In this document: piece by piece, positions 1 to 64,000 of the stretch
Layout: every line of letters begins with the position of its first letter
Position numbering within the stretch: position 1 is the stretch's first letter
Assembly: GCF_029873635.1 (NCBI RefSeq)
Contig: NC_080422.1
Coordinates: 17,514,049-17,578,048 of the forward strand
Origin: Malania oleifera
Taxonomy: Eukaryota > Streptophyta > Magnoliopsida > Santalales > Ximeniaceae
DNA length: 64,000 bases
Direction: 5' to 3'
Translations under genes and position numbers: made by a program
The notes under the pieces: model-generated
The model's input: only the letters and a program-made list of their open reading frames with translations
The model's database searches: none
What the model was told of the DNA's origin: nothing

Positions 1-983
1 CTAATTCATTCATCACAGCTTCATACTTATTTTCTATTTTCTTAATTTTTGAATATTTTTCACTTGCAGCAAGTTTGAGGGATTCTAACTCTTTCATAAC
101 TCCTTCATTCTTATTTTTCAATGATGTGTATTGTTTAGTCATATTAACTAACATTTCATGCAATTTGAATAAATCATTTTGTAACTCTTCATTAGATGGC
201 ATGCTTTCATCATTGGATTCATTAGACGAATTAGTACAAGAACTATTCAAAGATTTGGATAAGGAGCTATCCTCATCATCCCAGGCCATATAGCAAGTAT
301 AAGAAACCTCTTGGTCACTCATTTCACTTTCTGAACCACTTAGATTATCCCATGTAGTGACCTTCATAGCCTTTTTCTTTTTAGAATCTTTCTTATGTAG
401 TCGACATTCCAGTTTTATGTGTCCATCCTTCTTGCAATTATAACATATGGGGATTTTATTCTTTGATTTCTTTAAATTGGTTTCTTCTTCATCTGATTCA
501 AAGTTTTGGATTCTTCTTTTGAATTTGTTCTTCCTTCTTAGCATTCTTGCTAGCTTCTTGGATATATAGGCTAGTTCATGTTCATCTGTTTCATCTTTAT
601 ACTCATCACTAGAGTTTTTGTTTGAAGTTTTGAAGGCTATAGATTCTTGAGCTTTAGTTTTTCCACTTCTTTCATTCATTGCCATTTCACGTGTGAGGAG
701 AAAACCTATAAGTTCATCTAAGGAGGTATTTTTCAAATTTCTTTTTTTGGTTATTGTAGTGGCTTTTGGTTCCTATATAGTTGACAACCCTCTAAGAACT
801 TTTCTAATCATTTAATAAGTGGTGTATGTTTTTCCTAAGGCATTGAGTGAGTTAATTATGTGGGTGAACCTTGTGTACATATTTGTAATTGATTCATTTA
901 GGTTCATCTTGAAAGCTTCATACTCGCTTGCGAGTATGTTTATTCTACTATCTTTTACATCAATGGTTCCTTCATAAGTTACT
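1..983 (-). mobile_element. Copia (SIRE-like) gag fragment
   Basis: On the minus strand this reads as the C-terminal half of a plant Copia gag polyprotein. A helical gag segment (around YEAFKMNLNESI and ELIGFLLTRE) leads into a lysine-rich stretch and one CX2CX4HX4C zinc knuckle, CYNCKKDGHIKLEC, near 408-450. An acidic, serine-rich coiled segment follows towards base 1. The zinc knuckle binds retroelement RNA in this family. The piece runs off the window on the left and is cut on the right by the Tekay LTR that begins at about 984, so it is an interrupted fossil. Its own 5' LTR may be the Copia-like LTR at 24760-25612 on the far side of the Tekay element; that link is inference. Confidence 0.8.
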
Positions 984-2048
984 TATCACGCCTCATACCC
1001 ACAGATGGGCCCCAGGTGTAAATTTAGTAACCTAACCTATCTCTGTATCAATCACAACATACATGATACTACACTAAATGAGGGCCTGACCCCGTGGGGT
1101 ACACATAAACCCTATACACAATCATGTACATATCCATACACATCAAATACATAGCGGAAATGTTCTTTCTAATCCATACAATGTACCATACCAAAGTCTA
1201 TACATGACTAGAGTCTACACTCCAAAGTATAGTACATAACCCGAGTGTCTACGAAACCCAATAATGACAACCTGGTTACAAAAATCAGTACTTACTCGAG
1301 TACTATATGTAGCTAATCGAAACCCACACTCTTGAACGCTAGGATGCTAATTTCAGCTACTCGAAAGACCTAAAAAACATTTGTATTTTTGGGGTGATAC
1401 ACCTCTCAATAAGGAAGAAAATAGGTTATATCAGTGTGTGGCATACAAGTGTTATTTCGACATAAAACATAACACAATACAGTTCCAGCATTTTCACAAT
1501 CCAGTTACAATACATACGATACCAAATATACGGTCATTGTTGTCACACTGAAACACCCAATACGTTGCAATAACCAAAGCCTCATAGCGATATCGTGCTA
1601 ATACGATGTCCACTCACTTCCATCGATGAACAACCAGAACAAAAAAATGATATTTCACACTCTCGAATATAGAGTCAGACACTCTCACCCATGGTGTTTA
1701 GCCGAGACATGGCGTTTGCCCATGGTAATTAGCCGAAACGTGGCAAATTTCACAAAACTTGGAACAATTTTGGAATTCATGTTCCTATACCCATTAGCGT
1801 ACGGTAATTAGCCGCCACTAGCCGTTTCACAAAGCCTGAAACATTTTACATACAACAGCTCATTCCAAACTTATTTGAGTATACAACAAATCCTATCGTT
1901 TTTAATTTGAGAACAAATTTTAATACAAATATAGGTACGAACATCTCAATACTACAGTTTTATACTACATATGATTTTCCAATAGAAATAGAAATGATAC
2001 CTAAAACCCTCAATTTTCCCCAAAACTGTGACTCGAAAATCCCTCATT
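984..2048 (-). mobile_element. Tekay-type Gypsy 3' LTR, distal part
   Basis: AT-rich non-coding DNA that forms one half of a long terminal repeat; the other half is at 15940-16686. The two halves are separated by the 13.9-kb array at 2054-15934, which carries a ttcac duplication at its edges. The outer edge is placed at 984 because the Copia gag similarity stops there and the sequence changes to tatcacgcctc, a typical chromovirus LTR end. A short phrase, ggtaattagccg, recurs at about 1720 and 1803. No coding content is seen. Confidence 0.6.
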
Positions 2049-2053
2049 TTCAC
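2049..2053. repeat. Target site duplication, left copy (ttcac)
   Basis: Five bases directly before the LTR start TGACTCAC at 2054. The same ttcac directly follows the LTR end TGTAATCA at 15934, so one integration event bounds the complete tandem array. Confidence 0.85.
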
Positions 2054-4032
2054 TGACTCACTCGAAAAATGAGCAGCTCGGAAGCTATCCCAAGTATAAG
2101 AGTTCTGTTGTGTAATATTCAGCCCAAAGGTCAGATCGCATCCTTAGGTAATGCTATTTAATCTCAAATTTTATGTTTTTTGAATCTAAAATAAAAAGTC
2201 ACTGAATTCAGTTCAGATTCAAGGTTTTTAGATTGTTGAGATTTCTTTTAACAAATTAAACAAACATGCAAATTAAACCTTATTCCTATCATGCACTGAA
2301 TTAAATAACAACAAACTAGAAAACCTACGTCTAATCAAGGAAGAATTTAAACACGCGTTGAACTTCCAAATGAGAACTAAAGAAAGTAACTTTAACACAT
2401 AATTAAAACACGCAATAATGAAAACTCAACCAAACACATACGCGAACGATAAAAACCAAACTTTTAACAAAATTAAGAACTTGATTCAAAATCAAACTTA
2501 AACCCAAGAAAGAACTCAACAAAATTTAACGCTTTAACAACTTAAATGATAACTGAACACGATAAAAATAAGAAACAAAATTTAACGCTTTAACATCTTA
2601 AACGATAACTGAACACGATAAAAATAAGAACTTTAATAACACAAACCCTAAACTAAATCGAACTTCAACAAAAATTAAAATTTAAGAATAACAACTAATT
2701 TAATTTCTAAAAACAAAAATAATTTTCTTTTCTTTTTGTATTTTTTTTTTTTTAAGAACCAAACCGAACTTTACTTAATTAATTAAATAACTCTAATCAC
2801 TAATTAAATCTACCGCTAAATTTACTTGAAAGAAAATAAACAAATAAATAAACTTGCAAAATAATAAAATCCGCTAAACAATATTCAAAATTTAAAATTT
2901 CAAATAAACCTCAATAAAAATTTTTTTAACAATATTCAACTAAAATAAAAAGAAAAAAGAAAAGAGGAGGGAGAGAGAGAAAGGCAGAGAGAGGGAGAGA
3001 AAAAAAGAGAAGGTCATGGTGTGGATGCTACAGCAAGATGCAGTGAGCAGTGGATTCAAGTGGCTGGCAAGAGGACAGACACTTCACTACAGCAGTAGCA
3101 GCAAGGTCTTGAGGGGATGGCAGCACTCAAGGAGCAGCAAGATAGGTGGTCGGAGGATTCGGCAGCACAGGAGAGGGGAGGAGGTTTAGTTGTTTTGGAG
3201 ATACAACAGCAGCTTCGGGGTTCAGTAGTAGGTTTTCATGGGTCAGGAAGCTTCACGGTACCTCCATAAATGGTAGCAACAGGTAGCTAGGGGCTCGAGG
3301 TGGCTGGCAGCGGCTACTGGTTGAAGGAGAATAGGGAGCAGCTGAAGGAAGAGAAAGGAGGATGACCAGGAGTGTTACAGAGAAAAGGGAGAAGAGGGTT
3401 CATAGGGCTAGGAGAGAACAAAGGGAGAATGAGAGAATAAGAGAGTGAGAGAGGGAAGGGAAGTAGAGGCTGCCGGAAGGGGAAGAAGAAGGAGTGGCAA
3501 AGGGAAGAAAAAGGAGAGGGTTGTGGGGGCTTCCCCAAAGGAGAAGAAAAAAGGGATTTTTATAAGAAGGAGGGAAGGTTGAGACCTACCTAGCAAGAGA
3601 CCTGGACAAGGGGCCCCGACTCGGCTGCATGGCCAACCCATATCAAGGCCATCTTTAATTTTTTCTTTTCTTTTTCCTCATTTTTTTTCTCTACAAACGA
3701 GGCCAATCTTGACCCTCCTAGAGCCCGTTTCTCTTGAAAATCAAAACACGAAAGTTGTACATAATCTTCTCATCTTTCTCCAGAATTTTAAACCATCTTG
3801 ATCGGAACTACGGAAAGGTTATACCCAAATTACGAATTGATGCCGATTTTAACTCTCGATAATTTTCCTACGATAAAAAAATACCAAAAATTCATAAATT
3901 GCTCAATAAAACCCAGGGATTATAAATGAGACACAACTTTAAAATATTAAAAATAATTAGGTATTTAATAAAAAATATAAGTCTCGATGCATGAATTAAA
4001 ACACCTAATTACGTAGTTTAAGCGTGTAATCA
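2054..4032 (-). mobile_element. LTR-A (3' LTR of the array)
   Basis: A 1,979-bp terminal repeat starting TGACTCACTCG and ending GTGTAATCA. A GA-rich tract (about 2965-3010) precedes a GC-rich leader (3010-3550) on the plus strand. On the minus strand this is a CT-rich transcribed leader downstream of a TATA-like site near 3560. The polypurine tract lies at 4033-4043 (read on the minus strand as a G run). It aligns with LTR-B and LTR-C. Apparent reading frames inside it (3314-3641) come from low-complexity leader sequence. Confidence 0.8.
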
Positions 4033-4208
4033 CACCCCCCCCCAACTAACGTTTTGTTAGTCTCTAACAAATAACGTGAATGAATTTAAGGGCAATATCC
4101 ATAATTACTAACTCCTACAAACATGAAATCAATGTCCATGTAACACAATCATACTATTTCACACACAAGAATATAACTGAATTTCACATAAGCTCTTTCA
4201 TGTTCAAT
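4033..4208 (-). mobile_element. Non-coding 3' tail of array unit 1, first part
   Basis: It begins with the polypurine tract (ccccccccc on the plus strand) and the phrase aacgttttgttagtctcta. The same phrase opens the tail domains at 10666, 35972 and about 30560. The tail is interrupted here by the solo LTR at 4214-6223 and resumes at 6224. Confidence 0.75.
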
Positions 4209-4213
4209 GCACA
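4209..4213. repeat. Target site duplication of solo LTR (gcaca), left
   Basis: gcaca immediately left of the TG start at 4214. The identical gcaca lies at 6224-6228, right after the CA end. Confidence 0.85.
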
Positions 4214-5107
4214 TGTAATGACCTGCTTAATTAATTGTTTTTTTTTATATATACTGTAACAATTAACATACTCTGATACCACATCATTAACCTAAGCAGC
4301 GAGAAGTAGAAACTGAATAAACATAACCATAAACCATTATATACAATACAAAACCAATATCAGAGTACTACCATGTTCCCCAAAATATACACATATCACT
4401 GTTTTCCCAAAATACCCTCAGCTAGCTAGGGCAATACAAAAATCCTCCACTATACTCACTTTGCTGACAGAGCACTACAAACGCCCCTCTATTTTCGAGC
4501 CTGATCTGCTCGCCTACCTAGATCACCTGAAAAATGTTTTAACACTGGGATGAGCCAAAGCTGAGTAAGAAGAAATATGCTATTACTATAGTGTGGCAAA
4601 TGAGTTACTATATATCATGAAATCTGTTTCCATATAAACATGATGGACTAAATATGATAGTACCGTACAAATAATAAAATACACCACCCCTTTTCCCTAT
4701 TGCTTAACATAACTGTATTATGGTTATAATTCAAAGTACTTCTATTGTGCATAAGTATAGTCCCTGTTTCTATAAATCCGTACATATGTAATAGTAACTG
4801 AAATTGTTCCCTGTGGCTATCTGTGTGTCATGACTTGCCCTCTCATAACAAGGTTGTGCGGCCCGTAGGCTGGATTTACTCTGGCTGGCCAATAAGGAAT
4901 AAATCATTAAACTCCGTCAGTCGATTTGCCCACCTCAACCCATATCTGGATGGGGAGTCTAACCTCTTCAAGGGCCTAGGTGATCGACCTTACCACGTAT
5001 TATCTGAATAGGTGGTTAAACTCATAGAGTAACATAATATCTGTAGCAATGGTACCGAGCTCTGGAGCTGCAAGTCCAACAGGGTTTGATATCATATAAT
5101 ATATTTC

Positions 5108-5140
<33 letters not shown>

Positions 5141-6223
5141 CTTTGATTTACCATGATTCAGAAATAATCGTAATAACCATAAGGCTGTATAAACTGTACT
5201 GTAATTCATATGTCGTAATACTGAGAACTAAATATTCATAACACTAAAATTACATAATCATAATACTGATATTTGTGTAATCATGTTACCGAGATTTGTA
5301 TAATCATGGTACTAAAATTCGCATAATCATAGTACTGAAATTCGTAAAATCATGAAACTAAATTCGTAAAACATATCCCCGTACCATATACATATTCACA
5401 AGCCACACCATACTAAATACATAATTTTCGTAATTAAATAAATTGTACCATATTTTAATAAATGCCTAACATAACAAATTTCCCTTACCTGACTACTGGA
5501 AAGCCCCTACGGAATACTAGTCTAACACCCGTAGGGCCTCCTACAAAACACCCTGAAAACAATATTCGCCAGAACATAATATCAGTATTTCTCTGCCTAC
5601 ATTATTTTCTATAACTACCATAAGGCCAAAAAGGGACTAAAAGATCTTACCCTGAATTTGGGATGAATTCCAACTTTGTTTTCCCGACGATCAGCTCCAG
5701 CAGATTTGTAGAGAACTCTGCCAGGAGCATCGTAGTAGCTTCGGATCGTCAATTTGGCAACGAGTGGGGCCGGAATCGAAGAGAGAAAGGAGAGGGAGAC
5801 GTAGAGAGAGAGAGGAGAGAGAGAGGCGTGGTGAAAATGATAAAAATCCCGGGTTTCCTCTATTTATAGAGTTAGGTTCATCGACGAGACACATCACCTC
5901 ATCGACGAGTCTTTCATAAATTTCGTCGACGAAACCCTGTATTCGTCGACGAAATTCAGAGCAGCCTAAACCGTCTCTTGGTATTTTCTCATCGACGAAG
6001 CCCTGTGTTCGTCAACGAAATCCTTTATACCTTTGTCAACGAAACCCTGTGTTCGTCGACGAAGCCCTGGAAATTTTTTGAAATTTTTATTTCCCTCAAA
6101 ATGCAATGTCGTCGACGAACGCTCCGCTTTCGTTGACGAAGTCTATGGCCTCCTTCTGTTTCTGTATCCATTTTCTCTCCCTCTTATTATTATTAAAATG
6201 CTATTATTCTTCGGGTCACTGCA
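4214..6223 (-). mobile_element. Solo LTR, Gypsy-like, 2,010 bp
   Basis: It starts TGTAATGACC and ends GGGTCACTGCA, an imperfect terminal inverted repeat with TG...CA ends, flanked by gcaca on both sides. It sits inside the non-coding tail of array unit 1, since the sequence on either side rejoins the homologous tail at 10800-10870. No internal region or second LTR is present, so it is a solo LTR left by recombination between two LTRs. A TATA box on the minus strand (5861-5868, TATAAATA) sets the orientation. The 270 bp upstream of it is packed with TCGTCGACGA-type words. The general layout resembles the Tekay LTR at 15940-16686, so the family is probably a related chromovirus. Confidence 0.85.
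5878..6145 (-). promoter_or_regulatory. U3 array of TCGTCGACGAA words
   Basis: At least ten near-copies of the palindrome TTCGTCGACGAA and variants (tcatcgacgag, ttcgtcaacgaa, ttcgttgacgaa), often followed by accctgt or gccctg. They lie directly upstream of the minus-strand TATA box of the solo LTR. The position suggests promoter elements; this function is inference. Confidence 0.7.
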
Positions 6224-7110
6224 GCACACATCTTCGAAGTACGTCACTCATGCAAGTTTCATCATTATATAGCATTTAACAACAGTATACTCACATGAAG
6301 TTAACTAGTGGTACCATTCAAAGTTAATGCGGTCATATTTGTTTGGGTATAAATAGGTGAAATCTCGAGGTGTGTGTGATGTGTATGCCTCATTACACCT
6401 AAGATACCAACGAACACCTATAGAATGGTCGTTTTGACTCGGTCTAACTGGTATACCCTTTAAAGCACTCAAAAAGAATGGGCTCACTCATCATATATCA
6501 GGAGGAGTGTCACGATCAAACATCCCACATATTGCAATGAACAAACGCTATGTATATGGTGTGGACTAGCCTGAGAAGGATCTAGCCTATCTTTGACGTG
6601 TCGGGTACTTCACCCTAGCATCTTCTCACCTACTTGCCATATCCAACCGAGACAACCCTAGATCAACTTATTCATAAACTGGGCGTGAATACATCTGAGA
6701 CATTAAATGGTTGAAGAATCTTCATACCTAGAGAACATGTGTCGTGTCTTTGACTTTTTTGTGGTATTTCTGTGGAGCAAGCATTAGCATTTCATTTCAT
6801 GTACATTTCTACTTCTTATTCTTTGTTCTACTCATTCTTAACTTTTTGTCTTTTCTTGGTCAGTTAGGAAAGTCATTACACTTCTTTTGTTGTCTTCATA
6901 CCATCAATAGGAATTAAGCTCGAATAGTGGTTCATGAACTAAGTCTATTTCTAAGGGTGGCTCAGCCTTCACATCTTGAGTAGGCTACAAGGCCTAGGTT
7001 TCTATCTCCCCACAAGATGTCACCTCTAGGCTAGCAAATCAAAAACAGAGACTAGTGTACAAAGAATCATCCAGAAGAAAAGAGAATCGAGTTTCGAGAA
7101 CTCTAATTTG
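6224..7110 (-). mobile_element. Non-coding 3' tail of array unit 1, second part
   Basis: It begins with the second gcaca copy and continues the tail domain. It matches 10840-11760 closely in order and phrasing, for example gtacgtcactcatgcaagtt and ggaggagtgtcacgatcaaa. It is not coding. Confidence 0.75.
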
Positions 7111-7140
7111 ATCTAAACTCTCAAAAGGACGATAAATAGC

Positions 7141-8590
7141 TCAAGGAACTAGTGTTTCAGGAAAAGTTGTTGGAACAGTTAACTTTAGTTCTTTTGAAGC
7201 ATTAATATTAAAAGTTTCACCTGGTTCCTTAAAAGTTAAAAATTCAACATTCTGCTCACCCTTTTTATCGGGTGTACCAATCATCTTACTACTGAAGGGA
7301 TTTACTTCAGAATTGGACTCTTTGATAGTTATTCCAGTTGGGAGTGACAGTTCCACAGCTGCAAAGCTATGAGGATAAGGTACCACAGGTTGGCATTCCT
7401 TATTAATATTAGCCTCCTAATTAACTGACTGCTTCGCTTCTAGGCCCGCTTCCTCTGGTTTTTCTTTGACTTCACCTATTTCAATTGTAACTTCAGCCAG
7501 TTGTCTCGCAATAAGCATCTTAGGTTGTTAAACTTCTTTTCTGCTTGTCGAAGTCATGAAAACCTCCATTGTCTCAAAAGAAACATTATATTTTATTTTT
7601 TTGTTGCTACTGGTATTCTTGAGGACTAGGCTAAGGTTCCACTGGAAATTCCTTTTTTTCTAAGATATCCAACTATGTGCTTATCGCATTAGCGGCATCT
7701 AGCAATTCATTTATCTCCTGAGTATACTGATTAATTTGAATTTGCGTGAACTGTTGGAAAGCATCCTTAAGAGACTTCTCTGGTGGGGCAGGTACTGCAT
7801 TAGATTGAAACCTTGACAATGCACAGTTCTGAGGGATTTGTTGTGGCTGATACTGAGGCGAAAGAGTGTCTCGGTAATATGTTGTCTCATAAGTATCTCC
7901 ACCATTGATTGTGCTGATGGGTTGTACTATCATGGGTGCCTAATTGTATCGTGTATTCCATTTTGGGACACTTTCAACTAGATAATCAAAGAATGATAGT
8001 GCCTGATCCGGTTCCTCGCTAAAGAGTTCTTCATTGCACATGGTCTAGACAAAGTGCTTGCAATCAGGAGTAAGAGCTGCATAGAAACAATTAACTAACC
8101 TCCATGATTCAAACACGTGTTGTGGACAAGTACTTAGAAGATCCTTGAATCTTTCATAGCAAGCCCGAAAAGTCTCGTCACCCTGGTGCACAAATAGAAT
8201 GATCTATTCCTACAAAAATTGAGTTCTCTATGAGGGACAAAACCTATGCAGAAATTCAAGCTCCATATCAGCCCAATTAAAGGTAGAGTGAGGTCTCAAA
8301 GAATTAAACTACATCCGTACCATATATTTTAAAAAGGCAAGAAATAAACGCAGTTTAGTAGATTCATCAGTTCTAGCACGAGAGAAAAAAATATTGCAAG
8401 TCAACTCGAACTCTGTCAGGTGCCTATAAGGGCACTCAGATTCTGTCTCGTATAACTGAGGTAACAATGACTTCCTCCTGTGCTGCATCATAAAATTAAG
8501 TTCTTCATTAGGTAAAGTAGTGTAAGATGGTGCAGTAGTATATTGAAGCTACAAAAAATCCATAAGTGTGCATGGTGCAGGTGCAGCCAT
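7141..8590 (-). mobile_element. gag region of array unit 1 (fossil)
   Basis: Minus-strand gag-like region, from a start near 8590 (MAAP context) through the core ECPYRHLTEFELTCNIFF, typical of Gypsy Retrotrans_gag domains (a helical matrix/capsid segment), to a proline/threonine-rich C-terminal part ending near 7141 (PTTFPETLVP). The same three blocks recur at 12510-14059 and, more diverged, at 37635-39294. No zinc knuckle or enzyme domain is seen. It is a broken copy and acts at most as a fossil. Confidence 0.75.
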
Positions 8591-8693
8591 AATATTTTCA
8601 AAGCTCAATTCTTTTTTTTTTTTTCCTTTTCTTTTTTCATGATACTAATTAAAATGATGGGAAAAACATTAATTTGAGAGTAAGATAAACATT

Positions 8694-8710
8694 CCCTGGC
8701 AACGGCGCCA
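8694..8710 (-). other. Primer binding site (tRNA-Asp type)
   Basis: The minus strand reads TGGCGCCGTTGCCAGGG. This matches the 3' end of plant tRNA-Asp (CCCCGGCAACGGCG plus CCA) with one difference. It lies 6 bp inside the LTR-B edge at 8717, where reverse transcription of minus-strand DNA would be primed. Confidence 0.85.
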
Positions 8711-8716
8711 AAAACT

Positions 8717-9554
8717 TGACTCACTTGAAAAATGAGCAGCTTGGGAGTTGTCCCAAGCATAGGAGTTCTGTCGTGTAATATTCAGCCCAAAGGCCAGATT
8801 GTCTCCTCGGGGAATGTGGTTTAATTTCAAATTTTATGTATTTCAAATCGAAAATAAAATGTCACCCAACTCAGTTTAGATTCAGGGCTTTCAGGATTGT
8901 TGAGATTTCCTTTGAAAAGTTAAATGAACATGCAAATAAAACCCTAATCCTAGCATGCACTAAATTAAATAACAAGAAACTATAAACCTACGTCTAATCA
9001 TGCAAGAATTTAAACATGCATTGAACTTCAGAATGGAAACTAAAGATGGTAACTTTAACACATTATTAAAACACGCAATAATGAAAACTCGATCAAACAC
9101 ATTCGCGAATGAATAAAACCGAACTTTTAACAAAATTAACAACTTGAATCAAAAACAAACTTAAACACAAACAATAACTCAACAAAATTTAAAGCTTTAA
9201 CAACTTAAACGATAACTAAACAAGATAAAAATAAGAACTTTAATAAGACTAACCTAAACTAAAACTTCAACAAAAATCAAATTCAAAAAAGTACAACTAA
9301 TTTAATTTCTAAAAAAAAAATAATATATTTTTCTTTTTGAATTTTTTTTTAAGAACCAAACCGGATTTACTTAATTAATTAAATAACTCGAATCACTAAT
9401 TAAATCTATAGCTAAATTTACTTGAAAGAAAATAAACAAATAAATAAACTTGAATAATAATAAAACCCCCTAAACAATATTCAAAACTTAAAATTTCAAA
9501 TAAACCTCAATAAAAATTTTTTTAACAAAATTCAATTAAGATAAAAAAAAAAGG

Positions 9555-9598
<44 letters not shown>

Positions 9599-10665
9599 TG
9601 TGGAGTGGATGCTGCAGCAGGATGCAGTGGGCAGTGGCTTTGGGTGGCTGGCAGGAGAAGGAACTCTTCACTACAGCAGCCGCAATAGGGTTTTGAGGGG
9701 ATTGCAACACTCCATGAGCAGCAAGACAAGTGGCCGAAGGGCTTTGGCAGCACAAGAGAAGGGCAGAGCTTCAGTTGTTCTGGAGAGGCAACAGCAGCTT
9801 CAGGGTTCATCAGCAGGCTCTCATGGGTCTTGGAAGATTCAAAGCACCTCCAGCAATGGCAACAACAGGTAGGGGCTCAGGGTGATTAGCAACGGCTGCT
9901 TGTTGAAGGAAGATAGGGAGCAGTTGGAGGAAAAGAAAGGAAGGGGAGGGAGGAGAGACAAAAAGAAGGAGAGAATAAAGGAGGACTGAGAGTGTCGCAG
10001 AGAAAATGGAGAAAGAGAAAGGGTCCTTAAGGTTGGCAGAGAAGAAAGGGAGATAAAGAGAATGAGAGATTGAGAGAGGGAAAGGAAGGAGAGGCTGCCG
10101 AAAGGGAAAGAAGAAGGAGAGGCAAAGGAAGAAGAAGGAGAGGACTATGAGAGCTTCCCCCAAGGAGAAGAAAAAAGGGAGTTGTATAAGAGGGAGGGGA
10201 GACTGAGACCTACCCACCAAGAGACCAGGACAAGAGGCCCTGATTTGGCTACATGACTGGGTCGCATCAAGGCCATGTTTAAATTTTTGTTTCTTTTTTT
10301 CCTCATTTATTTTTTCTCTGTGAACGAGGCCAATCTTGACCCTCCTGGAGCATGTTTCTCTCGAATCTCAAAACATAGAAGTTGTACATAATATTCTCAT
10401 ATTTCTCCATAATTTTGAATCATCTCGATCGAAGCTCTAACGGAAAGATTATGCACAAATTACGAATTGATGCCGATTTTAGCTCCCGATAATTTTCTTA
10501 CGATAAAAAAAAAAATGCCAAAAATTCATAAATTGCTCAATAAAACCCAAGGATTATAAATAAGACACAACTTTAAAATATTTAAAGTAATTGGGTATTT
10601 AGCTAAAAATATAAGTCCCAATGCATTAATTAAACACCTAATTACGCAGTTTAAGCGCATAATCA
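8717..10665 (-). mobile_element. LTR-B (central LTR of the array)
   Basis: A 1,949-bp LTR with TGACTCAC...CATAATCA ends. It contains the GA microsatellite at about 9562-9594 and a GC-rich leader (9600-10210). A primer binding site lies on its left and a polypurine tract on its right (10666-10673). It therefore serves as 5' LTR for unit 1 and 3' LTR for unit 2, which is the diagnostic feature of a tandem array. Confidence 0.85.
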
Positions 10666-12300
10666 TACCCCCAACTAACGTTTTGCTAGTCTCTAGAAAA
10701 CAAACGTGAATGAATTTCAGGGTGATATCCACAATTACTAACTCCTACAAACATGAAATCAATGTCCATGCAACACAATCATACCATTTCACATATAAGA
10801 ATATAACTAAATTTCACACAAACTCTTTCATATTCAATGCACACATCAACAAAGTACGTCACTCATGCAAGTTTCATCATTATATATCATTTAAGAACAG
10901 TATACTCACATGAAGTTAACTAGCAGTACCATTCAGAGTTAATGCGATTATATAAGTTCGAGTATAAATAGGTGAAATCTCGAGGTGTGTGTGATATATG
11001 TGACTTATTACACCTAAGATACCAGTAGACACCTACAGAATGATCATTTTGCCTCGGTCTAACTGGTATACCCTCAAAAACACTTAAAAAGAATGGGCTT
11101 ACTCGTCATATATCAGGAGGAGTGTCATGATCAAACATCCCACATACTGCAATGAACAAACCCTACGTATATGGAGTGGACTAGTTTGAGAAGGATCTAG
11201 CCTATCTGTGAGGTGTCAGGTCCTTCACACTAGCATCTTCTCACCTACTTGCCATGTCCAACTGAGACCACCTTGGATCAACTTATTCACAAACTAGGCA
11301 TCAATACATCTGAGGCATTAAACGGTCGAAGAATCTTCATACGTGGAGAATATGTGTTGTGTCCTTGACTTTTCTTGTGGTATTTCGGTAGAGTAGGCAT
11401 TAGCATTTCATTTCATGTACATTTCTATTTCTTATTCTTTCTTCTACTCATTCTTCATTTTATGTCTTTTCTTGGTCAATTAGGACAATAATTACACTTC
11501 TTTTGTTTTCTTCATACCATTTATAGGAATTAAGCTCGAACAGTGGTCCATGAACTAAGTCTATTTTTAGGGGTGGTCAACCTTCACATCTTGAGTAGGC
11601 TACAAGACCTAGGTTTCTATCTCCCCACTAGATGTCACCTCTAGGCTAGAAAAAAAAAGAAAAGAAACAGACACTAGTGTCAAAAGAATCGTCTAGAAGA
11701 AAAAAGAATCGAGTTTCGTAAACTCTGATTTGATGTTAAGAATCAAAAGGATGATAAATAACTCAAGGATATCTGACACGGTTTCATAGTCACCACGGGT
11801 ATTTTCTCAGTGCTCCCAAGGAACCCTAAGTGCAATGAATCACGTGAATGTGTCACTTCAGCCTCATAAGATGTAATGTAAATACAAGAGTTTATATAGC
11901 CATATTAACATGAGTGTAGTACCAATCAATTTTTCATGGAGTTACGAAGTCATATAAAGAGAAAATACACATAAATGACTCAAGTGTATAATTCTTAAGT
12001 TATATGCAAGTATGTGAAGAGTATATATTAGTGTTAATCATGGCATAATCGTTTATCCTCAATGCTCTTTCTTTATGTCTTTTTTTTTTTTCCTTTTTTC
12101 TTCAAATTATTATATAAAACCCAGCAAGTATACGTGCACAGTGTCACATGCAAATGCTCACCCCCCCCCCCCCCCCAAAAAAACTAAAGTGGAACATTGT
12201 TCTCAATGTGAGAGCATAGGGAAAATAGAAAACCTGTGTAAAGGAGAAGTAGGGCATACCTGGGTGGAGAAGTAATGGAAAATGAAAACTGAACTACAAG
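10666..12300 (-). mobile_element. Non-coding 3' tail of array unit 2
   Basis: About 1.6 kb between polypurine tract and gag. It is uninterrupted here and so is the reference copy for the domain. It contains ordered phrases also found at 6229-7110, 35972-37600 and, in part, 30556-31350. A C/A homopolymer stretch lies at 12162-12182. No coding content. Confidence 0.8.
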
Positions 12301-12509
12301 AAAATGCACCTGAAAAATTAACTAAAAATAAAATAAGGTAAAAAAAAATGAAAAAAAGGGAAAGAAAAACATCATAGTTGTCTGGCAGAGGCTCTAGAGG
12401 AATTTCATCTAGTTGGTGCAGTTTTATAAATTGAACTAGTGGGTCTCCAAATTTGAGCCGCCACAATGAATCAGTCTTTATACCTGCACGAAAGTCTACC
12501 TCAAATGAA

Positions 12510-14059
12510 TTAATACTCTTCAAAATACCAGACAATACATGTGTAGATTGACTTTCTTGTTTTAACAAGAAAATGGTCTTTATTCAGCATATTTTCCAGG
12601 AAATTTACTTCTTTACGAATTGGTGTTTGAGGAAAGGTTGTTGGAACTGTTACCTTTAGTTCTTCAGAAGCATTAGCATTAAAACTTTTACCTGGTTCCT
12701 TGAAAGTTAAACATTCACTATTCTGCTCATCCTCTTTATCGGGTGTACCAATCATCTTACCACTCCAGGGATTTGCTTCAGCATTGGACTCCTTGATAGT
12801 TATTCCAGTTAGGAGTGACAATTCCACAGCTACCAAGCTCTAAGGATAAGGCATCACAAGTTTTTACTCCTTATTAATATCAATCTCCTCATTAACTGAC
12901 TGCCCCTTCCTCTAGTTTTTTTTTTTATTTCATCTGTTTCATCCGTAACTATAGGAGCTGGGACAACTAGTTGTTTGGCGATGAGCATCTTAGGTTGGGA
13001 AACTTCTTTCCCGCTTCTCGAAGTCATGACGGCCTCCTCCGTCTCAAGAGAAACATCATGTATTTGTTGTTGTTGCTACTGGTATTCTTGAGAACTAGGC
13101 TGAGGTTCCACAGGAAATTCCTATTTTTCTAAGATATCCAATTGTGTGCTTATCGCATTAGCAACGTCTAGCAATTCATTTATGTCTTGAGTATACTGAT
13201 TTATATGAATTTGCATGAACTGCTAGAAAGCATCCTCAAATGACTTCTTTGGTGGGGCAGGTGCTGCATTAGATTGAAACCCTGATGGTGCACAGTTCTA
13301 AGGGATCTGTTATGGCTGATATTAAGGCGGAATAGTGTCTGGGTAATATGTTGGCACATATATATCTCCACCACTGATTGTGCTGATGGGTTGTACTGTC
13401 ATGGGTGCTTGATTGTATCGTGCATTCCATTAGTGGACACTTTCAACTAGGTAATCGAAGAATGATAGTGCCTGATCTGGTTCCTCGCTAAAGAGTTCTC
13501 TATTGCACATGGTCAGGAAAAAGTGCTTGCAATTAGGAGTAAGAGTTGCATAGAAAAAATTAATTAACCTCCATGATTCAAACACGTTATGTGGATAAGT
13601 ACTTATCAGATCCTTGAATCTCTCCTAGCAAGCCCGAAAAGTCTTGTCACCCTGGTGCACAAATAAAATGATCTATTCCTATAAAAATTGAATTCTTTGT
13701 AAGTGACAAAACCTATGCAGAAATTCAAGCTTCATATCAGCTCAATTAGAGAAAGAGTGAGGTCTCAAAGAATTAAACCACATCTGTGCCCTATCCTTTA
13801 AAGAGGCAAGAAATAAACGCAGTCTAGTAGATTCATCAGTTCTAGCGTGAGAAAAAAACATATTGCAAGTCAACTCAAACTTCGCCAGGTGCCGATAAGG
13901 GCACTCAGATTCCATCTCATAGAACTGAGGTAACAACGACTTCCTCCCGCGTTGCATCATAAAATTAAGTTCTTCATTAGGTAAAGTAGTGTAAGATGGT
14001 GCAGTGGTGTATTGAAGCTGCAAAAAATCCATAAGTGTGCGTGGTGTAGGTGCAGCCAT
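12510..14059 (-). mobile_element. gag region of array unit 2 (fossil)
   Basis: A minus-strand gag homologous to 7141-8590. It begins MAAPTPRTLMDFLQLQYTTA at 14059 and includes ECPYRHLAKFELTCNMFF and RLRLFLASLKDRAQMWFNSL, the signature helix of Gypsy gag. The C-terminal block near 12520-12836 has VELSLLTGITIKESNAEANP. Over the shared segments the two copies are highly similar, which fits duplication within the array. Confidence 0.75.
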
Positions 14060-14164
14060 AATTTTCTCAAAGCTTAATTTTATTTTTTTTTCTTTCTCAT
14101 GAGACTAATTAAAATCACGAAAAAAAAAATGCTAATTTGAGAGTAAGACTGACATTCTCTGGCT

Positions 14165-15934
14165 ACCCTAAGTATAGGAATTATGGTGTGTAATATTCAG
14201 CCCAAAGGCAAGATCGTCTCCTCTGGGAATGCAGTTTAATTTCAAATTTTACGTATTAAAATCGAAATAAAAAGTCAATCAACTAAGTTAAGATTCGGGG
14301 TTTTCATGATTGTTGAGATTTCTTTTGACAAACTAAACGAACATGCAAATTAAATTCTAATCCTAGCATACACTAAATTAAATAACAAGAAACAGAAAAC
14401 CTATGTCTAATCAGACAAGAATTTAAACATGCGTTTAACTTCAAAATGAAAACTAAAGATGGTAACTTTAACACATATGTAAAACACACAATAATGAAAA
14501 CTCAAGCAAACACATACACGAATGATAAAAACCAAACTTTTAACAAAATTAATAACTTGAATCAAAACCAAACTTAAACGCAAACAAGAACTCAACAAAA
14601 TTTAACGCTTTAACAACTTAAACGATAACTAAACACGATAAAAATAAGAACTTTAATAAGACTAACCCTTAACTAAATGGAACTTCAACAAAAATTAAAT
14701 TTTAAAAAGAATAACTAATTTAATTTCTAAAAACAAAAACAAAATTTTTTCTATTTGAATTTTATTCTCTCTTTTTTTTAAGAACCAAATTGGACTTTAC
14801 TTAAATAATTAAATAACTCAAATCACTAATTAAATCTACCACTAAATTTTATTGAAAAAAATCAAATAAATAAAATTGAATAATAATAAAACCCCCTAAA
14901 CAATATTCAAAATTTAAAATTTCAAATAAATCTCAATAAAAAAAATTAACAATATTCAAGTAAGATAAAAAAAGGAAAAGATGAGAGAGGGAGAGAGAGG
15001 GAGAGAGAGAGAGAGAGAGAGAGGGAGAAAGATAGAAGGTCGTGGTGTGGATGCTGCAACAGGATGCAGTGAGCACTGGCTTCAAGTGGCTGACAGGAGG
15101 AGGAACTCTTCACAGTAGCAGCCACAGTGGGGTCTTGAGGGGATGGCAACACTCCAGGAGCAGCAAGACAGTGGCTAGAGGGCTTCGGCAGCACGGGAGA
15201 AAGGAGGAGCTTCGGTTGTTCTGGAGATGCAACAGCAACTTCGGGGGTTCAATAGTAGGTTCTTATGGGTTTGGGAAGCTTCACTGCACCTCCAGTAATG
15301 ACAGTAATAGGTAGGAGCTTGGGGTGGCTGGCAGCGGCTGCTAGTTGAAGGAGGACAGAGAGTAGCTGGTGGAAGAGAAAGGTAGGAGAGGGAGGGGAGA
15401 CAGAGAAAAGGGGAGAAGATAGGAGGACCGAGAGTGTTGGAGAGAAAAGGGAGAAAGAGAGAATGAGAGAGGGAAGGGAAGGAGAGGCTGCCAGAAGGGG
15501 AAGAATTAGGAGAGGCAAGGGGAGGAAGAAAGAAAGGGTTGCAGGGGCTTCCCCCACGGAGAAGAAAAAAGGGAGTTTTATAAGATGGAGGGAAGGCTGA
15601 GACCTACCCAGCGAGAGACCCGGACAAGAGGTGTCGACTCGGCTACATGGCCGAGTCACATCCTGGCCACCTTTAAAGTTTTTATCTTTTTTCTTTTTCC
15701 TCATTTGTTTTTTTTTTAGGATATGCATAAATTAAAAATTAATGTCTGTTTTAGGTCCTGATAATTTTCCTACAAAAAAAAAATGCCAAAAACTCATAAA
15801 TTGCTCAATAAAACCCAGTGATTATAAATAAGACACAACATTAAAATATTGAGAGTAATTAGGTATTTAATTAAAAATATATGCCTCAATACATGAATTA
15901 AAACACCTAATTACGCAATTTAAGCGTGTAATCA
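14165..15934 (-). mobile_element. LTR-C (5' LTR of the array)
   Basis: About 1.77 kb matching LTR-A and LTR-B, with a GA tract at about 14986-15035, a GC-rich leader to 15600, a minus-strand TATA-like TTATAAAACTCCC near 15570-15583, and the outer end GTGTAATCA at 15934. The inner boundary is approximate. Confidence 0.75.
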
Positions 15935-15939
15935 TTCAC
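15935..15939. repeat. Target site duplication, right copy (ttcac)
   Basis: Matches 2049-2053 and closes the array insertion in the Tekay LTR. Confidence 0.85.
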
Positions 15940-16686
15940 CCGATTGATTTTCCCAAATAAGTAGCCAAAACATATTTACAATCGTAAACTACATGTTTAC
16001 CAATTACGATTTCAAAAATAACTGACATACACAAAATCTCCTTCCCTTTTCCTGAATACCAAAATACGAACTTTATGGCTCCAAAACTACTAATCAAGTT
16101 CCCAAAAGCTTAACAACGAAGAACAATACTTCCTTACATTACTATTCTCTACAATTGTACTGAAACGAAAACGGATTCAGAGCCTTACCTTGGTTTCAGG
16201 TCAAAATCGAAAAATCCTCAAAACGAAGTTCTGATCCCTTATAAACGTAGAGATTCATCCCCTGATCCACGCAATAACATCTGATCATTGAATCAAGCAA
16301 CGAACAACAAAGAATCAAAAAGAGAAGGAGAGATTCCACTATTTCTAGAGAGAGAGAGGGAGAGTTTGAGTTTACTTAGCCTTTAAGCAAAGCAATAGCA
16401 TATTTATAGCCCCTTTGACCCGGTCAACCTCATTGATGAGCCACAGAAGGAAGTTCTTCGATGCCAAAGTGGCCTCATCAACGAGTCTAAGATTTCAAAA
16501 TTTCCCAAAATCTCTCGTTATCTCCTCGTCGATGAGCTACTAAATCTTGTCGCCGAGCTAATCAAATGACTTTTTGTCGACGAGCAAAGGACCCTCGTCA
16601 ACCAGCCTTGCAAATTTTTATTTTCGTAAATTTTCCTTCTTTCTTCTCATACATTTAATACACCTATCTCGGGTCGAGTTCTTACA
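15940..16686 (-). mobile_element. Tekay-type Gypsy 3' LTR, proximal part
   Basis: It continues the LTR begun at 984. It ends in ttcttaca at 16686, next to a polypurine tract (16687-16698, read AGGAGGGGAGGT on the minus strand). A minus-strand TATA box, TATAAATA, is at 16401-16408. Upstream of it, 16430-16610 carries tcgtcgacgag and tcatcaacgag words. Together the halves give an LTR of about 1.8 kb. Confidence 0.75.
16430..16610 (-). promoter_or_regulatory. U3 cluster of TCGTCGAYGAG words
   Basis: Words such as cattgatgag, catcaacgag, tcgtcgatgag, gtcgccgag, gtcgacgag and tcgtcaacc are spaced over 180 bp. They sit immediately upstream of the minus-strand TATA box of the Tekay LTR. The core is the same as in the solo LTR at 5878-6145. 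Confidence 0.65.
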
Positions 16687-16997
16687 ACCTCCCCTCCTTA
16701 CAAAAATTTCATCCTCGAAATTTGTAATCTCTCATTTACCAATTCAACTACATACCTAATGCATACCCGACTCTAGAAAGAGCCAGTGGCCACCCACATA
16801 ACAGCCCCATCCCAAATACATACATACCCTAACTTATGGCAGTGGAATACCGAGGTTATATGCATACCATCTCGGGAGCTCACGATACTACAAAACTCTC
16901 CCAGAAACTAACCACACAACGTTTCTATAGTAGTAGAATATTACATACATACATACATACATACATACCCATACCGATCTTGCTACCAAACTACTAC

Positions 16998-17198
16998 TTA
17001 GAACAACTGTGGATATTTTCGGCATATTTCTGTCTCTAACTCCCAAGTAGCTTCCTCAACCGCATGATTCCGCCACAGTACCTTCACTAAGGGTATCTCC
17101 TTAGTACGCAACTTTTGAACTTTACGGTCTAGAATCTGAACGGGTATCTCCTCATACACAAAAACATCACTAATCTCAAAGGATTCATAACTAATCAC
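16998..17198 (-). mobile_element. Tekay integrase C-terminus with chromodomain-like segment
   Basis: The reading VQILDRKVQKLRTKEIPLVK, then VLWRNHAVEEATWELE and RKYPQLF, matches the chromodomain tail of plant chromovirus integrases (W...N....ATWE). In this family the chromodomain steers integration towards marked chromatin. Confidence 0.85.
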
Positions 17199-17199
17199 A

Positions 17200-18091
17200 T
17201 GCTACGGATCCGGCATGTACCTCCTTAACATGGATACATGGAACACATCATGGATCGTCGAGAGAGCTGAGGGTAGTGTAATCCTATAGGCCACCGGACC
17301 CACATGTTCCAGTACTTTGAATGGTCTGATATATCATGGGCTCAGCTTTCCCTTCTTCTCGAATCTCATCACTCCTTTCATCGGAGCGATTCTTATGAAT
17401 ATCTTACCCCCAACCTTGAATTCCAACTCACGGCAGCGAACATCCATGTAACTTCTATCGACTATGAGCTGATTTAATCCTATCCCTAATCAAACCAACC
17501 TTCTCAGAAGCCTACTGTACAAGTTTGGGCCCCAATACCCACCGTTCATCAACCTCATCCCAATATAGAGGAGACTAACACCTTTAACCATACAATGCCT
17601 TAAACGATGCCATCTCAATACTAGCTTGGAAGCTGTTGTTACAGGCAAACTCCACTAATGGTAGACACTGAATCCAACTACCACAGAAGTCCAATAAACA
17701 AGCCTATAACATATCCTCCAAGATTTGTATCATCCTTTCTGGTTGTCCATCGGTCTTGGGGTGGAATGGTGCATGGAAAGTAAACTTCATCCCCAATGCT
17801 TCCTGTAAGCTCTTCAAGAATCAAGAAGTGAACCTCGAGTCTCGATCTAAAACAATGGACATCACTACCCTGTGCATTCTGACTATCTCCTGCACGTACA
17901 AATCTGCTAGCCTACTCAAAGAGTAGCTAACCTTCATCAGTACAAAGTGAGTAAATTTAGTCAACCTGTCCATGATTACCTATATGGCATTCTGCTTGTG
18001 TAATGCTGGTGGTAATCCGGTGACAAAGTCAATGCAAATATGCTCCCATTTTCACTGTGGAATACTCAATGGATGCAACGTCTATGTCGGC
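17200..18091 (-). mobile_element. Tekay integrase region, downstream part
   Basis: Minus-strand traces of the integrase core and C-terminal region are visible as fragmentary similarity (for instance the HxxGTKLxFSTAFHPQTDGQ-like block around 17760-17850). Bases 17898-18091 are repeated at 21269-21462 on the other side of the inserted LTR. Confidence 0.6.
17898..18091. repeat. 194-bp direct repeat, copy 1
   Basis: It begins acaaatctgctagcc and ends gtctatgtcggc, directly abutting the TG start of the solo LTR at 18092. It differs from copy 2 (21269-21462) at two positions that I can see. The repeat is Tekay integrase sequence, and only one copy belongs there. Confidence 0.9.
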
Positions 18092-18143
18092 TGTAGACAC
18101 CCTATTTTTGCCCTAGCCAAATAAAACAAGGGGTCCCCTCTTA

Positions 18144-18198
<55 letters not shown>

Positions 18199-18274
18199 TT
18201 CCTATATTATTAGTACTTTACTATTATTTTACTAGTATTTTTATTATCTTTATTTTATTTTTACTTTACTATAC

Positions 18275-18335
<61 letters not shown>

Positions 18336-21271
18336 TAGCATTAGTATCTTATTTTGGTTATTATTATTTTTATTGCTTTTGGTAATTTTATCATTATTAT
18401 TATTATTATTATTTATTGTTATTATTACTTTATTTTAATTAGTATTATTATTATTGATAGTATCTTCATTTTTATTTTTTATTTTTTTTATATATATAAT
18501 CATTTATTATTGTTTACTATTTAGTAGTCTTACCTTATTATTATTTCCCATTTCATTATTACCAAAAGCCTAAAAAATAAAATAAAATGAAATCAAAAAA
18601 AAAAGAAAAAAAAAGGAAAGTTTCTTAGGTTTTCAAACTTTTTTTTTTTTTATATATAACGGAGGAGGCCAAGCGCGCACACGGGGGGCACAGGAAACCA
18701 AAGAAAAAAAAAAGAAAAAAGAGTCTACTTCTTCTTCTTCTTCTTCTTCTTCCAGAACACCCGTCATCTTCTTCCCTCTTCCCCTTGATCTCTGGCCACT
18801 CCCATCAACTCCAACAACCCCAGCAGCCATTGGAGGTACGCACACAGCATCTAACACACGCAGCAGCAACAACCACCGTTACCCCAGCCACCACAGCCGA
18901 GAGCCACTCAGCTTTGCAGCCCCTCTGCACAGCTCCGGCAACACCATTGCTACCTCCTTCATCCTCACACTCCACCAACATCCAGCAGATTCCACGGCCA
19001 CGCAGCTCTAGCAATCCTCCCAGCCACCGAAGCCTGCTGCTTCTTCTCTGCGCACAGGTCCTGTTGCTGCCGCATGAACCGCCACCTCTCCGGCCACTTA
19101 TAGTCGCTGCCGCTTCCCCACGAGCCCCCAAGCCTCCATCCGAGCAGCCCTCTGAACCTCCACACAATAGCCTCCAAGCCACCACTCCGTCTGCAACCTC
19201 CTCTGCTGCAAGTCTCTGCCGAACAGCAGCAACCCGAGACTCTCCAGGACCTCCAGCAATAGCCGAGCACTATCCCAGACTTTCCACCAACAGCTGCTGC
19301 CACCGCCCTCGCCTGCAACTCCTCTGCGACCAGCCAACTCCGGTGGTACCCCCCCCCCCCAATGGTAAGTCCCCGGTGAGTCTCCCTACACAGAACACAC
19401 ACACACAGGCATGCAATTTCATTTTATTTTTGTTATTTTGTTTTATTCTGTTTTTATTTATTTCTCTTCTAATTTTGGTCTTTACTAATATCTAATATTC
19501 GGGTTTTTGTTTTGTTTATTTATTTATTTATTTTTTTTATGCAGGTATGTGTAATATTTAGTGTCTTTGTTTTGTAATATATAGCTTTCATGTTTAGACT
19601 CTTATTATATGTATTATTATTATTGTTGGATTATTATTTTTTTTAATACCTTATTACATGTCCATATTTATTGTTTGAATATCGGTGCAAAGTGTTTATA
19701 TTATCATTGTATTTTCAATCATTGTGATATACTTATTTATTATTTAGGGTATCTATGTTATTGTTGTTTACTATCTTGTGGTATGTTATTTATTTTAGTA
19801 TATATTGTGTATTTAGGGTTTAAATTATTACGTGTTGTATTTAGGGTTTTAATGGTATATTTAGGGTTTTGTTCATCATATGCTTTATTTAGGGTTCGAT
19901 TGGTCTCTCATATTGTCATAATATATTAATGGTAAGGTTTTAAATTATTCCCATAATTATTGTCGCGTGTTTTATTTATTAACATTAGGGTTTAAATTGC
20001 TTTCGGTAATATTACTTGTGTAATAGTTTCTATTATTGTATATATTGCATGTGTATTATAGGGTTTAATTTGTTTCCACATTTTTATTGTACATTAATGG
20101 TAAGGTTTCAATTATTTCCATAATTAATATTGCATATATTGTATATTTATTTTAGGGATTGGCTAATTCCATAATTTCGTCTTATTTGTTTCCATGTTTG
20201 TTTTTTAACTTTTAGGGTTTGATTTATTGGCAAGTTCTTAAATGTTTCCTTTATTCTTAATATTAGGGTTTTGTTAGTGCTATGCTAAAGTTTTGATTAT
20301 TTATAATTAGGGTTTTTGCATGTATTTGTTAAAATGTATTATTATCATATTGTATAGTTATTAAAATTATGATATATATGTATTATTAGTATAGTTGTAT
20401 TATTATGGTATAATATTAATATTTACGTATTAAGATATGTATATTATTGTGGTATATGTGTATTAGTATTCTAGTAGTATTGTTATAATATATGTGTCTT
20501 ACTATTGCTACTAGTGTGATATAGGTATATTATCATTCTAATAATACTATTATTGTACAATGTTAGTACTTACGTGTTACGATATATAATATTAAAATAT
20601 TGTTTTAACATTTATATGTTATTAATATTATGAGATATATATATGTATCACTATCATAGTAGAATAGTTATTACATGTAGTGTATTATCATTATGATGTA
20701 TTAGCCTTATTATTATCATATATATATATATATATATATATTTTATATTTTACTATTTTCTATGTTTCTATTGTATTACAATATTTACTATTTCTAGTAT
20801 TTTTGTATTATTGTATTAAGTATTTTCGTATTTATATCCCTATGATTTAATTGCGGGGGGTATTAGCCTTTGGGCTACACGTACCCTAAACTCTGAGGGA
20901 ATATATATATATATATATATATGTATATATTTATTTATTTATTTATTTATTACATGTATTTATAAATTCATAAAAAGGAATAATTTAAAGAATTATTAGA
21001 TTAACTTAGGAATAATTTCAAATTAATTAGGTACCGTTCGTAAGAACGGGCGCGTAGGGGGTGCTCGTACCTTCCCCTCACGTAACCGAACTCCCGGCCC
21101 CAACTCTGGTAATGTAGACCGATTCTACCCCTAACGGGGTAGTAATCATGTGTTCTAACCGCACTAAAGGTTAGTGGCGACTCCGATATCCATGTTCTTC
21201 CATGAAAATATTAAAATTGATTTTTTTAATTTCGCCGCCCGGGGCACACGTGCTCCCGGGACGTCGCGACA
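18092..21271 (+). mobile_element. TAT/Ogre-like solo LTR, 3,180 bp
   Basis: It begins TGTAGACACCC and ends GGGACGTCGCGACA. Its sibling is 53190-56263, with the same ends, the same internal order and the same 3' section (ggtaccgttcgtaagaacgg, aaccgcactaaaggttagtg). Order: an (ATT)n-rich U3, a TATA box at about 18650-18659, a GC-rich leader (18660-19390), an AT-rich middle, and a conserved 3' end (20850-21271). There is no internal region, so it is a solo LTR. It lies in the Tekay integrase. The flanks are 194-bp direct repeats instead of a simple 5-bp duplication. Confidence 0.85.
18139..18460 (+). repeat. (ATT)n microsatellite in LTR U3
   Basis: Long runs of tta/att repeats with interruptions. 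The same position in the related LTRs at 53225-53680 and 42190-42440 also holds (ATT)n, so the tract is a fixed part of this LTR family. Confidence 0.9.
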
Positions 21272-21462
21272 AATCTGCTAGCCTACTCAAAGAGTAGCTA
21301 ACTTTCATCAGTACAAAGTGAGTAAATTTAGTCAACCTGTCCATGATTACCTATATGGCATTCTGCTTGTGTAATGCTGGTGGTAATCCGGTGACAAAGT
21401 CAATGCAAATATGCTCCCATTTTCACTGTGGAATACTCAATGGATGCAACGTCTATGCCGGC
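21269..21462. repeat. 194-bp direct repeat, copy 2
   Basis: The second copy of 17898-18091. It starts in the shared acaaatctg at the LTR end (gcgACA) and runs into the rest of the Tekay integrase at 21463. Confidence 0.9.
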
Positions 21463-21814
21463 CTTTGATGTTCAGCCTTTACCTACTGACACATCAGACA
21501 TTGCTCCATAAATCAAGCAATCTCTCTCTTCATAGCACTCCATTAGAAGGATTCTTGCAAATTTCGATACATCTTCGTTCTACCCGGATGTATCATATAA
21601 AAAGAACAATGTTCCTCCTCTAGGATCATCCTCTTTTTCCCTTCGTCATTCGGAACACACAGTCTATTTCCGAACATCAATACACCTCCCTTGGATATGT
21701 TAAACTAGTGCAATCATAGTTCTTGATCAGTTCCAATCACCTCCTCTACCTCATGTTAAACTCCTTCTGTGTGAAAAAGTATCTAAGTTTCTTGTGGTCT
21801 ATGAAGATCTCACA
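21463..21814 (-). mobile_element. Tekay integrase N-terminal region
   Basis: Between the duplicated block and RNase H. Minus-strand similarity to the zinc-binding and linker part of Gypsy integrase is faint but in the right order. The stretch is non-functional. Confidence 0.5.
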
Positions 21815-22057
21815 CTATCCACCATATAAGTAGTGTCCCCAGATCTTCAGCGCATACACTACTGCCACTAACTCCAGATCATGTGTGGAGTAATTCTTCT
21901 CGTACTCCTTGAGTTTTCGAGAAGCATAAGCAATTACTTTCCCCCATTGCATCAGCACACATCCCAAACCCTTCAGCGATGCATTGCTGTAAATCACAAA
22001 ACCACCATCCTTAGATGGGATGGTTAAAACCGGAGCAATGACGAGTCGGTGTTTCAA
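21815..22057 (-). mobile_element. Tekay RNase H domain
   Basis: The readable segment contains [37 protein letters not shown] and [19 protein letters not shown]. These are standard Gypsy RNase H blocks, with the THDLEL acidic helix. It follows reverse transcriptase in the usual order. Confidence 0.9.
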
Positions 22058-22351
22058 CTCCTAGAAACTTTGCTCGCACTCATCCGTCCATTCAAATCTC
22101 ATACCCTTTCTTGTCAACCGTGTCAAAGGTCCAGATAACTTAGAGAATCCCTTCACAAACCATCGGTAATATCTAGCCAGTCGTATGAAACTCTAAACAT
22201 CCTACATACTCTTAGGTTTCACTCAGTCAACAACTTCTTCTATCTTACCAGGATCAGTTGAGATACCACCCTTGGACACTACATGGCCTAGAAACGCGAC
22301 CTGATTTAGCTAGAACTCGCATTTATTTAGCTTAGCATACAACTTCTTCTC
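22058..22351 (-). mobile_element. Tekay reverse transcriptase/RNase H linker
   Basis: Minus-strand continuation between the RT thumb and RNase H. It includes the region corresponding to the Gypsy block G-x-IV-S-x-GI, written on the plus strand around 22240-22300. Degenerate. Confidence 0.6.
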
Positions 22352-22830
22352 CTATAATACTTGAAGTACGAACCTCAGATGATTCTCATGCTCTTCCGAA
22401 CTCGTTGAGTATACCAAAATGTCATCGATAAACACCACCACAAAATGATCCAGATATTCATGGAAAACTTTGTTAATTAGATCCATAAACACTGTCGGAG
22501 CCTTAGTCAAACCAAAAGGCATGACCAGAAACTTGTAGTGACTGTATCTGGTTCGGAAATTAGTCCTCACAACATCCTTCGTCCTAACTCTCACCTGATG
22601 ATACTCTAATTGTAGATCGATCTTCGAAAAGACCTGCGTTCCCTATAGTTTGTCAAATAGATCATCTATATGAAGCAATGGGTATCGATTCATCACTGTT
22701 ACCTTGTTGATCTTACGGTAATCAATGCATATTTGTATTGAACTATCCTTTTTCCTCACACACAATACAGTAGCTCCCCAGGGTAAAACACTAGGTATGA
22801 TAAATCCCTTGTCTAGTAGTTCTAGCAACT
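22352..22830 (-). mobile_element. Tekay reverse transcriptase
   Basis: The region shows [33 protein letters not shown] and the catalytic block [13 protein letters not shown] (a [FY]xDD motif, here FIDD), all typical of plant Ty3/Gypsy reverse transcriptase. It lies between protease and RNase H, as expected. Confidence 0.9.
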
Positions 22831-23133
22831 ACTCCTTCACTCTCTAAGTTTAGTTGGAGTCATGTGGTATGGAGCTTTAGAAATTGGTGCCTTACCTGGT
22901 AGTAGATCAATAGAAAACACCTCCTAATTAGGAGGTAAGCCGAGTAAGTCTTCCGGGAATAAATCCAGAATTTCGTTAACCACTCAGATATCTTCAAGTT
23001 TTAGATCATCCCAAGGTGGTTCCTTTACGCAAGTTAGGTACCCCTGACAACCCTCCAAAAGTAACCTTCTTGCCTGTATAGCTGATAGAATTTGTGGCAT
23101 CGAACGCACACATGATCCCACAAACTCATACTC
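22831..23133 (-). mobile_element. Tekay protease/RT spacer
   Basis: Minus-strand linker between the protease and the reverse transcriptase fingers. No separate gene. Confidence 0.55.
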
Positions 23134-23538
23134 CTAGTCCCCAGAAGGTCTGAATACTACTACCTTCTCATGACAATAAATCACCGCATAACTAGAGTAC
23201 AACCAATCCATCCCCAGTATGATGTCAAATCCACACATGTCGTACACTACTAGGTTCTCCAGTAGCAGCCTTCCCTGAATAACCACAAGGCAATTTCCAT
23301 ACCTCTTACTACAAATCGTTACACTCCCAGTCGGTGTTGCCACAGACAACCATTCATCCATCATTTGGATTTCAACCCCACACAGTTTCACAAAGCTTGA
23401 AGATATAAAAGAATGGGTTACTCCTGAATCAAATAAAACAACAGCTCGATTCGAAAGAAATAACATGGTACCTGTCACCCCATTTCCCGAATGTTCCGCA
23501 TCTGCTGGAGTAAAAGAGTACACCCTCACCAAAGCCAT
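23134..23538 (-). mobile_element. Tekay aspartic protease
   Basis: A 134-residue segment contains AVVLFDSGVTHSFIS (retroviral-type protease active site DSG) and FDIILGMDWL, the hallmark C-terminal block of Gypsy proteases. This enzyme would cut the gag-pol polyprotein in a live element. Confidence 0.9.
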
Positions 23539-24560
23539 GTTTTCTTGATAGTTTCCCCGAGGAATTTGATTACTTCCACGGTTCTAGCTCTATGCAGGCA
23601 TATTACTCCTCTGTGCCTGGCAATTTCGGGATATGTGGCCTAGTTTACCACATTTGTAGTAGTTACCCCAAAATGGCTTACATTCATCGACGTTTCATTT
23701 ACGAAACTTGGTGCATGGTGTGGAGGATGGATCCCCCTGAGAACCCTGTCGTTCGGTATTCTGAAAATAACCCGAACCATAGTTCTTCTTCTTCTTCCAC
23801 TGTCCCTGTCGAGGACCAGTCTAAGAACTAGAAGATACTGGCCTCTTTTTCTATTCTTGTACCACCTCGTCCCCTTGGAGGTTAGCCTAAAAAATGGTGG
23901 CTTTGTCCAATAGAATAGAAAACTCTCGAATCTGTAGCATACTCACAAGCCTTTGGATGTCCTTCCTTGGATGCTTCTAGAACCTCCAAGTCTTCTCACA
24001 CTCGTTAGAGATCATATATGGTGCAAAACGAGATAGCTCAATATATCTGGCAGTATATCTCTGCACCATCAAGGTTCCCTAAGTCAGGCTTAAGAACTCA
24101 TCAGTCTTCGTATAACGAGTGGAAGCCGGGAAGTATCTCTCGAAAAATACCTCATTAAAGTGGTTCCAAGTCATATCAGATGGACCAACTCTCTACTTCT
24201 CAAGAAGAATCACAACCATCCACCATCTTTCTGCTTCTGCTACCAGCTGAAAGGTAGAATAGAGAACCTTCAGTTAATCAGTGCAGTGCAAAACTTTCAA
24301 TATCTTCACAGTCTTCTGCACACAGTTCTCTATTACTATCGGATCAGGTCCTCCCATAAATGTCGAAGGGTGCATGTGGGTGAACTTCTCTATGGTACAA
24401 CCCGTAGTAGTAGAAGAGTGCTCACTTCTCCTAACGCTATACTCGAGCTCCCGCATAACCTGCCTCATCAAACCTCAAGGCACAAAAGGAGACTCATCAC
24501 TCACAGTCCCATCAAGACCACTATATAAGTTGTTATCATTGGGCTCCATTATGAAAGTAA
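23539..24560 (-). mobile_element. Tekay gag
   Basis: It starts near 24548 (MEPNDNN context). It contains FTHMHPSTFMGGPDP, the conserved N-terminal gag block of Tekay elements, and later a zinc-knuckle-like KCGKLGHISRNC near 23610-23660. Bases 24551-24760 further right are untranslated leader-like sequence without a recognisable primer site. Confidence 0.8.
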
Positions 24561-24759
24561 GATAGGAATCGGTTAGAATTACTATATCATACACAATTAA
24601 CATAATCATTGAAAGGTAATCATGTTAACTACAACTCTCATGGGTCCAAGACTGTTCTACCACACCGACACGAAATCATCCATGGTTTACCGTGGCTAGA
24701 ACCTACCTCCCCAAGTGATACCCCACGCTTGGTCAATGATCCAAACACCTCGAATCATC
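24561..24759. other. Tekay leader remnant, unassigned
   Basis: Non-coding sequence upstream of the Tekay gag start. No LTR end, primer site or open frame is seen. Confidence 0.4.
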
Positions 24760-25612
24760 CAAGAACTACAAAATATATGAAGAAAGCACTGCGTACAAGA
24801 ACACTTTCAATCAGAGCAGATTAGCTCAAAATTCAACACCATGTACTTCAAGAATTTAAATACCAATACAAAATAGAATTAAAGCTCAAGTGTAAAGATC
24901 ACCAAGAGTTCTTATGTGAGAAAACTTAGTATGAGAACTGTAGACTTGTGATTTAGCAGCAATTCAGATGAATTCCCCCAGTAAGAGTGTAAGCAATAGA
25001 GAACTTTGAGAGAGATTGAAAGTTTGAATGCAAGAATGTTGTGTGATTGCCTTAGTTATTAATTTTTTGGGTATAGACTTTTTAGAATTAGTTTCCTTGT
25101 TCCCTATGTTACTTGGAGTGTCTACCAAGTTTTTATAACATTCACTTTTGAAAAACAAATCTTTTAGAAAATTCCCGTTAAGTTCAAAAATTTAAATTCT
25201 CATAGAGTCAGTCGGTTAAACAGGCGACTAGGTAGTTCATTTCTTAGAGTCAGTTGGTTGGATAGGCAACTAAGGCCTTTATGTCTACTAGAAATTAATT
25301 CCATTAAATCATCAGTCGACTGACTCAACCATGTTCCAAAATATCATTCAGCTGGACATTGTCAGTTGGCTGAGTAAGGTCAATTCATTTAGTCAGTTGG
25401 CTGAGTAGTTTATTTAACCATTGTATTATTGTCAGTCGGCTGAGTAAACCCACTATAATCTGGTTAGTCAGTTGACCAGTTCATTTTCCTAGTTTTTTAT
25501 TTTTAGTTTTCAAAATTAATTTTGCTCTCTTGCTTTAATCTTTTATAAAAAATTTTATGGGGTTTTAAAATAGGTCTCTAAGTCCATAAATATCCCCTGA
25601 AGAGCTTCAACA
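24760..25612 (-). mobile_element. Probable Copia-type LTR
   Basis: The right edge reads gcttcaaca at 25612, so the minus strand begins TGTTGAAGCTC like a Copia LTR. A minus-strand TATA-like TTATAAAAAC lies near 25128-25142. Repeated GTCAGTCGGCTGAGTAA-like words upstream of it (25205-25480) match the architecture of the Copia LTRs at 45571-58168. The left edge is not sharp. It could be the 5' LTR of the Copia element whose gag is at 1-983. Confidence 0.5.
25205..25480 (-). promoter_or_regulatory. U3 cluster of GTCAGTYGGCTGAGTA words
   Basis: Seven or more variants (agtcagtcggttaaacagg, gtcagttggctgagtaagg, catcagtcgactgactcaa, gtcagtcggctgagtaaac) in 275 bp upstream of the putative TATA site. 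Confidence 0.6.
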
Positions 25613-25689
25613 ATATTTTAAAAGATATTTAAAATATGTAGCTCTTACATAAAGACTTTTAGGACTTTGAACATTCTTGACACTTGAGT

Positions 25690-26454
25690 CTTCATGCTTG
25701 TCTTTTCTTTGAGCTCTCTTGCTTTGCTTTCTTTTGCCTCTTTTGCTTTTCTTCAAGTTTTGGTATACTTTTAATCTTTCTCTCATTCTCTTCAAGCTTT
25801 AAAATATCATCTTGAAATTCGTACTTTAAGCTTCATATGATCAACCTTCTTTGAAATATAAACTTTTAGCACATTCTCTTTCTTAAACCCAGAAATATCA
25901 TTACTCAACCAAATATGTTTAGTTGCTCTTGTTCTTTAGCATCAAAAGAAGATGTTAAGTCTTGTAAGCCAATAGGACACCTTCCTCCAAAATTGAAAGA
26001 CCCTGGAACTCCAATCATCTTGCCTGTAATCAGCGATTAAACCATTGATCCCTCTTTCATATTTGGGTGTGAGTGTGAACCTCCTTCCCAACTCGATCTA
26101 TTAGTAATTTAATTTAGGAGAGCAAAAGCCCACCCCAGTCACCTTAAGTTTCACCAATAAATTAGTGAAAAGGCTTCAAGGTGTGATAGAGGACGTATTG
26201 GTCAAATTCAAGGAGTTCTATGACCCAGTTGATTTTATTGTCTTGGATATGGAACCTTCTGACCCAACTAAGGATCCAATCCCTATCTTAATAGGACAAC
26301 CATTCTTAGCCACAGCTAATGCCTGCATTTAGTGTAGGACTGGGATTATGGATGTGTCCTTTGGCAATATGCAGCTTCGTCAGAATGTATTCCAAGCTTC
26401 CCAACATCCATCGGATGACGTCCAAGCTGTGGACGTTGATATAATTGATGAATG
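25690..26454 (+). repeat. Athila-like fragment, tandem copy 1
   Basis: A first block of about 360 bp (25690-26045) is followed by plus-strand sequence reading GVIEDVLVKFKEFYDPVDFI, VLDMEPSDPTKDP and ILIGQPFLATANACI. This is the protease-region signature of Athila-lineage Gypsy elements. The block and part of the protease region recur in copy 2. The element is a fossil fragment. Confidence 0.7.
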
Positions 26455-26915
26455 TGTTCATGCTTGTCTTTTCTGGCTTTGCTTTCTTTTGTCTCTTTTT
26501 CTTTTCTTTAAGTTTAGATAAACTTTTAATATTTATTTCATTTTCTTCAAGCTTTAAAATATCATCTTGAAATCCATACTTTAAGCTTTATATGACCAAC
26601 CTTCTTTGAAATATAAGCTTTTGGCACATTCTCTTTCTTAAACCCTGAAAATATCATTACTCAACCAAATATGTTAAGTTTCTCTTGGTTGTTAGCATCA
26701 AAATAAGATGTTAAGCCTTGTAAGGCCAAAAGGACACCTTCCTCCAAAACTAAAAGACCCTAGCGCTTCAATCATCTAGCGTGTAATCAGCAATTAGACC
26801 ATTGATGTGTCCTTCGGCAATATGCAACTCCAAATGAATGTATTCCAAGCTTCCCAACATCCATTTTATGACGTCCAAGCTATGGACGTTGACATGATTG
26901 ATGAATTTGTTGAGG
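26455..26915 (+). repeat. Athila-like fragment, tandem copy 2
   Basis: It repeats the block of copy 1 (catgcttgtcttttctggct onward to ttagaccattgat) and then the segment reading VSFGNMQLQMNVFQASQHP. It is shorter than copy 1. The similarity is high enough that the duplication postdates insertion. Confidence 0.75.
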
Positions 26916-27590
26916 AAGTGACTCCCTCAATTCTGTTGTGGGATCCTTTAAAGGATGCACTTTAGCCCAAGAGCTCTTCTATATCTGGCATGGAGGACCC
27001 ATATGAGCAGATTCTTGTCATTCAATAATCAGCCTCTAGTCTAGAGGGATAGTTGTGGGTAGGTGTGATGTGGTTTAATTAGAAAATGGTGGTGGAAACC
27101 CCTATTTTCGAAGCAGGGTGAGTTTGAAATAAGCTTTCATTGTGTTTGGTTAAAGACATAAACTTAACACTTACAGAAGGCAAACCGAGTCTTTTTTTTT
27201 CTTCTTTGAGTCCTTAGGTTGTATAATATAGTGTAGATAGGGTTTAGAATCCTTAGAATAGGTTTTAGGTTAGTTGGTGTGCAACTAGGGCACGACCATC
27301 ACCCATAGGTGCGACTTGGTCAAGCTCTGAAAGTCTTATAAGCTCTGAAAGTCTTATGAGCTTCTGAAGTACTGAGAAGTTCGACCAAGTGCACAACGAG
27401 CACTGCCTTGGTGCAACTTAGTTGAATCTTTGAACTTTTATGAACTTCTAAATTACTGAGAGGTTTGACCATGTGCGCGACCAGCACTAAGCTAAGTGTG
27501 ACCTGATTGTGAGTTAGTGTTCTTATTTAAGTTGGAGGTGAGACCATTTAAGAGCTAGCGTGACCTCGTCGAGACTGCCAAAAATCGTTT
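26916..27590 (+). mobile_element. Athila-like downstream remnant
   Basis: After a short coding-like stretch (FVEEVTPSILLWDPLKDAL) the sequence is non-coding. From 27285 it carries words such as gtgcgacttggtc and gttcgaccaagtgc, like those in the LTR at 29000-30555. It may include a diverged LTR piece. No end can be placed. Confidence 0.45.
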
Positions 27591-28110
27591 TAAATGCTTT
27601 TCTCCCACGAAGCTCAAATCACTTCTCCTCTTTATATCTTGGTCGATCCTCTTCACACCTTCCTTCAGTATAGTCGCCCGCCCCTCACCTTCACTAAGCC
27701 TTCAGCAACACTATAACTACCTACCCTAGCTTCGGTGGTCCCTTCTCTGTGCGAGATTCCATTCGATGACTTAAGATTTTGGCTGTCTGCTTTTCCCTTG
27801 TAGTCGTTGCTCCTCCCTTCATCTTCCAGTGCCTTTGTCCCATCCTCTACTCCTTCTTCCATCTACAGTGAAGCCCTTCACCTTATCACACCATCTTCAT
27901 TATTCCTTCCCCATAAATACCTCATCGTTCGAAGTCTCGAATTGCTTCCAAGCAACCTCAATTCTCCCATTCTACCACCAAGTGGAGGACGGCTCCAGTT
28001 TGGTTGAGAGATGAACCTTCATCAAGGTTTTAGCTCACGTCATTGGCACTGGGACCATCTAGGGGTCAAGTGGCCTAGAGGGAGCAGGCCAAGTCTTCCA
28101 GAAAGCCAAA
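27591..28110 (+). mobile_element. CT-rich leader-like region
   Basis: Pyrimidine-rich sequence with a TATA-like tttatatctt near 27630. It resembles the transcribed leader of an LTR followed by an untranslated region ending in attggcactgggaccatcta. Overlapping short frames here are low-complexity artefacts. Confidence 0.4.
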
Positions 28111-29000
28111 ATCCTCAAGGATGACCCTAGATGACTACGACTTTAGGTCGATGTACGTATTCCAATTGGATGAGACTCAGAAGAAGCGCTATGTCGAGAT
28201 CCTCGAAATAAGGAAATTCAAACATTATACGACCCCGCTGACCGCCTCGTATCATCCTGAACAGATTCATAAATTCTATCGGCACATGCACCATAATCCA
28301 TAGACGGCTGTGTGGTTTATGTCAGTACAGGGTATTGGGTTCGATTTGATGCTAGTTCTTATCGATAGGGCGTGGTCCCATCCTTAAGCCAACGACATAC
28401 CATTAGAGGCACGAGACTCCTATAACGTACACCATATCATCCGACAAATATTCCATGTTCTCTACTATGATAGAGAAAACATGTAGAGAGACACATGCAT
28501 GACTCGAAGAAGGGTCCTTGATTTCCTGCTTCTTTTGGACCTCATCCTCTAGTGCAACATCTGCACAACCAACCATCACTCAGAGTGGCGTGGATTCCAC
28601 CTACATGTTCTATACGCTATGCACAACAATTTGATGGGTGATATTCCTTAGATGATGATGGATGAGATGACCACGTTCTATGTGAGGAACATGAAGCACT
28701 CGAAGCTGAGGAAACTGACGTTGAAGCCTGGGAACTTACAGACTGCTAGGGAGCTGAGGAGACCCCTCATTCTATACACCCAGATTATCATGACCATCCT
28801 TATGCACTTGTAGATCCACTTGGGAGATCAAGATGTGCATATCTCTATTCGAGAGGTTTTTATAGAGAGGATGTGGAACACGAACTTGCAGTTGGTAGCC
28901 ATAGCTCGACGAAAGGTCAATAGGTTGACACCTTTTGAAAGAGTATTGGGGTCAAAGTTTGAGGCTCCTCTATTTTGCCATGCCCCTGAGGATGAGCTTG
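28111..29000 (+). mobile_element. Athila ORF1/plant-transposon-protein-like fossil
   Basis: Plus-strand segments read MTLDDYDFRSMYVFQLDETQ, KKRYVEILEIRKFKHYTTPL and SYHPEQIHKFYRHMHHNP, and later GDQDVHISIREVFIERMWNT. They resemble the domain of unknown function that plant databases call Athila ORF-1 or putative plant transposon protein, found in Athila-lineage elements. Its role is not known to me. The copy is broken. Confidence 0.5.
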
Positions 29001-30555
29001 GATTACTAGTAGGCTTGCCAGGGCTTGGGTCCTTAACTACCAAAGATAAAATTTATAAACCTAACTACTCCTAAGTTTAGTAGAACAGTGAGTAAGTCGG
29101 GTGTTGATCCTCATAAACTGGTCTGCATTTGTTAACCACTTATAACCTAGTTTACAATACTTTGTGTAAAAAGTGAAAAGAAGAGATTTTGATTGGGTTT
29201 TCTAACAACTACTTGAAATTAGTAAATCTATATTAACACTACTGCTATAAAGCATATCGTATATTATGAATCACAGATAGATTGACGTGTAAGCTAGCTA
29301 TATCTGGTCAGCTATCCATCTTAGGCTAACGGCTAAGTGAACCATTTGATGGCATAAAGTAGCAAAAGTGCACCAATTGTTTAGGGCACGATCAGGAACC
29401 AGGGTATACTCTATCACAATGATCACAAGATCACCCAGTACATAAACCATGGCCTAATCTGTATAGGTTACTGAATCCCTAGCTAAGTTATCCTTTACCC
29501 TAGGGTATCATCACTCTCAAAAATGTAAACTTGCATAGTATTGAAATGAAAGCGGCAAAGAAAGCATGTAAATAAAAGCATGTAAAGGAAAGCAGTAAAG
29601 GAAAGCATGTAAAAATCATTTAATTGCAACTCGAACGTCTGTCACTAACGACCGGGAATATAATCAAAAGATCATCTATCTACGCAACAGCACAAGGAAC
29701 TCGCAGGATGTCATAGCCTTTGAAGTTTCCTTGCATGAACTAGTGCATGAATTGAAAATAAAACAGTAAATCCTAATTTAAGTGGCTCTTAATGGCTTCC
29801 TACGCCTGTCATTAACTTGAAAGAGGCCAAATAGGAACCATAAGAACATAGACGAAACTACTATTTATACCCATTAAGGTTTATATGGTTTGAATTTCAA
29901 AATATGAAAGCTTGCAGAAAATCTCGTGAAGCAGTTCGCGTCTGTCGACCAAGTCGCACCCCTATTCTCCCATGGTCGCGCCCCGATCAAGCCTCGTGGG
30001 AAATCAGGAATTCAAATTTTGGTCTTCTTGACATAGTCACACTCTTAAGTCTTTTTAGTCGAGATGATGGCCAAGATCTTGATATGGTCGCCCTTCACTG
30101 TTTCCCTAGTCAAGCTGTTGGTCGAGACTCTCAATATCTCTAGCTCGGTTAGGTTTAGTATCTCGACCTAGTCCCGCTTAGCATCACATGGTCAAGCAGT
30201 TGGTCAAACCTTGTAGCATTTCTTTCTCAGTTTGAACCTTGGAGTCTACAAATTGGTTACTTGGTCACCCCAGTGTTAGCTGGTCCCCCACATGGTCGAA
30301 TAGGGTATTCTTTCCTTTGATGCATTAATGCTCTAGGGGCTTAATTGAGCATCTAATTTGAGCTTTGTGAACTCCAATTACTCCCCTGGCTTCTTGTAAT
30401 GATTAACTCTTCGGTTTTAACTTGTTTTTCTTGAAACATGAACAAACCTTGCATAACTCTGAACTATAATTAATAACAAAGCGTAGTTACAAGATAAATG
30501 AAGATAAAATAAAGGTAAATGGGGACCTAAAATAGTGCATTTTAGGAATTCATGA
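29000..30555 (-). mobile_element. Athila-like 3' LTR
   Basis: The right end reads aggaattcatgaca at 30555 (minus strand TGTCATGAATTCC). It is followed by a polypurine tract read AGGGGC on the minus strand and by cgttttgctagttcttgagcaaagc, the phrase typically next to Athila 3' LTRs. A minus-strand TATA box TATAAATAG is at 29861-29869. The left end is approximate. An older element (28111-29000) lies beyond it in the opposite orientation. Confidence 0.6.
29930..30310 (-). promoter_or_regulatory. U3 cluster of GACCAAGTCGCACC / TGGTCGAGC words
   Basis: Recurring gaccaagtcgcac, catggtcgcgcc, atatggtcgccc, gtcaagctgttggtcgag, cacatggtcaagcagttgg and cacatggtcgaa words. They lie upstream of the minus-strand TATA box of the Athila-like LTR. 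Confidence 0.6.
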
Positions 30556-31352
30556 CAGCCCCTACCTTACGTTTTGCTAGTTCTTGAGCAAAGCAAAAAC
30601 TAAGAAAACTAGAAATTCATATCTACCGGATCGTTTGTGGGAAACACGGTTGCATTTACCAAATGTAACAAGGCTTTAAACCCTTAGGTGACCCAAGTGG
30701 ACGAGTTGTACTCTTGTGAGGGTTTCTAAGGCGATACCCACAAACACTAATATCAGTAAACATCAAATAAGATCACATGCAACACAATCATGCCATTTCA
30801 TATATAGGTATATAGCCTAGTTACAAGCAGGCTCTTTCATACATAACTTAACTACTCAAACAACTCCAAAGCAAATCACTCATGCAAGTCTCTACATTGT
30901 ATAACGGTCAAGAAGAGCACAACTCATAGAGAATCAATCCAACAATTGCAATTCAGAGTTAATATCACAATATAAATTCAAGTATAGGTAGGCAAAATCA
31001 AAGGCATATGTAAAGTGAATGATTCTTTAAACTCAGGTTATCCTTTAACACCTACAGAATGGCCATCTTGACTTAACCTCACTAGCATACTCTCAAAAAC
31101 ACTTAGGAATATTGGTTTACTCTCATATGTGAGGAACAATTTCATGATCAAACATCCCACATACTTTAAAGAACTAATGCTAAAAATAGAATGAACTAGT
31201 CTCATAAGAATTGGATACAACCCATTAATAAGGTGTCGGGTCCTTCACCCTAGTGACTTTTCTCCTACTCACCATATCCAACTAGGATCACCCTAGATTA
31301 ACTTATTCATAAGCTAGGCATGAATACATCATATAGATCAGACAATTAAAGA
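30556..31352 (-). mobile_element. Conserved non-coding tail, Athila-like copy
   Basis: It shares ordered phrases with the tails of the gag-only elements, such as catgcaacacaatcatgccat, cactcatgcaagt, gatcaaacatcccacatac and gtgtcgggtccttcaccctag, although the adjoining LTR is different. It is cut by the CACTA terminus at 31353. Confidence 0.7.
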
Positions 31353-32722
31353 CACTACAAAAAATCAGGGCATTAGTGAAGGATCAAATCCATCACAAAT
31401 ACTTATAAATTCGTCACTAATAGCATTAGTGATGAATTTATAAGTATTAGTAATGGTTTCAAATTAGTTGTTATATCTTCGGTTACTACTAGCTATTAGT
31501 GATGAATTTGAATTTATAAGTATTAGTAATGGTTTTAAATTAGTTGTTATATCTTCAGTTACTACTAACTTTTAGTGATGAATTTAAAATTCATTACTAA
31601 TAATATAGTATTAGTGATGGATTATGACCATCACTAAAACTCTAATACCGTCACTATAAATTCTACATCTGTTTAGCTCAAATTTGTCACTAATAGTAGA
31701 ATATTAGTGAAAGATTCAAATTCGTCACTAATAGTAGAGTATTAGTGACGGTTTTCAAATTCATCACTAATATATGGCCTACTATTAGTGACGAATTTGA
31801 AAATCGTCACTAATACTCTACTACTAGTGACGAATTTGAGTCCTTCATTAATAACCTACTATTAGTGACGAATTTGAATCCTTTAATACTAATTTTTTTT
31901 AATCATCAATTCTGGTAAAAATCTGTAATTACATTTTCACATACATAACTTGAAACCATAACTACTAGAAAATTCATAAATTATTCAAAATTTCGAATTC
32001 AAATACAAATTTAATTAAAATAAAGAAATAACATTTGTTTAGTTAACAAAAAAAAATTCAGAAATTTCAAAATTAAAATACAAGTATATTATACAAATTC
32101 AAATTAAAATATAGAAATTTCATTTGTTCAAATAATAATAAAAATTACAAAGAAATAATCAAAAGTTGCATCCGACGACTATAGTGCATGCATGACATCG
32201 TGTTGATATTATGATAGCGGCGAACCCTATAAATTAAAAATCATAAAAAAAAAAATAGTATACAAATGGAGAGCATAATGGAAAGCTAACGCTCAGTATA
32301 ATCAGGAGGAAAAATATAGAGAGTGCGTCATACAATAATTTTTGACCCTAAACGAATAACTGAAATGAATGTGAATGGCGTACGTATGAATATATACATT
32401 TGCATGCATCAAACCATGCACATAAATACTTTAACTCGTTCTCAAAATAGAATATCCCTGGTGGCGGACAAATGATAATGTTTATTCATAATTAAAAGCA
32501 AATGATATGCCATGCACATGATTTTTTTTTTTTTGTAAAAAATTTTAACCAAATTTCGGCAACATGTCATCTGTAAATTGGATATTTTCCCATTAAACAT
32601 GTACCTGAAACATGGTTGTTTTCACAAAATAAAACGTTTCAGACATGCAACAACCTAAATCCACTACTAGCATACAATTCATAATATACTGCATCAGTTA
32701 TGCAGTTGGCGTTCAACACAAG
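31353..32722 (+). mobile_element. CACTA transposon end with subterminal repeats (truncated)
   Basis: It begins with the terminus CACTACAAAAAATC at 31353. It is followed to about 31890 by many direct and inverted copies of attagtgacgaatttga and variants, which are the subterminal transposase-binding repeats of plant CACTA (En/Spm) transposons. From 31890 to 32722 the sequence is AT-rich, with no recognisable transposase. No opposite terminus (…TTTTTGTAGTG) is seen before the LTR at 32723, so only one end survives. It is inserted in the Athila-like tail. Confidence 0.7.
31370..31890. repeat. CACTA subterminal repeats
   Basis: More than fifteen near-copies of TTAGTGACGAATTTGAA in both orientations at irregular 15-60-bp spacing. 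Neighbouring inverted copies could fold into hairpins. Confidence 0.75.
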
Positions 32723-33909
32723 TGTCGCGACGTCCTAGAGCGCGAGTGCCCCGGGGGTGGTGAAATAAAAATTATTTTATATTTTCAAGCAAACGTAGGA
32801 ATATTGGAATCACCACTAATCTTTTAGTGTGGTTAGAACACTTGATTACTACCCAATTAAGGGTAGAATTAGTCTGTGTTACCAAAACCATGATCGGGAG
32901 TTTGGTTATGTGAGAGGAAGGTACGAGCACCCCTTACGCGCTCGATCTTACGAACGATACCTAATTAATTATGAAATTATCTCAAATTTAATTTAATAGG
33001 TCTTTAAAATTACTCCATTTTAGTGAATTTTTGAAATACACATTTAAAGAAATAAATCACACAAAAATATATATAATATATATTCTCTCATAACTAAAGG
33101 TACGTAAGTCTGAAAGGTCATACCCCTTTTTGAAATCATAGGGATAGAAATTGAGAAAATATTTAAGAAAATACACTCCCAAAATTTGAAATTGCATAGA
33201 ATTTTTAATAGGAAAATACTAATGCGGGAGTTTTTTAAAGCTCAAATGGTGTAAAAACGAGGACTTATAATTCTCAAAAATATCTTTTAGATTTCTCTCC
33301 TTTTTATTTTTATCATGAGTTTTCCGATGCCACAAGAATATTGCTTATTTAAATAAATAAAACTCTAAATCTTAGAGACACCACATGATCATAAGATATT
33401 TAAATGAACACTAAGTAGTAAATATACCATATTAAACCTACCATATAAAACTTTGCATATTCAAATACACACAACCAAACCCTAAATATTAACCCTACCA
33501 CATAAACCTTACATATTCAAATACACTCAACCAAACCCTGCATATTAAACACCAACAAGCCCAATATATTAAACATATCACGTGAACACTGGAACAAATA
33601 CACCAATATTAGGACAATAATAATAATAATAATAATAATGATAATAATAAATATCTATACTAAAATAAGTAATACCATACATACTAACATGTTTACCAAA
33701 TACAATAAAAATTTACACTTTTAAATGTTAACTCAAACTAAAACTTCTAAAGATAATATACAAGAACTAATAAAAATGAAGTAATAAAAAATAAAATATA
33801 ACGATAAAAAACAAAGAAGAAGGAAAAAAAAAAAAAAGCATGTGAATGTGTGTGCGTGTAGTGTGTGTAGCCGGCATGCAGAGGGCTTATAGAGGGACGA
33901 GATGCCAAG
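32723..33909 (-). mobile_element. TAT/Ogre-like 3' LTR, distal part
   Basis: It begins TGTCGCGACGTCC, the reverse of the conserved LTR end seen at 21271 and 56263, and contains the reverse of the ggtaccgttcgtaagaacg and tcacgtaccctaa blocks. It runs to 33909, where the gag-only element is inserted. The rest of the LTR is at 41574-42489. No matching 5-bp duplication is evident between the outer flanks (acaag and gttac), which fits an LTR that still adjoins internal sequence on its right. Confidence 0.75.
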
Positions 33910-34979
33910 TGACTTGTTCTGAGTTGTGCTTCCAAGTGCAGAAGTGTCAAGTTTTATCAAGGATGAGTTCAGGATCGTATTCCACAGGGACCACTCAGTA
34001 TCAAAGTAGTTATGAAAGTTTAGTGAAATCCTATTGTTGTAAAATGGGGTTTGAAAATTTTTTTGGTCTTTTATGATTTTGAAAACAGTAAACAAAATGG
34101 GAGGTATTTGAGAAAAAGACTAAAATGTGAATGAACTTTTATCGAATTTCCAAAAATATAAACTTACTAACACAATGAAACTAAACAGATTAACTGAAGC
34201 AATTTACCAAACACTCAGGTTATTGATTCAATGTCTGTTTGCTTCCACCGTTTACTAATTTCCTAAGCCCTACTCCTCTTCTTGTTAATCCAATCAAGGC
34301 ATTAATAAGATGAAATTTTATTATTAAAGCTCGAGTAGATTTGCCACATCCGAATGGAAGAAAATAAAAACTCTCATTAAGCATAAACCGAAATTCATGT
34401 AAAAATCAGTTGATGAAAATCTTAGATTAAAGTAAGGTTTTGATGTGCGTAACGTCAACAACGAAACAAGAGATAAGAGCCAGCGATTTATCAACGATGC
34501 CTTCAATTTTCGATTTTAACCAAATAAAAGTTTAACCATAATTTCTTAGGAGAACTAATAAACCATGAAAAGCAAACGACATTGACCCATAACTTGAATT
34601 ACCGAACTTAGCACCTCATGCTTGCAATCCCAATTTTTCGGGTCAAATTAATTTCACAATAAACCATTGCAATAATAAAATAAAAGACAACAACTTAAAG
34701 AACAATAAACTAGATATATACTAATACTAAAAGAAAACTAATTAATCTGCCCTATAATCATGCCCAATAATAGCTTAAATGTATATTAAATTAAACAATA
34801 TTAAACTAACCTTGAGACATTCAAAATAACAAATTAAAAAGAACAAAAATTTAATTCATCCATAGACTACTCAAATAATAACTTGAAGAAGAAAAAATAT
34901 TTAATCTAATATTAAACTAAACAATGTATTGAAACAACCATATAAGAAAAATATTAAACAAGAGAAAGAAAGGGGGGGG

Positions 34980-35023
<44 letters not shown>

Positions 35024-35971
35024 AAAAAGAGAAAACGGAGAAGCTTGGAGGATGGCCCGAGCTGCAGAGGTCTCTGACTGTTGTGCTGGTGCTGCCGGAG
35101 ATCTACTGGTGGCTGGGCTCTGGTTCGGCTGGCCTGGAATGGAGAGCTGCAATAGTTGCTGCAGCACGCGAGAGCACAAGAAGCAGCTTCGGTTGTTCAC
35201 AGGTATAGCAGCAGCCAGCATGCCGTGGAGTCGGGTGTTGCAGCAACAGGCCTCGGATGGAGCTGCCACGGCTGGCCGGAGCAGGGTGGAGTCTACTGGT
35301 GCCTGCTGTGGATGGATGTGGCTACTGCAGGGGGTGGAGGATCTTCACGGGAGAATAAGAGACTAAGGAGGAGAGAGCAGGAGGAATGAGAGGATGAGAG
35401 ATTAGAGAGATAAAAGAAGCAAGAAAGAGAGCAGAGGGTGCGCGGAGGCACACCCCGGAGAGAAAGAAAATGAGAGGTTAAATAGAGAGGGGGAGCTGAG
35501 AGCCCTATGACCCACGACCCATCTAACCTGACCCGGAATGCATGGCCGGGTCACATTAAGTAGTTTTAATTTTTTCTCTTTTTTTTATCTTTTTTTATCT
35601 TTTTTTTATTTTTCTCTCCACGATCACGACCAATTTTGACCTTCTTAGAGCTCATTTCTCTCAAAACCCAAAACATGAAAGTTGTACCTAATTCTCTTAT
35701 ATTTTTCCAGAAATTCGAATCGTCTCGATCAGAGCTCGGACGGGAAAATTACGCGCGATTTACGAACTGATGCTGGTTTTGGCTCTTGGGAACTTTTACT
35801 GCAAAAAAAAAAAAAAAAAAAACCAAAAATTCATAAATTGTTCAATAAAGCTCAGAAATCATAAACATGGTACTTTGTTAAAATATTGGACATAATTAGA
35901 CATTTAATTAAAAATAAAAGCCCTAATGACAGAATTAAGATACCTAATTACACAGTTTTAGCATGTATTCA
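33910..35971 (-). mobile_element. 3' LTR of the gag-only element
   Basis: It starts TGACTTGTTCTGAGTTGTGC. It contains a (GA)n tract at 34979-35030 and a GC-rich leader (35040-35480), and ends catgtattca. The polypurine tract follows at 35972 (read GGAGGTG on the minus strand). Long frames across the GA tract and leader (34901-35389) are artefacts of low complexity. Confidence 0.85.
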
Positions 35972-37600
35972 CACCTCCAACTAACGTTTTACTAGTCTCT
36001 AACAAATAACGTGAATGAATTTCAGGGTAGTGCCCACAATTATGAACTCCAGTGAACATGAAATTAATACACATGCAACACAACCATACCGTTTCACATA
36101 CAAGAATATAACTGAATTTCACACAAGCTCATTCATATTCAATGCACACAACTCTAAAACACGTCACTCATGCAAGTTTCATTGTTTATATGTCATTTAA
36201 GAACAGTATACTCACATGAAGTTAACAACCGGCACAATTCAAAGTTAATATGGTCATATAGGTTCGAGTATAAACAGGTGAACTCTTGAGGTGTGTGTGA
36301 TGTGTGTGACTCAGTACACCTAGGATACCAGTGGACACCTACAGAACGGTTGCTTTAATACGACCTAATTGGTATACCCTCAAGAATACTCAAATGGGTC
36401 CACTCGTCATATGTGAGGAGGAGTGTCGTGATCAAACATCCCACATACTGAAAGGAACAAACACTAAGTATATGGAGTGGACTAGTTTAAGAAGGATCTA
36501 GCCTATCTATGAGGTGTCAGGTCCTTCACCCTAACATCTTCTCACCTACTCGCCATATCCAACCGAGACCACCCTAGATCAACTTACTTGCAAACTTGTC
36601 GTGAATACATTTAAGGCATTAAACGGTTGAAGAATCTTCATACGTGGAGAGCACGTGTCGTGTCCTTAACTATTTTTTTTTTTTTTTGGTATTTCCGTGG
36701 AGCAGGCATCAATGTTTTATTTTATGTGCATTTCTAATTCTTATTCTTTCTTCTGTTCATTCTTCATTTTCTGTCTTTTCTTGATCGATTAGGACAATCA
36801 TTACACTTCATTTGTTATCTTCATACCATCAATGGGAATTGAGCTCGAGTAGTGGTCCATAAACTAAGTCTATTTCCAGTGGTGGCTCAGCCTTCACATC
36901 TTGAGTAGGCTACGAGACCTAGGTTTCTATCTCCCCACTATATGTCACATCTAGGCTTAGCAAATAAAAACACAGACTAGTGTAGAAAGAATCATCCAGA
37001 AGAAAAGAGAACTGAGTTCCATGAACTCTGATTTGATGTTAGAACTCAAAAGGACGATAATTAACTCAAAGATATCTCACAAGGTGGCATAATCACCATG
37101 GGTGTTCTCTCAGTGCTCACAGGAAACTCTAAGTGTAATGAATCACACGAATATGTTTATTTAACCTCGTGAGATGCCGTGTAAATACAAGAAATTATAT
37201 AGTCAAGTTAATACGAGTGTACTACCAATCAATTCTTTATGGAGTCATAAAATCATATAAAGAAAAACTATACTTAAATGACTCAAGTGTGTAATTCTTA
37301 AGTTATACGAGTATGTGAAGGGTATAAGTCAGTGTTAAGCATGGCATAATTTAGTGTAATTCCTCGATACTCTTTCTTCCTTTTTTAAAAAAATATAGAA
37401 AATTGTTTTTTTTTTTTTTCATTTTTTTTTCTTTTTATATAAAACCCAGTACGTATATGTGCACAGTGACACATGCAAATGCTCACCCTCACCCCAACTA
37501 GAATGGAACATTGTCCTCGATGTGAAAGCATAGGGAAAATAGAAAAACTGTGCACAGGAAAAGTAGGGCGTACCTGGGTGGAGAAGTAATGGAAAAGGAA
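35972..37600 (-). mobile_element. Non-coding 3' tail of the gag-only element
   Basis: Closely parallels 10666-12300 although the LTRs belong to a different subfamily. No coding content. Confidence 0.8.
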
Positions 37601-37634
37601 AACTGGACTAAAGGAAAATGTACCTATCAATAAA

Positions 37635-39294
37635 CTAAAAATGATACAAAATGAAAACAAAGGAAAGAAAAACGTCACAGTGTGTCTGGAGGAGGCTCGG
37701 TCTTTGAGGAAGAGTTTCTGGAACAGTTACATTTGGTTCTTCAGAAGCATCAACATTAAAATTTGTACATGGTTCCTTGAAGATTAAACTCTTACCGTTT
37801 GGTTCAACTTCTTCATCTGGTGCACCAGTCACCTTACCATTGATGACATTTGTTTCGGCATTGCAATCATTGACATTTGCTTCAATAGAGGATGACGGTT
37901 CCATGATTGCAATCTGCACTTGAGTATCTAGCTAGGCTTGAAATTGGGATTCATCTATCTCAAAAGCATTCAATAACGTGTTCAGCCTAGTCAAATCGGT
38001 GCTTATCTCATTGATGGTTTGAGAAGTTTGAGAGTTGATCACTTTATGTCTTGCTATGAACTATTGTAACCTAACAGTTAGCTGCTGTATGGGATCTTCC
38101 ATTTCCCTTCTCTGCATTGGAAGAGGCTAATTTACAAAGTAAGAGCATCCCGAGCCTTGGCCAGCTACTGCATAAGGAATGTATTGACTTTGTCCCTGCG
38201 GAGATGGCCCCACTTGGTCATTTTTCTAGCTAAAATTTGGATGACTTCTCCAACCTACATTGTAAGTATCAGAATAAGGTGCATAAGAAATCTCAAAAAC
38301 CATTTACACCGGGCTAGATTATTCAAGCAAAACTTCCTTAAAAGTAGGAATTGTTGGGCATGTATCAGTCATATGCCCTGGATCCTCACATATGCTGCAT
38401 TTTTCATAAGATGAAGGGAAAACATGCGTTTCATTTTTTTCTCAAGCTCAATGGAATCTAACCTTTTGGACATCAATGCAAGCCTAGCATTCAAATCATC
38501 AACTTCTTTCAATTGATACTTACTACCTCCACTAATGCATTTTTGCTTTTCATATCTATCATACACATCAGAGACATCCCAAGATTGGGTGTTTTCAGCC
38601 AAACAATCAAAATAGTCAAAAGCTTATTCGTTCCCTTTATTGAAAAACTCACAATTGCACATTGTTTTTACAAATTGCCTCATCTTTGTTTGCAACCCCT
38701 CATAGCCAATTTTTATACCCATGGTGAGGACATGCATTTAAGAGGTCTTTGAAACGTTCCCAACACTGATTAAATGTTTCCACATCCTTTTGGCAAAAAT
38801 TAATGATTTGTCTTTTCAAAGCATTAGTTCTTTGCATGGGAAAAAAATTCTTTAAAAACTTAGTTTACATTTCTTGCCAAGTCTCGATCGATCTTGGTCT
38901 TAAGGAATTCAATCAGGTTTTTGCCTTGTTTTTTTAAAGAAAATGGAAACAATTTCAGTTTTATTACCTCCTCAGTGCATGTTCTATCCATGAATATGGA
39001 ACACACTTCTTTAAACTCTTTAATATGAAAATATGAGTTTTCAGATTCAATGCCATGAAAATGAGGTAACAATGGAATCATTCTAGGTTTTAAATTAAAA
39101 GCATTTGCATTCAAAGGTAGAATAATGTAGGATGGGGTGTTGGTCCTAACAGGTTGCAAATATTCTCTGAGTGTCGTATTAGGGTTCTCTATACGAGGTT
39201 CATTCTTAGTCATGATGCTATGCGTGTCAGATGGTGATTCAAGTGAGTCAAGTGAAACAGTTGCACTCGATGATGAGATGGATGAGTCTGTCAT
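37635..39294 (-). mobile_element. gag region of the gag-only element (fossil)
   Basis: The N-terminal part is at 38860-39294. It reads PLLPHFHGIESENSYFHIKE and FKEVCSIFMDRTCTEEVIKL, the Retrotrans_gag core. The C-terminal block near 37635-37919 (VPETLPQRPS, NVDASEEPNVTV) matches the ends of the other two gag copies. A short CICEDPG-like cysteine motif around 38370-38400 may be a zinc-knuckle remnant. Confidence 0.7.
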
Positions 39295-39483
39295 AACCAG
39301 TCTAAATGTGTTATCTCTAGCCGAACTAGACGTACAAACTTAGTATTAATGCAATAAAACAAAAATAAAAGCAAATAGGTCAAATGAGAGGAAGTAGATA
39401 TCACCCAAGCTGTGAAAACGTTCACAGCTCTATAAACACCCACTCTGAAATATGAGAAACACTTCGATGACACCAATTAGTCG

Positions 39484-39498
39484 CTGGCAATGGCGCTA
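39484..39498 (-). other. Primer binding site (tRNA-Asp type)
   Basis: The minus strand reads TAGCGCCATTGCCAG, a diverged version of the TGGCGCCGTTGCC site at 8694-8710. It lies 6 bp from the 5' LTR edge at 39505. Confidence 0.7.
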
Positions 39499-39504
39499 AA
39501 AACT

Positions 39505-40550
39505 TGATTCGTTTTGAGTTGTGCTTCCAAGTGCAGAAGTGTCAAGTGGTATCAAGGATGAGTCCAAGATCGTATTCCACAGGGACCACTGAGTATCAAA
39601 GTATTTATGAAAATTTAGTAAAATTCTGTTGCTATAAAATGGGGTTTGAAAATCTTTTTGGTCTTTTATGATTTTGAAAACAGTAAACAAAATGGGAGGT
39701 ATTTGAGAAAAATACTAAATTGTGATTGAACGTTTATCGAATTTCCAAAAATATAAACCTACTAACGCAATCAAACTAAATAGATTAACTCAAGCAAATT
39801 ACCAAACATTCGGGTCATGGATTCAATGTCTATTTGCTTCCACCATTTACTAATTTCCCAGGCCTTACTCCCCTTCTTTTTAATCTAATCACGGCATAAT
39901 AAAATGAAATTTTATTACTAAAACTCGAGTAGATTTGCGACATCAGAACAGAAGAAAATAAAAACTCTCATTAAGCATCAACCGAATTTCATGTAAAAAT
40001 TAGTTGATAAAAAACCTAGATTAAATCAAGATTTTGATGTGCTTAACGTCAACAACAAAACAAGAGATAAGAGCCAGCGATTTCTCATTGATGTCTTTAA
40101 TTTTCAATTTTAACCAAATAAAAGTTTAACCATAATTTCATTGGAGAACTAATAAACCATGAAAAGCAAACGACATTGAGCCACAACCCGAGTTACTGAA
40201 TTTAGTCCCTCATGCTTGTAATCCCAATTTTCGGATCAAATTAATTCCACAATAATTCATTGCAATCATAAAATAAAAGACAATAACTTAAAGAACAATA
40301 AACTAGATATATAATAATACTAAAAGAAACTAATTAATCTGCCCTATAATCATGCCCAACATTAGCTTAAATGTATACTAAATTAATCAATATTAAACTA
40401 GCCTTGAGGCATTCAAAATAACAAATTAAAAAGAACAAAAATTTAATTCATCCACAGAATACTCAAATAATAAAGTGAAGAAAAAAATATTCAATCTAAT
40501 ATTAAACTAAACAATGTATTGAAACAACAATATAAAAAAAAATATTAAAC

Positions 40551-40620
<70 letters not shown>

Positions 40621-41178
40621 AAAAAGAGAAAGCAGAGAAGCTTGGAGGATGGCCGGAGCTGCAAGGGTCTCGGATTGTTGTGCTGGTGCTGCCGGAGATT
40701 TGCTGGTGGCTTGTTGCTCTGGTAGGTTTCAGGAGATCTGCTGGTGGCTGGGCTCTGGCTCGACTGACCTGGAATGGAGAGCTGCAATAGTAGCTGCAGC
40801 ACGTGGGAGCACAAGAAGCAGCTTCGGTTGTTCACAGGTATGGCAGCAGCCAGCATGCCGTGGAGTCGGGTGTTGCAGCAGCAGGCCTCGGCTGGAGCTG
40901 CCACGGCTGGCCAGAGGAGGGTGGCGTCTGATGGTGCCTGCTGCGGATGGATGTGGCTGCCGCTGGGGGTGGAGGATCTTCACGGGAGAATAAGAGACTA
41001 AGGGGGAGAAAGCAGGAGGAATGAGAGGATGAGAGATTAAATAGAGAAGGGAAGCAGGGAAGAGAGCAGAGGGAGAGAAAGAAAAGAAGAGGTTAAATGG
41101 AGAGGGCGAGCTGAGAGCCCTACGACCGGCGACCCATCTAACCCGACCCGGCCTGCATGGCCGGGTCACATCAAGTAG

Positions 41179-41214
<36 letters not shown>

Positions 41215-41573
41215 TTATTTTTCTCTCTGCGATCACGGCCAATTTTGACCTTCTTGAATCCCATTTCTCTCGAAACTCAAAACATGGAAGTTGTAACTAA
41301 TCCTCTCATCTTTCTCCAAAAATTTGAATAGTCTCGATCGGAGATATGACAGAAAAGTTATGTGTAATTTACGAACTGATGCTAGTTTTCGCTCTTGGGA
41401 ATTTTTCTTGCGATAAAAAAAATGCCAAAAATTCATAAATTATTAAATAAAACTTGGAAATCATAAATATGGGACTTCGTTAAAATATTGGATGTAATTA
41501 GACATTTAATTAACAATAAAAGCCCTAATGATCAAATTAAGATGCCTAATTACGCAGTTTTAGAACGTAATCA
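39505..41573 (-). mobile_element. 5' LTR of the gag-only element
   Basis: A 2,069-bp partner of 33910-35971, with a longer (GA)n tract (about 40556-40616), a GC-rich leader (40640-41160), an (AT)n tract at 41186-41212 and the end acgtaatca at 41573. Confidence 0.85.
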
Positions 41574-42489
41574 CCGGGGTTGGTATGACGACAGCAATGG
41601 CGACAATGACGGGAGTGAGGGACGATGATGGCGATGGGAGTGAGTGACAAGATGGGGCTGTGTTTGAGCTTGGAAGATGCTGGTTCAGGCGGCTATGGGG
41701 CCGTTCGGCTCTGCAGCGAGAGGAGCGGCAAGGAAGGTTGCTTGGCGTGCTACTGTGCATACGAGCATGAGGTTTTTGTGAGGCTCATGGTTGGTTACCG
41801 GAGATGGGAGAACCATGAGGGCTGTAGGATGTGAGGTTGATGACTTTATGAGGGAGAAGGGAGCTCAAGTATGGTCGTGGCTATGAGAGGTGACTGTGAG
41901 TTGAGGTTGGAACGGTTGCTGCGGAGAGAGGTGGTCGGGGTTGCGGCTGCTACTTGGAGAATGAGAGATGGAAGAGGATGGGAGAGAGGGAGAGAGTGCT
42001 GCTGGAAGTGTGACTGCTGTGTGTCACGACAATGTGCGAGGAAGAGAGTGAGAGAATGAAGAGATGGAAAGAATGACAGAGCTGTGGGTGGCTATGCGTA
42101 GGAACAAAAAGATAGAATTTTTTTCTAGAGTTGCCTCCGCCCCCCTACGGCTGTGTCCATCAATGCATTTATATAGGCTCCCAAAACCCTAGTAGCAATA
42201 ATAATAATAATAAAAATAACCTAATAATAATAATATTCTAAAATAATAATAGTAATAAGAATAATATTAATAATAATAAACTGATAATAAACTAATGATA
42301 ATAATAATAATAGTAATATTACTAATAAAAATAATATTAATAATACTAAAGTTAATAATAATAATAATACTAATAGTAGTAAAAATAGCCTAATAATAAT
42401 AATAATACTAAAAGTAATAATACTAATAATAATAATAGTAAAATGGCGCCTTTGTTATATTTGGTTCTAGTAAAAATAGGGTGTCTACA
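41574..42489 (-). mobile_element. TAT/Ogre-like 3' LTR, proximal part
   Basis: The GC-rich leader (41574-42130), a minus-strand TATA box in gcctatataaatgc near 42165-42178, an (ATT)n tract (42195-42440) and the end gggtgtctaca at 42489 reproduce the order of the sibling LTRs. Apparent frames at 41560-42059 are leader sequence. Confidence 0.75.
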
Positions 42490-42649
42490 GTTACCCTTTT
42501 TTTGTAGGCTTTGATGCTTTAATGTAACGGTAGGAACTCTCCTACATTTCTATAGCACCAAGCTTGTAAAAATAAAAGATACCTATTTTAGTCAGGCCAT
42601 ACAACTACCTATGGCTTTCAGGTTAATCAAGTGTTGTTTCTTTTTGCCA
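42490..42649 (-). mobile_element. TAT polypurine tract and start of 3' untranslated region
   Basis: gttaccctttttttt on the plus strand, an A/G-rich tract on the minus strand right before the TGTAGACACC LTR start, as expected for a polypurine tract. The array at 42650 follows. Confidence 0.65.
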
Positions 42650-44440
42650 ACCAGGGATGATTTGCACTGAATGCAAGAATCCAGGTGGTAGTATGCAGCG
42701 TTGACTTGCACTGAATGTAAGAATCCAGGTCGAGGTGGATATGAGGATCCGAGCCAAGCGATGCAAAGATGGCTTGTTGTGAATGTAAGAATTCGAGTCA
42801 TAGCAGATATGATGATCTGAGTCGTACGACACAATGGTGGCTTGTTTCAAATGTAAAAATCTGAGCCGTAAAAGATACGATGATCTGAGCCATAAGACAC
42901 AATAATGACTTGCTTTAAATTTAAGAATCCAACCCGTAATGGATACGATGATCCGAGCCATGCGACACAATGATTGCTTGTTGCGAATGTAAGAATCCGA
43001 GTCATAGAGGATACAATGATTTGAACCATACGACACAACGGTGGCTTGGTTCGAATGGAAGAATCCGAGCAGTAGCGAATACGATGATTCGAGTCATACG
43101 ACACAATGGTGGCTTACTTCGAATGTACGAATCCAAGTTGTAGCAGATATGATGATCCGAGCCACATGATACAATGATGGCTTGCTGTGAATGTGATGGA
43201 TATGACGATCCGAGCCATATGACACAATAGTGGCTTGCTTCGAATGTAAGAATCCGAGCCATAGTGGATACGATGATCCAAGCCACAAGACACAATGATG
43301 GCTTGCTTCGAATGTAAGAGTCTGAGTCGTAGCTGATATGATGACTTGAGCTGCAAGACACAACGGTGGCTTGTTTCGAATGTAAGAATCCGAGCTGTAG
43401 CATATACGACGATCCGAGCCACACGACACAATGATGGATTGCTTCCAATGTAAGAATTCGAGTCATAGTAGACACGATGATTTGAGCCACATGACATAAT
43501 GATGGCTTACTGCGAATGAAAAAATCTGAGCCATATAGGATACAAAGATTCGAGCCATATGGCCCAATGGTGGCTTGCTTCGAATGTAAGAATCGGAGTC
43601 GTCGCAGATATGATGATCCGAGCCATAGGACACAATGATGGCTTGCTGTGAATGTAAAAAACTGAGCCGTAGAGGATATGATGATCCGAGCCACAAGACA
43701 CAATGATAGCTTTCTTTGAATGTAAGAATCCAAGATGTAGCGGATACGACGGTTTGAGCCATAAGACACAATAATGGCTTGCTTCGAATGTAAGAATCCG
43801 AGCCATAACGGATACGATGATCCGAGCCATATGACACAATGGTGGCATGCTGCGAATGTAAGAAATTGAGTTGTAGAGGATGCGATGATCTGAGCCATAT
43901 GACACAATGATGGTTTGCTACGAATGTAAGAATCTGAGCCTTAGAGGATACGATGATCCAACCCACAAGACACAATGATGGCTTGCTTCAAATGTACAAA
44001 TCTAAGTCGTAGCAGATACGATGGTACGAGCCATAGGACACAATAATGACTTGCTTCAAATGTAAGAATCCGAACCGTAGTGGATACTATGATTCGAACC
44101 ACACAACACAATGATGGCTTGTTGCGAATGTAAGAATCTGAGTCGTAGTGGATACGATGATTCGAGCAAAATGACTCAATGATGGCTTATTGCGAATGTA
44201 AGAATTCAAGTCGTAGCAGATACGATGATCCGAACCATACGACACAATGGTGGCTTGCTTCGAATGTAAGAATCCTAGTTGTAACAGATATGATGATCCG
44301 AGCCACAAGACATAATGATAGTTTGCTTCGAATGTAAGAATCCGAGTCGTAGTAGATACGATGATCTGAGTCATACAAAACAATTGTGGCTTGCTGCGAA
44401 TGTAAGAATCTGAGTCGTAGTGGATACGATGATCCGAGCC
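42650..44440 (-). repeat. 68-bp tandem repeat array in TAT 3' untranslated region
   Basis: About 26 head-to-tail copies with a 68-bp period. Anchors such as ggcttgcttcgaatgtaaga fall near 43231, 43299, 43367, 43435, 43503, 43571 and 43639. The core contains gatacgatgatccgagcc and acgacacaatg. One copy (43180-43230) is about 51 bp. All three minus-strand frames stay open over long stretches (301 codons at 43002-43907) because the unit lacks stops. Translation across copies gives a 68-residue period. This is best read as non-coding. In TAT/Ogre elements the region between pol and the 3' LTR is known to be hypervariable and to seed satellites. Confidence 0.9.
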
Positions 44441-45570
44441 TCTTCAAGCAGTAATAAGGTGTGAAACCAAAGTTCAGAAAATGGTTACTCTGTTGGGGAA
44501 ATGCACTTGGGTGTAGGATCCTAATTTCAATGAACGAATCCTCTTGTCCTTAGAATCTGCTGCCCCTGTTTCAAAATAAATCAATGTGTATCTGGGGTTA
44601 GCTGCCCCAGTTTCCAAGTAAATCAATGTATGCCTGGGGTCGGCCGTCCCAATTTCAAATATTAGCACAACAGGAATTGCTTAATCAAGGATGTCAAATG
44701 ATCATTCAAAAGCTTATTCAACAAAACAAGTGTGAAGGATGCTCTATTGTTGGTTGTGATGCCAGAATGCAATGATATGTTGCTATATGTATGCATATTG
44801 CTAACTTATGATACTAGAATGTAGTGATATGTTGCTATACGTTGCTAACTTGTGATGCTAGAGTGCAGGGATATGTTGCTATATGCATGCATTCATTTTT
44901 CTATGCAATGCATGAAATGCATGAAATGTATGGTAATGCATAAAATACATGGCGATGCATGAATCTTTTCTCCCAACGCGCATATGATTAATAACCTCAT
45001 CTTTTATCTTGGCCATATTTTTGAATTTTCGCATGAAATTTGATGCATTTGAATGGATCTATAACTGATCTTGGCTAAATTTTATTGATTCATCCGATCA
45101 TGGGGGTGATTGACTTGGCTTAAATGAAAATCATAAAATCTGCCCCAGTTGAATGGATCAATAGCTAATCTTGACCCTGTTTTCATATTCCAATATGACA
45201 AAAAGGTGTTTGAATGGGTCCCATTGAAACTCAACTCGAAATTTGCCCCAGTTGAATGTATTTGCTACTGATGTTGACCCTATTGTTAGATTTTTCTTGA
45301 ATAAGGAGATCTCTAAAACCTAACATGACATTTGCCCTAGTTAGACTACTATTTCTTCACAGGGATCTTCTTTGGATTGCATCCTTAATGTTTTAAAATC
45401 TCTTTGAAATTTAAATAAATAAACATGTTATCAATTAACTCAATCTCAATGGGAATATAGATGGAATGCACAAACTTGATTGTATTTGTTTGATTTTTTG
45501 TGCTTATTAAATAGAAGATAAATTTTACCAGTACTTTAACACTAATGTAACTTTGTTAGATTAAAGAATC
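44441..45570 (-). mobile_element. TAT 3' untranslated region remnant with short repeats
   Basis: Non-coding. It holds a 42-bp direct repeat (44560-44660, ctgccccagtttccaagtaa), a block with three agatatgttgctata-like copies (44755-44890), atgcatgaa repeats (44915-44965) and three cagttgaatggatca-like phrases at roughly 100-bp intervals (45045-45270). The tgccccagtt phrase is common upstream of TAT/Ogre 3' LTRs. No pol is seen before the Copia LTR at 45571. Confidence 0.6.
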
Positions 45571-47495
45571 TGCTAGCTTTACTATGATACTAAGAGGGGG
45601 GTGAATAGTATTTTTAAAATTAATGCCCTATGTCAGTATCCTAATAGCAGTATATTCACAATTCTAAAGTAAATATAGTGCAAGTAAAGTAAATCAATTG
45701 TAATATGTACCAAAAATTAAATAACGCAATTTAATTAACTAAGCATGCACCAGAAAGCAATAAAGAGAAGTAACACAAAAAAGTGTTATCAAGGTTCAGA
45801 AAATTGCCTACATGCCCACCTTGGCTAACAAGCACAAGGATTACCACTATAATGCTTACTTAAACGGGTGGAGTGACACCTAAACAAATTAGGTCAATTA
45901 GCACAGGGCTGACCTCAACATTTACACAATCTTTACCGGACTGGATTACCTTCCCCTCAGGCCATGCTTGAAAATACAACAATATTCTCTCAATCAAATG
46001 GTACATGGTTTATGCTTTCATGTAAAGTAGATATATACCCACTACGCATAGTCACATACACGCCAATGATATAGATATAGCGTAAGCTCAGTGATGCAAA
46101 TAGTTGTGCTATCAACACTCAATATGGTATAATCAAGGAGATGCTCAATAGTGTTCAATACAAGAAATATCTTGGAATTTAAGCAAAGCACAATTCAGTA
46201 GCAAATCAATATTCCAAAGATATCAATCAGATATTCAAACTAGTTTAAGAAGATTTTCTTCAATGGAATAAGCACAATACAAGTTTGAAAATATTTTTCT
46301 TATTGGAAAATTATTTGCACAACAAAAATATGAGCTATTGGACACTTGCAATAACAATGCAAATATCCTAGGCTTACTTAGTTTATCCCAATACAAGATT
46401 TATAATATTAAAATTTGTAGGATAAACCTAAGCTAAACTCCCTAAAAGTAATATCACAATCAATCACACACATAGGAGTTTGTAGCACACTCTAGTAATC
46501 ATAAGCACTCTAAATATGCTCTCACAATCTCAGAATATATCAAAGAAGTGAAGATTTGAGAGTATTAGACAAAGAGTGTATTTTGAAAAGAGAGGATTTT
46601 TTGGCTAATCAAGTTTCTAATTCTCGCTAATCCTCACAAATGAGCCAATATTTATAGGCTAGGTAAAAAATATAACCGTTTGGGACTTGTTAGGAATTAT
46701 TAGAAAATTTTCAAATAGTTTAAACACCATATATATATAACCCAATTTTACCGCAGTTAAAATAATTTTAACCCGTTGAGGTTCGGGTGGCTGAACTGTG
46801 GTTTGGTCGCCCAAACAGATATAGTCTTAAAAGTTATTTAAATAAGTTACGTCACTCATGTCATGCTTCAAAAACCCAAACAAAAGTTAGTAGCCTCTGT
46901 TCGTAATTTCGGGTGCCCGGTCATAGGTTTGGTGGCCCAAACTCGTTTAATCAGTCACCCGAGGCTCAATTTGAACTACATAGCTCGGTAGCCCGAGTTG
47001 GTGGAATGTCCCTTTCGAAGGGTTCGGGTGCCTAAGGACGGAGTGCACAAATATGTTCCGTCACCCGAGATCCTAAGTCAACTGTTGACTCTTCAATAGT
47101 TCGGGCACCCAAGGAGTTTTGAACTCTTGGGGTACGGTCGTCCAAGCTCTCTCAATTTCCCTAATAATATTCATTTTCGATGCATTTTTAACACTCCTAT
47201 ATTTTGTATGATATGTGTGTGAGTGTTGGGACCTAGAGTTATACTATGGTCTTACCAAGCTTACCATATATCATATATGCATGATATGTAGGTAGGAAAA
47301 TGTAGACCATATCCTCAGTTACTATTATAGACTCATAATACAATAATTGAATTGACAGTACAAATTAAAATCTTTAGAGTGTTCATGTTGCTTTTTAAAC
47401 TTGCACAAACATTTGAAAATCATCAATTACCTAAGTATTTGTCATTATCAAACAAGGTGTGACCTATAAGATCAATAGAATCATATCAATAGGCA
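45571..47495 (-). mobile_element. SIRE-like Copia LTR
   Basis: The left edge carries ctaagaggggggtgaatag, the reverse of the ttcaccccctctta block found near the 3' end of plant SIRE-like LTRs. The right side carries cattatcaaacaaggtgtga, the reverse of the LTR start block (ttgataatgacaaat). A minus-strand TATA box is at 46649-46656, with clustered ggttcgggtgcccgaa-type words upstream at 46785-47145. An expanded G-tract on the minus strand (47496-47511) fits the polypurine tract. No duplication was found at the edges. Confidence 0.65.
46785..47145 (-). promoter_or_regulatory. U3 cluster of TTCGGGYGCCCGAA words
   Basis: gttcgggtggctgaac, ggtcgcccaaac, ttcgggtgcccgg, ggtggcccaaac, gtcacccgag, gctcggtagcccgag, gttcgggtgcctaagg, gttcgggcacccaagg and ggtcgtccaagc. 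Nine or more words in 360 bp upstream of the TATA box. Confidence 0.65.
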
Positions 47496-48200
47496 ACCCC
47501 CCCCCCCCCCCTTTTTCATTATTTAGCCTCATAACCATTACTCCTCCACTGTATCACCACTTAGAGATTCTTTCTCACTTATTTTGACCTTATTTCAAAC
47601 TCCCTGTCTTGAATTATAACTAGTGTCTCATTAAGTAGTCTGATCAATATTCCAGTCTCATGGTGTACTTTAAAATACGAAATGAAATGTAGGCTAAGGA
47701 TTCAGGTTTCAACAAGAACAAGAAAACTAAGGCTCAAAAATCCCTTCCCATAATAAAAGTTTTTACCCTAGTTTGTAGTGCAATTTTCACAAAGTATTAA
47801 CTGAACTTACCATTTGAACAAGTTGCCTATGTACCTTTTCAAGATCAGGTCATTACGTAGTTCAGACTCAACATTGAGTCTGACAAATCATTTGTGACAA
47901 CAATGTATACTAATCTGGTGTGGACTTTCATTTGGACCGTAACGTAGGTTTGGTGTATGGGTTGAAGAAGGAAAGATTTAAATAAGGCTCAAAATTTATC
48001 AATCTCATCACAGGTATTCACAAGGCAAAGATCACATATGAATCATGTCCATTATTTTTCTTTCTTCTTTGAAACAAAGGGGGAAAAATATTTTATAGTA
48101 ATATTTGGACAAAGGGAGAAATAGAAATTAATTTAGGACAAAGGGAGAATAAATTTTTCAAATAACAGTCCTAAAAAGTTTATTGTCTTTATTCAACAAA
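47496..48200. other. Retroelement internal remnant, unassigned
   Basis: A C-run at 47496-47511 is followed by 700 bp of AT-rich sequence with no readable domain. Phrases such as ttggaccgtaacgtagg resemble untranslated parts of TAT-type elements, so it may continue the element at 42490-45570. This is a guess. Confidence 0.3.
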
Positions 48201-48313
48201 TTATTTGGATTACTTTGCAACATTGTTTATCATGCATTTTCTTATGGGGAGTCTGTTTAAGCATAACCCAAAATTTTTCCTCATGTATTTGTCATTATCA
48301 AAAAGGAGGAGAT
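48201..48313 (+). mobile_element. SIRE-like Copia internal 3' end
   Basis: It ends tttgtcattatcaaaaagga followed by ggagat, the stereotyped end of the internal region and polypurine tract of plant SIRE-like Copia elements, directly before the LTR start at 48314. Confidence 0.75.
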
Positions 48314-48689
48314 TATTGGCTCTATGAGTCCAATCTTGTTTTGATAATGACAAATCCCATAGTATCTTACCTGTATATTGAGATTGTTAATAGGATCGTT
48401 ACTTAGCATGCATGGAAGGTAAAGAAGTCAAAGAAGCCATTAGGAACTTAAAGCATGTACTACCTTACATACTCTATGGAATTAGAAGAGCAAAAGCATG
48501 AAGAAGTTTCCAGTTTTCAGTTGTAATGGGTATTTAGTATTGTTTGTATTTACATATCTTATATGATGTAGTTGGAAGCTCAAAAAGACCTAGATTGACC
48601 TTAGGACACATGCATTTCATGAAAAATCTATTTACATTAGTTCTAACTTGGATGGACATTGTAGAGGCACAATAATTCTGAAAAATAGA

Positions 48690-48895
48690 GGCCTCGTCGA
48701 CGAACATCCTGGCCTCATCAATGAATTCATAAGGCCACTCGGTGACAAATGTTGTGCTATCATCGACGAGAAAATACCGAGAGCTCAAAAATCTTAGATA
48801 GGCCATTCGGTGACGAACTCACGTTATCGTTAAGGAACGAGTGTTGAACACTCGTCGATGAATGTGTGCACTCTTCGACGAGTACGTTGCGTTGG
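48690..48895 (+). promoter_or_regulatory. U3 cluster of TCGTCGACGA words in a Copia LTR
   Basis: cctcgtcgacgaac, cctcatcaatgaa, ctcggtgacaaa, catcgacgag, ttcggtgacgaac, actcgtcgatgaa and cttcgacgag. This is the same word family as in the Gypsy-like LTRs at 5878-6145 and 16430-16610, here in a Copia LTR. Confidence 0.65.
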
Positions 48896-49197
48896 ATGAC
48901 ACTCTAGCGCAGATACAAACGAAAATCTTTTATTTTAAATGATGCAGCAACCAGAAATCTTTCATATGGCCAGAACACTTATAAACATAACCTCTAAACC
49001 TTAGGGCATCACTTTTTTTCATACTTCTTAAGAACTTTGAACATATTACAAAGTTCTTGCCTGCACTCCAAAGCATTCACATCAAGTTTGGGCATTTCGT
49101 GCATTGAGTTTCAAGATCAAAGGGCATTCACTTATATCTTTTGAAAACAACTTGGGTATTGAGGTTTTGTAAACAAAGTATCATTTTTGGTATATTG

Positions 49198-49202
49198 ATC
49201 TT
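49198..49202. repeat. Target site duplication (atctt), left
   Basis: atctt before TGATTCAG at 49203. An identical atctt at 51114-51118 follows the LTR end. Confidence 0.85.
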
Positions 49203-51113
49203 TGATTCAGCGTCAAAACTGCGTAATTGGACGCTTAACACGGGATTTACCGTTTATATTTTTAATTAAATGTCCAAAATTGTCCAATATTTTAATAAAG
49301 TGCCAAAATCATCATTCTTGAACTTTATTGCACTATTTATGAAGTTTTGGTAATTTTTTATCGTAGGAAAATTTCTGGGAATCAAAACCGACACCTGTTC
49401 GTATTTCATCCATAACTTTTCCGTCCGAGCTCCGATCGAGACGATTCAAATTTCTAGAGAAAGAGGAAAGGATCATCTACAACTTTAATGTTTTAAGTTT
49501 TATGAGATACAAGCTCCAGAAGAACATAATTTGCAACGAACAAAGAATTAAAAAAATGAAAAAATCAAGTTGCCGGGTCAACCCATTGCAAACGGGTCGG
49601 GCTGGGTAATCCGGATCCTAGGGCACCAAATTTCCCCTTTTTATTCTCTCCTTTTTTCCTTTCTCTGGTGTTGGGCACTACCCCCAGCCGGCTCTCCTCT
49701 CCTTTCTTCTTCTTCTTCTTCTTCTTCTTCTTCTTCTTCTTCTTCTTCTTCTTTAGTTTGCTTTGTTTTTTTTTTTCATCTTGCTCTCTTCTCTTCCCTT
49801 TACTTTCTCTCCCTCAAACTCTCCTCTCTTCCCTTGCTCTTCCTCTCCCTCTTGTTCTCAGTTTAGCTACCAGACCTTCACGGCACAGCAGCTTGCAGCA
49901 ACTTCTCCAGCCTTCAAACAGCATCCAAAGCCTCTGCAATTCCAACTCCAACAGCCCTCTTCTGTCAGCATCATCCAACCACGACAGCCCCTGCTGTCCA
50001 CTCTGTTCCAACACAGCAGAGAGGTCCCTCCTTGCAGCAACATAGCAGCAACTTGCTGCTAGCAGACGCCACAACAGCAGAGCTGCTCCACAACACCACT
50101 CCGGCACTGATAGCAGCCGAGAATCCCCTCCAAGATCAGCCAGCTTTCCGGCTCTTTCTCTCTCTTTTTCTCTATTTTTTTTCTCTTTCTTTTATTGTTG
50201 ATTGCAGCAAAATAACTCCTTTCTTCTTATTTAGTTAGTTAGTAGAGTTTTGAAAACCTTATTTTGAATGGTTGTTAAGTAATTTTTAATTTGTTTGAGT
50301 GAAGTTTAATTTTGATTTTTGTTTTATGTTTATGTTCTCTTAATTAATGTTGTCATTAGGTTGAAAGAATTTGATTTAGTTTCTTTTATTTGTTTATTGG
50401 TCCTTCAATTTAATTCCGTTTTATTTCTAACTAAATAATTAAATGAAAAGAGAAAATATAAAATAAAAAAAAAAGAGTGTTTTTGTTTTGAAGTTGTTTT
50501 TTTTTTTTTAAATTCAGTCTTTTTACCGAAGCATGGTTTAGTTAGGGTCGGGTTGAGCAAAAACTCATGTTTTCATTATATTTCATCATTGTTTGCGTGC
50601 TTTAAATTCTCGTTGAATCCGTGTTTGTGTTTAAATTGTGATTCTTGATTTAATTCCGTAATTTTGTTCGGTTTCTATTGGGTGTTTTTAATTCCATGTT
50701 CTAGGTTACCATCTTTAATTAGTGCGTGTGTCGATGTTTCCTTAGGTAGATTAGAGTTTCCATTCTAGCGTGTTTTAATTCCTTATTTGTAATTCCCATT
50801 TTTAATTAGTGCGTGTCCCAATGTTTCTTTAAGTAAACTAGGGTTTCTATTCTTCTTTTCTTTTATTTAGTGCATGTTAGTTTAGAGTTTTAAATTACGT
50901 GTCATTTAATTCATCAAAAGTGAAATTGAACAATCTTGAAAAACCCTGAATCTGAACTGAGTTCAGTATAATTTTATTTTCGATTGGAAGAACGTAAGAT
51001 TTGAGATTAAACGCATTCCCTGAGGAGACGATCTAGTCCTTGGGCTTAATATTACACGACAGAACTCCTATACTTGGGATAGCTTTCGAGCTGCTCATTT
51101 TTCAAGTGAGTCA
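49203..51113 (+). mobile_element. Solo LTR of the gag-only family
   Basis: 1,911 bp, from TGATTCAGCG to caagtgagtca. It is the plus-strand counterpart of LTR-A/B/C, with the same 3' block (cagaactcctatacttgggat, gctcatttttcaagtgagtca) and the same start block (aaactgcgtaatt). It carries a (TTC)n tract at about 49705-49752 and a GC-rich leader to 50150. It is flanked by atctt, with no internal region, so it arose by LTR-LTR recombination. Confidence 0.9.
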
Positions 51114-51118
51114 ATCTT

Positions 51119-51433
51119 TATTCACAAAGTTTTGTACTCGTACAATCATATTGTTAAATATTCCTTGAGAGCAAGAACTTGAGCTTTTCATATATATATA
51201 TACATATATTACTTGAGGAATTTTTAAAAAGAGTTTATTAAAGCCTAAATCTTTGAAAGCATTCATTATTATATATCTTATTCAAAGATTTCATATCAGT
51301 TTCATTTTTGCAAATAACCATTTGACTTAGATCTTTGGAGCTAAACTGGGTTACATATATTTTTACAATGATCATTTAGTTGAATTTAATCTTGGAAGCA
51401 AAATAGTCATATGTATTTTTATACAAAGAATAT
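51119..51433 (+). mobile_element. SIRE-like Copia 3' LTR, part 2
   Basis: Continues the LTR from 49202 after the solo LTR and its duplication. AT-rich R/U5-like sequence that stops where the next LTR begins at 51434. Confidence 0.55.
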
Positions 51434-53042
51434 TGTTGACTCTATAAGTCTGATCCCATTTTGATTATGATAAAACCAATGTTTCTCACCTGTGCATTGA
51501 GTTTCTTGAATAGGTTCATCCTAAGGATGTACTGTTGGTGGGAACTCAAGGAAGCCATACAAACTATAAAGTTCAAGCTTTATATGGCTCTTGAAGAAGC
51601 AAAGGTAATGAAGACTCTTTTATTGTTGTAATAACATTCAATTCATTTGAGTTTTTAATATAATATGGTCTGTAATAACTACATAATATGCATGATAGGT
51701 TTAATGCTCAAGGCCATAGAGTGACCTTAGGGTTTGATCGACCGATGCTAGGTTTTTGGGCTTAATTAAGAAGCTCAAAAAGGCCTTAGAAAAGACCCTA
51801 GGTCCCTACACTTACACTTAAATTAGTCCCCAAAATCACATATACTATCAGGGGAAACAATTGAATTAAAATAGGACTAAAAGGGCAAAAATTGTGAGAG
51901 CCCTTGGTGTTCAAAACACATCAAGCGATCGAACCATTGACCAATCAGAAAGTTGACTTTGTTTCGGGCGCCCGAAGCAAAATGACGGTAGCATCCACAG
52001 GCAAACGGACATAAATTCTGACTTTTCCCAACAACTCGACTGCCTGAACTCCTACTTTCATTTTACCCTCACGCAACCAAAAGTTCACGTTTGGCATACT
52101 AAACTTTAGACTGGGCACTCGAATCGCCATGTTTTGAGGAATCACCTTGGTCAGCAAACTGAGCCCATATTAGGACACCCAAACTTCAAAAACACATTTT
52201 TGCACTGTCTTTTTGGGCACCCAAACCTTGGATCGGGCACTCGAAACTCTCACGTTGTCTTATTTTTTTTACCATAATTAAGAACGGTTAAATGGGGTTA
52301 ATTTTCTGAAACTGTTTTAAAACTTTTTTAATAATCCCCATTGAGTCTCAATGGTTACTTTTTGAGGAGAAACTATTTATACATTCTCATTTGCCTCAAT
52401 TAGTAAGTAATTAACAAATAGATTAGCACAAAATTCTCTCAATTTCTTACAATTCTATTTGCTCATACTTCACCATTTTTCAAGCAAAAATCGATCATAC
52501 TCTTTTACACCTTATTTGCAAAATAATTTTTAACAAAAAAAGCCTTTCTTTATTGTTCCCCTAACTTGCAAATTAAATAAACTTAAGTTTAATTTAGTTT
52601 TGGGATTGTAGAAATCGAAAGGGAGTACGTTGGTTGATCAATACTTTGCGGAAATCTCAAAAGGAGTACATTGATTGGTTAACATTGAAAGAAAAATTAA
52701 CTAAGAGTTTATTTAAATTCTGAGTTGTTAGGGAATTTGAGTTGTGTTATGCATTGAAGAAACAAATTTCATTACTGCAGGGCTTGAATCAAATACACGA
52801 GGCTGAAAAAGTTCAAAGCTGAATCTTATATCTTTTTTAAATATATTGTGGCTAATTGGTTTGGTTGATTGTGTGGTTGTGGATTGAATAAAAGAACATT
52901 GAATTTTTTGTGATTTCAAAATCAACAAAAAGTCAAGAAATCTTTGAAAGAATTTAAAAGAGGTTAAGAATTCATAAAAAGATTTAGAAGAAATTTTAAT
53001 AACCCAATTCACTCCCCTCTTAGGACTACACCTTAATTTTCA
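51434..53042 (+). mobile_element. SIRE-like Copia LTR
   Basis: It begins TGTTGACTCTATAAGTC, followed by ccattttgattatgataaaa, and ends with cactcccctcttaggactac to aattttca at 53042. A TATA box tatttata is at 52374-52381. TTCGGGCGCCCGAA-type words lie at 51965-52250. The 5-mers at its edges do not match, so it may be part of a compound element or a rearranged copy. Confidence 0.7.
51965..52250 (+). promoter_or_regulatory. U3 cluster of TTCGGGCGCCCGAA words
   Basis: tttcgggcgcccgaagc (a perfect palindrome core), ctgggcactcgaatc, aggacacccaaac, tgggcacccaaacc and atcgggcactcgaaac. They lie upstream of the TATA box at 52374. Confidence 0.65.
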
Positions 53043-53125
53043 AAGTACATCCAAATCTCATTTCCAAGATGGGTTAATTTAGTCATCACTAGAATTCATG
53101 ATCTACTAGTGAATCCTTCTCAATT
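53043..53125. other. Short spacer between Copia LTRs
   Basis: 83 bp of AT-rich sequence containing the left copy (caatt) of a probable target duplication for the next LTR. No other content. Confidence 0.4.
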
Positions 53126-53189
53126 TGTTGACTTTTTCAGTCTCATCCCTATTTTGATTATAATAAATCACAATATCCCATCTATGTGT

Positions 53190-53348
53190 TGTAGACACCC
53201 CATTTTTACCCAAACCCAATATATTTATTATCATTATTATTATTATTATTTTATTAGTATTTTTATTATTTTATTTATTCTTATTATTATTATTATTTTT
53301 CATTAGTATTATTATTATTATTTTTATTTTTATTTTTACTTCTATTTA

Positions 53349-53379
<31 letters not shown>

Positions 53380-54317
53380 TATTATTTTCATTATTATTAA
53401 TATTATTTTTAACTTTTATTATTATTAGTATTTTTTATTACTATTATTATTATTATTATTTATTTCTGTTATTATTATTATTATTTTGTTTTAGTATTAT
53501 TATTATTATTATTATTTTCATTATTATTACTTTATTACTATTTTTATTAATTTTCTATTATTACAAATTATTTTCTTATATTACTTTGTTATTATTGTTA
53601 TTATTATTTTTATTTTCATATATTATTATTATTACTTTTATTATTATTTTTATTATTTTATTTACATGGGTCTAGGGTTTTTGGGGGATGCCTTTATAAA
53701 GGCTTGAACACGCACAGGGAAGAGGGGGGGCAGCGCAGCACGGCCACCATCGCGACCACACTCTCCACCGTCACCTTCATCTTCTCCATTCTCCACTCTC
53801 CCCATCCTTCCTCACGACTCTCACTCCCTCCAAAATCCGTGCAAGCAGCCGAGCATCCCACGATCATCACTACTGTTTGCACGCACCGCCGCGTTTCCCC
53901 ACAGGCGCCACGCCTCCCGCAGCAGCTTCATCTTTTCCAGCTCCGGCGAGCCACCAACCGCACCACGAACCAGCGAGCCCCTGCCAGCAGAATCCAACCA
54001 CGTCCTCTCCGACAAGTCTCCGGCGACAGCTCTGGCCACCCTCCACTAGCAACTCTCGGCCATCCCATCGGCCCCGTGTATCCCTGCAACTCCGACGAAC
54101 CTGCAATTCCGGCAACCCCTATACTCCGGCCCGCTCCAGCAATCCAGCCCTGAAGACCTCTTCCGGTGCCCCCCTCTACAACTGCTGCTGCTGCTGCTGC
54201 CTCCCTGAACACAGCCCCTCTGGTAAGTTTCCCTGATCTCTGCACACACTCACGCACACTGTGCACACACAGACCACCCTCACTCACAGATATACACAAT
54301 TGCTTTATGGATTAGTG

Positions 54318-54355
<38 letters not shown>

Positions 54356-56263
54356 GGCAAGTAGGTACACATATATTTTATATTGATTATACTGTTACTG
54401 TTATCTGTATTTTATTAGTATTATTGTTATATACATGATTTATGTGTATTCATTTTTGCCTATTATTATTATTATGTTGCATATTTGTTTTTATATATAT
54501 TTTTACTTTTTTTGTGTTGTAATGTTATTTATTTGTTTTAAGGTTGTAATATTTTTAGTAATAGGTCTGTATTTTATTATGTTTTATTGTTAATATTTGA
54601 AATGCAATTATTGTCTTGGATATTTATTTATGGTTTTTGTTGTGTTAATATTATAATATTTTAAGTGCAATGTATTTAGTTGGTTTGTACATTTATTCAT
54701 GATTTCTTTGTTGATTTTGTAACACTTAATATGTAATAGTCATTCTATTTGCTTGTATTATATTTAGGGTTTTTATCATTATTGTTAATTTCAATATGTA
54801 ATATGTTAGTGTTTTAGGGTTTATTTTGTTGTCATTATAATATTCAATGTGTAATATATTCATCTTATTGGCTCATATGCTTATTTTCGGTTCTTTGTTT
54901 TTATTGTAATATTTAATGGGTAATATGTTCACCTTATTTGCTTGTATAATTATTTTGGGTTTTTATTTATTTATTGATATTGTGACATTTAATAGGTAAT
55001 ATATTTATCTTATTTGATTGTGTAATTATTTAGGGTATTCTTGATCATTATTTTATTATTGCTCCCATCTTTATCATTTTATATTATTGCTTACTAATGT
55101 TAAAGCTTATTTGTTCCCATATTTATCCTTGCATATCTACATATTGATTTTAGAATTGATTGTTTCCATAATTTCATTATTTTGTTGTCATACTCATAAT
55201 TGTGTAATTACATACTAATTTTAGAATTGATTTGTTTCCATATTGTATAGTTTACATTTTAATTGTAGGATTGATTTGTTTCTTTAATTATTTCCATATT
55301 GTATATGTTATTATTAATTGTATGTTGCTATTAAGACAAGTATTGTATTATTAAGATATACCTTTTTATTATTAATATTATTATTGCTACAACTATTATC
55401 TTTATCATTATATACATATACATACATATATATTTGGAATTGTGTCATTATTGTATATCCCACTGCGTGTTATTATTATTATTATTATCTTTTTTGTGTA
55501 AGTATATATATGTTAAAGTAGGTGTTATTATTATTGTTAGTGTATGTATATATATATTATTTGAGATACGTGTTATTATTACCATAAATCAGGGTACAAG
55601 TTATTTATTATTATTATAATTATTATTATTATCATACATATATATACATATGCTAAGGTACATGTTTTTATTACTATTACGTTATGTACATATATTTAAG
55701 TTAGGTATTATTATCATTATCATGATGTACGTTCTTCATAATTGCCGTATTTATTTTCTTTAAGTAATTTATATTATATTTTTTATTTCTATATCATTAT
55801 ACTCATTTTTTTTATAAGATATTTTCTCGATATTCCAATCCCTATGATTTTATTGCGGGGGTATGAGCCTTCGGGCATCACGTACCCTAAGCTCTGAGGG
55901 AATATCTATATATATATATTATCTTTATTTATTTATTTATTTTTTACATGTACTTATAAATTCATAAAAAAGGAGTAATTTTAAAAATTATTAGATTAAC
56001 TTAGGGATAATTTTAAATTAATTAGGTACCGTTCGTAAGAACGGGCGCGTAGGGGGTGCTCGTACCTTCCCCTCGCGTAACCGAACTCCCGAGCCTAACT
56101 CTGGTAATGTAGACCGATTATACCCCTAACGGGGTAGTAATCATGTGTTCTAACCGCACTAAAGGTTAGTGGCGACTCCGACATTCCATGTTTTTCCATG
56201 AAAATATTAAAATGGTTTTAATTTCGCCGCCCAGGGCACACGCGCCTCCGGGACGTCGCGACA
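53190..56263 (+). mobile_element. TAT/Ogre-like solo LTR, 3,074 bp
   Basis: TGTAGACACC...GACGTCGCGACA, flanked by a perfect tgtgt duplication (53185-53189, 56264-56268). (ATT)n tract at 53225-53680, TATA box tttataaa at 53693-53700, GC-rich leader 53700-54240 with a (CTG)n run near 54182-54200, AT-rich middle, and the conserved 3' block 55845-56263. It is the sibling of 18092-21271. No internal sequence, so it is a solo LTR. Overlapping frames in the leader (53694-54299) are not genes. Confidence 0.9.
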
Positions 56264-56614
56264 TGTGTTAAGTGTATAAACAAGTTCATTTTTCTAAACA
56301 TGGATGAAAAATGAGAAATGGAAGTCGAAAAGTAGTTAAATACGCACACCATCCGGTGCAATCCATGAAATTGCGAAAGAGCAGAGCATGAAGATTTTTG
56401 TTTCAAGTTGTATTGTATTGCGTTATATTTTCTTTGGGTCTATAATAATCATATGGTCGTAATAATTTGCATCTCGTGCATAATAGATATTTATGCTCAA
56501 GATACCTTAGAATGACCATAGGAACCACCACCTCTCAAACCTAAATGTTATAACTTATTCACACATGGTTAAATAAGTTCAAGGACAAAAATAGGGCTTA
56601 AACAGAGTGTTAAA

Positions 56615-56945
56615 AATGGTTCGGGCGACCGAATGTTCAAAGAGTCAACAAATTGACTGCGGCCCGGGCGACCGAACCTATTTTGGACTAAAAATCCATG
56701 GTCAACCAAACATAAGAACGGTCACTTTTTTCCTTCCCCAGGCGCCCAAACTCTAAGTTCAAAATAGCCCCGGGTGACCAAATTATGAAGTTCGGCAGAC
56801 CAAATTGACCACTGGGTGATCAAACCTCAAGTGCTTAGGGAAATCGTCTTAGCTCAACCACCTGAACTTCTCCTCGAGCACCCGAACTTGAAAAAAGTCC
56901 CTTTTCTCTGTGTGTCTATTCGGGCGACCGTCCCTAAGGAGGGCA
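56615..56945 (+). promoter_or_regulatory. U3 cluster of TTCGGGCGACCGAA words
   Basis: ggttcgggcgaccgaatg, cccgggcgaccgaacc, caggcgcccaaac, ccgggtgaccaaa, ctgggtgatcaaacc, cgagcacccgaac and attcgggcgaccg, within 330 bp upstream of the TATA box at 57066. Confidence 0.65.
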
Positions 56946-58168
56946 ACCAAAAGTCTCAGACTGCCTTATTTTTACCATGGTTAATTTAGGGTAATTTGGG
57001 TTAAACTTTAATTTAACAATTTCAAAATAACAAATAGGTCACCAACGGTCATTTTTTTAAGGACATCTATAAATACACTTTCATTTGTCCTGATTAAGTA
57101 GAGATTAGCTAAAGTGATTAGCAAATTTCCTCTCAAATTGTTATACTTCTTTTGCTATATACTTTACATTCCAAGCACATATTTTTTTAATACTCTCTTT
57201 GATACTCACTTGAAAATATCTTTTTGATACTCATTCTCTTGACAAATACTCTCACATACTCATACATTTTAAAAATTTATTTTTGAGAGTTCTTACTTGT
57301 TTGATCTTTCCTATAATATTTCATATATAAATATTTGATTGGGAATATCTTGTTTTTGGTTTGCTAGTCTTGGCATTCAAATTGCAAGACTGAAAGCTTG
57401 CATATAATTTTTGATATTTTTTTGCAAGCCTCAATCCAGAATATCTATTGTGCTTTACATTTAGAACATCCTTGAGATATTTTATTTGGGTTGTGTTGAA
57501 CTTCCTTTGATTATTCATTCGTTGAATATAATATCTTATATCAAAGGTTGTACTCGCACTTATACATACACTCTTACATCTTAGAGAGTTCACATATTGG
57601 ATCTCACTTGAGCATTAAATCCATATCATCTATGAGTGCACATATTTGAATCATATTATTGTACAAATCTGCTTGTGTTAGAAACACCTTTACTTGTACG
57701 AAAAAGTTAATTTGATTGTAATCCAGTCGTTGCCTGAGGTGGGAATTCTCTGCCCCTTAAGGAGTATTAAGCCCTTCTCCGCCCCGTAAGGAGAGGTTGT
57801 AAAGGTTGAGGTCAGTCTTGGTAATTTGACTTGGTGATGTAAACGGTGCCGCTTCACCTGTTAAGTAAGCATTAGTGGAATCCTCAGGCTTGCGAGCTAA
57901 GGCAGGGACGTAGGTAGTATTGGTCGAACCCCGATAACATACCATGTGTGCACTTTACATTTCCGCAATTTATTTACTGCACATATATGTTATTTTAAAT
58001 TGACTAAGAATGCTGCGCATGATTTCATTTCCGCACATTATATTTATCTACACATTTGGGATTGCATAGACAGCCGTTAAGTTGTAAAATACTGTTATTT
58101 ATATAAATTGACATAGGAAAATTTAAATTTCCATTTCACCCCCTCTTGGGAACATACCAATTCCAACA

Positions 58169-58979
58169 CAATCATAAGCATTGATTTTTATAATCATTTC
58201 TAAATCTATAAGTGCTTACTAAAATCCCTTCATGATAAACTTAGAAGCATCTAATAAGGGATTCAAGGTCTACAGTAAATCAAAGCTTTCCTCTATGCTA
58301 AATATGTGTTAAATCTCTTAGCTATTGTTAGTGCAAAGAGACTTCTCTTCTATATGAATTATTTACCAAACAATATTCAGTAAAGAACTATCTATTAATG
58401 GTTATGTGTATCCTTGATCAAAGTTATAAACATAATTTAGGATTTCTTTCTATTTGTGGTAAATCAGAAGAAAAGGTTTTCTCTCACCAAAGAGCATTGT
58501 TCAAGAAAATTCGTATACTCCTAAATGCTCTTTGCCTAAGCAGTTAAGACATTTTTTCCACTAGCAAAAAAATATTTGGCTTATTGTGAATAATGTTGAC
58601 TAATAAATACTTTGGAATTACCTTAAATTGAAAAATAGCTCTTGGGCTATGCTCATGAGCATCCCTTGCCTAGGAAAACATGTCACCTGAATGTTAATCA
58701 GGGGAGCATCACCAAAGTAATTCAAAGAGAATCAATCTTAGGAGAGGACAAATCAGCTTCTTAAAATTCAATTTCTTAAGATGATTGTTAGAAAAAAGCT
58801 TCTAATTGCTTAACAGAACGCTCAGCAGAAATTTAAATTCAATCACTTCATCATCTGTTCTATTATAGACACATTCTAGAGCTGTTTGCCTTCCACATTT
58901 TTAGAATGAAAATCGTTAGAGGAAATATATTAATCTGTACTCTACAGTAATGATAGTGGAAAGATTTGCGGATATTATC
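58169..58979. other. Unassigned AT-rich sequence
   Basis: No reading frame, repeat or element terminus that I can support, apart from the right copy of the Copia LTR target duplication at its start. Confidence 0.4.
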
Positions 58980-59960
58980 AATAGATGAACTTACCATTAT
59001 CCTTAACTATCTACTAGAATATTGGGATCATGTTGTTAAGCACCCATCCTTCATGTTTATTTTTTCAATATTGGACAAACTCAAAAATAGAATTCTCAAC
59101 AATCTTCCTCTTACTTGTGAGTTCCAACTACTCCCCCTTGAACATAAGCCATTACTTGTCATGCACCTAATTATGAGTCATTACTCAACCATGGGAAATT
59201 GCACGAAACCATAGGAGTCCATTAATCACTAGTGTTTTTCTACGTGTCCATATCCGTAGGAGTACACACATGAACACTTGAGCCTAATTCAAACTCTCTC
59301 ATTCTAGTAAAAAGTTTCTCCTTCATAGGAGCAAGCCCAATTTTTCAACAGTTGCTCAAGTGGGTCTATCTGCTACTCCTTAAATGCCTCATATTGCATT
59401 CCATGTGCCTTCAAACCAATCTCACCTCCCACCATTTGTCCTTATTTGGATGCATCCTCTAGACCTAGATGATCCAATTTTGCAACAGTTGCTCAAGTTG
59501 GTCTTACTGTCATGCCTAATGTGTCTCAGATTGCATTTTCTATGCATTTAAACTAATCCTATCTTCCACCTCTTTTCCTTATTTGGATCCATCTTTCAGA
59601 CTTAGATGATTCTTATTGGCTTGGTCATGCACTTGGTCCGCCAATTGTTAGCAATTCAAGAAAATTAGTTCACCCCTGGACTTTACAATGTCTCTCGCTC
59701 AAAGTAACGAACCATTGGCTCTAATATGACTTGTTAGCATCGAGGGGTCTTCAAGGAGGTCTAATTCACATCAGTAAGCACCAACTTGACTAGTTTAAGC
59801 ATATTAAGTTTTGTGCCCAATCATGTATATAAGCACATATCCTTTCACTTTAATTTTTTTAATGTGGGATAAACTCTCAAATAGAATTTTCAATTCTCAT
59901 TTTATGCATTTAATATGAATTACTCCTAAACTTAATATGGTGTAACTATATAATTTCAAA
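58980..59960 (-). mobile_element. Possible short LTR (TRIM-like) element remnant
   Basis: Two stretches resemble each other: 59035-59105 (aagcacccatccttca, ggacaaactcaaaaatagaa) and 59825-59900 (aagcacatatcctttca, gggataaactctcaaataga). Between them, ggctctaatatgact at about 59718-59732 is the reverse of a tRNA-Met-like primer site. Together these suggest a small minus-strand LTR element with no coding region. The ends cannot be fixed, and the call is tentative. Confidence 0.35.
59336..59609. repeat. 137-bp tandem duplication, two copies
   Basis: Copy 1 (59336-59472) and copy 2 (59473-59609) share gcaacagttgctcaagt-like starts, an attgcatt core, ttccttatttggat and the end gacctagatgat/gacttagatgat. 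They are diverged, so the duplication is not recent. Confidence 0.7.
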
Positions 59961-60200
59961 CAAGCACATAGGCTATTTCAAAAAGATAATTAGAATAAAA
60001 AGTGCGAAATTGCTGCAAAAACAAGTCATTCACAAATAATATTGTATAAGATTAAAACATTTTTCACATCCACATTTATTTAATTATCCAAATAACATAC
60101 ACAAGCACGCACAAATACATATGTTAAACTTACAAAAGCAAAGATAAGAAGCCAAACCAAGCATACAATCGGAGAAATACTTAGGAGGAATGGTATTCTC
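59961..60200. other. Intergenic sequence beyond the dioxygenase gene
   Basis: AT-rich, with nothing recognisable. It may include the end of the gene's 3' transcript. Confidence 0.4.
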
Positions 60201-60216
60201 ACGCAAGATTCACAGT

Positions 60217-60306
60217 CCATCAATCACAAAGTGTAGCAACAATACTTGGAGCGACGCTAGCAGTACTGGATCCACACAAATGCTAACGTGACTTTGTGAT
60301 TGGTGG
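60217..60306. repeat. Inverted repeat in the 3' flank of the dioxygenase gene
   Basis: Arms ccatcaatcacaaagt (60217-60232) and actttgtgattggtgg (60291-60306) pair at 15 of 16 positions. The stem can extend with a small bulge through gtagca/tgctaac. The loop is about 58 nt. It lies 97-186 bp past the stop codon, probably in the 3' untranslated region. It could be an RNA hairpin or a tiny MITE remnant. Confidence 0.7.
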
Positions 60307-60402
60307 GATGCTGTAGGCCTATTCCTCCTAATTAAACAACAATATTTAACATACGATCTAATAGGATATATAGATAAAATACATGCTTTGTTGTAGTTAA
60401 TT

Positions 60403-60974
60403 TCAGTTCTGAACAGCACAATAGGCATTTATGACTTCCAGAGAACGCCCTATTTTTCGGCCCTCCTCAGAGTAATAGAATTCAAGGAGCCCAACATGAT
60501 TGAAGGGCTTGAACATTAGTGGGTGTTCATCATCCACCAACTCCTCTGGTGTTTCCACCATTCCAAGTCCTAGGGCAAAAACTCCCACAGAGTATCTTGG
60601 CTTTTCTGCTTCCACAATGACTCGATGAACCCCAGAACGTATCCTTCCATTACTCCATGCCTAAACAAATAAATAAATATATAATCAAATACTTCTCATC
60701 ATGATTATAAAGAAGATAAATTAATTTTTATATTTTTTATACATATATTAGTCCATACGATGTATTTTCCGACACAAAATCACTAGTACCTTTTTTAGCA
60801 AACAACATTATTATATATTCATGTGTCCCAAATAGTATCTGAACTAGACATGTATGATAGTTGGACCTTTATATATATATATGTCCAGACGAAATGCTAT
60901 ACACAAGATATAAAAGATCGGCCATTTTCTTTTATCAAATATAATCAATAGTTTAATTTCTAGCAACCTAGTTG

Positions 60975-61013
<39 letters not shown>

Positions 61014-62451
61014 AATAAATGTACATACACACACTATAAATTGAAGGATATGACATCTTTCGATATGTATTTTTTCAATCGTTATGTTTCAAAAATGACT
61101 TCTTATTTTCACAAGTTTCTATTAAAAATCACTTTATGAGAAATATAGCAAATATGAACCGTATGTGCATGCCAACTACTTATATATATAGTGTGTTTGT
61201 GTGTCTGTGTGTGTTCATGCACACGTGCATTAATTGGAGTAGCTTACCATGATTTTATGTTCTTGGGGGAGAATGAGGGAGTGACTTACCATGAATGCAT
61301 CACCAGCGAGGACAAGGAAGGAAGAAGGTGAGGGCTGGAAGCGAATCCACACACCTTCCTTGGTTTGAACCTCGACGGCAGCAGCTTCTTTTTGATGAAG
61401 AATGGTCAAGAAGCTCTTGTCAGTGTGGAAGGGAAGGCCAACATTAGTTCCGCCCATCGGGTTTTTTGTGTATCTCATCATTCGAAGAAGGTAAGTCAGC
61501 ATTCCGCTTAAAGAGTCATGGTACTTCTCTAAACCGTACCCTTCCATTATCATTCTTGTCACCATTTTATGCAGCTCCGACACCACCACCGAGTACGCAT
61601 GAATATTTTCCCTTATACCCACAAACAAACAAACAAATAAATAAAAACAAGACAGTTTGTTGACAGATTCATATGCATGTGCACTATATGTACATGTGTG
61701 GACTACAAAATTCAAAATTTAGGCTTGTAGGCATATAAAGAGATAACTGAGAAAACAGAAAGCTGTGGGTAATTTTTTAAAAAATAAAAGTCATCTGTAA
61801 TTAAAAGCTCTGAAGATTCTGGTTCTTTAAAAATGAATACCAATTGATTTCATGAAGAAACTTGTATGTTGTGTTAGTGCCTATCCTATACATATTGTCG
61901 AGCTTTAGGACGCATCTTGTGTTAAGGCAACCTCCCCACTTACGAGCTATATCGAACAAGGATGAGCTTCATCATAGATGTTTAATATACCATAAATCCA
62001 TGCTCAAATCTGATTATATATAGAGGGCTCACAAATACACACATAGACACGCACAGAATACAGATCGAATTACATACCGGAAAATTTCATTTCCTTGGGG
62101 CCACATGAGATTGGTGAAACGTTGCGTTCCTTCAAAGGTATTTGCATTATCGATTCCCAAGCCTTCGTATAGGGGAATTTTTGGATGATCTCCAACGTAG
62201 CCACGGAAGGGTTTGTCATGGATGTTTTTGAGTTTAACCTCTTTGGGGAGATCAAACAAGTCGACAACCTTGTCGAAGATTGTGTCATGCACTTCTTGAG
62301 GAAGCTTATTGTACACTGCAACAAAACTCCCATACTCATGCAGGGCGTGCAGGACTTGGTTGCATGTAGAGACCCAAGTGCTGCTGCCTGGCTGCAAGTC
62401 TTCCTTTGATAAATCTATTATGGGGAGCTTTGGCTGCGGTAAGACACCCAT
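60403..62451 (-). CDS. AOP1-like 2-oxoglutarate/Fe(II)-dependent dioxygenase, 3 exons
   Basis: Exons: 62078-62451, 61290-61611 and 60403-60660 (stop included), with GT-AG introns, giving 317 residues. This is the usual length of AOP-type dioxygenases. The protein begins MGVLPQPKLPIIDLSKEDL, the N-terminal block of that subfamily. The double-stranded beta-helix iron ligands are visible: H187 and D189 in FHTDKSF and H244 in GVHRV. R254-Y255-S256 is the RxS 2-oxoglutarate clamp. Conserved blocks include FRGYVGDHPKIPLYEGLGID (residues 82-101), EVQTKEGVWI (205-214), GDAFMAWSNGR (228-238) and EHPLMFKPFNHVGLLEFYYS (277-296). Such enzymes are soluble and cytosolic, and oxidise small specialised metabolites; Arabidopsis AOP2/AOP3 act on glucosinolates, while AOP1-like substrates are mostly unsettled. 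The start was chosen because it fits the family N-terminus and lies 90 bp below a TATA box. No frame breaks were seen. The substrate cannot be inferred, and the flanks are transposons. Confidence 0.92.
60661..61289 (-). other. Intron 2 of the dioxygenase gene
   Basis: 629 bp, donor ATG|GTAAGT, acceptor TTTAG|GCATGG, phase 0. It contains an (AT)n microsatellite at about 60979-61010, which is likely variable in length. Confidence 0.9.
61612..62077 (-). other. Intron 1 of the dioxygenase gene
   Basis: 466 bp, donor CCG|GTATGT, acceptor ATAAG|GGAAAA, phase 2. Joining the exons here gives ...GNEIFR-ENIHAYS, which keeps the family alignment. Confidence 0.9.
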
Positions 62452-62540
62452 GCTTCTTTTTTTTCCTTTGTTTTTGTTTTCTCCGACCTTGACCTTGTGT
62501 TGATCAGCTCAGATTAAAATATTATGGTGTTGCAGGATGT

Positions 62541-62548
62541 GATTTATA
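62541..62548 (-). promoter_or_regulatory. TATA box of the dioxygenase gene
   Basis: The minus strand reads CCCTATAAATCAC, 90 bp upstream of the start codon at 62451. This leaves a 5' untranslated region of about 55-65 nt, which is usual for plant genes. Confidence 0.75.
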
Positions 62549-62551
62549 GGG

Positions 62552-63052
62552 ATTCTCTTTATGGGTTCATCTTAAAATAAGAGAATGTGAAGGTGACAAC
62601 TGACCAATGATGAATTGGTGAATCAAGGGCATGATTGTGAGGGATCTTAATTAAAATTATATGGAGCTATTGGGGATGGGGTGGTCCTAAATTACCTAAT
62701 TGCTATTCATTTTTTCTGTTCAATTGTGAGAATCTTTATCTTGGGTTGCGAAATTTTTTAACTCAAGAAATTTCTTTTAAGTTAAAAAAAAAAAAGTGGG
62801 TGGATCATGTAACTGATGTGATATGATTGAGTTAATAGAGCATCAATAGTATTTTATAGTAAGAGATTTGAGTAGATATGAACATAATGAGCAAGGTGGG
62901 ATGAATTTAAGTAATACATACTATGATAATGAAATGATGTGAAGTTTTCAATTTCATTTCAACTTCCAATATCAAAGAAAAGATGAATTTCAATACAAAA
63001 ATAAATGAACAAATTCGTCAAATCTTGTTCATACATATTCCAAATGCCACAC
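62552..63052. other. Upstream intergenic region of the dioxygenase gene
   Basis: About 500 bp between the gene's TATA box and the Copia LTR at 63053. AT-rich, with no frames. It probably contains the remaining upstream promoter; no element can be named. The nearby LTR is in the same orientation as the gene. Confidence 0.4.
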
Positions 63053-63503
63053 TGTTGGTTGGCCACCCACGTCAACCCTGCCTACTTACCTAATGATAAG
63101 AATAATACTTCTCTATAAGTCTATAAGTTCTATTTATTGATGGTTGGAGGAGACTCATTCAATCACTGGTTATAATTGAAATTCACTAAGAATTACACAC
63201 AAACACAAAACAATTCATTTCAATTTGAAAAATAAAATAAAATACAAAGACGAATTCAAGATACAAATCTCTCTCTTCTCACTGTTTATTCACCCGCACT
63301 ACACCACACATTACATTACACACACACACACACACACACACATCTATTTATAGCAATTGCTAGAACAGAACAATGGTGAGCTGCTTGGTGAGATTGGTGG
63401 TCGGCTCTTCACTTCAATTCAACAACAGTGGGCTGGGGTTGGCGGAGCTGCCGTCGTCAAATTTTACTGCAACCGAACCACTTTTCAAGTTTAATCTTCA
63501 ACA
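63053..63503 (-). mobile_element. Copia 3' LTR, 451 bp
   Basis: It starts TGTTGGTTGGCC at 63053 and ends cttcaaca at 63503, with TG...CA ends on both strands (minus start TGTTGAAGATT). A polypurine tract, AAGGGGGA on the minus strand, adjoins it at 63504. A TATA box TATAAATAG is at 63344-63352, followed downstream by a (CA)n tract (63318-63342). The short LTR and its neighbouring RNase H indicate a Tork/Ale-sized Copia element. Confidence 0.8.
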
Positions 63504-64000
63504 TCCCCCTTAAACTTGAGTCTCCTGATTTTGTCATTTCGAGCATTGTCTTCAGTCTTGCAAAAATATCATGTCTGAATGGCTTCGTGAAAATGTTAGT
63601 AATTTGATCATACATTCTACAAGATATCAACTCCACTTCTTTATTTTTGACATACTCCTTGATAAAATGATACCGAGTATCAATATGTTTGCTTCTTTCA
63701 TGGAATGCTAGATTCTTGGCAAGTGTAATTGCTTATCGATTGTCAATGTTGACTTCTGTGAGGTTATTTTGAAGAAATCTTAGATACTTTAGTACATTCC
63801 TAATCCATATACCATGACAAACAGCTGAGCTGGTAGCAACATACTCAACTTCATATGATGACAAGGTTACAATGGGTTTCTTCTTTGATGACCATGTAAA
63901 AGTTGTATCTCCCATGAAGAATGTGAATCCAGTCATGCTTTTTCTTTCATCAAGATCTCTTCCCCAATCGCTATCTGAATAGTCAATAAGTTTGCAATCA
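63504..64000 (-). mobile_element. Copia RNase H region (runs off the window)
   Basis: Minus-strand readings MTGFTFFMGDTTFTWSSKKK, IVTLSSYEVEYVATSSAVCH, HIDTRYHFIKEYVKN and a leucine-rich tail before the polypurine tract are the classic Copia RNase H and C-terminal blocks (KQ..V.LSS.EAEY.A, H..RYHFIRE). The rest of the element lies beyond 64000. It is a fossil as far as it can be seen. Confidence 0.85.

Follow-up and report, generated by a model that had tools for sequence, protein, structure and literature searches.

Arrays in the window

The 64,000-nucleotide stretch of Malania oleifera DNA analyzed here (the window) contains eight LTR loci with clusters of a short repeated word, which are designated 5878 (A), 16430 (B), 46785 (C), 29930 (D), 25205 (E), 48690 (F), 51965 (G) and 56615 (H). 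The analysis covered these eight LTR loci and, for A, B and F, further family copies in one genome, that of the window itself; the features are collected in Table 1.

Table 1. Arrays and associated features in the window
Feature	Positions	Strand	Description
Locus A, LTR-sized insertion	4214..6223	-	TG...CA ends, 5-bp target duplication GCACA; from self-comparison and junctions
TATA box of LTR A	5863..5868	-	
Array A	5878..6140	-	word TCGTCGACGA, 10 sites; gaps (LTR order) 21-56-20-24-20-46-20-24-21
TATA box of LTR B	16403..16408	-	
Array B, Gypsy LTR	16430..16604	-	7 sites readable in window copy; gaps 21-27-21-51-20-25
Chromodomain piece, element B	17001..17201	-	Pfam Chromo 6.6e-06
Broken Ty3/Gypsy pol pieces, element B	21818..23583	-	RT_RNaseH, RVT_1, RVP_2, searched apart
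Array E	25205..25480	-	word near TCAGYCGACTGA, directional and palindromic in part; irregularly spaced
Array D	29930..30310	-	non-palindromic TYGACCA word in direct repeats
Array C, Sirevirus-like LTR	46782..47146	-	word near TTCGGGCGACCGAA; 9/11 ranks readable
Locus F junction	48287..48355	+	PPT-like AGGAGGAG + AT between the inverted repeat arms 48287-48303 and 48339-48355
Array F, Copia LTR	48694..48882	+	word TCGTCGACGA, 8 sites; gaps 21-24-21-47-20-25-20
TATA box of LTR F	48980..48985	+	
Array G, Sirevirus-like LTR	51920..52245	+	9/11 ranks readable
Array H, Sirevirus-like LTR	56620..56951	+	11 sites
TATA box of LTR H	57068..57073	+	

At all eight loci the cluster lies upstream of a TATA-like sequence on the LTR strand, as a sequence-only reading of the window had asserted, at a distance of 9 (A), 21 (B), 67 (E), 44 (D), 128 (C), 84 (F), 123 (G) or 112 bp (H). 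The box at G is TATTTATA, C has an extra TATATA 45 bp away, and TATA-like words are also present in the 300 bp upstream at two of the eight loci. The words had been described as inverted halves, which holds wholly or partly at seven loci, with palindromic pairs in the fitted word numbering 6/6 at A, 5/6 at B and F, 5/7 at E and G, and 4/7 at C and H; the word at D (2/5) is instead a direct repeat. CpG density is 5.14 per 100 bp in the clusters compared with 1.80 elsewhere.

Enrichment was found for five loci when 638 windows of 300 bp were scanned blind with 832 palindromic 10-mers (z of at least 5.5 at A, E, F and B, and 4.0 at H); places with no claimed cluster (31600, 43300 and 16701) scored as high, and scanning with the claimed word did not single out C, G or D. 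It was also found for the three Copia loci C, G and H by a leave-one-out motif test, which gave 10 matches at C, 11 at G, of which 2 lie beyond the array, and 11 at H, against shuffle means of 1.5-1.9 and maxima of 5-7, and which is not fully independent because these LTRs are related. Counting with retrained motifs, on the other hand, was too permissive to separate most loci from shuffles (at A, 10 sites against a mean of 7.2 and a maximum of 13).

Elements that carry the arrays

The LTRs at C, G and H are homologous, and their TTCGGGCGACCGAA-type word fits the repeated-motif (RM) boxes published for Sireviruses by Bousios et al. 2010 (PMC2829016). In the available part of that paper, each element has at least eight such boxes, formed by a short, CpG-rich palindrome that varies by element; those in the LTR are upstream of the TATA box and mostly within the upper half. 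The likeness extends to the CGG-CCG signature (TTCGG...CCGAA) of those boxes (PMC2829016), the window copies having a TTCGG-NNNN-CCGAA type word at 9-11 sites upstream of TATA. Identity among C, G and H is lower within the array (0.615-0.631) than in the flanks (0.663-0.755).

Locus F is Ty1/Copia and Sirevirus-like on several counts. The Sirevirus inverted repeat around the terminal PPT is represented in the window copy by two perfectly complementary 17-nt arms surrounding the PPT-like AGGAGGAG, and a left arm with no more than 2 mismatches lies equally far away in 9 of the 30 family loci, one of which is the window copy. The multiple AGGGGGAG polypurine tracts that Sireviruses have upstream of the 3' LTR are present as 3-5 copies in 5/30 loci and as at least one in 9/30, with none found within 1.5 kb at the other 21, some of which may be 5' LTRs or truncated. 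Ty1/Copia pol lies upstream of copy L110 (RVT_2 2.9e-29, SH3_retrovirus, Pol_BBD and gag_pre-integrs, with matches in 5 of 7 pieces), and three further pieces from copies L105 and L108 gave no domain match. The upstream part of F resembles G (z 14.7), H (6.4) and C (4.7). Its word, TCGTCGACGA, is without the CGG-CCG core of the RM boxes, which is also absent from Tnd-1 in Table 3 of PMC2829016.

The RM-type arrays of A and B were found with Gypsy domains and not with a Sirevirus host. Element B has the Gypsy reverse transcriptase, RNase H, protease and chromodomain of a Ty3/Gypsy chromovirus. The window copy of A is without a coding part and its insertion site is empty in a duplicate at 10839-10843; in its family, Gypsy pol adjoins the LTR in one copy, L073 (SH3_Tf2-1 1.5e-24; one of three pieces scanned). 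Both loci are putative members of the Del/Tekay lineage. Their LTRs are related downstream of TATA, where the alignment was reached by 0/200 shuffles (for the LTR starts, 53/200). Upstream of A copies L074 and L075, Copia-like gag ORFs were read by eye and are taken as neighbouring insertions.

A word and spacing common to families A, B and F

The claim that the words differ by family is wrong in part, since three loci from two superfamilies, A and B in Ty3/Gypsy and F in Ty1/Copia, have the single word TCGTCGACGA, and three others are the related LTRs C, G and H. The three loci also have a nearly common geometry of two tetrads, each spaced 20/21-24/25-20/21 bp, joined by 46-48 bp. Modal gaps from template fitting are 20-24-20-46-20-24-21 in A, 21-25-21-48-20-24-20 in B and 21-24-21-47-20-25-20 in F, which agree to within 1-2 bp but not exactly, and sites called without the template agree with them. 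Template fits had 3-32 mismatches in 80 word letters, compared with at least 39 in letter-shuffles (10 per family).

Further copies were picked by sequence outside the array (A and B by U5, F by the upstream part). The array is present in all 69 such non-window copies (20/20 A, 20/20 B, 29/29 F), so that for these three families restriction to the few copies in the window is excluded. A complete double tetrad was called in 10/20 A, 10/20 B and 8/29 F copies, and 6-9 sites were called per copy in the 20 B copies. The distance from the start of the last word to the TATA-like box is mostly fixed within each family, at 19 bp in 19/19 A, 31 bp in 13/18 B and 108 bp in 14/19 F copies, where the denominators are those of the 20, 20 and 29 copies examined in which a TATA-like box was found.

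Among window copies, permuted A gaps give the F run within 1 bp in 0.4% of cases, and nine gaps drawn from the pooled gaps contain it at 8.5e-5; gap permutation of window copies alone gave 0.095 for A-B (tolerance 5) and 0.051 for F-B (tolerance 4). The short spacers of different families have no similarity above background (0.43-0.46 at equal rank and 0.41-0.46 at unequal rank, 15 copies per family), which suggests that the geometry has outlived its filler. With words masked, there is no clear similarity of the spacers, the observed level being reached by 47/500 (A-F), 207/500 (A-B) and 35/500 (B-F) shuffles; with words kept, it was reached by 0/500, 88/500 and 10/500, respectively. Complementarity between the outer flanks of doublets exceeds that of random pairings (combined P 0.0004, tested after the pattern had been seen in the same data); same-word extension and shifted neighbours showed no such complementarity.

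In an F set chosen outside the array and matched for base type, words did not evolve significantly more slowly than spacers (p 0.16 for A/T, 0.065 for G/C), nor did they in array-chosen copy sets. CpG retention in that F set was 0.53 in words, 0.52 upstream and 0.42 downstream; word CpGs decay like upstream CpGs, which argues against standing protection in silent copies.

Possible function and origin of the arrays

On the sequence evidence it is narrowly probable that the arrays serve as a platform near the promoter on which a symmetric DNA-binding protein, probably one of the host, binds, and that the superfamilies exchanged this platform long ago or converged upon it. As cis-regulatory platforms in U3, they would act in transcription, each palindromic word being bound by one symmetric (dimeric) protein. 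In families A, B and F, a pair of words spaced by 20-21 bp, or two helical turns, would make up a doublet that is recognized as a single symmetric unit; a tetrad would consist of two such doublets spaced by 24-25 bp, and two tetrads would flank the 46-48 bp centre, the double tetrad being held at a mostly fixed TATA distance in each family. The module may have passed between superfamilies long ago and been held by constraint, or it may have been reached twice. Because these Gypsy and Copia lineages use the same word in nearly the same geometry and encode unrelated proteins, a host factor is the most likely reader. The earlier suggestion of a shared function across superfamilies is supported by the common word, the near-identical spacing and the mostly family-fixed TATA distance, but not in the form of eight independent convergences. 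These are ruled out by the homology of C, G and H and by the relatedness of A and B, which have one array type, downstream of TATA; because A and B are related, a single cross-superfamily comparison remains. A stronger version, which we put forward only tentatively and regard as rather doubtful, is that both plant retrotransposon superfamilies use a base-pair-exact promoter grammar of eight palindromes in two tetrads, read by one host protein complex, a portable module that would have crossed from Gypsy to Copia (or back) or been reached twice, its geometry kept after the spacers were randomised.

It is unlikely that the arrays are instead a secondary-structure or silencing signal, whose transcript hairpins would lead to small RNAs and methylation, as has been put forward for palindromic LTR regions of maize Sireviruses. 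Small RNAs map to such palindrome-rich regions (PMC10760457, PMC5311732), the complementary doublet flanks permit a hairpin reading, and antisense MFE is below that of spacer-shuffles in 15/16 B and 21/25 F copies; array A reaches -48.1 kcal/mol, but it is the only one of the eight loci with 110-nt windows under -40 kcal/mol, the mark for miRNA-like hairpins from the maize work. For the sense strand, copies with a lower MFE than shuffles number 12/19 in A, 12/16 in B and 12/25 in F, and those with more doublet pairing than shuffles 13/19, 8/16 and 11/25, so folding does not consistently favour the doublets and argues only weakly for the silencing nucleation proposed earlier. Hairpins, moreover, need neither a fixed TATA distance nor base-pair-exact spacing, and maize Ty3 elements are described as generally without an obvious structure peak (PMC10760457). 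The mutational process that had also been suggested, in which slippage or recombination multiplies a CG-rich U3 word without function, is improbable. Some spacers do repeat (a 20-bp tandem period at 5995-6069), and word similarity at equal and unequal rank (0.674 vs 0.660, 0.645 vs 0.628, 0.659 vs 0.663) is as expected under homogenisation, but amplification does not predict that three families whose spacers are dissimilar should alternate gaps of 20-21 and 24-25 bp in the same way, or that every non-window copy should have an array with mostly the same gaps.

We give equally little credence to a recent recombination in which the F family simply copied a Gypsy U3 segment, with no need of constraint. 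In a comparison of seven LTR regions, only A (z 18.5) and B (z 11.6) matched the F array, and C, G and H did not; a 13-nt box after the fourth of eight words is common to A and F, with at most 3 differences (median 1) in 240/240 copy pairs (30 F rows against 8 A rows, chosen by the array and including the window copies); the short spacers, however, are at background similarity although the gaps are kept, so any transfer was not recent. Least probable, and by our estimate very improbable, is an element-coded anti-silencing protein that reads the arrays in trans, as VANC does on VANDAL transposons of Arabidopsis. Those targets likewise consist of dense, short, family-specific motifs in noncoding sequence, with divergence in step from one family to the next (PMC5735166, PMC10398659). 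They have an element-encoded reader and a motif of single orientation, and no cross-superfamily array was found described in the available parts of these papers (PMC5735166, PMC10398659); the words here are palindromes, and one word is common to a set of Gypsy and Copia families in which the domains identified are unrelated.

A partial parallel is tobacco Tnt1, which has few boxes in one Copia family and is not known to have a tetrad geometry. Its BI/BII boxes are also in U3, where BII binds defence-induced factors (PMC3316501), and box I is symmetric (cited in PMC2829016). The RM motif is a Sirevirus feature absent from the other Ty1/copia elements of the 2010 study, while the arrays here are also in Ty3/Gypsy A and B, with word and geometry common to the Sirevirus-like F, and the available part of that paper was not found to describe a fixed-spacing grammar (PMC2829016). 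Palindromic words are already known in one retrotransposon group, and the shared fixed-spacing ladder appears to be new. A 2016 work, as cited in PMC10760457 and PMC5311732, concerned palindromes that likewise cluster where the LTR is regulatory, with small RNAs and folding as its main evidence, whereas here folding is mostly weak and spacing is striking. Del (Ty3/Gypsy) LTRs have CpG islands, a CG-rich 5' LTR part in a Gypsy lineage as here, but none in the eudicot Del studied, and the available text does not mention palindromes (Cruz et al. 2014, PMC4029996).

The reader of the Sirevirus palindromic boxes is not named in the available part of the 2010 paper (PMC2829016), and none was found named in the portions of later literature consulted. 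That unrelated Gypsy and Copia families have one word at near-identical spacing points to host factors. It also suggests that a regulatory module can pass from one retrotransposon superfamily to another even though their coding regions remain separate, and it makes the doublet or tetrad a defined probe for pulling out the reader protein.

The word clusters in the window

The sequence-only reading had described, in eight LTRs, clusters of palindromic words that lie upstream of a TATA box and differ by family. The position was borne out, since a TATA-like word lies 9 to 128 bp downstream on the LTR strand at 8/8 loci. The family specificity stood in part: there are several word types, but direct reading of the window gives a single word, TCGTCGACGA, at 5878 and 16430 (Ty3/Gypsy LTRs A and B) and at 48690 (F, a Ty1/Copia, Sirevirus-like LTR), and direct reading with a motif fit gives one TTCGGGCGACCGAA-type word at 46785, 51965 and 56615 (the related Sirevirus-like LTRs C, G and H). 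A TCAGYCGACTGA-type word occurs at 25205. Palindromy does not extend to 29930, where the word consists of TYGACCA direct repeats and 2 of 5 pairs are palindromic. Across 29930-30310 the TYGACCA words are often paired in the same direction, about 12-14 bp apart, a design unlike that of the other seven clusters.

CpG occurs 5.14 times per 100 bp inside the clusters and 1.80 times elsewhere. Enrichment over shuffled sequence depends on the measure: searching the three related Copia LTRs with a leave-one-out motif yields 10, 11 and 11 sites compared with shuffle means of 1.5 to 1.9 (2 of the 11 sites counted for G lie outside its array), but a looser count with a retrained motif does not set most loci apart from shuffles, and neither this count nor a free EM search is strict enough to settle 25205, 29930 or 51965 alone. 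When 638 windows across the stretch were scanned blind for palindromes, 5878, 25205, 48690 and 16430 lay far out (z 5.5 or more) and 56615 reached z 4.0, while 46785, 51965 and 29930 were not singled out. Equally high ranks go to the 68-bp satellite at 43 kb, to a repeat at 31600 that is not LTR sequence, and to the TACA repeat at 16.9 kb.

The LTRs at 46785, 51965 and 56615 can be aligned over much of their length and have 11 word positions with nearly equal gaps, in outline 43-33-39-33-22-20-42-20-44-20; 46785 and 51965 each have two decayed word ranks. Their alignment has 5.6-10.9 gap columns per 100 within the array and 21.9-51.0 outside it. Set against this, identity is lower in the array (0.615-0.631) than in the flanks (0.663-0.755), and differs little between words (0.63-0.67) and spacers (0.58-0.62). 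Palindromic CG-rich boxes upstream of TATA have been described in Sireviruses, in an account that could name no reader for them (PMC2829016), and these three arrays are of the repeated-motif design set out there, with CGG-CCG palindromes upstream of TATA. In maize, small-RNA peaks over such palindromic LTR regions are described in PMC10760457 and PMC5311732. For Del elements, PMC4029996 describes CpG islands in LTRs, finds none in the eudicot Del that it studied, and does not mention palindromes. In the open-access literature searched, no report was found of the word TCGTCGACGA, of a comparable Gypsy array, of Gypsy and Copia LTRs with a common word and geometry, or of the spacing of the words in groups of four (tetrads).

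Array geometry in copies across the genome

The genome searched comprises 1.494 Gb in 510 contigs, and the queries were LTR sequence outside the array, so that copies were not picked by their arrays. The F query, the upstream part of the LTR, gave 41 matches, and 40 of 3211 candidates were scored; the best 40 of 10315 candidates were taken for the A query (the U5 part) and the best 40 of 4766 for B. Each time, the 40 top-scoring of 1492 to 10315 first-look candidates were kept, so that better-preserved copies were sampled. Besides the window copies, 29 of 39 loci were retrieved for F, 20 of 39 for A and 20 of 39 for B, and the array is present in all of them (29/29, 20/20 and 20/20); for these three families the words are thus not confined to the window.

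The modal gaps between successive words are 20-24-20-46-20-24-21 in family A, 21-25-21-48-20-24-20 in B and 21-24-21-47-20-25-20 in F. Free site calling recovers the 20/21-24/25-20/21 run in 19/20 A, 19/20 B and 23/29 F copies; the double tetrad is complete in 10/20, 10/20 and 8/29. The distance from the start of the last word to a TATA-like box is 19 bp in 19/19 A copies with a box found (20 examined), 31 bp in 13/18 B copies (20 examined) and 108 bp in 14/19 F copies (29 examined). Since A and B are related, the agreement among the three families amounts to one cross-superfamily comparison.

What persists in the arrays, and how it might be read

Outside the words, one 13-nt box is common to Copia F and Gypsy A, with 240/240 pairs at no more than 3 mismatches (median 1). 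In the window's B copy it is found at 3-4 mismatches; across 20 other B copies, its closest match at any position is 3-5 mismatches away and directly follows a word in 9/20. Equal rank brings no extra likeness to short spacers compared between families (15 copies per family): similarities at equal and unequal rank are 0.45 and 0.46 for A-F, 0.43 and 0.45 for B-F, and 0.46 and 0.41 for A-B. Spacer tests on the A, B and F window arrays with words masked were not significant. The word and the spacing persist, together with the one box in A and F, and the filler does not. This pattern would be expected if the arrays were promoter-proximal platforms on which an assembly of a symmetric, probably host, DNA-binding protein reads distances, and it is unexpected under recent copying or slippage alone. 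Two results count against such a platform: within families, with base type matched, the words show no significantly slower evolution than the spacers, and CpGs in words decay like upstream CpGs; no rows were dropped from these counts in the F copies chosen outside the array.

Where two words stand 20-21 bp apart (a doublet), their outer flanks are complementary beyond random word pairings (P 0.009 in A, 0.007 in B, 0.09 in F; 0.0004 combined), in a test devised after the same data had been viewed and using 19/20 A, 17/20 B and 25/30 F rows (the window copy among the F 30), 9/70 being dropped because they fitted poorly or lay close to an end; in the same test on A, B and F, neither single-palindrome extension nor pairing across other neighbours was raised. 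This symmetry would fit either a two-fold symmetric complex or a hairpin. RNA folding (19 A, 16 B and 25 F rows; 10/70 dropped for the same reasons) favours a hairpin in so far as the antisense minimum free energy is below that of shuffles in 15/16 B and 21/25 F copies, but sense-strand doublet pairing against spacer-shuffles is indecisive (9.9 and 7.4 in A, 8.2 and 7.5 in B, 4.7 and 5.3 in F), and among the eight loci of the window array A alone passes -40 kcal/mol; an RNA hairpin function of the arrays is accordingly given little weight.

Element identity and other features of the window

The A and B LTRs are related downstream of TATA (0/200 shuffles), the alignment starting in CT-rich sequence; over the first 75 bp their likeness is not significant (53/200 shuffles). 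Element B retains pieces of a Gypsy RT, RNase H and protease and of a chromodomain. Upstream of another A-type LTR of the genome (L073) lies an SH3_Tf2-1 piece. At F, the upstream part is of Copia type (z 14.7 with G, 6.4 with H, 4.7 with C), the array has matches in A (z 18.5) and B (z 11.6) and none in C, G or H, and the downstream part has no match among the seven other LTR regions compared. In the F family a Sirevirus inverted repeat occurs in 9/30 copies and multiple polypurine tracts in 5/30, and the sequence upstream of one copy holds RVT_2, SH3_retrovirus, Pol_BBD and gag_pre-integrs pieces. Loci found through the F array lie in F-like LTRs in 30/30 cases, window copy included, and those found through the A array in A-like LTRs in 8/8. 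The Gypsy RT piece had no relatives among the viral contigs searched; the paired-word pattern had 70 matches in viral contigs, which were taken as coding sequence because the spacings looked at were multiples of three.

Coordinates of individual features in the window
Feature	Position	Strand	Details
LTR-sized insertion, locus A	4214-6223		TG/CA ends, GCACA duplication
194-bp direct repeat	17898-18091 and 21269-21462		99% identical, 3.4 kb apart
Satellite-like array	42713-44440		68-bp units, ~25 copies; higher periods 136 and 204 bp
13-nt box AAAATACCRAGAG	48771-48783, and family copies		directly after fourth of eight words; not palindromic
2OG-Fe(II) dioxygenase gene pieces	61230-62508	-	DIOX_N 2e-13, 2OG-FeII_Oxy 5e-12

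The insertion at locus A is absent from the duplicate at 10839. A long unit occurs about three times in the window (2054-4213, 8717-10843 and 14162-15941, with continuations, spanning 2054-15941), and locus A sits in one copy of it and is absent from another. The 194-bp repeat is possibly a young short-LTR pair, and the dioxygenase pieces are probably a host gene. Together with the Sirevirus-type elements and the chromodomain Gypsy element, these gene pieces led to the DNA being taken as that of a plant. Dense inverted words, TTCGTCACTAATA and TATTAGTGACGAA, fill 31400-31880, where RNA folding energy reaches its minimum for the window (-68.9 kcal/mol at 31721); from their resemblance to such repeats, they may be the subterminal repeats of a DNA transposon.
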